Origin: a virus
Virus record (IMG/VR): IMGVR_UViG_3300044991_001372
Coordinates: 1 to 30,638 of that record
Length of the DNA: 30,638 nt
Direction: 5' to 3' (one strand)
Position 1 is the first letter of the stretch. Every line of letters starts with the position of its first letter. The position numbers and the translations under genes were made by a program. This document shows positions 1-30,638 of the stretch, in pieces. Under the pieces are notes generated by a model that was given only the letters and a program-made list of their open reading frames with translations, made no database searches and was not told where the DNA came from.

Positions 1-1
1 C

Positions 2-274
2 AGTTTAAGTCAAACTTTATATGGAATTCCTCAGGATAAATTTATTGGTGATGAAAATAGCATTCTTAATAAAACATACCCTGTTGTGAGGGGCGACGAA
101 TTAATGGCGTTGCTTAGAAAAATGTTCTCATATGTTACAGGACACGTTCATCCGGTTGCGACAATGGCTCCTGTTCCGGTTGCTGCTGGTAATGGACAAA
201 CAACCGCAGAAATCAACGCAATTCTTGCGGATGCAGAAAATACAATATTAAATCAAAATATTAGAATTAATTGA
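2..274 (+). CDS. C-terminal end of a tail/baseplate-type structural protein (partial)
   Basis: The frame is open from base 2, so this is the 3' part (about 90 residues) of a gene beginning outside the window. A GTG at 86 lies in the middle of the frame and is not a convincing start. The visible tail contains VRGDELMALLRKMFSYVTGH followed by HPV and a Pro/Val/Ala/Gly-rich stretch, then an Ala/Asn-rich helix ending NQNIRIN. Such endings resemble phage virion proteins of the baseplate or tail, but I cannot name the family. The next structural gene follows 22 bases later on the same strand, consistent with a late virion operon. Confidence 0.6.
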   Translation, partial: SLSQTLYGIPQDKFIGDENSILNKTYPVVRGDELMALLRKMFSYVTGHVHPVATMAPVPVAAGNGQTTAEINAILADAENTILNQNIRIN

Positions 275-290
275 TATTTATATATAAAAC
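275..290 (+). promoter_or_regulatory. ATATTTATA-type late element before the 492-aa structural gene
   Basis: ATATTTATATATAA lies 14 bases upstream of the ATG at 297. The same core recurs a short distance upstream of many virion genes in this window and always reads TATTTAT on the sense strand. It may be a phage late promoter core. No Shine-Dalgarno sequence is present between it and the start. Confidence 0.4.
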
Positions 291-296
291 ATTTAT

Positions 297-1775
297 ATGT
301 CAATTATTAATTCATATTTCAGCAAGAACAATACACTTATTTCAAATAGTTTCACCAATACAGGTAGAAATCCTGTTATGGAACTATTCTATGGTAATGT
401 AGCAACAACTCAATACCCAAACAATTATAGCCGTTTCATCTTTGATATAGACCTAACTTTATTAAAAGAGAAAATTTTTGATGGTACTATAACTACTGGA
501 TGTACAGATACTATCACACACACATTAAGAATGACAAACACCTCAACATTTGATGTGGAATTGTTAAACACACTCACGTCTCAAATGAGAATGAGAGCCA
601 CTTCATTTGATTTAATCTTATTTAGAATCCCTTATTTGAATAATGACCCATCAACACCCCAACTTTGGGATGAAGGTGTTGGTTATGATTTTGCTGATTT
701 AGTTTACAAATACAGTGAATCAGATAGAAGTTTTTCAGATAGACCATCAAATTGGTTTCAAACAACAACAATTGGTGTTTGGGAACAACCAGGAATTTAC
801 AATAACAAAAATTTAGGACCGATTCCTTTTAGCGGAATTACTATAGTTGACACTCAACATTTTGAATTTGGTAATGAAAACATTGTTTTTGATATGACAA
901 ATGAAATTAATGGTATGTTAAACGGTACAATACCAAATGTGTCAGGGTGGGGAATAGCTTATAAACCTCAAGTTGAAAACCTTACGGGTCTTACAAATAA
1001 CTACGAGGTTCAATTTTTTACTAGACACACACAGACATTTTATGAACCATATCTTGAAACAAATTATAATGATTTAATTGAGGATGATAGAAATCAATTT
1101 ACGTTAGGTAGAGTTAATAAATTGTATTTATATTTATTTGACAATGGGAACCCAATCAATTTAGATTACACCCCAAAGGTTGATATTTTAGATATGATGG
1201 GAGATGTTATTCCCGGACTATCGGGGTTAACGACATGTCAAAGAACTCGAGGAGTTTATGAAGTTGTTATACCACCACTTATGGGGTATAAAACACCGTG
1301 TATGTTTTCAGATAGATGGTACGATATAAGTTATAATAACTTTCCATTACCTCAAGTATTAAATGATTTTACGTTACAACCATTAAAAAACGCAATTCAA
1401 ATGGGTGTAGTATCGGCAAATCCTTTATTATATGGTTTTGATTTTTATGGTCTAAAACAAAATGAAGAAATTGTGAATACGGATACTCGTAAAGTGGGTG
1501 TTATAGTTAAACAAGCTTATACCACACAAAATTTATTATTAAATGTTGATGCTTCATATAGAATCTACGTTAAAGAAGGAACAACAGAAGTGCAAGTTCA
1601 GGGATGGACAAAAATTAATAGAACCCCTAATGAATACTATTTTATATTTGACACTAGAGATAAAATACCTAACGAATATTTTATTGATATACAAGTAATT
1701 AGCAGTGGGGAAATAAACACATACAAACGACAAATTAAATTTCAAGTAGTAAATACAAAGTATTTGCAATTGTAA
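297..1775 (+). CDS. Beta-rich virion structural protein (DNRLRE-like N-terminal part)
   Basis: 492 residues, no signal peptide or membrane segment. The N-terminal ~260 residues have the pattern of DNRLRE-type beta-sandwich proteins: alternating hydrophobic strands, a WGIAYKPQ segment, then a FFTRHTQTFYEPYLETNY segment resembling the family's terminal 'F-S/T-R-E-x(n)-P-Y-L-x-v-x-Y' signature. The C-terminal half is also strand-rich and includes a dense run of short beta repeats near residues 400-490. It sits between a tail-like gene and a small Cys-containing gene and is probably an adhesin-like or decorating part of the tail or baseplate. The ATG at 297 is the first start after the previous stop. 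The function is inferred from pattern and position, not from a confident family match. Confidence 0.6.
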   Translation: MSIINSYFSKNNTLISNSFTNTGRNPVMELFYGNVATTQYPNNYSRFIFDIDLTLLKEKIFDGTITTGCTDTITHTLRMTNTSTFDVELLNTLTSQMRMRATSFDLILFRIPYLNNDPSTPQLWDEGVGYDFADLVYKYSESDRSFSDRPSNWFQTTTIGVWEQPGIYNNKNLGPIPFSGITIVDTQHFEFGNENIVFDMTNEINGMLNGTIPNVSGWGIAYKPQVENLTGLTNNYEVQFFTRHTQTFYEPYLETNYNDLIEDDRNQFTLGRVNKLYLYLFDNGNPINLDYTPKVDILDMMGDVIPGLSGLTTCQRTRGVYEVVIPPLMGYKTPCMFSDRWYDISYNNFPLPQVLNDFTLQPLKNAIQMGVVSANPLLYGFDFYGLKQNEEIVNTDTRKVGVIVKQAYTTQNLLLNVDASYRIYVKEGTTEVQVQGWTKINRTPNEYYFIFDTRDKIPNEYFIDIQVISSGEINTYKRQIKFQVVNTKYLQL

Positions 1776-1777
1776 TA

Positions 1778-1790
1778 TATTTATAAATAA
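1778..1790 (+). promoter_or_regulatory. ATATTTATA-type late element before the 126-aa gene
   Basis: ATATTTATAAATA ends 5 bases before the ATG at 1796 and overlaps no coding sequence. If the core works as a -10-like element, the transcript would carry a leader of only a few bases. There is no Shine-Dalgarno sequence. Confidence 0.45.
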
Positions 1791-1795
1791 AAAAG

Positions 1796-2176
1796 ATGGA
1801 AGAATTAAATATTATAGTAACAGCAACGACTTGTGGTGGAGAAATGACACAAGTTATTATTTTACCACCAGGTGAAATTAATTTTGATAAAATATATCAA
1901 TTACCAACAGGGTATTGCGTAACATTAACTTCAGGTGAAACAACAACACAATTTGCAAACTCAATGTTAAGTTACGGACCATTTGATACTTGTGACGAAT
2001 GTGCGATACCATTTAGTGCAAACACAGGTGGTAATGGTGGTTTAATTTGTGAAGATGACTGTAATGGTGGAAACATACTAATCAACCCACCACGTCCTGT
2101 TTACACAAATGGACAAAATAAAGCGATTGTACAATTAAATGCGGTCACAATTGGCGGAAATGGATTAAACTCATAA
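1796..2176 (+). CDS. Small Cys-containing probable virion protein
   Basis: 126 residues with six cysteines, including a TCDEC pair and a CEDDC pair separated by a Gly/Asn-rich segment (NTGGNGG). There is no signal peptide, so structural disulfides or a metal site in the virion are possible but not shown. The C-terminus is rich in Asn, Gly and Pro. It lies 20 bases after a structural gene and 4 bases before the next gene, so it is probably co-expressed with the tail-side structural group. I do not recognise the family. Confidence 0.55.
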   Translation: MEELNIIVTATTCGGEMTQVIILPPGEINFDKIYQLPTGYCVTLTSGETTTQFANSMLSYGPFDTCDECAIPFSANTGGNGGLICEDDCNGGNILINPPRPVYTNGQNKAIVQLNAVTIGGNGLNS

Positions 2177-2180
2177 TCAT

Positions 2181-2678
2181 ATGAAAAAAGTAATTAAACT
2201 ATCTGAATCAAAACTTACTGAATTAGTTAAACGAATCATGTCTGAACAAGATAATGAAAGATATATGTTTTTCAGTAATTTAGAACAAATTCATAGACAA
2301 ACAGGTTTGTTATTGGAATTAAATAAAAATACCGTTGAAGGTGTTTTAGATGGGGGTCATGATTGGGCTCAAGACCATTTATCAACAGCAAAAGAAAATA
2401 TTGACCAAGTTTTTGATTTCATGATGAATGAAACTAAAAATGAAGACAATATGAATGTTTTAGAACAGGACTACTCGACTGACGTTGAAAGACCCACAAG
2501 TGATAGAGAACGTCAAGCAAAATCTTTATTTGGTGACAAATATGGCGCATATATACCTAATGATGTTATTAGGTACATAAGAAAAAATCCTGCACAATTC
2601 TTTAAACGACTCTACCAAATGTATGGGGACAAAGCTTATGAATATTTAGATAAATCAAAAAATAAAGGGGAAAATTAA
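2181..2678 (+). CDS. Small protein with capsid-leader-like N-terminus
   Basis: 165 residues. The N-terminus KKVIKLSESKLTELVKRIMS followed by E-Q is nearly the same as that of the OmpA-like protein at 21267-22286 (IIRLTESEFYKIVKRVMNEQ), although the rest of the two proteins is unrelated. This looks like a transferable leader ending at a candidate gp21-type site after Glu22. The middle part (about residues 45-80) is an acidic amphipathic helix with GHDWAQDHLSTAKENIDQVF. The C-terminus is helical and basic (PAQFFKRLYQMYGDKAYEYL). It starts 4 bases after the previous stop without a Shine-Dalgarno sequence. A strong terminator overlaps its stop codon, ending this plus-strand unit. Function unknown; an internal virion protein is my inference. 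Confidence 0.6.
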   Translation: MKKVIKLSESKLTELVKRIMSEQDNERYMFFSNLEQIHRQTGLLLELNKNTVEGVLDGGHDWAQDHLSTAKENIDQVFDFMMNETKNEDNMNVLEQDYSTDVERPTSDRERQAKSLFGDKYGAYIPNDVIRYIRKNPAQFFKRLYQMYGDKAYEYLDKSKNKGEN

Positions 2679-2696
2679 ATTTCTCCTTTTTTTTTT
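2664..2696 (+). terminator. Intrinsic terminator after the 165-aa gene
   Basis: A 10-bp stem (AAAGGGGAAA pairing with TTTCTCCTTT, one G-U pair) with a 6-base loop is followed by a run of T to 2696. The stop codon of the preceding gene lies inside the hairpin. Confidence 0.75.
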
Positions 2697-2705
2697 ATAA
2701 AAATA

Positions 2706-2737
2706 TTTTTTATTCTCAAAAAATATAATTACATTTG
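2706..2737 (+). promoter_or_regulatory. Bacteroidota-type promoter for the 147-aa gene
   Basis: TACATTTG at 2730-2737 matches the Bacteroidota -7 consensus TAnnTTTG exactly. The -33 region is only a T-run (2706-2711), a weak match. The box lies 24 bases before the ATG at 2762 and just after a terminator, which supports a fresh transcript start. Confidence 0.55.
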
Positions 2738-2761
2738 TACTATAAATAAATCAAGTACATA

Positions 2762-3205
2762 ATGAAAAAAATATTTAAATTTTTTAAAAGATTGGTGATA
2801 AGACGTATTGTTAAATCAAGAAGTCAATTTGATTATCAAGACTCGGGACTATTAGGTGATGTACATATCTGCAAATCAATATGTCGTAAGTTAATAACTA
2901 GTGAGGGGTCTAAATTTTTAATTGCCCCCCTTTCATCACAAAGATATATTAAACATTCTGAATTAGGTATATTTGTTATTCTTGATGATAAAAAAATTAG
3001 TGTAATTAATCACGAATATTACTACAGTAATATTTTAATGTCTAACAGAGATTGGGAAAAATTAACTAAAATGTACGATACTAAAGTAGAACGTATTAGA
3101 CAAGAACTTAAAAATGAAATGAAGTCTCAAATCAAATATTCTTTAAAAAGTATTTTAGATAGAGTGGATAGTTCCAAAAAAATAAAAACCCCTACTGTAG
3201 AGTAA
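2762..3205 (+). CDS. Hypothetical basic protein
   Basis: 147 residues with a very basic N-terminus (KKIFKFFKRLVIRRIVKSR) that is amphipathic rather than a signal peptide and could bind nucleic acid or a membrane surface. The middle is strand-rich with YIKHSELGIFVILDDKKI, and the C-terminal third is a charged helix (TKVERIRQELKNEMKSQIKY). It has its own host-type promoter and an intrinsic terminator overlapping its end, so it is a monocistronic accessory gene, probably expressed early. No family recognised. Confidence 0.55.
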   Translation: MKKIFKFFKRLVIRRIVKSRSQFDYQDSGLLGDVHICKSICRKLITSEGSKFLIAPLSSQRYIKHSELGIFVILDDKKISVINHEYYYSNILMSNRDWEKLTKMYDTKVERIRQELKNEMKSQIKYSLKSILDRVDSSKKIKTPTVE

Positions 3206-3220
3206 GGGTTTCTTTATTTA
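3186..3220 (+). terminator. Intrinsic terminator after the 147-aa gene
   Basis: AAACCC (3186-3191) pairs with GGGTTT (3206-3211) and is followed by CTTTATTT. The hairpin overlaps the end of the coding sequence and lies between two convergent genes. Confidence 0.55.
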
Positions 3221-4207
3221 AAACATATCTTCTAATTTATCTAAATGTTTTTTAACTATATCTAAATCACTTATATCATTATAGGTCATTCCTTGTTTTT
3301 TTAACATCTGAACATGGTTATGTAATTGTGTCATCATTTGTCTAATCATCCCTGACATTGTCGGATAATTTTCAATCATCTTATCTAACGAATAAAGTTG
3401 TTCGGGTAAGTTTAAAACATCACCAATTTTCTTAACCCAATCTTTTCCATATCTATCGGCATCCATTTCCATATCCCAATAAATTTTATAGAACTCCTCA
3501 AAGTCTTCAATATCTCCCATATAAGAATCCTTCAAATCAAATTCCGACATTTGTTGTTCGTGTTTCAATTCGTGAAATAAAACATAAACAAATGACGCTA
3601 AATTAGAGAATGTCTCAGGGGAACATATTATAATCGCCTTACTTGTTCTTACACCTTTAAACCCTGTATTACAGGCATTCAACACTTTTATTACATACCC
3701 CCTATCTTGAGCATAATCTTTTATCTTACTCGCAATTAAATCAAACGCCTTATGTTTATCTTCAGGAATGTCTTTTCTAAATTTATCAATAACTCTTTCG
3801 TAATTTGAGGTGGTTTTTAGACCATTTGGGATGATATCTTCTAAAATGGTGTCTTTGGTTATCTCAAACCATTCCGTTACAATAGGGACAATTTTTTTAC
3901 CTTTACCGGGTGTTTGATTAAGCACCCCACCTTCTTCATCATTCTGTTCAGGATGTTTTTTTACGTATTTGGCAATTTTTCTTGATTCTTTCTCTATTTT
4001 AGATATTTTAGATTTTGGAGTACTCATCTCACCATCATAACTATCAAACGCTAATTCAGCACTATCATATTTTGATGTAGGTACAGTAAATGGTTGTAGT
4101 TGTTCTTTATTGAACAACCTAACACCCGGGCTCAAAGGAACTCTAACCGAACCTGACCCACCTGTACTAGTAGCCTCTTTAATTTGTCTTTTGATATTTT
4201 TATTCAT
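3218..4207 (-). CDS. HExxH zinc metalloprotease-like protein with capsid-leader N-terminus
   Basis: 329 residues from the ATG at 4207; an in-frame TTG at 4225 would add six residues but is a poorer start. FHELKHEQQ (His212, Glu213, His216) is a zincin HExxH motif, and EMDADRYG about 31 residues later offers the usual acidic third zinc ligand. The segment before the motif (SKAIIICSPETFSNLASFVY) fits the strand plus active-site helix of gluzincin-type folds. The N-terminus NIKRQIKEATSTGGSGS is strikingly like the processing region of this phage's capsid protein (FLINEATSDGSSGS). Cleavage by the prohead protease after Glu11 is therefore plausible. I infer a protease packaged in the head. It might instead act in virion assembly. 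Confidence 0.65.
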   Translation of the reverse strand: MNKNIKRQIKEATSTGGSGSVRVPLSPGVRLFNKEQLQPFTVPTSKYDSAELAFDSYDGEMSTPKSKISKIEKESRKIAKYVKKHPEQNDEEGGVLNQTPGKGKKIVPIVTEWFEITKDTILEDIIPNGLKTTSNYERVIDKFRKDIPEDKHKAFDLIASKIKDYAQDRGYVIKVLNACNTGFKGVRTSKAIIICSPETFSNLASFVYVLFHELKHEQQMSEFDLKDSYMGDIEDFEEFYKIYWDMEMDADRYGKDWVKKIGDVLNLPEQLYSLDKMIENYPTMSGMIRQMMTQLHNHVQMLKKQGMTYNDISDLDIVKKHLDKLEDMF

Positions 4208-4212
4208 ATACT

Positions 4213-4221
4213 TATAAATAT
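4213..4221 (-). promoter_or_regulatory. ATATTTATA element before the zincin gene
   Basis: On the minus strand ATATTTATA ends 5 bases before the ATG at 4207. With a -10-like geometry the transcript would start at or near the start codon, giving a nearly leaderless mRNA. Confidence 0.4.
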
Positions 4222-4235
4222 ACAAAATTTTAATT

Positions 4236-4466
4236 ATGGAACAACAACAAGAACTATTCGGAAAATTATTTAATACAATCCCATTGTATAATGAAGACCA
4301 TCTAGATGTATTACTATCAACAATGGATAAAGAACAATCAGTTTATATCCTAACTCAAGCCGTTAGCTTCGCTTTCCATTCAGGGATATTTTCATTGGGT
4401 GAATCTGAAATTATATCAAAATCAATTAGAACATTAAATAAAATTGAGAAAGATGTTGTGGAATAA
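4236..4466 (+). CDS. Small hypothetical protein
   Basis: 76 residues, mostly predicted helix, starting EQQQELFGKLFNTIPLYNED and ending KSIRTLNKIEKDVVE. No signal peptide, membrane segment or known motif. It is divergent from the zincin gene with only 28 bases between starts and is followed by a separate promoter for the next gene. AT-rich leader without a Shine-Dalgarno sequence. Function unknown. Confidence 0.5.
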   Translation: MEQQQELFGKLFNTIPLYNEDHLDVLLSTMDKEQSVYILTQAVSFAFHSGIFSLGESEIISKSIRTLNKIEKDVVE

Positions 4467-4486
4467 ATAATTTATATTTACATTTG
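4456..4486 (+). promoter_or_regulatory. Bacteroidota-type promoter for a secreted protein gene
   Basis: TTG at 4456-4458, a 20-base spacer, then TACATTTG at 4479-4486. This is a full match to the host sigma-A-type consensus (TTG, 19-21 bases, TAnnTTTG), 20 bases before the ATG at 4507. Confidence 0.7.
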
Positions 4487-4506
4487 TGAAATAAAATACA
4501 AACACT

Positions 4507-4779
4507 ATGAAAAAAATATTCTTATCACTTTTACTTATTGTAAGTCTATCCTCATTTGCTCAAGATAACCTAAAACCAAAAAACATTGATAAAGGTATCA
4601 ATGTCTTGTTAGATTCGTTATCCAATGTTTATAATGTTAAAGTGGGGGCTGTCATTGTTAATGATTACCCAAACTTAAGAACAACAACAATTGTTTATGT
4701 TAAAAATGGTGAATTGGTTAAAAAAATTATTAAAACTGAAAAAAATCCACCAAAACGAGATATATTAAGTAAAAATTAA
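4507..4779 (+). CDS. Small exported protein with signal peptide
   Basis: 90 residues. The N-terminus KKIFLSLLLIVSLSSFAQ is a textbook Bacteroidota Sec signal peptide with probable signal peptidase I cleavage after SFA or FAQ. The mature part is about 70 residues, basic at its end (KIIKTEKNPPKRD), with two short strands (VGAVIVND, TTTIVYVKNGE). There is no lipoprotein Cys. A strong host-type promoter precedes it, so it is probably made early from the host polymerase and acts in the periplasm or envelope, for example in superinfection exclusion; that role is speculation. The stop overlaps the end of the convergent OmpA-like gene by 4 bases. Confidence 0.65.
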   Translation: MKKIFLSLLLIVSLSSFAQDNLKPKNIDKGINVLLDSLSNVYNVKVGAVIVNDYPNLRTTTIVYVKNGELVKKIIKTEKNPPKRDILSKN

Positions 4780-5933
4780 ATTGTTTTATTACACAGTGCT
4801 GTAACACTATATCCGGTTTTAATTGTATCAGTACCAATTGGTGAGTAAACCCTAACAATTGATTCTCCTGATGAACTATTGAAATTTATTTTAATAGGTG
4901 ACTGACCTATTGTATAAAGAACAAATTCTTTAACACCTTTATTACAAAGTTTTTGAAGGTCTTTTAAAGCATATTCCACTTCAACTCCACCTCTTTTAAA
5001 TGTTTTTGCTTTGGATGGGTCAACTAAAAGTTGTTCCAATAACTCCTGATAATTATTTGCCGTTATTTTTACAAGTTTATCACCACTAACCGACACATTA
5101 TTTCTTGAATTTATAAGTGTTAATTGATAAACGTATAATGGAACCCATTTAAAATCAACATATTTATGTGGTCTCGTCGTCACATAACCAGTGTCTTGAA
5201 TTACCTCTTCCCCCTTATTAAGAACAACTAATCTATCAGGAATAGTTCCGGTATCAAAAGTTACAACACCATTACCGTATAATTTTTCATTAGTTAATAC
5301 ATAATTAAGACTTGCGTCTCCTTGACCTGCCTCAATTTTCATACCATCCCAATCACAAATATCTTTGGAATCTTTATCTTTAACTTCCCCCGTTCCTTTA
5401 ATATCAAAATTAACAAACTGTTCTTGTTTGTATAATTTAATTTTTTCAGGGTTTTTATTATCACCTTTAGTCTTATTATAAGATGTTTTACCTAATGTAA
5501 CTTGACTAACATCTGTTGGTACTTGTATCGTTAAAACACCATTCTTAATTAAATCAGGGAATATTTCTTGAAAATATTTTTTAACAGAATTTGCTCTCGC
5601 CAACGCCAAACTTCCCTTCGTCTCATATCCCTTAGGATTTGTTACATTTGATTCTCCGGATGTTATATTAACTATAAATGTCTTACCACCGTTATCTTTA
5701 ATAAATTTGTCAATCTGAGGTTTCAACGCAATTATATCATTTTTAACAGTTGGGGAGTCAATCTGACCAAACCCAAATTTATCTCCAACACTTTGTATTG
5801 GGAATTCAGTACTAGTTAACGATTGTTTTGTGGAAACTTGCTCCAAGTTTAAATATTGTCGTTTTGTAGCACCTTCGTGAAGATTCATTATTCTATTTCT
5901 TTCCTCACTAGATATCTCAAATAAATTATTCAT
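4776..5933 (-). CDS. OmpA-like domain protein with capsid-leader N-terminus
   Basis: 385 residues. The first ~32 residues (NLFEISSEERNRIMNLHEGA then LNLEQ) share a pattern with the 83-aa protein at 28456-28707 (NLFNDISQEEKNTILEMHSG) and offer candidate prohead-protease sites at LHE|G (Glu20) and LNLE|Q. Residues ~70-150 resemble an OmpA C-terminal (peptidoglycan-binding-like) fold: a glycine/serine segment (NITSGESNVT) and an ALARANSVKKYF helix matching the family's 'LS-x-x-RA-x-x-V' helix. The C-terminal half is beta-rich and unrecognised. No signal peptide, so it is not an ordinary envelope OmpA protein. I infer a virion protein that contacts the cell wall during infection. Confidence 0.55.
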   Translation of the reverse strand: MNNLFEISSEERNRIMNLHEGATKRQYLNLEQVSTKQSLTSTEFPIQSVGDKFGFGQIDSPTVKNDIIALKPQIDKFIKDNGGKTFIVNITSGESNVTNPKGYETKGSLALARANSVKKYFQEIFPDLIKNGVLTIQVPTDVSQVTLGKTSYNKTKGDNKNPEKIKLYKQEQFVNFDIKGTGEVKDKDSKDICDWDGMKIEAGQGDASLNYVLTNEKLYGNGVVTFDTGTIPDRLVVLNKGEEVIQDTGYVTTRPHKYVDFKWVPLYVYQLTLINSRNNVSVSGDKLVKITANNYQELLEQLLVDPSKAKTFKRGGVEVEYALKDLQKLCNKGVKEFVLYTIGQSPIKINFNSSSGESIVRVYSPIGTDTIKTGYSVTALCNKTI

Positions 5934-5945
5934 ATTTTTCTTTTC

Positions 5946-5954
5946 ATATAAATA
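5946..5954 (-). promoter_or_regulatory. TATTTATA-type element before the OmpA-like gene
   Basis: The minus strand reads TATTTATAT, ending about 12 bases before the ATG at 5933. Same core as before other virion genes; no Shine-Dalgarno sequence. Confidence 0.35.
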
Positions 5955-5990
5955 CCTCAGTATCTATAAAACCAAATACATAAGCATAAA

Positions 5991-6015
5991 AAAAAGGGAC
6001 ATATAGTCCCTTTTT
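5991..6015 (-). terminator. Intrinsic terminator of the major capsid gene
   Basis: A 10-bp perfect stem (AAAAAGGGAC / GTCCCTTTTT) with a 5-base loop lies just after the capsid gene. Read on the minus strand it ends in a long T-run. The upstream A-run and downstream T-run would make it work in both directions. Confidence 0.8.
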
Positions 6016-6037
6016 CTTAAATATTTTAAGAGTTTGA

Positions 6038-7894
6038 TTATCTCAATTCTCTTAAATCGAATGTTCTAACACCATCAACTGTGATACGTCCGTAGAAACG
6101 GTTATTAACCATTTTCTTAGCGTAACGAGTCATTATACCTTTGATAGGTGTAAAGTTGAATGGGTTGTACATTGTTGGAGTTAATTGTAATGGTACATAC
6201 GGTGCGTAGATGTAACCTGTGTCTAACAATGATGTTCCTTTGTGTCCAATTAACACTTGGTTAGCTGGGAAGTAAGGGTCACGGTAAACTTGGTAACGTC
6301 CTGCTAATGTTCCTACTCTTTCAATACCCATATTATATTGGTCTTGTTCAGGAGAAGCGTTAGATACGTGGAAGTACTCTAAATCATCAAAGATAGCAGA
6401 AACCTCAGAAGATACAACAATCCAGTTTGCTCCACCTCTTAAAGTAGATTTGTGGATTTGTGCAGACAATTGGTTGATTGCTGTAATTAATGTTTGGTTC
6501 CAATCTTTTTGAGTGTAAGAAGTTACTTGAGAAATTCTTCTCCAACCATTGTAATCCCATCTCAAATTCCATGCAGCGCCTTTACGTAAATCTCTTAAGA
6601 TTTCACGGTCAATTTCTGCAGCAACTTGCTCAGATAATAAAGCTGTTAATTCAGCCTCAGCATCGATGTTGTGGAAAGCCGCAACGTCTTGAGCTAACTC
6701 AGGAGACCATTGTGCTCTTAATTTTCTTTCTGTAACAGATACAGTAACTGAATCTAAGTCGAAAGAAACCTCACCGATTTTATCTTCAAATTCTAATTCT
6801 TCGTAACGTCTGAAAACAGCGTTGAAAGCAGTTCCTGATACAGCTTCAGTAATAGTTGTACCTGTGTAACCATCTAATGATGTAGAATCACAATCAGCAC
6901 ATACTGGACAAGATAAATCAACTTCTAACCAAATACAACCATCAACGTCACATACATTTTTGAATGAACCACCGTTACCAGTAGATGCAAATGTTGTTTG
7001 AGTTGTGTTACCATATTTCACAATACCTTTACCATATATTTGAGTTACAACTCTAAATAATAAAGCTCCTGTAGAAACTGTACATGGTGAAGTAGCATCA
7101 ACTGTTAAACCATTTCCTGTATAGATAACTAAATCAGATAAGAATGATTCTGTATCCATTTCGTTACCATCAGGTCCGATTAATTTTCCAGCTCCTGTGT
7201 CAGCAAAACCACACATTTTAATGATAACTTTTCTTGTGTTACCTGAAGCGATTACAAATGCTCCGTCAGTTGTTCCTGAAATATTAGCATTAACTAAAAC
7301 TCCACCTGTCCATTTTTGGATAGTTGTTGAAGCTGTGATAGCTGACCAACGACCTTTAGAATAATCAAATAATCCTGGTGGGTCTAAACTTGGTTCGTTA
7401 CCTTCGTAGAATAAATCATAAAGATTTTTTTCATACACTGGGTTGTTAGTTCCTGAACCTGTTGTGTAACCTTCACTTGGAGAACCTGGATAATTTCCTG
7501 GAGACCCGATTGGTGCGTAGTGCTCACCTGAATACTGACCGTCAATACCGTCTTTGTATCCTTGAATTTTTGGTACAAAGTAGAATAATTTACCGATTGG
7601 TAAGTTCATAGCTTGTACAGAAACGATATCATTCGCTAATAATTTAGAGAATACTCTTCTTACGATAGGAAATACAACAGTTTCAAATGAACCTGAAGAC
7701 CCGTCAGAAGTTGCTTCGTTTATTAAGAAAGACGCTTGATTCTCATATAATTGAGCTACGTTTTCTCTTAAGTGACCTTTAAGACCTTCTAGAAATCCTA
7801 ATTTGTCCCATTTGTTGATTGTGTCTTCTTTAATAACTTTAAGGTGTTTTAACCCGATGTTACCAACTAGACCTGATTCTAATAATGCTCCCAT
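6038..7894 (-). CDS. Major capsid protein, T4 gp23-like
   Basis: 618 residues; T4 gp23 has 521. The core around residues 390-430, with QWSPELAQDVAAFHNIDAE then AELTALL and EIDREI, matches the gp23 helix region, and the C-terminus has GRYQVYRDPYF and YAPYVPLQLTP as in gp23. A gp23-like propeptide is present: ENQASFLINEA gives a predicted gp21 cleavage after Glu60, corresponding to T4 Glu65. The extra length lies mainly in an insertion (about residues 140-350) that carries seven cysteines, five of them clustered (Cys315, 320, 329, 332, 335). The gene is GC-richer than its neighbours, as expected for high expression. It is the last head gene before a terminator. Confidence 0.93.
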   Translation of the reverse strand: MGALLESGLVGNIGLKHLKVIKEDTINKWDKLGFLEGLKGHLRENVAQLYENQASFLINEATSDGSSGSFETVVFPIVRRVFSKLLANDIVSVQAMNLPIGKLFYFVPKIQGYKDGIDGQYSGEHYAPIGSPGNYPGSPSEGYTTGSGTNNPVYEKNLYDLFYEGNEPSLDPPGLFDYSKGRWSAITASTTIQKWTGGVLVNANISGTTDGAFVIASGNTRKVIIKMCGFADTGAGKLIGPDGNEMDTESFLSDLVIYTGNGLTVDATSPCTVSTGALLFRVVTQIYGKGIVKYGNTTQTTFASTGNGGSFKNVCDVDGCIWLEVDLSCPVCADCDSTSLDGYTGTTITEAVSGTAFNAVFRRYEELEFEDKIGEVSFDLDSVTVSVTERKLRAQWSPELAQDVAAFHNIDAEAELTALLSEQVAAEIDREILRDLRKGAAWNLRWDYNGWRRISQVTSYTQKDWNQTLITAINQLSAQIHKSTLRGGANWIVVSSEVSAIFDDLEYFHVSNASPEQDQYNMGIERVGTLAGRYQVYRDPYFPANQVLIGHKGTSLLDTGYIYAPYVPLQLTPTMYNPFNFTPIKGIMTRYAKKMVNNRFYGRITVDGVRTFDLRELR

Positions 7895-7926
7895 TTTTTT
7901 TGGTTTTTATTAATTTTTATTTATTT

Positions 7927-9474
7927 TTATTTTAATTTTGACATTAAGTCTTTCATTCTTAAGAACTGTGGATTCTCATATGTTTTAGATTCAATTAGAT
8001 TGATTGCTGAACCTGTTGAAGGTGCTTTAGCAATTGTTCTTTCTAATGACTCATTCATAGGTTGAGAAGAAGTTCCTGTAAGTTCATCCTTAACGACTTT
8101 GTATAAGTTTTTAGATTCTTTAATGTTTTCAACACCGTCAAATCTTCTTAAGATATTTATTTTTTCTTGTTTGGACGTTGAATGTTCTGTAAACAAACGT
8201 GTAGCGTAAGCTAAGTTTGAATTAAACACGGCAACCTCATTCAATTTATTTCTAAATACGTTAAGAGCTTTTCTGTATTCTTCATTTTTTTCTCTAAGAA
8301 CTCTTAATTCAGTTGTATTAGTATTCTCTTTAATTGCGGTATTAAAAGATGAGTGTGCTCTTGGTTTTGGCAAACCACCTTTTCTGAAATTACTTCCATT
8401 ACCTAATGTGCGAGAAGCCTCTTTTGTTTCAGCTTTTTTAGTTGTGTTAGCAACTTGCTCTTTTGTTTCTGTTTTTTTAACAGTTTTCATTTTACCTTCA
8501 AGATTTTCACCATCTTTGTAATCAAATTTTGCTTTTCCTGTACCCATAGTTACATTAGCAGATTTTTTTACAGTTTTGAAACCACCATTTTGATTAGGTT
8601 TAGCGTCATATTTAAATTTACTAGGATTTCCTAATCCGGTTCCTTTAGGTTTTACAGTCATTTTAGATTCTACTACTGTATCATCATCCATATCCATATC
8701 GTCTTGTTCTTCTAACTCTGTGTCGTCTTCATCATCAAAAGAAATTTCATAAACGATTTCTTCATCGTCCATATCTTCTTCTTCGTCAAATTCTGATTCA
8801 AAATCTTTAAAGTGTCCATCAACATCTCCAATTTTATGACCATCACGTCTTTTAAAATCGTGTTTGTTTCCACCAAACGCTTCTCCCATTTCTGAATCTT
8901 CGTCGTCATTATCAAATACTCTAGAGATGATATCTTCAATACCTTCAGAATCATCGTCTTCATCTTCATCTTCAAAGTCAAATTCGTCTTCGTCTTCGTC
9001 TTCGTCGTTAAATTGTTCAAACATTTCATCTTCGTTCTCACCAACAATCATGTATTCTTTGTTGTTCTCATTGTCTTTTAAACTGATGTTACCAGAATCA
9101 TCTTTAGTAACAACAATATTATCCTCAGGTCCCATTAATTGAAATACACGTAAGATTTCTTCATCGTCCTCTATGTCAGTAAGGTCTATGGTTTCTTCGT
9201 CATCATCCATATCTACATTATCAGTATCCATGTCGTCTTCCATATCAACATCAACATCCATGTCATCCATGTCTGTATCTGTGTCCATGTCATCCATGTC
9301 AACTTCAGTGTCAATCTCTTCTTCTTCTTGTTCTGTAAGAGATTCTTTTACTAGTTCTTTGATTTCTTGCGACATTGTCGAAGCAAGTATTCCTTTTGCA
9401 TTTTCAGCTACCGCTTCTTCCAAATTTTTCATTTGGATGATAGCTTCTTCAACTAAAGATTTTTCTTTTGCCAT
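7927..9474 (-). CDS. Prohead core scaffold protein, T4 gp22-like
   Basis: 515 residues. Residues ~50-260 are extremely acidic with Asp/Met and Glu/Asp tracts (DMDDMDTDTDMDDMD), typical of a degradable prohead core. The C-terminal ~130 residues are helical with RKALNVFRNKLNEVAVFNSN and LFTEHSTSKQEK, a pattern I associate with gp22-like scaffolds. Candidate gp21 sites such as SLTE|Q (near Glu47) fit the known fate of gp22, which is cut to peptides during maturation. It lies immediately upstream of the capsid gene, as in T4. A Lys/Gly-rich linker (residues ~270-370) separates the acidic and helical parts. Much longer than T4 gp22 (269 aa) because of the acidic region. Confidence 0.82.
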   Translation of the reverse strand: MAKEKSLVEEAIIQMKNLEEAVAENAKGILASTMSQEIKELVKESLTEQEEEEIDTEVDMDDMDTDTDMDDMDVDVDMEDDMDTDNVDMDDDEETIDLTDIEDDEEILRVFQLMGPEDNIVVTKDDSGNISLKDNENNKEYMIVGENEDEMFEQFNDEDEDEDEFDFEDEDEDDDSEGIEDIISRVFDNDDEDSEMGEAFGGNKHDFKRRDGHKIGDVDGHFKDFESEFDEEEDMDDEEIVYEISFDDEDDTELEEQDDMDMDDDTVVESKMTVKPKGTGLGNPSKFKYDAKPNQNGGFKTVKKSANVTMGTGKAKFDYKDGENLEGKMKTVKKTETKEQVANTTKKAETKEASRTLGNGSNFRKGGLPKPRAHSSFNTAIKENTNTTELRVLREKNEEYRKALNVFRNKLNEVAVFNSNLAYATRLFTEHSTSKQEKINILRRFDGVENIKESKNLYKVVKDELTGTSSQPMNESLERTIAKAPSTGSAINLIESKTYENPQFLRMKDLMSKLK

Positions 9475-9494
9475 TTGTGTTTAAGTTATTTTAA

Positions 9495-9506
9495 TATATA
9501 AATATC
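9495..9506 (-). promoter_or_regulatory. ATATTTATATAT late element before the scaffold gene
   Basis: The minus strand reads ATATTTATATAT about 21 bases before the ATG at 9474. It probably drives gp22 and gp23 as a separate strong unit, because a terminator (9595-9618) closes the preceding unit. Confidence 0.5.
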
Positions 9507-9510
9507 TCCC

Positions 9511-9539
9511 ATTATCAAAAAATCATTATTTTTGATAAT
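9511..9539. repeat. Perfect 11-bp inverted repeat upstream of the scaffold gene
   Basis: ATTATCAAAAA (9511-9521) and TTTTTGATAAT (9529-9539) with a 7-base loop. It abuts the upstream side of the ATATTTATATAT element and has no following T-run, so it looks more like an operator or activator site than a terminator. Confidence 0.6.
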
Positions 9540-9594
9540 TTGGTGTTGAGTTTTTTATACTAATAAATATTACCAAAAAAATAAAAGCATAAAA

Positions 9595-9618
9595 AAAGGA
9601 GACATTTCTGTCTCCTTT
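9595..9618 (-). terminator. Intrinsic terminator after the 69-aa gene
   Basis: A 9-bp perfect stem (AAAGGAGAC / GTCTCCTTT) with a 6-base loop. On the minus strand it is followed by further T residues. It ends the terminase-portal-protease transcription unit ahead of scaffold and capsid. Confidence 0.78.
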
Positions 9619-9640
9619 ATTAATTATTGAATATAAATTC

Positions 9641-9850
9641 TTATTCTATCACTTCATCAATTTTGCTTTCAACAATTGCTGTGATTCTCCATTCCATTGT
9701 ATAATGCTCAAAAACTTTCGTAACTTTCGCTTCTACATCAGTTGGGTTATAACCACTAACTAATTTTTCTTCTCTTAATTTTTTAATCTTTCCTGATGCC
9801 TCATCAACTGAGTCTAATGTAATTTTTGCAATGAAATACTTCTCGTCCAT
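9641..9850 (-). CDS. Small conserved-type protein, DUF4494-like
   Basis: 69 residues: KYFIAKITLDSVDEASGKIK, then EKLVSGYNPTDVEAKVTKVF, then MEWRITAIVESKIDEVIE. The order strand, 'yLV-x-a-x-s-x-T-x-x-E-a-x' helix, strand resembles the DUF4494 family common in Bacteroidota genomes and their phages. No function is established. It is 17 bases downstream of the prohead protease and ends at a terminator, so it is co-expressed with head genes and may be a small assembly factor. The family call is from memory of the pattern and is moderate only. Confidence 0.5.
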   Translation of the reverse strand: MDEKYFIAKITLDSVDEASGKIKKLREEKLVSGYNPTDVEAKVTKVFEHYTMEWRITAIVESKIDEVIE

Positions 9851-9867
9851 AATTTTTTTTATTTAGT

Positions 9868-10593
9868 TTAATGACCTAAATAATCGTTTAATTTTTTCAT
9901 TAAGTCAAGTGATTTATTACCTGAATTACCAACATGTCTTTCAACACTCATTCTTTTCTCTTCATCTAAGTTTTCATCATACAAACTTTTATCCTCTTTA
10001 TTTAAAAATAGGTATGCTCCCGGTGTTGAAGGTGAAGACACTAAGTCAAAACAAATTAATTCAAAATCATCTTGTACTTCGTTTTGTTCACCAATTTTTT
10101 TAAGTGACCCAACACCTCTTGATGATATACCTAAAGTAACTCCTTGTCTTAAGTAATTTGCCGCTAAATCTCCTTTGGTTGAACAAATACCACTTTCATG
10201 GTAACCCGGTGATGTCAATAATTTAATCTTCCCCATTAAGACATTACCTTCCCACCATACTTCGGTGATTGCGTGAGAAACTCTATCTAAATCAATAAGA
10301 GATGATTCCGGGTGATTTAACTCGGATAGGGCGGTACCCTTTTTAATCATTTTCTTATAATTTTCGGCTTCTCTTTTTAATATACGTTCAGGGTATAATC
10401 TACCATTTCTATTTGGGGTGTCATATTTTTGTAATACAGCATAAAATTCAAATGGTTTTGAGTGGTCTAACATTTCGTTAGATTCTCTAATTAAAGTTTC
10501 GTTACGATTATCCTTTGGGTTAATATACCCGGCATCATACTCAACTAATATACCTTTTCCTGATTCGTTCGGTTGTAATATTTTTAAACTCAT
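9868..10593 (-). CDS. Prohead maturation protease, T4 gp21-like
   Basis: 241 residues, close to T4 gp21 (212). The herpesvirus-protease-like fold of this family is signalled by the catalytic His in SELNHPES (His93) and the catalytic Ser in GVTLGISSRG (Ser157 or Ser158), with FELICFDLVSSPSTPGA forming the conserved strand and loop after it. YDTPNRNGRLYP at residues 58-68 is the usual N-terminal signature. Expected role: cleave scaffold, capsid and internal proteins after Glu in [I/L]-x-E sites inside the prohead, then self-degrade. It sits upstream of scaffold and capsid as in T4. Confidence 0.9.
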   Translation of the reverse strand: MSLKILQPNESGKGILVEYDAGYINPKDNRNETLIRESNEMLDHSKPFEFYAVLQKYDTPNRNGRLYPERILKREAENYKKMIKKGTALSELNHPESSLIDLDRVSHAITEVWWEGNVLMGKIKLLTSPGYHESGICSTKGDLAANYLRQGVTLGISSRGVGSLKKIGEQNEVQDDFELICFDLVSSPSTPGAYLFLNKEDKSLYDENLDEEKRMSVERHVGNSGNKSLDLMKKLNDYLGH

Positions 10594-10616
10594 TTTAAAT
10601 GTTTTAATAATAAATA

Positions 10617-11087
10617 TTAAACATTTTCGGTTTGTAACGGATATTCAACGGATTTGATTTTTTTAGTTAGATAAAACTTAAAATAATTATTATTATAAAA
10701 GTTATCATTAAAGATTTGATTTGTTATTTTTATTAATGAATCTTTAATTTGTTTTGATTTAAAATCTAAGTTTTCCTCAATAATAAAAAAATTAATTTCA
10801 ATATTCATAAATGATTTTTTTCCTAAATTTAAACCGCTTGACCTTAAATCTAAATCAACGATGAATTTTGTGTCAAAAATTTTATTATTTAAAGAGTCGT
10901 AAACTGAGTGTTTTACTCCCCTACTTAGGTTTAAAACTGTTCTGTTCCAATTATCACAATCATAGAATGGTTCAACCCATGTTTGTATATTTAAGTAAAG
11001 TGATTTTAAGTTGACAGAATCAACTGTTCCATAAACAACTTTTGCGGTTTTGAAACCGTTTAGTTGAGAGGTTTTCCCCTTTTTCAT
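10617..11087 (-). CDS. Unknown protein between core gene and prohead protease
   Basis: 156 residues, basic overall, with SVNLKSLYLNIQTWVEP, NWNRTVLNLSRGVKHSVYDS and DLDLRSSGLNLGKKSFMNIE. The alternating pattern suggests a mixed alpha/beta domain. No signal peptide or catalytic motif is visible. It lies 23 bases upstream of the prohead protease in a position where T4 carries small core genes (67, 68), but I see no sequence similarity to those. Probably a head-assembly or structural component by context only. Confidence 0.55.
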   Translation of the reverse strand: MKKGKTSQLNGFKTAKVVYGTVDSVNLKSLYLNIQTWVEPFYDCDNWNRTVLNLSRGVKHSVYDSLNNKIFDTKFIVDLDLRSSGLNLGKKSFMNIEINFFIIEENLDFKSKQIKDSLIKITNQIFNDNFYNNNYFKFYLTKKIKSVEYPLQTENV

Positions 11088-11179
11088 TAATTTTCATATT
11101 TTTCCTTTTATTTTTAAAAAAGATAGGTGAAAATAGGTGTTAGGTCAAATTTTTTGTTAATTTGAAATATATGTATAAT

Positions 11180-11374
11180 ATGTTAATAATTAAATTAGAT
11201 AAAAATACAACAATAGAGAAAGCGTTAAAACTCTATAAAAGTAAAGTTATTAAGACACGTCAAAGTTCTGAACTTAATAAAAGAAAAGAATTTATTAAAC
11301 CTTCCGTAAAAAAAAGAAACGTGTTAGCGAAAGCTAAACACGTTCAATTAAAATATTATTCGGATAATAATTAA
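11180..11374 (+). CDS. rpsU: Ribosomal protein bS21 homologue
   Basis: 64 residues from the ATG at 11180. Earlier in-frame TTG and ATG codons would add residues absent from bS21. The pattern MLIIKLDKNTTIEKALKLYK, then KSKVIKT, ELNKRKEFIKPSVKKR and KAKHVQ follows bS21 along its whole length, and the MLII start is the form found in Bacteroidota. bS21 binds the 30S platform next to the 16S 3' end. Aligned without gaps to my recollection of flavobacterial bS21 (KAAYIQ), the phage has His at position 54 where the host has Tyr. The gene is the only plus-strand gene within the head block, and its stop overlaps the end of the convergent 239-aa gene by 4 bases. No Shine-Dalgarno sequence precedes it. 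Confidence 0.85.
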   Translation: MLIIKLDKNTTIEKALKLYKSKVIKTRQSSELNKRKEFIKPSVKKRNVLAKAKHVQLKYYSDNN

Positions 11375-12090
11375 AGATTTTCTTTTAAACTTTTAAGTTT
11401 AAAATAAGTCAATTTGTCGTACTTCTCAGATATCACTTTTGTAAGTGTTTCATCAATTCTACCTTTCACTGAATTATCTTCAGATGACTCTTTCATTGCA
11501 TTTAATTTATCTACCACATTTTCTTTAAGAGTGTTGAATTTAACTATTAATTCTTCATCGTTTTCTGATAACAATTTAATAATTTCTTTTTTATCAGACT
11601 CATTTAAACCATCAATATAATTTTTAATAGTTTTGTTTGCCACACTAACCATAGTTGATAATGGAAGTTCAATACCTTTAGTTTGTATAACCGGTATTTT
11701 TTTTAAATTTTCTAAAATTAAATTTTTACTTTTAAGTCTAGATTCAATAGTTAAAACATCTGTTGAAAATAGGTTATCAATGTTTTCATATGAATTATCT
11801 GATTTCGTATTTTTAACCCACGTATTTAATTTTTTTAAATCTGCTGGTAAAATTTTATTTACAGCATTTTCATATAGAGTAATACATTCATGGATGTATT
11901 CTCTTGAGTATAAATCATTCAAACCCTTTCTAGTGTTTAATTCATCATACATGTAGAAAATTTTACTAACATTTTTATTTTCTAATACAAGTTTTTTAAA
12001 TGTTTTCAATTCGTCTTTAAATGTATCGTTTTTATACGATTCAAGTAATACGTTTTCTATCTTTGATTTTAATATTCCAAACTTTGTCAT
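11371..12090 (-). CDS. Helical probable prohead core protein between portal and protease
   Basis: 239 residues from the ATG at 12090; an upstream in-frame start would add eight residues (IFIIKKK) and overlap the portal stop. Almost entirely predicted helix and rich in Lys, Glu, Leu and Asn, with TKFGILKSKIENVLLESYKN at the start. LLE|S near residue 15 is a candidate gp21 cleavage site. Between gp20 and gp21 T4 carries the small core genes 67 and 68, so a prohead core role fits the position, but I see no convincing similarity. It follows the portal gene by 20 bases. Confidence 0.55.
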   Translation of the reverse strand: MTKFGILKSKIENVLLESYKNDTFKDELKTFKKLVLENKNVSKIFYMYDELNTRKGLNDLYSREYIHECITLYENAVNKILPADLKKLNTWVKNTKSDNSYENIDNLFSTDVLTIESRLKSKNLILENLKKIPVIQTKGIELPLSTMVSVANKTIKNYIDGLNESDKKEIIKLLSENDEELIVKFNTLKENVVDKLNAMKESSEDNSVKGRIDETLTKVISEKYDKLTYFKLKSLKENL

Positions 12091-12102
12091 TTTCTTTTTA
12101 AT

Positions 12103-12111
12103 TATAAATAT
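12103..12111 (-). promoter_or_regulatory. ATATTTATA element before the 239-aa core gene
   Basis: The minus strand reads ATATTTATA 12 bases before the ATG at 12090, overlapping the last base of the portal stop codon. Same core as before other head genes. Confidence 0.4.
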
Positions 12112-13973
12112 CAATCATTTAAGATTTTATTCAATTCTTTCTCTATATCACCTAAAGAATTTCTTGCTCGAGATAAATCAATATATGAATCATCTTCAGT
12201 TAAACTACGACTTTCCAATAAAATGTTCATATTCTCCCGTGTTTTTGATTCAGGAGTTAATTCTGCCTCTCCACCAGGTGGTCCTCCAGCTTCAGGTGCT
12301 CCGCCTGGTTCAGGCGCTCCGCCTAGTTCAGGTTCACCCCCTAATTCAGATTCAAGACCTCCTAATGCTCCACCGCCAGCAGGTGGTGCTGGGGTAGCGG
12401 CTCCAACAGCAGTTGTTCCGGATTTACTTGCGTATAATTTATCAATAGTGTCAAATACACCTGTATGGGTAATGATAGTGGCGGTATTTGTTAACTCAGC
12501 ACCAACGGCTTTTTCAATACGTTGTTGTTGTAAGTCTAATTTAATTTCTTCATCAGAGAATCCTAATACGTGTTTCTTAGCCCATGTAACGGATACCGGA
12601 GCAATACCTTCAATGGCTGCAACAGCATCTTTATACAATAAAATTTTCTCTTTCCAAATATCAATTTTTAATAAATCAGCTTGAGAAGATGGATTTGTAA
12701 GTGCTAATGTAAAGTTTGATAATTCATCCTCAAATCCTAATAAGAATAAATGAATAATTGCAATTTTATTTAATTCGGCAATCATTGATTTTTGTATTCT
12801 ATTAATTGTTCTTGCAAAACGAATATCCATTAATGATAAGTTTTTACCATCTCCAGTAACTTCTTCAAAACCTAAAAACGCTTTAGGTACACGAAGAGCG
12901 GTTAATAATTTCTTTTGGATATATTCAATATCCGCAATCTCAGCTAAGTTTTGAGCTCCGGGTAATGTATCAATAGGGTTTGGTGCCGCAGGGTCACGAA
13001 CAGGAATAAAGTAATCTTGGTCAACCGCCATTTGGTTAAATCTCATATCAACATTTCCGGTTTGAGAGTCAACAACTTGACTTCTTTTAAATTTGTTAGC
13101 CACACGTTGTACATATGGTTCAACATCTTTATCGTCCATATTACCAACATAAACTTTGAACACCCGTCTTTCAGGTGCTCTTGAAGTTCTATAGATTAAC
13201 ATCGCATCTTCGGACAATAATAATTGTTTCCAAATACGTCTTGCTTTTTCTAACATAGAAGTACCATAAGGAAGTTTTCTATCATCACCCAATAATCTAA
13301 AGTGAGCTATCTCCCATGAATTAAATTCCATGTCTTTAACTTTCCATTTAAAACGTAATCCTCTATTTTCAAGTGGTTCATCAACATTTGCCGCTTTTGC
13401 CGCCATACCACGTTCTAAACGTTCTATCTCAATATTTGGTAATTGCATACACCCAACAATACCCTTTTCAGCATCCAATTTTAGATACACAAAGTTATCC
13501 CCATATTTACAAGTGTTTCTTGTCCACATAGGTAAGTTGGTATTTAAATCTAAAACATTATTGAATAAGTCTGTTAAGATACTTTTTATTCTTTTTGATT
13601 CAGAATAAATCTGTAACATATAACCATTTTGGTCCACTGTTGTCGATTCCTCACCGTAGATATCTAACGCTGCTGAAATTTCAGGAGTATACTCCATAGA
13701 CTCATAATCATAAAATGAGGCTAAACGAGTTGGTTCATAATATACCGCTTGAGTATATAAATTACTCTCAATTTTAGTCCATTGATTGGCTAAGTAATAA
13801 GTTTGTTGTGCCTGTAATTTCTCTCTCTCGTATTCGGCTTTAGATGTGGTTTTTAATAATTCCTTCTTGTCTAACTTATATACGGGATAATCTTGGTTCA
13901 ATAACGAGTTTGGTCCAAATGCTTTGGATAACCTTTGCCAAACTGTTAAATCATTATTTTGATTGTTTTCCAT
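12111..13973 (-). CDS. Portal protein, T4 gp20-like
   Basis: 620 residues; T4 gp20 has 524. Recognised from the portal-type N-terminus (WQRLSKAFGP, YYLANQWTKIESNLY), SFYDYESMEYTPEISAALDI, the region NTCKYGDNFVYLKLD, and the helix with LLSEDAMLIYRTSRAPERRV and DVEPYVQRVANKFKR that matches gp20-like portals. EEVTGDGKNLSLMDIRFART is also typical. The C-terminal ~100 residues are an added low-complexity segment of GGAPE/GGEPE repeats followed by a charged helix. The dodecameric portal forms the DNA entry vertex, nucleates prohead assembly and docks the terminase encoded upstream. Confidence 0.9.
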   Translation of the reverse strand: MENNQNNDLTVWQRLSKAFGPNSLLNQDYPVYKLDKKELLKTTSKAEYEREKLQAQQTYYLANQWTKIESNLYTQAVYYEPTRLASFYDYESMEYTPEISAALDIYGEESTTVDQNGYMLQIYSESKRIKSILTDLFNNVLDLNTNLPMWTRNTCKYGDNFVYLKLDAEKGIVGCMQLPNIEIERLERGMAAKAANVDEPLENRGLRFKWKVKDMEFNSWEIAHFRLLGDDRKLPYGTSMLEKARRIWKQLLLSEDAMLIYRTSRAPERRVFKVYVGNMDDKDVEPYVQRVANKFKRSQVVDSQTGNVDMRFNQMAVDQDYFIPVRDPAAPNPIDTLPGAQNLAEIADIEYIQKKLLTALRVPKAFLGFEEVTGDGKNLSLMDIRFARTINRIQKSMIAELNKIAIIHLFLLGFEDELSNFTLALTNPSSQADLLKIDIWKEKILLYKDAVAAIEGIAPVSVTWAKKHVLGFSDEEIKLDLQQQRIEKAVGAELTNTATIITHTGVFDTIDKLYASKSGTTAVGAATPAPPAGGGALGGLESELGGEPELGGAPEPGGAPEAGGPPGGEAELTPESKTRENMNILLESRSLTEDDSYIDLSRARNSLGDIEKELNKILND

Positions 13974-14030
13974 ATGAAAAATTTAAATATTTTTTTATTT
14001 TAATAAATAGTTGAGATTAATCAAATATTA

Positions 14031-14534
14031 TTATGGCATCGTCGGTGTGGGGGTTGGTGTAGGGTAATTCACGGGCGGCACCGGTATTGGAAACGGGTGA
14101 CACTCAACAATTAAATTGTCATCATTTTCTGCAGTAATTCTAATATAATCTTCAGTAGCCAAGTAACAAATTTCAACAATTGGTGACGGAGTCATTGTAG
14201 GTGTTGGCGTAGGTGTTGGAGTACTTGTTGGTGGTGGTGTAGGCGTTGGTGTTGGTGTTGGTTCCGGAGTAGGTGTTGGTGGAAGAGCCCCACTAAATAC
14301 ATCAACAGTTCTACGTTTTACAAATTCAGGTTCAAATACTTTAACACTTAAAATATCTTGACCCGGAACAACCAATCTAGAACCGGCAAATATTTTTCCT
14401 GATTTTTTTCTGTTAACAAAACCACCTGATTTACCGACACCTGTATTAAGAGGGGCATTTGCATACAAATCAGCATTTGCGTCAAACGTAATACTATTAT
14501 TTAAAGAAGAGGTTTTTCTATCGGTGGTACCCAT
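14031..14534 (-). CDS. Pro/Thr-repeat protein between terminase and portal
   Basis: 167 residues. Residues ~1-80 form a small globular region with SGKIFAGSRLVVPGQDILSV and VFEPEFVKRRTVDVFSGA. This is followed by a long PTPTPTP tract, a short hydrophobic segment (VEICYLATEDYIRI), and a second PT tract at the C-terminus. There is no signal peptide. Pro/Thr tracts are usually extended linkers in surface or tail proteins. By position it is co-expressed with head genes and may be a decoration or connector component. The repeat DNA (tggtgttggtgt-type) is prone to length changes. No family recognised. Confidence 0.55.
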   Translation of the reverse strand: MGTTDRKTSSLNNSITFDANADLYANAPLNTGVGKSGGFVNRKKSGKIFAGSRLVVPGQDILSVKVFEPEFVKRRTVDVFSGALPPTPTPEPTPTPTPTPPPTSTPTPTPTPTMTPSPIVEICYLATEDYIRITAENDDNLIVECHPFPIPVPPVNYPTPTPTPTMP

Positions 14535-14554
14535 TTATGTTTATTTGATAAATA

Positions 14555-16324
14555 TTATCTATTCCCAAATAACCAGCCGTATTTTAGATAATCGTCTTTA
14601 CTTATGTTACCATTACTGAAATGACCAACCCTTTCATTAGTGTTAGGGATTACAGGGTTAAATGAGATAGCTTCTCTAACATTATCGTTATTACTAATTG
14701 ACCAAGAGTCAATCATTGCTTTAGTGTGTTCAGTAACTTTTGTTAATTTACTAAATGAAGATTCAGCAACATATGTCGCCATCGCAATTGACATAATTAA
14801 ATCGTCGTGATGACCCTTTTGATGGTCAGGTCGACCATTCATATAGATAAACGTATTCATTTCGTTATATAGTCTTGAACTATATATCCTAAATCCGTGT
14901 CTCATAACTTCTTCATATGATGCAATAATTTGCACCCTCTTATTGTTAAAGTTAATACCAGGAATTTTTTCAGCAGCTTTTGGGTCGTACTTCCATTTGT
15001 TTGCGGAATCAACACCATCAATATATAAGTCTTTAAAGTTCATTTCCTGCAACTTTCTTGCCGTTGATACCCCCATCCCACCGGTAATATCAATAACGAC
15101 AAAACAAGAATATACTGTCGCCCATTTGTGACAAATTTCCGCCATAGTATCTGGTGGTAATTTTCCAACATATTCTGCAACTTGTTCCATAGTGTCAAAA
15201 TCAACAATTTGAAAAGAACTAAAATCCTCCGAATCTCCACGAGAAACGTCAACACCCATAATGTATTTATGTCCAATAATTGGGTCTTTCCAAATCCAAA
15301 GAGCATTACCCATTCTTTTACTGATAGGTTCTAAAATCATATTTTCACGTATTTTATTCATCATAACTGAATCAAATACGTTATCCCCCGAACCTAAAAA
15401 GTTACATTCTAACTCCTGAGATACTTTACGTTTGTCATATTTTAATTTTTTAACCATCGCCTCAAACCAAGAAGAACAAGGTTTAAAACCAGCGTCCATT
15501 ATAATTCTTAATTCTTTATAATTTCTATTCTCATATGGTATTTTAGCCCAATCAATAATATCGTCAGGTTTGTAATCTTCTTTGTTTAATAGATAATGAA
15601 TAACATCATCTGTCTTAACTAAAAATAAATCTTTAGTATAACGTGGGTCACGAAACCAAAACATTTCCGTAATTTTGAAATCATTCATATTACGTAACGC
15701 TTGGTCATATATCTCATAATAAATCGCATCATAACCATTAGGTGTGGATACAACAATTACTTTACCACCCGTAGACAGGGAAGCCATACAAGCAGCCCAA
15801 AAGTCACTATCAGCCTCAATAAAGGCTGCCTCATCAAATATAAGTATGGTGGGGGTAAATCCACGCAAGGCATCCTTAGATGTTGCAACGGCTTTAACCT
15901 CACATCCATTTGTTAATTTATAATGTTTTTGAGAATTTTTTGTTTTGTCAAAATCTACACCTGTCCAAGAAGGCCATTGACCCACAAATGCTTTTATTTT
16001 ATTAGCCATCTCCAATGAGGTGTCTAACTTATTAGCAATAATTAAGATTTTTTCAGGGGTTTCTTTTCTAGCAAATACAAGTTTTCGTGACATCCAAGCC
16101 GCAGTAACTGTTGATACCCCGGCTTGTCTGTACTTTAATGCTATATTCTCATTGTAGTTTTCGTAATCTTCTAATAATGATAATTGGTCAGGAAAAAGTT
16201 CCAAAGGAACATATTTTTTAACTGTGTTATCATATGTTTCTAAATACGTTCTAAGTGCGTATTCAACATCTCGACTACATTTTACGTATTCTACTAATAC
16301 TTGTTCTCTTGTTAAGTTTGACAT
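14555..16324 (-). CDS. Large terminase subunit, T4 gp17-like
   Basis: 589 residues from the ATG at 16324; a TTG six codons earlier is less likely and almost abuts the upstream gene's stop. ATPase motifs: deviant Walker A KYRQAGVSTV (residues 64-73), Walker B ILIFDEAAF (160-168) and coupling motif VVSTPNG (191-197). Nuclease motifs: GVDVSRGDSEDFSSF with the first acidic residue, CFVVIDITGGMG, and HHDDLIMSIAMA near the C-terminus. This is the two-domain motor that cuts concatemers and pumps DNA through the portal. No obvious small-terminase gene is seen in the window. Confidence 0.94.
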   Translation of the reverse strand: MSNLTREQVLVEYVKCSRDVEYALRTYLETYDNTVKKYVPLELFPDQLSLLEDYENYNENIALKYRQAGVSTVTAAWMSRKLVFARKETPEKILIIANKLDTSLEMANKIKAFVGQWPSWTGVDFDKTKNSQKHYKLTNGCEVKAVATSKDALRGFTPTILIFDEAAFIEADSDFWAACMASLSTGGKVIVVSTPNGYDAIYYEIYDQALRNMNDFKITEMFWFRDPRYTKDLFLVKTDDVIHYLLNKEDYKPDDIIDWAKIPYENRNYKELRIIMDAGFKPCSSWFEAMVKKLKYDKRKVSQELECNFLGSGDNVFDSVMMNKIRENMILEPISKRMGNALWIWKDPIIGHKYIMGVDVSRGDSEDFSSFQIVDFDTMEQVAEYVGKLPPDTMAEICHKWATVYSCFVVIDITGGMGVSTARKLQEMNFKDLYIDGVDSANKWKYDPKAAEKIPGINFNNKRVQIIASYEEVMRHGFRIYSSRLYNEMNTFIYMNGRPDHQKGHHDDLIMSIAMATYVAESSFSKLTKVTEHTKAMIDSWSISNNDNVREAISFNPVIPNTNERVGHFSNGNISKDDYLKYGWLFGNR

Positions 16325-16345
16325 ACATATAGTTGTCGGCAATTT

Positions 16346-17737
16346 TTAGAATCCTAAAGCAGATAAATCAATATCGTCTAAGTCATCAAAGTCGTCAAAA
16401 TCATCGTCATCATCATTATTTCCATAATTATCACCATCATCATCGTCATCAGACATTTTTGATTCATATTCATGTTTTTTAAGAATTTCAACAATTTCAC
16501 TAACCATTCTATTTATTACCTCTTTTGCTTCTGGTTTATCTGCCATAATTGCTCTTGCCAATACTATAAAATCCTTTGCTTCTAATTGAGACAATTTCAT
16601 AAATAAATATTGTTGAAGGTGTCTTTGGTCTTCTTCGTATAATTTGTCAGGCCAAGATTCTCTAAATTTTTCCCAAAAAATTGGACCTAATCTTGAATCC
16701 CATATTTCTGCCGGTAGTGTATCTTCAGCTCCAACAACCATACTTCTTTGAACAGGGTCGTTTGGTAAGCCTTGGTCACCATATAATGAATAAATACCTT
16801 TTACTATTTCGTGAACTAATAATGGAAATGTAAAAGCTTTTGCTTTAATTGTTGGTGGGTCAGTTTCAGGGTCTGCTTCAGATTGTCCCATTTGACCACT
16901 TCCACCACCAGCCATTCCTTCCATATCAGGATATAACCAATATAAATGTTCCATTAGTGATTGTGTAACACCATATAGATTTAATAACTCGGGGCTTAAT
17001 CTGTTTATTTCATCACTAACTAATGTATACATATGACCACCTTTAAATGCCGCTCCTTGAACTAATGAATTAATCATTCTTCTTTTTGCTTTTTCTAAAT
17101 TAAATTTTTCCATAGAATCCATAAAGTCTTCTATTTCTTCTTGGTGTTCTTCACTTTCTTTAAATGCTTCTTCTACGTCTTCTTCATCTGGTTCCTCAGC
17201 TTTAGTTTGCATTCCTTCTGATGCTCCCATAGAACCACTAACTAGTTCAACATCAAATTGTAATTGTCCTTCAGGAATACCTAATTCTTTTTTAACTAAA
17301 TTAACCGCTAAATTTTCAAGATATTCTTTATGCTGACCTTCAACTTGTTTAATTTGTTGTAAACTACGCATAACAGACCCCATTAGACCCATCATTGGAT
17401 TATTTCCTTGAATTGGTGTTGTATCACCTAAAAATCTTCTTACTTTGTCTACAGAGTCTTTAAATCGTTGAGATGAAATTAATTCAACAAAATCACTATC
17501 CGCATCTTGAGGTAACGCAGGGTGTTCAGCATATGGAGTTTTTCTTTGAGTAATTTGTTTTTCAATACCCGGTTCCATTCTTTCAGGTCCCTCATAACTA
17601 ACAGGAGCCTCATTTAAACGACGATTAATTTTAGTTAATCTAGTTTGTTGACTATTAGTTAACCCTTCATTAACTAATTTTCTATCTAAATCACTTTTGA
17701 TTTTTAATATTTTCTCCATTTCTAAATTTACACTCAT
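16346..17737 (-). CDS. Acidic-tailed unknown protein upstream of terminase
   Basis: 463 residues. The N-terminus is helical with two candidate gp21-type sites (LVNE|G and RRLNE|APVS, Glu43). A conserved-looking core includes RRFLGDTTPIQGNNPMMGLM and later AFTFPLLVHEIVKGIYSLYG and LGPIFWEKFRESWPD. Residues ~185-215 and the last ~35 are acidic (DDDDDFDDFDDLDD). It abuts the terminase gene and stands 2 bases from the upstream gene, so they are translated from one message. A head-vertex, core or packaging-associated role is plausible from position. I do not recognise a characterised family. Confidence 0.6.
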   Translation of the reverse strand: MSVNLEMEKILKIKSDLDRKLVNEGLTNSQQTRLTKINRRLNEAPVSYEGPERMEPGIEKQITQRKTPYAEHPALPQDADSDFVELISSQRFKDSVDKVRRFLGDTTPIQGNNPMMGLMGSVMRSLQQIKQVEGQHKEYLENLAVNLVKKELGIPEGQLQFDVELVSGSMGASEGMQTKAEEPDEEDVEEAFKESEEHQEEIEDFMDSMEKFNLEKAKRRMINSLVQGAAFKGGHMYTLVSDEINRLSPELLNLYGVTQSLMEHLYWLYPDMEGMAGGGSGQMGQSEADPETDPPTIKAKAFTFPLLVHEIVKGIYSLYGDQGLPNDPVQRSMVVGAEDTLPAEIWDSRLGPIFWEKFRESWPDKLYEEDQRHLQQYLFMKLSQLEAKDFIVLARAIMADKPEAKEVINRMVSEIVEILKKHEYESKMSDDDDDGDNYGNNDDDDDFDDFDDLDDIDLSALGF

Positions 17738-17739
17738 AA

Positions 17740-18732
17740 TTATTTTGTTTTTAACCCTAACTGACTAAATTTTAAAAAACTTGGTAATTCTTTTTTTATT
17801 GCTTTAGGAGCTCCTTGTTTACTAGGGTCCGGGGCAAAAGGATGTTTTGGTTTAACACCTGGACTAACTTTTGGTTTTGCCGGTGCTGTTTTAGTATCCT
17901 CATCCATTTCACTTTTTTTCGCTTTAGGGGCTCCTTTTTTATTAGGGTCCGGTTGAAATGGGTGTTTTGGTTTAGTACCCGGACTAACTTTTGGTTTTGC
18001 CGGTGCCGTTTTAGTATCCCCTTCAATTAATTTTAAAAAATCTTGTTTAGACATTTTAGGTGTTATATGTTTTTCAACTAATCTCATGATGTGTTTTTCT
18101 ATTTCGTTTTCACCAATAGTAACGCTTGGAGATATTTTTGTCAAATTCTTTTTAAACCCTCCTGTCACCGCTGATTCTAATTTCTTATCATAATTTTTAA
18201 AACTAAAATCTTCTTTTGTTTCTTTTTTCTTTTCAGGTAATTTGTTAAATTTAGTGTCTTGAGCAAATTCATCAGCCATTCTACACCATTTATCTCTAAT
18301 TTTTTTAGGTTGAGACTTATCATTACATCTTGCAAAAAAATATTTTTGTTGACTTTTAGATTCAAATTTTTCTTGGAGTTGATTATCTGAATCATCATCC
18401 ATTCCGTCAGGTCCTTGTACTTGTACAGGGTCTTGACTTACTTCACCTTTATCTTCATCATCTTTATCTACCTCAGTATCTTCAGTGAATTCAACTTTAC
18501 CATCAGGTAACATTTTAGCCATAGTTTTACCTTGAGTTGAAACACCTTTTTTAATTTCATCTGGTGTTGCAATAACTTTAGTTGACGTAACGGTTTGAAC
18601 TTCTTTAGTTTCTTTTTTGCTTTCTAATAAACGAGTAAATAACGCATTAACTTGTTTTTCTGACAAATATTGAAGTGTTGAGGCTCTAAAACCCTCTTTA
18701 ATAAGTTTCAATTTTTTTTGATTAGTGTTCAT
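17740..18732 (-). CDS. Lys/Pro-rich repeat protein with leader-like N-terminus
   Basis: 330 residues from the ATG at 18732, overlapping the upstream gene by 11 bases. The N-terminus NTNQKKLKLIKEGFRAS offers a candidate prohead-protease site IKE|G (Glu13). The middle holds EKFESKSQQKYFFARCND followed by KIRDKWCRMADEFAQDT, similar in pattern to short 'SKaQQrFF' domains seen in phage proteins. The C-terminal ~90 residues contain two 40-residue tandem repeats (TKTAPAKPKVSPGxKPKHPF) ending LPSFLKFSQLGLKTK. Basic Pro-rich repeats suggest DNA contact or an extended linker inside the head. Function unknown. Confidence 0.55.
   Translation of the reverse strand: MNTNQKKLKLIKEGFRASTLQYLSEKQVNALFTRLLESKKETKEVQTVTSTKVIATPDEIKKGVSTQGKTMAKMLPDGKVEFTEDTEVDKDDEDKGEVSQDPVQVQGPDGMDDDSDNQLQEKFESKSQQKYFFARCNDKSQPKKIRDKWCRMADEFAQDTKFNKLPEKKKETKEDFSFKNYDKKLESAVTGGFKKNLTKISPSVTIGENEIEKHIMRLVEKHITPKMSKQDFLKLIEGDTKTAPAKPKVSPGTKPKHPFQPDPNKKGAPKAKKSEMDEDTKTAPAKPKVSPGVKPKHPFAPDPSKQGAPKAIKKELPSFLKFSQLGLKTK
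17791..18020. repeat. Two tandem 120-bp repeats within the Lys/Pro-rich gene
   Basis: Copies at about 17791-17900 and 17911-18020 align with a period of exactly 120 bases. Segments such as GGACTAACTTTTGGTTTTGC are identical, and most differences are scattered single bases. The period equals 40 codons, so copy number can vary without frame change. Confidence 0.75.
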
Positions 18733-19132
18733 ATACAACTTTTTTTTCAAATTCTAAAACGATATCTCGTTCATATAATTTATTTTTTACCGATTCTTCT
18801 GTCTCACCAAACGAGAAAACTAATCTGGTTTGTCTATCAAAATCAACGTCATCACTTTCATTTTCATATCCCAAAGCAATAATACCATCCATAGAATCAA
18901 TCATTGAAAAATAATCAGAGTTTTGAATTACTGACATGGTTATCATATCATTCTTCAAAACTCCTACTTTTTTTATGTGCTCTAAATCAGGTGGGAGAGG
19001 ATATCTGTTAGATGGTTTAGCATCCCAGTTTTCACCCCAAATATTTTCCGAACTATCTGAGAAAATAAATTCATATATGTTATCTCCTTTATAATTTGGA
19101 CCTAATTCATTAACATATATTAAATAACTCAT
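18722..19132 (-). CDS. Unknown protein in the pre-terminase cluster
   Basis: 136 residues: SYLIYVNELGPNYKGDNIYE, then EFIFSDSSENIWGENWDAKP and YPLPPDLEHIKKVGVLKND, with a C-terminal RLVFSFGETEESVKNKLYER helix. It looks like a compact alpha/beta domain without catalytic signatures. The start overlaps the stop of the upstream 506-aa gene by 4 bases and its end overlaps the next gene by 11 bases. This is tight translational coupling inside one operon. No characterised function recognised. Confidence 0.55.
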   Translation of the reverse strand: MSYLIYVNELGPNYKGDNIYEFIFSDSSENIWGENWDAKPSNRYPLPPDLEHIKKVGVLKNDMITMSVIQNSDYFSMIDSMDGIIALGYENESDDVDFDRQTRLVFSFGETEESVKNKLYERDIVLEFEKKVVYEH

Positions 19133-20649
19133 AGTATCTCACCTTTAGTGTTTACTCTAAGTTGTTTATTATTCATTTCAAATACCAAGTTATGTTTATT
19201 AGTTTTACCAACTAATTTTGCTCCCGGATATTTTGTTATTAATTTAGTAGAAGCAACTTCTTGAGAAATACTTTCAGAAATTTGTTTGATTTTAGAAATT
19301 TTATTTTTTCTCTCTTCTTTAATTAAATTAGTTTTTTGTATTTTATTTTCTAATAGTTGTTTTTCTTTTTGGTCAATTTTAAAATAACCTCTTAACACTT
19401 CATCAACTTTTGATTCAGTAAACATACCTTCAAACATATCTTCTAAATGATTTGCGTGGTCGTCTTTCATTGAGTTTGGTCTTAATCTTCTATGTCTTGG
19501 ATGAGATGTTAAGTCATCTTCTTCCATTTCTTCCGATTTTTTAGTCCTTACTTTAAATGGTTTATTATTATGGTTCTTATATGTGTTAAACATTTTTTCA
19601 CCTTGTTCTCCTTGACCAAACCATTTGTGTTTGTCGTGACCATGTTTTGCCATTAAAGAAGGTAAATCCTCAAACTCTTCTTCATCAAAATCAAAATCAA
19701 ATTTATCAGAGTTATGTTTTCTATCGTCTTGGTCATACCATTCATCATCATTAAATGAACCATAAATTTGTTCACCCATTTCACCTTCAACATCCATATC
19801 TGATTGAATATCTTCAACTTCACTATCGTCAGTTAAGTCTTCACCTCCCATGTCGTCACCACCTAAATCTTCGTCAGCTTCAACACCTTCAAATTTATTC
19901 ATAATTTCCTCTTTATCTTCTTCATCTAAAGATTCTAAATCTAACGCTGATAAGATTGAGTTTATAACGTATTTAACGTCTTTAGATGTCATTGGTTCAT
20001 CTTCTTGAGCATCTTCAAATGCTCTTAATTTTTGTGCCAATTTACCTGTTAGTTTTTGAATTACTTTTAAAGTAACAATTTCATCATCTTCAGGTTCCAT
20101 TTCGTCATCACCTAAATCAATATCTTCTTCATCATCAATATCAAATTCATCTTCAGGTGCAGGAGCCGGAGCGGGTGCAGGGGCAGGAGCCGGTGCAGGA
20201 GCCGGAGCGGGTGCAGGAGCCGGAGCCGGTGCAGCTTGTTCTTCAGTTTCACCACCTTTCATTTTTAAGATATATTTTGTTGCGTCGTTTTCATAAAATA
20301 AATTAACATTGGCTTCTTGACCTTCGTTAACATTAACTTCTTTTGCAATTAAATTAAGTCTTTTAAAAGCTTGTGAATAAGAAGAATAATACTTTCTATT
20401 TTTCATTGGCTCTAAATAATCCACTTCACTTGTAGATTCTAATAAACTTCTTTTAATAACATAACCATTTTTTTCTTTGATAATTTGATAATTTCTACCA
20501 TCGGCTAAAGTTTTGTTATAGTCAACTGATGTACTCTCATTTATCGGTGTAGGTATGTTTTCATTATATTTCGCGATTTCCATGATACGTTGAATTTTGT
20601 CCATACCTTGTAATTTTTCGCTACCAATCGGTCTTAAATTATTTCCCAT
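19129..20649 (-). CDS. Acidic Ala-Pro-repeat protein, first gene of the head operon
   Basis: 506 residues. Residues ~30-140 are a small charged domain with a candidate gp21 site PINE|STS (Glu38). They are followed by about 15 Ala-Pro repeats (residues ~140-170) and long acidic segments (DIDDEEDIDLGDDEMEPEDD). A helical region contains LTGKLAQKLRAFEDAQ and YVINSILSALDLESLDEED. The C-terminus holds ESKVDEVLRGYFKIDQKEK and a small strand-rich end domain (KYPGAKLVGKTNKHNLVFEM). Overall composition resembles prohead core or scaffold proteins. It begins the minus-strand block that leads to the terminase and has a late-type element and a hairpin upstream. Confidence 0.55.
   Translation of the reverse strand: MGNNLRPIGSEKLQGMDKIQRIMEIAKYNENIPTPINESTSVDYNKTLADGRNYQIIKEKNGYVIKRSLLESTSEVDYLEPMKNRKYYSSYSQAFKRLNLIAKEVNVNEGQEANVNLFYENDATKYILKMKGGETEEQAAPAPAPAPAPAPAPAPAPAPAPAPAPEDEFDIDDEEDIDLGDDEMEPEDDEIVTLKVIQKLTGKLAQKLRAFEDAQEDEPMTSKDVKYVINSILSALDLESLDEEDKEEIMNKFEGVEADEDLGGDDMGGEDLTDDSEVEDIQSDMDVEGEMGEQIYGSFNDDEWYDQDDRKHNSDKFDFDFDEEEFEDLPSLMAKHGHDKHKWFGQGEQGEKMFNTYKNHNNKPFKVRTKKSEEMEEDDLTSHPRHRRLRPNSMKDDHANHLEDMFEGMFTESKVDEVLRGYFKIDQKEKQLLENKIQKTNLIKEERKNKISKIKQISESISQEVASTKLITKYPGAKLVGKTNKHNLVFEMNNKQLRVNTKGEIL
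20155..20232. repeat. Low-complexity Ala-Pro coding repeat
   Basis: Short GGAGC[C/G]GG[A/T]GC-type units repeated across about 75 bases encode (Ala-Pro)n. It is much GC-richer than its surroundings and likely to vary in length by slippage in steps of six bases. Confidence 0.7.
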
Positions 20650-20675
20650 TTGTTAATTTTTTATAAAATTATTTT

Positions 20676-20690
20676 ATATATAAATATATT
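20676..20690 (-). promoter_or_regulatory. ATATTTATATATA late element before the head operon
   Basis: The minus strand reads ATATATTTATATATA about 27 bases upstream of the ATG at 20649. It is close in sequence to the element before the scaffold gene, and again a hairpin lies directly upstream. Confidence 0.5.
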
Positions 20691-20715
20691 CGGAATTAAA
20701 AATGTTGTAATTCCG
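20691..20715. repeat. 8-bp inverted repeat upstream of the head operon
   Basis: CGGAATTA (20691-20698) and TAATTCCG (20708-20715) with a 9-base spacer directly adjoin the late-type element. The arrangement parallels that upstream of the scaffold gene, though the stem sequence differs. Confidence 0.55.
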
Positions 20716-20788
20716 ACAGGTTTATTATTGATAATACCCTTTTTTTATTTAAAAAAGATTTTTATCAACGAATTTTATTTATAAATAG

Positions 20789-20818
20789 TTGTGAATTAAA
20801 AAAAAAATATTATCTTTG
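20789..20818 (+). promoter_or_regulatory. Bacteroidota-type promoter for a second secreted protein
   Basis: TTG at 20789-20791, a 19-base A-rich spacer, then TATCTTTG at 20811-20818. This is a full match to the host consensus and lies 25 bases before the ATG at 20844. Confidence 0.72.
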
Positions 20819-20843
20819 TATAAATATTAAAACATCTACAGAT

Positions 20844-21227
20844 ATGAAAAAGTTAATTACCGTCATTCTTTTTATTTTTATTTCAAATTTAACTTTCTCT
20901 CAAATAAAAAGAGCGGGGAGTTTTTATGAATTATCCGATTTATGGAAAAAAGATTCAGTGTCAGTTAAACAATTGATTACCAAATTTGATTTAAATATTA
21001 CTAAATTAGATACAGTACAATTCTTTAAACAATTTGACTTAAATAAAGATTTACACACCAACTACTCATACGAATGTTATATATCTAAATTAGATAAGAA
21101 GACTAACACTATTTCCATGAAAGAATATTTTCGTCAAGGTCTAAAACCAAAATTAAACAAATATGTTATGGTTTTTTGTTTTGATAACGATAATGGTGAA
21201 AAAATAATTAACATTAAAATATTTTAA
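20844..21227 (+). CDS. Small exported protein with signal peptide
   Basis: 127 residues. The N-terminus KKLITVILFIFISNLTFSQ is a Sec signal peptide of the kind common in Flavobacteriia, with probable cleavage at TFS|Q or after FSQ. The mature ~107 residues contain LSDLWKKDSVSVKQLITKFD and end in a strand-rich KYVMVFCFDNDNGEKIINIK, resembling small periplasmic proteins of unknown function. It is monocistronic, with its own host-type promoter and terminator between minus-strand late genes. A likely 'moron' expressed independently of the late programme. The envelope role is inferred. Confidence 0.65.
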   Translation: MKKLITVILFIFISNLTFSQIKRAGSFYELSDLWKKDSVSVKQLITKFDLNITKLDTVQFFKQFDLNKDLHTNYSYECYISKLDKKTNTISMKEYFRQGLKPKLNKYVMVFCFDNDNGEKIINIKIF

Positions 21228-21230
21228 TAA

Positions 21231-21261
21231 AAAAAAGGGTCTCATTAAAGACCCTTTTTTT
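21231..21261 (+). terminator. Bidirectional intrinsic terminator
   Basis: A 12-bp perfect stem (AAAAAAGGGTCT / AGACCCTTTTTT) with a 6-base loop lies between two convergent genes. A- and T-runs on either side allow termination in both directions. Confidence 0.85.
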
Positions 21262-21266
21262 ATATA

Positions 21267-22286
21267 TTATTTCATTATTGTTGGAAGTTTAATTATTAAT
21301 CTTCTGTTAGGTGCGGTTTCATTTTGATTTGTTACTTCCGGGAATTTTTTACCTGGTGCAAATTGGTCTGTCTCTCCAATACCTTTAGGAATAAAATTTA
21401 ATTTAATTCCCGGTAAACTAGATTTAAGAGTTGTCGCAATTTTCTGTGCTCTTCTTTTAGATAAATCCATATCATAGTCTTTTCTTTTTTGACCTGACGC
21501 AACTTTACCTTCAGGATTCCCATCTATAGATGACGAAGAAATTACCTCAACATCTCCTTCAACATTAGAATAATTTGATTTAATAGATTGTACAAAATCA
21601 TTAAATTCTTTTTGAGCTTCATTTGTTAGTTCAACACTATCAAAATTAAAAGGGCTTGTTATGTTTAATTCAAATGGTTTATCAACTGGTACTTCTTCCG
21701 GTTTATTTGAGTTAAACGATGTATTGTATTGTCCAGGGTAGAAATTTATAAGATACGACTTTCCTCTACTTCTATAATATGTTTTAGCGGAGATTATACC
21801 ATCTCTAGATTCTTGATATCTAGAGTTATTTTTAAAATAATCTCCCGGAAATTCTTGAATACTTGCTCCATAAACTATTGGAACACCAATAGGTGATTTT
21901 TTAGAAGGGGCGTCTTGAGGTACTACAGCAATAAACGCAAAATCAAGATTTTTAGTCTGAATAGGCGCGGCATTAGAATTTATAATTCCTTGCCAATTTT
22001 CTGTGGTAAGGTCAATATTAGTTCTAAATTTTTCATCTATAACTTCTTGGGTTTTAACATTATATTTAAAATCATATAAATTACCGTTTAATGGTTGTGT
22101 AGGTTTAACTTCCCCATCTTTATCTATAGATACCTCATATAATTCTCCATCAATTATTTTAACATTAATACCGGTTGCTCCAATACTATAATAAGAGTTA
22201 TCTTCAGAACTATTTTGTTCATTCATAACTCTTTTGACAATTTTATAAAATTCAGACTCAGTTAGTCTAATAATTTTTTTTCCCAT
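21267..22286 (-). CDS. OmpA-like domain protein with capsid-leader N-terminus
   Basis: 339 residues. The N-terminus KKIIRLTESEFYKIVKRVMN then E-Q is shared with the 165-aa protein at 2181-2678 and ends in a candidate gp21-type site after Glu23. Residues ~205-339 form an OmpA C-terminal-like domain: NFDSVELTNEAQKEFNDFVQ, then EVISSSSIDG (the TD-loop region), DLSKRRAQKIATTLKSSLPG and GIGETD, ending with APNRRLIIKLP. These match the family's 'N-x-x-LS-x-x-RA' and 'NRRV' motifs. There is no signal peptide. A cytoplasmically made OmpA-like domain with a capsid leader suggests a virion-carried cell-wall-binding protein. Confidence 0.68.
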   Translation of the reverse strand: MGKKIIRLTESEFYKIVKRVMNEQNSSEDNSYYSIGATGINVKIIDGELYEVSIDKDGEVKPTQPLNGNLYDFKYNVKTQEVIDEKFRTNIDLTTENWQGIINSNAAPIQTKNLDFAFIAVVPQDAPSKKSPIGVPIVYGASIQEFPGDYFKNNSRYQESRDGIISAKTYYRSRGKSYLINFYPGQYNTSFNSNKPEEVPVDKPFELNITSPFNFDSVELTNEAQKEFNDFVQSIKSNYSNVEGDVEVISSSSIDGNPEGKVASGQKRKDYDMDLSKRRAQKIATTLKSSLPGIKLNFIPKGIGETDQFAPGKKFPEVTNQNETAPNRRLIIKLPTIMK

Positions 22287-22290
22287 AATT

Positions 22291-23040
22291 TTATTTATTA
22301 AATAAATACCTTTCTTTTAAAGAAAGGGTTTTGTCGGTGTAGTTTGTTTGAAAGTCAAACAATTTTTGTATGTAACCATTTCTTCTTAATGTTTTAAACA
22401 CCAAATTCTCATTTGAGTATTCACCCCCATCTTCAAGACCTCTAGTTCTATATTTTTTAATTTTATCTTTAAATTTATTAATAATATTATTTGAGTTTTC
22501 TAATGAAGATTCGTCTTCCGCATCATTAATAACATCATCAATCATTTTCATCCATTCTTGAGATTTATTTTTAATTAATGTTGTATCAATCTCAACATCT
22601 TCTTTTTTTGGTTTGGTAACCCACTCATTCAATAATACCGAATATTCCCCGCTACTAGTGTGTGGTTCAGTTGTATTTTGAACATATAATTCAACATCAT
22701 AACCAAAAATGGTGATATTATGTTTATCGTTAAACAATGTTTTTTTCAATCTAAATAATTCCTCATATAAAGGTAATTCTTTTTCTGAGAACTGTTTAAA
22801 GTCTACAAGGATATGTAAATCAACATCAGAATATTTTGACCAATTATAATTAGATAAAGACCCGGTCATAACAACATCGTCAACAATCATATCCACACCA
22901 ATAAAGTCAATAAATTCGTAAGCTATTTGCAACAAACGTTCCCTAACCTTTGGAGACATCTCATCAGATGATTCCCAAATTTTAGGGTTTAACTCATCTT
23001 GTAGATGAAAGCTAGATAATATACTTTTTAAGTTACTCAT
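22291..23040 (-). CDS. Predicted nucleotidyltransferase (pol-beta superfamily)
   Basis: 249 residues from the ATG at 23040; a TTG two codons earlier is less likely. VMTGSLSNYNWSKYSDVDLH (residues ~58-76) is the classic GS-x(n)-D-x-D nucleotidyltransferase signature, with Asp72 and Asp74 as metal ligands. The later strand GYDVELYVQN can supply the third acidic residue. The C-terminus is helical and charged and ends NYTDKTLSLKERYLFNK. The substrate cannot be read from the sequence: tRNA, a small molecule or a protein are all possible. It is followed 4 bases later by the OmpA-like gene and has no capsid leader. Confidence 0.75.
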   Translation of the reverse strand: MSNLKSILSSFHLQDELNPKIWESSDEMSPKVRERLLQIAYEFIDFIGVDMIVDDVVMTGSLSNYNWSKYSDVDLHILVDFKQFSEKELPLYEELFRLKKTLFNDKHNITIFGYDVELYVQNTTEPHTSSGEYSVLLNEWVTKPKKEDVEIDTTLIKNKSQEWMKMIDDVINDAEDESSLENSNNIINKFKDKIKKYRTRGLEDGGEYSNENLVFKTLRRNGYIQKLFDFQTNYTDKTLSLKERYLFNK

Positions 23041-23070
23041 TATCAATAAATACTTAAAAATGTATAATTG

Positions 23071-23313
23071 TTAAAGTTTTTTGTATTTGAATTTTTTTGA
23101 GATGTCTGTTGTAAAGAATCTACCTTGAGATTCAGACATTCTGAATTTTGTGTAAACATTATGAGGTACATCTTCATATTCATATTTTGCACCATTTTTA
23201 AATTCCGTTACTAATTTTTTAGTTGCCGTATCGTATTCAGTTCTTACGATGTTTGTTGACTCAATCTCATTTATGATTTTAGTCCCGTCTATTATTTCTC
23301 TTTTTACCGCCAT
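23071..23313 (-). CDS. KTSC-domain protein
   Basis: 80 residues. ESTNIVRTEYDTATKKLVTE, then FKNGAKYEYEDVPHNVYTKF and SQGRFFTTDISKKFKY fit the KTSC domain pattern (S-x-x-I-x-x-x-x-Y-d-x-x-x-x-L-x-x-x-F-x-x-G-x-x-Y-x-Y-x-x-V-P). The family is small, widespread in phages and bacteria, and often found alone or with RNA-related proteins, but has no firm function. The start overlaps the 3' end of the upstream 110-aa gene by 35 bases. Confidence 0.75.
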   Translation of the reverse strand: MAVKREIIDGTKIINEIESTNIVRTEYDTATKKLVTEFKNGAKYEYEDVPHNVYTKFRMSESQGRFFTTDISKKFKYKKL

Positions 23314-23611
23314 TTTCTAAAGGTGTTTCTAAGTCGATTATTTTTAATTTATCCATAAGATAATCATTAAACTCATTAAGGTCAACATCACCAAAAAAAC
23401 TTCTTATTTCTGAAAATATTTTATCTTTAGACCTTGAAAATTTTTGGAAATTCCCCATTATATCATTTGGATAATACGGAGGACTTTTTAAATCATCTTC
23501 TGTCCACCCTTCTCGTTGGAATGCCTTACGTAAATTGTAGTAAGTTTCAATTAGTTCAGTATCAACACCTAATGTGTCAATATATTTCATCCAATGTTTT
23601 TTATGTGTCAT
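23279..23611 (-). CDS. Hypothetical protein next to the duplicated leader
   Basis: 110 residues, mostly helical, with KYIDTLGVDTELIETYYNLR and AFQREGWTEDDLKSPPYYPN. No motif recognised. The ATG at 23611 lies only 3 bases from an ATATTTATA element, so translation may instead begin at the ATG at 23590 (KYIDTLG). The first nine coding bases are inside a 38-bp sequence repeated exactly at 26280-26317, which makes the 5' end part of a duplication. It runs into the KTSC gene with a 35-base overlap. Confidence 0.5.
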   Translation of the reverse strand: MTHKKHWMKYIDTLGVDTELIETYYNLRKAFQREGWTEDDLKSPPYYPNDIMGNFQKFSRSKDKIFSEIRSFFGDVDLNEFNDYLMDKLKIIDLETPLENGGKKRNNRRD

Positions 23612-23699
23612 GTTTATAAATATAATTCAAATTTGTTTTGTAAAATCATTTGAGAAAATGAAATTAAACCTTATACTTAAATAAAACAATTAATTTTGA
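23603..23699. repeat. Left copy of a duplicated intergenic leader
   Basis: Bases 23603-23640 are identical to 26280-26317. Bases 23644-23695 match 26348-26399 with three mismatches. Relative to the right copy 27 bases are missing, exactly the interval between two TTTTG pentamers, which removes the -7 promoter box. The position equivalent to the clp start codon reads TTG instead of ATG. Confidence 0.9.
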
Positions 23700-23747
23700 A
23701 CCTCTCAGTATATGGGACGGTACTGACATCGTAACAATATTTGAAAA

Positions 23748-25652
23748 ATGACACCAAGAATTTCCATAGTAATAGTCAATTTAAATAATTTAGAACACAC
23801 TAAAAATTGTGTTAATGATTTACTACTACAAGACATACCTTTTAATTTAACTTTAATTGACCAAAATAGTTCTGAAGTGGGTACAACGGAATATTTTAAT
23901 GATTTATTTTTAAAACACTCGGAAGGTCATTTCTATGGTAAAATACATATTTTAGGGAAATATAACACAGGACACAATAAACCATTAAACCATATTTGGA
24001 ATGACTTTGTTAAAAATTCTGAAACAGAATTTATTTGTTTTTTAAATAATGACGTTAGATTATCCCCTAACTTTTTATCTTCGTCAGTTTTATTGTTTGA
24101 CATGAAACCAAATGTAGGCGTTATCAATCACACAACAAATTCAAAAGATTTTCAAACATGGTCTAAAAATTTAGATTATATTATACAAGAGACACCTTAC
24201 AGACAAGGGTGGGACTTAATCTTTAGAAGAGAATTATATTGCAACATACCTGAAGAATTAAGATTTTTTTATGGAGATGATTATTTGTTTTCAAAATTAT
24301 ATGAAAACGGATATGTTGGAGCATATATTTTAAATTCACCCGTTATTCATTATGAAAAGTCTACAACTATTGAAAAAAATGGTATGAGAGATTCATCAAT
24401 TGATTATGAACAATTTAAAAATATAGATATAAAATATAACAACTTACATTTTAACGAAGAATTTAGTAAATGGAAACCTGAATTTCATCAAATAAATGAA
24501 GATAACTATAGTAAAGAATCTTATTTAACAAGAGACCCTGATGTTGACATATGGAGAGAACATTTAAATACTTTAATATTATCCGATTATAAAGATTTAC
24601 TAACCGGTACTATCGCCGATTTTGGATGTAATCATGGTGCGGTAACAATAATTGCTGCTGAAAATATTTTAAGCCAAAAAATTATTGGAATTGATATAAA
24701 TTTAAGCGCTATTGAAGTCGCTAATAATTTACTATTAAAACATAATATTAAAAATATAGAATATATTGTTTCAAATCTTACAAATCTTGAATCAATTGAA
24801 GATAATCATTTTGATAACGCTTTTTCATTTCATACATTAGAACATATACACCCGAACGATTATGAAAGTTTTTTTAACGAAATTAAACGAACAATTAAAA
24901 ATGAGGGTCATATAATATTTTCAATACCTTACGAACATGCCTATGACGACCCAACTCATATGAACTACTTTAATGAAACATCATTATCTAATCTAATTAC
25001 TTATAATGGACTTAAAGTAATTGAATGTTATAGAGATACTAGAATTGGTTTTGACTGTTTGAATTTAGTTGCTAAAATTATTAAAAATACAAGTACTCAA
25101 CTATCAATATTAATATGTTCACTTCTTGAAAGAAATAATACATTTTTAAGTAAATTACTTGATAACATTAACCAACAAATTGAGAATAAACCTGTTGAGG
25201 TTCTTATATTAAGTGACAATGCAAATAGACCTGTTGGGACTAAAAGAAATAATTTATTAAAATTAGCTAAAGGTAAATATGTATCTTTTATTGATGACGA
25301 TGATAGAATAACTGATGATTATGTTGATTCTATTTTAAATGAAATTTATGAATGGAAATCTGATGTAATTGTATTTGATGCGGAAATCACTTTTGACGGA
25401 TATAATCCTAAATTGGTGAAATATGGTAGGGAATATGATTATTGTGAAAAACCTGAAGCATATTATCGACACCCAAATCATTTAATGGTACACAAAAAAG
25501 AAAACATTACTGAATATTTTAAAGATATAAAAACCGGAGAAGATGATGAATGGGCTTTAAGAATGTTACCAAGAATTGTAACCCAATCAAGAATTAATAA
25601 AATATTATATTATTATGACTTTAATACATCAACTAAAAAATATTTTAAATAA
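23748..25652 (+). CDS. Glycosyltransferase - methyltransferase - glycosyltransferase fusion
   Basis: 634 residues in three domains. Residues 1-~230: GT2-like GT-A fold, with ISIVIVNLNN, the NND acceptor-metal motif in FICFLNNDVRLSP (Asn100-Asp102) and FFYGDDYLFSKL. Residues ~280-430: class I SAM methyltransferase with ADFGCNHGA (motif I, 290-298), GIDINLSA and FHTLEHIHP (motif IV region, 361-369). Residues ~450-634: a second GT2-like domain with SILICSLLER, VGTKRNNLLKLAKGKYVSF and IDDDDRIT (Asp516-519). Such multidomain enzymes build or cap surface or virion glycans. The stop overlaps the start of the next gene (TAATG). The coding sequence is very AT-rich compared with the clp gene after it. 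Confidence 0.85.
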   Translation: MTPRISIVIVNLNNLEHTKNCVNDLLLQDIPFNLTLIDQNSSEVGTTEYFNDLFLKHSEGHFYGKIHILGKYNTGHNKPLNHIWNDFVKNSETEFICFLNNDVRLSPNFLSSSVLLFDMKPNVGVINHTTNSKDFQTWSKNLDYIIQETPYRQGWDLIFRRELYCNIPEELRFFYGDDYLFSKLYENGYVGAYILNSPVIHYEKSTTIEKNGMRDSSIDYEQFKNIDIKYNNLHFNEEFSKWKPEFHQINEDNYSKESYLTRDPDVDIWREHLNTLILSDYKDLLTGTIADFGCNHGAVTIIAAENILSQKIIGIDINLSAIEVANNLLLKHNIKNIEYIVSNLTNLESIEDNHFDNAFSFHTLEHIHPNDYESFFNEIKRTIKNEGHIIFSIPYEHAYDDPTHMNYFNETSLSNLITYNGLKVIECYRDTRIGFDCLNLVAKIIKNTSTQLSILICSLLERNNTFLSKLLDNINQQIENKPVEVLILSDNANRPVGTKRNNLLKLAKGKYVSFIDDDDRITDDYVDSILNEIYEWKSDVIVFDAEITFDGYNPKLVKYGREYDYCEKPEAYYRHPNHLMVHKKENITEYFKDIKTGEDDEWALRMLPRIVTQSRINKILYYYDFNTSTKKYFK

Positions 25653-26296
25653 TGGAAAGATTTGATATTATTAATCATTTAATAAGTGTTAACAACTATA
25701 AATCATTTTTAGAAATTGGGACTCAAAACCAAATAAATTTCTCAAATGTTAATATTGACCATAAAGTGTGTGTTGACCCTGACTCAGAGTCAAACCCAAC
25801 TTATTTAATGACATCCGATGAGTTTTTTAAAATCAATAAATCAAAATTTGATATTGTTTTTATTGACGGATTACATCACGCCGATTTTGTTTATAGAGAT
25901 ATTATAAATTCTTTAAAAATATTAAACAAAAATGGTTGTTTAGTAATACATGATTGTATTCCATTTAATGAATTAGCTCAAATAATACCATTAGAAAAAG
26001 CGTCGGATTTGGGAACAATTGCTTGGAATGGTGATGTTTGGAAATCCATTATTAAATTAAGAACTGAACGTAAAGATTTAAAAATAAATGTGGTTGATGC
26101 TGACCATGGCTGTGGTATCATTTATTTTACAGATACCAATAATGGCGATTATTTAGAATCATTTAACAATGGATATTATGTGTATAACGAAACTTTAGTG
26201 AGAGAAAATCTTAATATTATAACATATAATGATTTTGAAAAAAAATTTAAAAAACCCATTAAAGTTTTAACCCAAGACAATGTGTCATGTTTATAA
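25652..26296 (+). CDS. Class I SAM-dependent methyltransferase
   Basis: 214 residues. SFLEIGTQNQ (motif I), VCVDPDSES (motif II acidic), FDIVFIDGLHHADFVYRDI and LNKNGCLVIHDCIP form the typical Methyltransf_24-like order used by sugar- and peptide-modifying O-methyltransferases. It overlaps the fusion gene by one base (TAATG), so the two are coupled and probably act on the same glycan. The last four codons and the stop (V-S-C-L-stop) lie inside the 38-bp duplicated sequence. The natural C-terminus may therefore have been replaced when the cassette joined this locus. Confidence 0.82.
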   Translation: MERFDIINHLISVNNYKSFLEIGTQNQINFSNVNIDHKVCVDPDSESNPTYLMTSDEFFKINKSKFDIVFIDGLHHADFVYRDIINSLKILNKNGCLVIHDCIPFNELAQIIPLEKASDLGTIAWNGDVWKSIIKLRTERKDLKINVVDADHGCGIIYFTDTNNGDYLESFNNGYYVYNETLVRENLNIITYNDFEKKFKKPIKVLTQDNVSCL

Positions 26297-26403
26297 ATAT
26301 AATTCAAATTTGTTTTGCACATCCAATATTTTACATTACTTTTGTGGAATCATTTGAGAAAATGAATTTAATACTTATACTTAAATAAAACAATTAATTA
26401 TGA
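26280..26403. repeat. Right copy of the duplicated intergenic leader
   Basis: Full-length copy of the sequence also present at 23603-23699. It includes the clp promoter (TTG 26315-26317, TACTTTTG 26337-26344) and the clp start codon, and its left end forms the last codons of the methyltransferase gene. The two copies bracket the 2.6-kb glycosylation cassette. Confidence 0.9.
26315..26344 (+). promoter_or_regulatory. Bacteroidota-type promoter for the ClpC-like gene
   Basis: TTG at 26315-26317, a 19-base spacer, then TACTTTTG at 26337-26344, a complete host-type consensus. The leader is about 50 bases to the ATG at 26400 and contains no Shine-Dalgarno sequence. Confidence 0.72.
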
Positions 26404-28445
26404 TAGAATCTTTAGATGGTGGAAGTAATGGTGGTAATAAATCAGTGAAAACTGACTCATCAACTCCCGTATTAGACAATTTTAGTAGAGATTTAATAAA
26501 ACTTGCCGAAGAGGGTAAACTTGACCCGGTAATTGGTAGAGAAAGAGAAATCACACGAATTGCGCAAATCCTTTCACGTAGAAAGAAAAATAACCCAATC
26601 ATTATTGGAGAACCTGGTTGTGGTAAAACCGCAATCGTTGAAGGTCTTGCCATTATGATTTATAATGGGGATTGTCCAAGAAACTTAATGGACAAAAGAA
26701 TTGTATCTTTGGATATGACATCAATTGTTGCCGGAACCAAATATCGTGGACAATTTGAAGAAAGAATGAAAGTTATCATCGAAGAACTTCAAAACGAACC
26801 TAATATCATCGTATTCATTGATGAAATCCATACCATAGTTGGTGCGGGTAATTCATCAGGTTCAATGGACGCATCAAATATCTTTAAACCCGCACTTGCT
26901 CGTGGAGAAATTCAATGTGTTGGAGCAACAACATTAGATGAATACAGAAAAAACTTTGAGAAAGACGGAGCATTAGAGAGACGTTTCCAAAAGGTTGTTG
27001 TGGATTCTGCAACCAAAGAAGAAACTTTGGAAATCCTTAAAAACGTAAAAGACAAATACGAGAACTTCCATAAGGTAACTTATACGGATGAAGTATTGTC
27101 TGTATGTGTTGATTTGGCTGACCGATACATTACAGATAGAGAATTCCCGGATAAAGGTTTTGATATCATTGATGAAGTGGGAGCAAGAAGTCAAGTTGAT
27201 ATTAAGATGCCGGATTCAATTGAGAAATTGAAACAACAAGCATCTGATATCAAACAAGAAAAGATTGATGTTGTAAAACAACAACGATATGAAGAAGCTG
27301 CGAACTTACGTGATAAAGAAAAACGTATCTTAACCAAACTTGAGACTGAAAAGAAAAAGTTTGAAGAAGAACTTCTTACTCACAAAAAGGAAATCACATT
27401 AGATTTAGTTTATGAGGTTGTGTCTAACATGACCAAAATTCCGGTGACAAAATTAAATGCCGATGAAACCAAACTATTATCTGAGATGGAGGCAAACTTA
27501 TCTGATAAAGTTATCGGACAAGCTGACGCTGTTTCAAAGATTGCCAAATCAATCCGTAGAAACAGAATTGGTATTAAAGACCCAAACAAACCAATCGGGT
27601 CTTTCATCTTCTTAGGTTCAACAGGTGTTGGTAAAACATACTTGGCGAAACAACTAGCAAAACAAATGTTTGGTAGTGAAGATAATATGATTCGTGTGGA
27701 TATGTCTGAATACCAAGAGAAACACACCATCTCAAGATTAATCGGAGCACCTCCGGGATATGTTGGGTATGATGAAGGAGGACAATTAACCGAACAAGTG
27801 AAAAATAAACCTTATTCTGTAATTCTATTTGATGAGATTGAGAAAGCTAACAAAGATATCTTCTCAACACTTCTTCAAGTATTAGACGACGGTCACCTTA
27901 CCGATGGTATGGGGAGAAAGATTAACTTCAAAAATTGTGTCATTATTATGACCTCTAATGTTGGAGCTAAAAAATTACAAGATTTTGGTTCAGGAGTTGG
28001 TTTTAAAACCGGAACAAGCACTTACGCTGATGAAGAATACAAACGTGATGTTCTTAAAAAAGAACTTAAGAAATTCTTCACACCGGAATTCTTAAACAGA
28101 ATTGATGAGGTTGTTATCTTTAACACCCTAATCAAAGATGATGTTAAGAAAATTGTGAAATTGGAATTGGATAAACTATCTAAAAGATTAGTTGGTTTGA
28201 AATACGATATTACATTTGATGATACCATTTTAGACCTAATCTCTGAAGTTGGATTTGATGAGACCTACGGGGCTAGACCAATCAAAAGAGCAATCCAAGA
28301 TAAAATTGAGGATTTTGTGTCCGAAGAAATTATCAAAGGAAATATGGTGGAGGGTGTTCCATACACTCTTATATCCGTAGAGAAAGAAGTGGTAGTTAAA
28401 CCGGAAGTTGTTAAAAAGACAAGAAAGAAAAAAGAGGACATATAG
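26400..28445 (+). CDS. clpC: ClpC-type AAA+ unfoldase lacking the N-domain
   Basis: 681 residues, about 150 fewer than bacterial ClpC because the Clp N-domain is absent: the D1 linker begins near residue 25. D1: Walker A GEPGCGKT (70-77), pore loop KYRG (114-117), Walker B VFIDEIH (138-144), arginine finger ALERRF (~191-196). A short middle domain holds a UVR-like motif [18 protein letters not shown] (~293-310), the ClpC hallmark. D2: Walker A GSTGVGKT (406-413), pore loop GYVG (453-456), Walker B ILFDEIE (475-481) and a ClpP-docking type VGF loop (533-535). All catalytic elements are intact. Expected to unfold proteins and feed host ClpP. It has a host-type promoter and its own terminator. 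GC and codon choice are nearer to cellular genes than those of the preceding cassette. Confidence 0.93.
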
Positions 28446-28460
28446 TCCTCTTTTTTTATT
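28431..28460 (+). terminator. Intrinsic terminator after the ClpC-like gene
   Basis: A 9-bp perfect stem (AAAGAGGAC / GTCCTCTTT) with loop ATATA and a following T-run. The clp stop codon overlaps the loop and the start of the second arm. Likely also serves the convergent 83-aa gene. Confidence 0.82.
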
Positions 28461-28707
28461 TTTTCTTTAACCAATTTTTTCTAGTGTTTTCATAATCTAC
28501 TAACATACTCTCAAAACGAGATAATTCTTTTTTGTGATAAGTAATATGTTCTTTAATTTTTTTAATACTTTCATTTGTATCTGCTTTATCACGTCTACTA
28601 TATGTTATAGTTTTTTCCTCTTCAGATATTAAAGTTTTTTTACCCGAGTGCATTTCAAGAATAGTGTTTTTTTCTTCTTGAGAAATATCATTAAATAAAT
28701 TTTTCAT
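28456..28707 (-). CDS. Small coiled-coil protein with capsid-leader N-terminus
   Basis: 83 residues. The first ~30 (NLFNDISQEEKNTILEMHSG then KKTLISEEEK) share spacing and residues with the N-terminus of the OmpA-like protein at 4776-5933 (NLFEISSEERNRIMNLHEGA). LISE|E near residue 29 is a candidate prohead-protease site. The remaining ~50 residues form a charged helix (KKIKEHITYHKKELSRFESM) ending in a basic RKNWLKKK, a plausible DNA-binding internal head peptide. An ATATTTATA element lies 15 bases upstream of its start. Function inferred only from the leader and context. Confidence 0.58.
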   Translation of the reverse strand: MKNLFNDISQEEKNTILEMHSGKKTLISEEEKTITYSRRDKADTNESIKKIKEHITYHKKELSRFESMLVDYENTRKNWLKKK

Positions 28708-28722
28708 ATTGTTTGTTTTTAC

Positions 28723-28731
28723 TATAAATAT
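28723..28731 (-). promoter_or_regulatory. ATATTTATA element before the 83-aa gene
   Basis: The minus strand reads ATATTTATA 15 bases before the ATG at 28707, downstream of the peptidase terminator. This supports an independent late transcript for this small gene. Confidence 0.42.
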
Positions 28732-28743
28732 ATCACAAAAAAA

Positions 28744-28763
28744 AAAGAGACCGAAGTCTCTTT
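28744..28763 (-). terminator. Intrinsic terminator with UUCG-type loop after the peptidase gene
   Basis: On the minus strand AAAGAGAC-TTCG-GTCTCTTT forms an 8-bp stem closed by a C(UUCG)G tetraloop and continues into about ten T residues. A classic factor-independent terminator. Confidence 0.88.
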
Positions 28764-28767
28764 AAAT

Positions 28768-29589
28768 TTAAAATGATTTAAAATACTTACTGTCAACTTT
28801 AAACGGATACTTCTTATATCCCAACCCCTCAATCATCTTTTTACCGGTCTCAATTCCACTATAAACATCTTCAACAACAACATACTCATTTGGGGTGTGA
28901 TAGTTGTAATAACCTATCGCAAAATTGATACAGGAGAAGTCAAAGATATTCTTTAATGCGTAAACATCAGTATAAGGATGTGATTGGTAATCATGTCTTC
29001 CATTAAACCCCTCATTCAACGCAACATCACAAATATTAAAGAATTCGCTATCTCTTTCAAACAGTTGAGTTCCCATACAATATTCGCTTACCATAACATT
29101 TCCCGGAGCATCAAACTGAATACCATACCCAACATTTAAAAAGAAATTGGGGTCGGCTTTTTTGGACCCATGACATCCGGTTTCCTCTGACACAAAGAAA
29201 GCCGCTTTTAAATTTGGTAATTCTTTCAACAGTTCCAAACAAGCAAATATTCCACATTTATCATCTCCACCAATACCCGTTGGATGTCCGAAATGATTAT
29301 AAGCCTTTAACGATGGTTTAGGTATTTTTTGTTCATTAGGTAATATTTCCTCACGAATAATTATATTGTCTAAAGAATGTACTGTATCAGTATGGGCAAT
29401 TACACAGGGGAAGTAATCTATAAATTCGTCCGTTTGTTTAACAGCATAAATATTTTTATGTTCATCCACATTGAAGGGAATCCCATTTTGCTCTAACCAA
29501 TTGATTAGAAATTCTACCATAAGGTCTTCTTGATAAGTTTTTGTCGGGACCGACAAGACTTCTTTTAATAATTCATAATCTTTTTCCAT
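28768..29589 (-). CDS. M20/peptidase T-like zinc aminopeptidase
   Basis: 273 residues. Complete di-zinc set: AHTDTVH (His66, Asp68), TGIGGDDKCGI (bridging Asp109 or 110), FVSEETGCHG (catalytic Glu135, ligand Glu136), QFDAPG (Asp160) and a C-terminal His in YYNYHTPNEY (His231). The dinuclear order matches M20-family peptidases such as PepT. The dimerisation 'lid' domain seems reduced, since cellular PepT has about 400 residues. It is cytosolic with no signal peptide. Likely cleaves short peptides, perhaps products of Clp proteolysis. A TATATTTG box lies 4 bases upstream of the ATG, so the message would be almost leaderless. Confidence 0.85.
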   Translation of the reverse strand: MEKDYELLKEVLSVPTKTYQEDLMVEFLINWLEQNGIPFNVDEHKNIYAVKQTDEFIDYFPCVIAHTDTVHSLDNIIIREEILPNEQKIPKPSLKAYNHFGHPTGIGGDDKCGIFACLELLKELPNLKAAFFVSEETGCHGSKKADPNFFLNVGYGIQFDAPGNVMVSEYCMGTQLFERDSEFFNICDVALNEGFNGRHDYQSHPYTDVYALKNIFDFSCINFAIGYYNYHTPNEYVVVEDVYSGIETGKKMIEGLGYKKYPFKVDSKYFKSF

Positions 29590-29593
29590 AACG

Positions 29594-29601
29594 CAAATAT
29601 A
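29594..29601 (-). promoter_or_regulatory. Host-type -7 box for the peptidase gene
   Basis: The minus strand reads TATATTTG (TAnnTTTG) only 4 bases before the ATG at 29589. The -33 region is T-rich without a clear TTG. Transcription from this box would give a leaderless or nearly leaderless mRNA. Confidence 0.45.
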
Positions 29602-29631
29602 GGGAAAATAATTAAAAATTTAAAGATTATA

Positions 29632-30636
29632 TTAATTTATTCTAATAAACCCTTCAAATAACTCAGGAGAAACTAAAAAATTATTAAATTCTTCTTCAGT
29701 GTAACTTCTATCCTCCATACCACCCTCTTTTTTGAAAACTTGAACAATTATTTTATTTGTTGCCGGGTCAATTTTTCTAATAAAAAACTCTCTACCTGAT
29801 TTAGTTTTATATCTATTATTCAATTTATAATTTTGTGCGATTCGGCTATATAATTCAGAATATTCATGAATATTTGCAAACTCATCAGAATCCTCTATTT
29901 TATCTAATATTTTATCTAATTGTTTTTCAACGACATTATTGTAATATACCTCATCAAAGTCTTCACAATATATATCCCATCTATTTTCGTCCCATCCACC
30001 AATATTACTATCTCTGTGTCCTATATCTTTAAGTAAATCATATAAACTCAATGTTTTATCGCCAACACTATTATATATTGATAATAATATACTTACTGTG
30101 GTATAATATTCACTAAAACAATTTTGTCTAATTAACCCATAATTTGAAAAATAATCACAAACATCTCCTTCTATCCATTTTTCAGCCCCTTTATTTTTAC
30201 AAGCGTTTTCTTCATTAACCCAATCACTAAGGATATAATCAATTTCGTTTGGAAACATGTTTTCAACTGTTTTGGATGCCTCCGATTTTTCTTCATCAGT
30301 CTCTAGTTTAGCAATATTTGGACTAATAAGTCTTAGTATTTGTTTAAACTTACTAAGATTTTCATCGGAAAAAGAGTGTAGTAAATAACCTTCATCCCAT
30401 TCATTAGATGCGTGGTCATAATCAACAAAATCAAACGAGCTATAATCAGAATAGACTGATTCCGCAAACGAAATATCATATTCATCAAGTTCAAATAATT
30501 TTAAATAATCCTCCATTTCATCAAAAGAAAGTTTAACCATACTTTTATTTGGGTTTTTTTCGTTATATATAAATTTCCAAATAAGACTATCCGACCTTTC
30601 CATTTGATTAGACGTTACTTTTTCACCATTTTTCAC
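29632..30636 (-). CDS. Acidic unknown protein, 5' end at or beyond the window edge
   Basis: At least 323 residues if translation starts at the ATG at 30603. The frame stays open to the window edge, so the gene may be truncated here. Strongly acidic and aromatic, with SLIWKFIYNEKNPNKSMVKL, SFADSVYSDYSSFDF-like segments, DSNIGGWDENRWDIYCEDFD, and a C-terminal small domain SGREFFIRKIDPATNKIIVQ followed by EEEFNNFLVSPELFEGF. The C-terminal part looks like a short beta-barrel plus helix. No catalytic motif, signal peptide or membrane segment. Function unknown. Confidence 0.5.
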   Translation of the reverse strand: MKNGEKVTSNQMERSDSLIWKFIYNEKNPNKSMVKLSFDEMEDYLKLFELDEYDISFAESVYSDYSSFDFVDYDHASNEWDEGYLLHSFSDENLSKFKQILRLISPNIAKLETDEEKSEASKTVENMFPNEIDYILSDWVNEENACKNKGAEKWIEGDVCDYFSNYGLIRQNCFSEYYTTVSILLSIYNSVGDKTLSLYDLLKDIGHRDSNIGGWDENRWDIYCEDFDEVYYNNVVEKQLDKILDKIEDSDEFANIHEYSELYSRIAQNYKLNNRYKTKSGREFFIRKIDPATNKIIVQVFKKEGGMEDRSYTEEEFNNFLVSPELFEGFIRIN

Positions 30637-30638
30637 CG

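Follow-up and report, generated by a model that had tools for sequence, protein, structure and literature searches.

The mechanism of the capsid-targeting sequences (CTS) of bacteriophage T4 and the associated L/I-X-E specificity have been described; in T4 IPIII, Asp in place of the P1 Glu impairs processing, whereas targeting is retained (PMC9026906, in the portion covered). In the giant phage SPN3US, mass spectrometry revealed that the prohead protease removes short N-terminal propeptides (20 and 24 residues) from the head proteins gp45 and gp225 (PMC10052503, likewise in the portion covered). In the T4 record, IPII and IPIII both start with MKTYQEFIAE↓A (arrows denote cut sites, candidate ones in what follows), while IPI begins similarly but has its first [ILV]xE at residue 19, i.e. 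at a variable distance as in the type B leaders described below. Short terminal tags also send unrelated cargo into the HK97-fold shells of encapsulins; these cargo-loading peptides are usually C-terminal and uncleaved, and encapsulins are not known to use a scaffold or maturation protease.

The window, i.e. the whole stretch of 30,638 nucleotides of viral DNA that was analysed, encodes two pairs of proteins with common N-terminal leaders, designated type A and type B:

2181..2246, plus strand: type A leader MKKVIKLSESKLTELVKRIMSE↓Q, residues 1-22, candidate cut MSE↓Q
2181..2678, plus strand: 165-aa tagged protein with type A leader, body starting YMFFSNLEQ
22218..22286, minus strand: type A leader MGKKIIRLTESEFYKIVKRVMNE↓Q, residues 1-23, candidate cut MNE↓Q
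21267..22286, minus strand: OmpA-like tagged protein with type A leader
5841..5933, minus strand: type B leader MNNLFEISSEERNRIMNLHEGATKRQYLNLE↓Q, residues 1-31, with the end NLE↓Q, which is not phi-x-E
4776..5933, minus strand: tagged protein with type B leader, weakly matching OmpA-like proteins
28621..28707, minus strand: type B leader MKNLFNDISQEEKNTILEMHSGKKTLISE↓E, residues 1-29, candidate cut ISE↓E
28456..28707, minus strand: 83-aa tagged protein with type B leader

The earlier note had claimed that these N-termini are common to otherwise unrelated proteins, and indeed the leaders match while the bodies do not. In a search of 2,638 ORFs, one type A leader (2181 and 21267 proteins) retrieved its counterpart at E=0.0022, whereas the two bodies did not match at E<=10. 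The type B leaders of the 4776 and 28456 proteins retrieved one another at E=0.011 and 0.17, again with no match between the bodies. The 21267-22286 protein matched Pfam OmpA with E=5.9e-6 and 27.0 bits, marginally below the cut-off of 27.2, and with 29.4 bits, above the cut-off, in a separate Pfam search; its weak structure model shows a low-confidence leader region and a body from about residue 30. No Pfam family was found for the 4776-5933 protein at E<=0.01 in the first search; PF00691 matched it at E=0.0015 and its orthologue in relative G004 at E=2.2e-6, both under the cut-off.

Profile searches in relatives detected a large repertoire of N-terminally tagged proteins, in which the common segment ends sharply at phi-x-E. 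In a large set of 4,849 ORFs from the window phage and its relatives, with 77 and 78 loci recruited by leader scans, the type A profile gave 226 matches and the type B profile 155 (E<1e-3), nearly all of them N-terminal. Since reversed proteins of this set yielded no A or B match at E<0.1, the leaders occur beyond chance. A smaller set recruited via the terminase comprised 1,971 ORFs from 17 of 24 long records, the isolate Flavobacterium phage immuto and the window. Here, 39 of the 42 type A matches and all 33 type B matches (E<0.01) begin by residue 45, and the reversed sequences gave none at E<0.01. The long records left out of this set were G005, G008, G009, G010, G013, G018 and G023; several of them are near-duplicates by their matches, but G013 was matched by neither the A nor the B leader. 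Omission of one of the nine rows of the type B seed left all matches N-terminal, i.e. 33/33 in the smaller and 142/142 in the large set, with none among the reversed proteins of the latter.

The 370 tagged proteins, which are 56 to 610 aa long, fall into 187 body families (154 singletons), and some of these families are surely remote relatives, since blastp at 1e-4 was the sole criterion for joining them. When 145 representatives were placed in one alignment, agreement was confined to the leader (mean column identity 4%). The leaders have an amphipathic pattern as judged by eye. Leader-like segments also occur inside some proteins or near C-termini, and a single contig carries up to 13 A/B/E/F/G-tagged proteins. 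Immuto carries no type A/B/E/F/G leaders; four of its proteins have FDLKKFLVENKLT-like starts ending near phi-x-E, which were recovered at E of about 1e-15 to 1e-14, the next match being at 0.33. No clear A or B leader was detectable in 23 distant terminase relatives from bacterial and archaeal assemblies (best A 0.022, B 0.12). These relatives include Paludibacteraceae and Flavobacteria MAGs and many other phyla. A first terminase scan of genomes confirmed 0/21 stretches, and two leader peptides used as tblastn queries had no match in the phage collection, perhaps because of their shortness.

The leader ends were then characterized by residue counts. Conservation among 136 type A families extends to residue 22 and amounts to about 0.2 bits by residue 25. 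Residue 22 is Glu in 131/136 families, and residue 20 (P3) is I/V/L/M in 135/136, being I or L in 118. At the level of sequence, this phi-x-E end is the motif of T4 gp21. In type B, phi-x-E is kept at a variable position: [ILVM]xE is present within residues 20-43 in 46/56 body-family representatives, as compared with 14/55, 15/54, 10/49 and 4/42 in later windows and a shuffled mean of 20.1 of 56. For the stricter [IL]xE[QAS], the count is 28/56 versus 3/55, 1/54, 0/49 and 0/42, with a shuffled mean of 2.3. Position P1' is most often Q in type A (46/136 families), and it is Q in 70/135 type B proteins versus a background of 4%. No site was found in the searched stretch of 19 of 154 type B leaders, some of which have one just before it; the form [NT]-L-E↓Q is seen in the 4776 leader and ten others among these 19. 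The site [I/L/M]-x-E proposed in the earlier note is absent from its own 4776 example (N-L-E↓Q).

The tagged proteins carry different Pfam domains. Recognisable bodies are OmpA-like, PG_binding_1, lytic transglycosylase, NlpC/P60 and zincin-like; the OmpA-like and PG-binding ones recur, several bodies match PHROG endolysins, and the recognisable ones are largely peptidoglycan-binding or hydrolytic. These domains suggest that some bodies act on the cell envelope. The PADLOC matches were all marginal (best 3.1e-4). Bodies are also found under more than one leader. The OmpA-like body carries leader A in the window (21267-22286) and leader B in relative L184, and E↓Q is conserved across five sequences in this swap. 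In the family of the 165-aa protein, the body occurs under four different starts in relatives.

The window also encodes the following head proteins:

7715..7894, minus strand: propeptide of the capsid protein with the site INE↓A, residues 1-60 (phrog_138, E=4.2e-67)
9331..9474, minus strand: N-terminus of the putative scaffold, residues 1-48 of the 7927-9474 gene, with LVKESL-x-E at 41-48
9868..10593, minus strand: gp21-type head maturation protease (phrog_207, E=3.5e-43)

The protease also gave tblastn matches to annotated prohead proteases. The 7927-9474 protein has no PHROG match, and we infer its scaffold role from gene position and acidity. Both the capsid protein and the putative scaffold carry the cut motif as the leaders do, with a conserved I-x-E and L-x-E, respectively. 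I58 is present in 48/49 capsid relatives and E60 and A61 in 49/49, and in 55 scaffold relatives, found via the first 60 residues, positions 41-46 and 48 are invariant, 47 is variable and residue 49 (P1') is Q in 53/55; this conservation partly reflects how the relatives were selected, since they were collected by their N-termini. The likeness of the scaffold segment to the type A leader appears modest, its best score with the type A matrix ranking about 125th of 1,046,893 windows. The protease is encoded in 28/35 chosen long tagged records, and no full head module was detected in the other seven, which have no detected protease. In G037, the capsid match is weak and partial, and no protease was detected. 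On 15 contigs, 36 of the 71 tagged genes are no more than 10 kb away from the capsid gene, where 17.3 are expected (maximum 29 in 5,000 draws); this count was made without the near-duplicates G001 and G003 and without G006, which has no capsid gene there.

A further leader class, type C, is represented as follows:

4175..4207, minus strand: type C leader IKE↓ATSTGGSGS, residues 1-11, candidate cut IKE↓A
3863..4207, minus strand: type C N-terminal module of about 115 aa, common to proteins of differing C-termini
3218..4207, minus strand: HExxH (zincin-like) tagged protein with HExxH at residue 212

Type C had been noted to mirror the capsid processing site, and IKE↓ATSTGGSGS indeed resembles INE↓ATSDGSSGS at capsid residues 58-69. 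The module matched 42 proteins, near-duplicates counted. It is predicted to be unstructured, with pLDDT under 50 across residues 1-133, the better-predicted part of the zincin-like model comprising about residues 134-320; this model and that of the 21267-22286 protein are both weak, with mean pLDDT values of 52.3 and 58.9, respectively. The 3218-4207 protein has no Pfam match, and its model gave no match at E<=0.001 in the PDB search.

The 330-aa protein (17740-18732) had been proposed to carry a type D leader, IKE↓G. Among 59 matching proteins the best ten match over essentially the full length, and [ILVM]xE↓[GASQ] is present at this place in 15/59 only, so this reading was dropped. Whole-protein homology accounts for the conservation of type D, but not for that of types A, B and C, which were borne out as leaders.

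Since the same few tags are found on unrelated proteins and mostly end in the head-protease motif, they probably mark proteins for packing inside the virus head. We infer, with a probability of roughly three in four, that the leaders act as N-terminal propeptides that target the capsid and can be removed. Segments of 11-31 residues, belonging to few sequence classes and mostly ending in phi-x-E, are present on unrelated proteins. Such a segment would bind the scaffold core while the prohead assembles, and type A leaders may do so by imitating the LVKxx-phi-x-E↓Q segment of the scaffold. The gp21-type protease would then cut after Glu and release the body within the head, and would be expected to process the capsid protein and scaffold too at their conserved phi-x-E sites. 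The bodies would enter the head along with the DNA and be ejected into the host cell during infection. The view that a gp21-like protease cuts such capsid-targeting leaders had been put forward before; it gains from the repertoire, the phi-x-E end, the motif in scaffold and capsid protein, the leader swap and the co-occurrence of the protease, and loses by type D and the 4776 site. The matches listed, in sources covered in part, include no virion proteome for this clade and no packaging data.

Alternatively, the leaders may be uncleaved docking helices for a tail, baseplate or lysis complex, phi-x-E being the helix end. This would suit the mostly peptidoglycan-binding or hydrolytic bodies and the several PHROG endolysin matches, but it is unlikely in view of the abrupt phi-x-E end, the variable location of that end in type B leaders, the recurrence of the motif in the scaffold and the capsid protein, and the position of about half of the tagged genes <=10 kb from the capsid gene. 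Peptidoglycan-active bodies may suit lysis or tail proteins as well, which counts against head cargo, as do the 4776-type ends, the type B leaders in which no site was found, the lack of N-terminal profile matches in T4 head proteins, the modest scaffold likeness, low codon diversity and G037.

The common starts could also be a translated DNA-level element, i.e. a regulatory site or recombination seed, which we consider very improbable. Tagged genes are clustered like exchangeable cassettes (10 in 17.4 kb of G021), and codon diversity is under background at 18/22 leader positions, strongly so at K2 and R6. However, diversity reaches or exceeds background at 4/22 positions, most positions draw on several synonymous codons (for instance four at each of L7, T8 and R18), and some leader-like segments are internal or near C-termini. 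The regulatory-DNA reading is disfavoured by codon use. Equally little credit is given to ordinary descent, in which paralogues retained the N-terminus while their bodies diverged past recognition: remote relatives among the 187 families and the recurrence of OmpA-like and PG-binding bodies would agree with it, but the lengths of 56 to 610 aa, the differing Pfam domains and the finding of one body under different leaders do not.

Returning to removable capsid-targeting propeptides, a broader picture can be drawn tentatively, at slightly less than even odds. Uncultivated T4-like and jumbo phages of one clade, with hosts probably among the Bacteroidota, may use a modular address code. It would comprise some eight classes of tag, namely A, B, C, E, F and G, an ITESQ type among the matches listed, and one in immuto. 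The tags, at least some of them interchangeable, would be N-terminal, internal or possibly C-terminal and have one head-protease motif, with type A copying the scaffold, and would serve to load and inject fast-changing envelope-active and other effectors. Among the matches listed, which come from open-access journal papers, none describes such tags for this clade, and four motif strings are absent from the paper texts searched; this absence is not proof of novelty. Phage-injected proteins are hard to predict because they have no common fold. If the tags are read correctly, a short profile would list candidate injected proteins for many uncultivated phages, most of these proteins having no family match. 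Anti-defence and take-over factors would become directly testable, and new tags and a new protease would be at hand for loading proteins into phage heads.

The SPN3US propeptides resemble the proposed leader propeptides in being short and N-terminal. They differ in the motif A-X-E, in the length of the other N-terminal propeptides of this phage (111-254 residues), and in that no tag common to many unrelated proteins is reported in the material covered (PMC10052503). In comparison with T4, the tags are 11-31 rather than about 10-19 residues long, comprise several unrelated classes with a larger repertoire, and have Q instead of A as commonest P1'. When nine T4 head proteins were compared with the A, B and immuto profiles, no N-terminus matched (the best match, at E 0.064, being internal), so the tags would work like the T4 CTS and are not classed as its homologues. 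As with the CTS of IPI, IPII and IPIII and the Alt propeptide, a short N-terminal tag with an L/I-X-E end is placed on unrelated proteins (PMC9026906, PMC5694885, in the portions covered), the distance from tag to site may vary as in IPI, and the tagged phages encode a T4-type capsid protein together with a gp21-family protease.

Leaders of types A, B and C are present in the window where the earlier note had placed them, and its view that they precede unrelated proteins was borne out, as blastp between the bodies (the parts after the leader) gave nothing better than E=0.5. The proposed type D leader (17740-18732) was rejected: this match spans the whole protein, and a comparable site is kept in just 15 of 59 matching proteins. 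The 30,638-base window, a whole virus record, is probably a fragment and has a T4-type head module.

Leaders and head genes in the window
2181-2678: 165-aa protein, leader A
3218-4207: zincin-like protein, leader C
4776-5933: tagged (leader-carrying) protein, leader B at 5841-5933
6038-7894: major head protein (phrog_138, 4.2e-67)
7927-9474: putative scaffold
9868-10593: head maturation protease (phrog_207, 3.5e-43)
14555-16342: terminase-like gene, aligning with the annotated terminase of the isolate Flavobacterium phage immuto (29% identity)
21267-22286: OmpA-like protein, leader A
28456-28707: 83-aa protein, leader B

By eye, window genes start without an obvious Shine-Dalgarno sequence, and the small genes 4507-4779 and 20844-21227, adjoining tagged genes, have signal-peptide-like starts ending SFAQ or TFSQ; 59 such starts formed one cluster in a search for similar N-termini. 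Together with immuto being among the top matches of the capsid protein, these features suggest a Bacteroidota host. The stretch separating the 83-aa tagged gene from the head module includes 23748-26296 and 26400-28445, which, judged from their translations, comprise a gene pair resembling glycosyltransferase/methyltransferase and a gene resembling a Clp-type ATPase.

In the profile search of relatives proposed in the earlier note, leaders A and B recurred, mostly N-terminally. Of 80 terminase relatives, 24 lie in long records; searched at E<=10 per record, A and B each found 22 of the 24 (worst best-per-record E among matching records 6.2e-6 for A, 3.9e-4 for B). In 1,971 ORFs from 17 of the 24 long records, immuto and the window, the iterated type A profile matched 42 times at E<0.01, with 39 matches beginning by residue 45, and the type B profile 33 times, always beginning by that residue; reversed proteins gave no match. 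IMG/VR leader scans confirmed at least 415 (A) and at least 312 (B) of 599 stretches. Adding leader-scan and terminase loci gave 4,849 ORFs, a set enriched for tagged genes by construction, in which 226 type A matches (E<1e-3) started at residues 1-3 in 202 cases, 4-60 in 14 and later in 10, and 155 type B matches in 137, 18 and 0; reversed proteins gave no match to either profile at E<0.1. Without one of its nine seed rows, which has an unread tail, the B profile still matched N-terminally in 33/33 (smaller set) and 142/142 (larger set) cases and in no reversed protein.

Tagged proteins number 370 (216 A, 154 B) and belong to 187 body families, of which 154 are singletons; when 145 representatives were placed in one alignment, agreement was confined to the leader. 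Over 136 type A families the conserved residues are L7 (134), T8 (130), E9 (136), L12 (131), V/I at 16 (136), I/V/L/M at 20 (135) and E22 (131); information falls from 3.40 bits at position 22 to 1.15 at 23, 0.40 at 24 and at most 0.21 from 25. Within the searched stretch, 135 of 154 type B proteins contain [ILVM]xE at variable position (Glu at residues 22-40). The [I/L/M]-x-E rule put forward earlier fails for the 4776-5933 leader, which ends NLE/Q (slash, candidate cut point); it and its relatives, 11 proteins, end L-[NT]-L-E/Q, keeping the Glu-Gln pair and breaking phi-x-E, the T4 gp21-type cut motif. Conserved leader residues are encoded by several synonymous codons, which favours selection on the protein as an explanation, though not as the only one: 18 of the 22 positions show lower codon diversity than background, and K2 and R6 are strongly biased.

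Profiling of similar N-termini on dissimilar bodies yielded further classes: E (MKYLLGYKRGVVISE/Q) on 27 proteins from 10 body families, F on 7 proteins from 7 families, and G on 11 proteins from 10 families, in 7 of the 11 behind another start. Immuto has its own class: in NC_055915 a FDLKKFLVENKLT-like start, ending near phi-x-E, is common to four proteins (1803-2318, 103806-104354, 117631-118632 and 118632-118931; loci L159, L160 and L162), which makes this isolated phage a practical test object. Another shared start, RKKSGxIxxGSRLxVxGQGIYxVK, occurs at 14031-14534 in the window and in a 14-member cluster whose proteins differ greatly in length; it lacks a phi-x-E end and seems to be a structural domain, not a tag.

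Few of the 145 representatives matched Pfam (17 families in all: PG_binding_1 three times, CarboxypepD_reg and Big_1 twice, OmpA, SLT, NlpC/P60 and PG_binding_3 among the single matches). PHROGs gave several endolysin families and one match each to baseplate, holin, integrase and tail, single matches that do not favour the head; the majority of tagged proteins matched neither database. In weak structural models, residues 1-28 of the OmpA-like protein were at pLDDT <50, with a helix at 10-21, and the zincin-like protein improved only from about residue 134.

One body can appear under different leaders. Five sequences with the OmpA-like body seen at 21267-22286 all keep Glu and Gln at the junction: leader A heads it in the window and in two fetched loci (L123, L098), leader B does so in L184, and in L141 the A leader is internal. 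Starts of the 165-aa family are diverse (MKKVIKLSESKLTELVKRIMSE, MRITESQLNKLVKKIVNE, MKNLNTLIKKVLRE, MNNLDLKIKKILKE). Behind the type C module, matched in 42 proteins (near-duplicates counted), lies a zincin-like domain or a Cys-rich stretch; in L141:17881-19326 the module is followed by an A leader within the protein and then by the OmpA-like body. A zincin-like body without the module (L217:1101-1865) has another short start, MKELIRRILKE.

Type C proteins with a second leader-like segment (G, long records of relatives; L, fetched loci)
Internal A leader at residue 133, module before and second body after:
L141:17881-19326 (= G011:57881-59326)
L280:6089-6919
G015:30639-31460
G016:31166-31987
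Leader-like C-terminus:
L315:9128-9823
G004:37080-37781
L165:1434-2153
L167:10593-11312
L270:12131-12643

The first arrangement has two phi-x-E sites, as in a polyprotein. The tails, e.g. TVRLTESDLYRLINKVLKIK and ESLRNIIKKVLKEE, recall T4 Alt, processed at both ends according to a passage in PMC9026906. The core pattern occurred 184 times near N-termini (1.171 per 1,000 positions), 85 times inside proteins (0.104) and 7 times near C-termini (0.154), a count so small that possible C-terminal tags are only a lead.

Several observations bear on the head. Among 55 scaffold relatives, recruited by their N-terminal 60 residues, LVKESL at 41-46 and E48 never change, P2 (residue 47) does, and 53 retain Q49; among 49 capsid proteins (recruited by their N-terminal 100 residues), I58 is kept in 48 and E60 and A61 in all. 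The scaffold's segment is similar to positions 10-23 of type A, yet ranks only about 125th of 1,046,893 windows. We chose 35 long tagged records from the leader scans, and the protease was found in 28 of them. Six of the seven remaining records gave no capsid match and the seventh, G037, a weak partial one; one of the seven, G045, has a terminase 3 kb from the contig start. On 15 contigs, 36 of 71 tagged genes lie within 10 kb of the capsid gene, versus 17.3 expected; another cluster in G021 holds ten tagged genes in 17.4 kb.

Taken together, position, boundary, motif, swaps and company make a propeptide that would target proteins to the prohead core and be cut by a gp21-type protease the best reading of the leader; packaging and cleavage are what we infer. 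The leaders gave no sequence match to N-termini of T4. By eye, T4 gp22 LIAE/A relates to FIAE/A of T4 IPII and IPIII much as the scaffold relates to type A here. Judged from sequence, the leaders would work like the capsid targeting sequences of T4 internal proteins (IPI, IPII, IPIII), and the novelty here lies in how many tag classes there are, in the repertoire and in its occurrence in an uncultivated clade.
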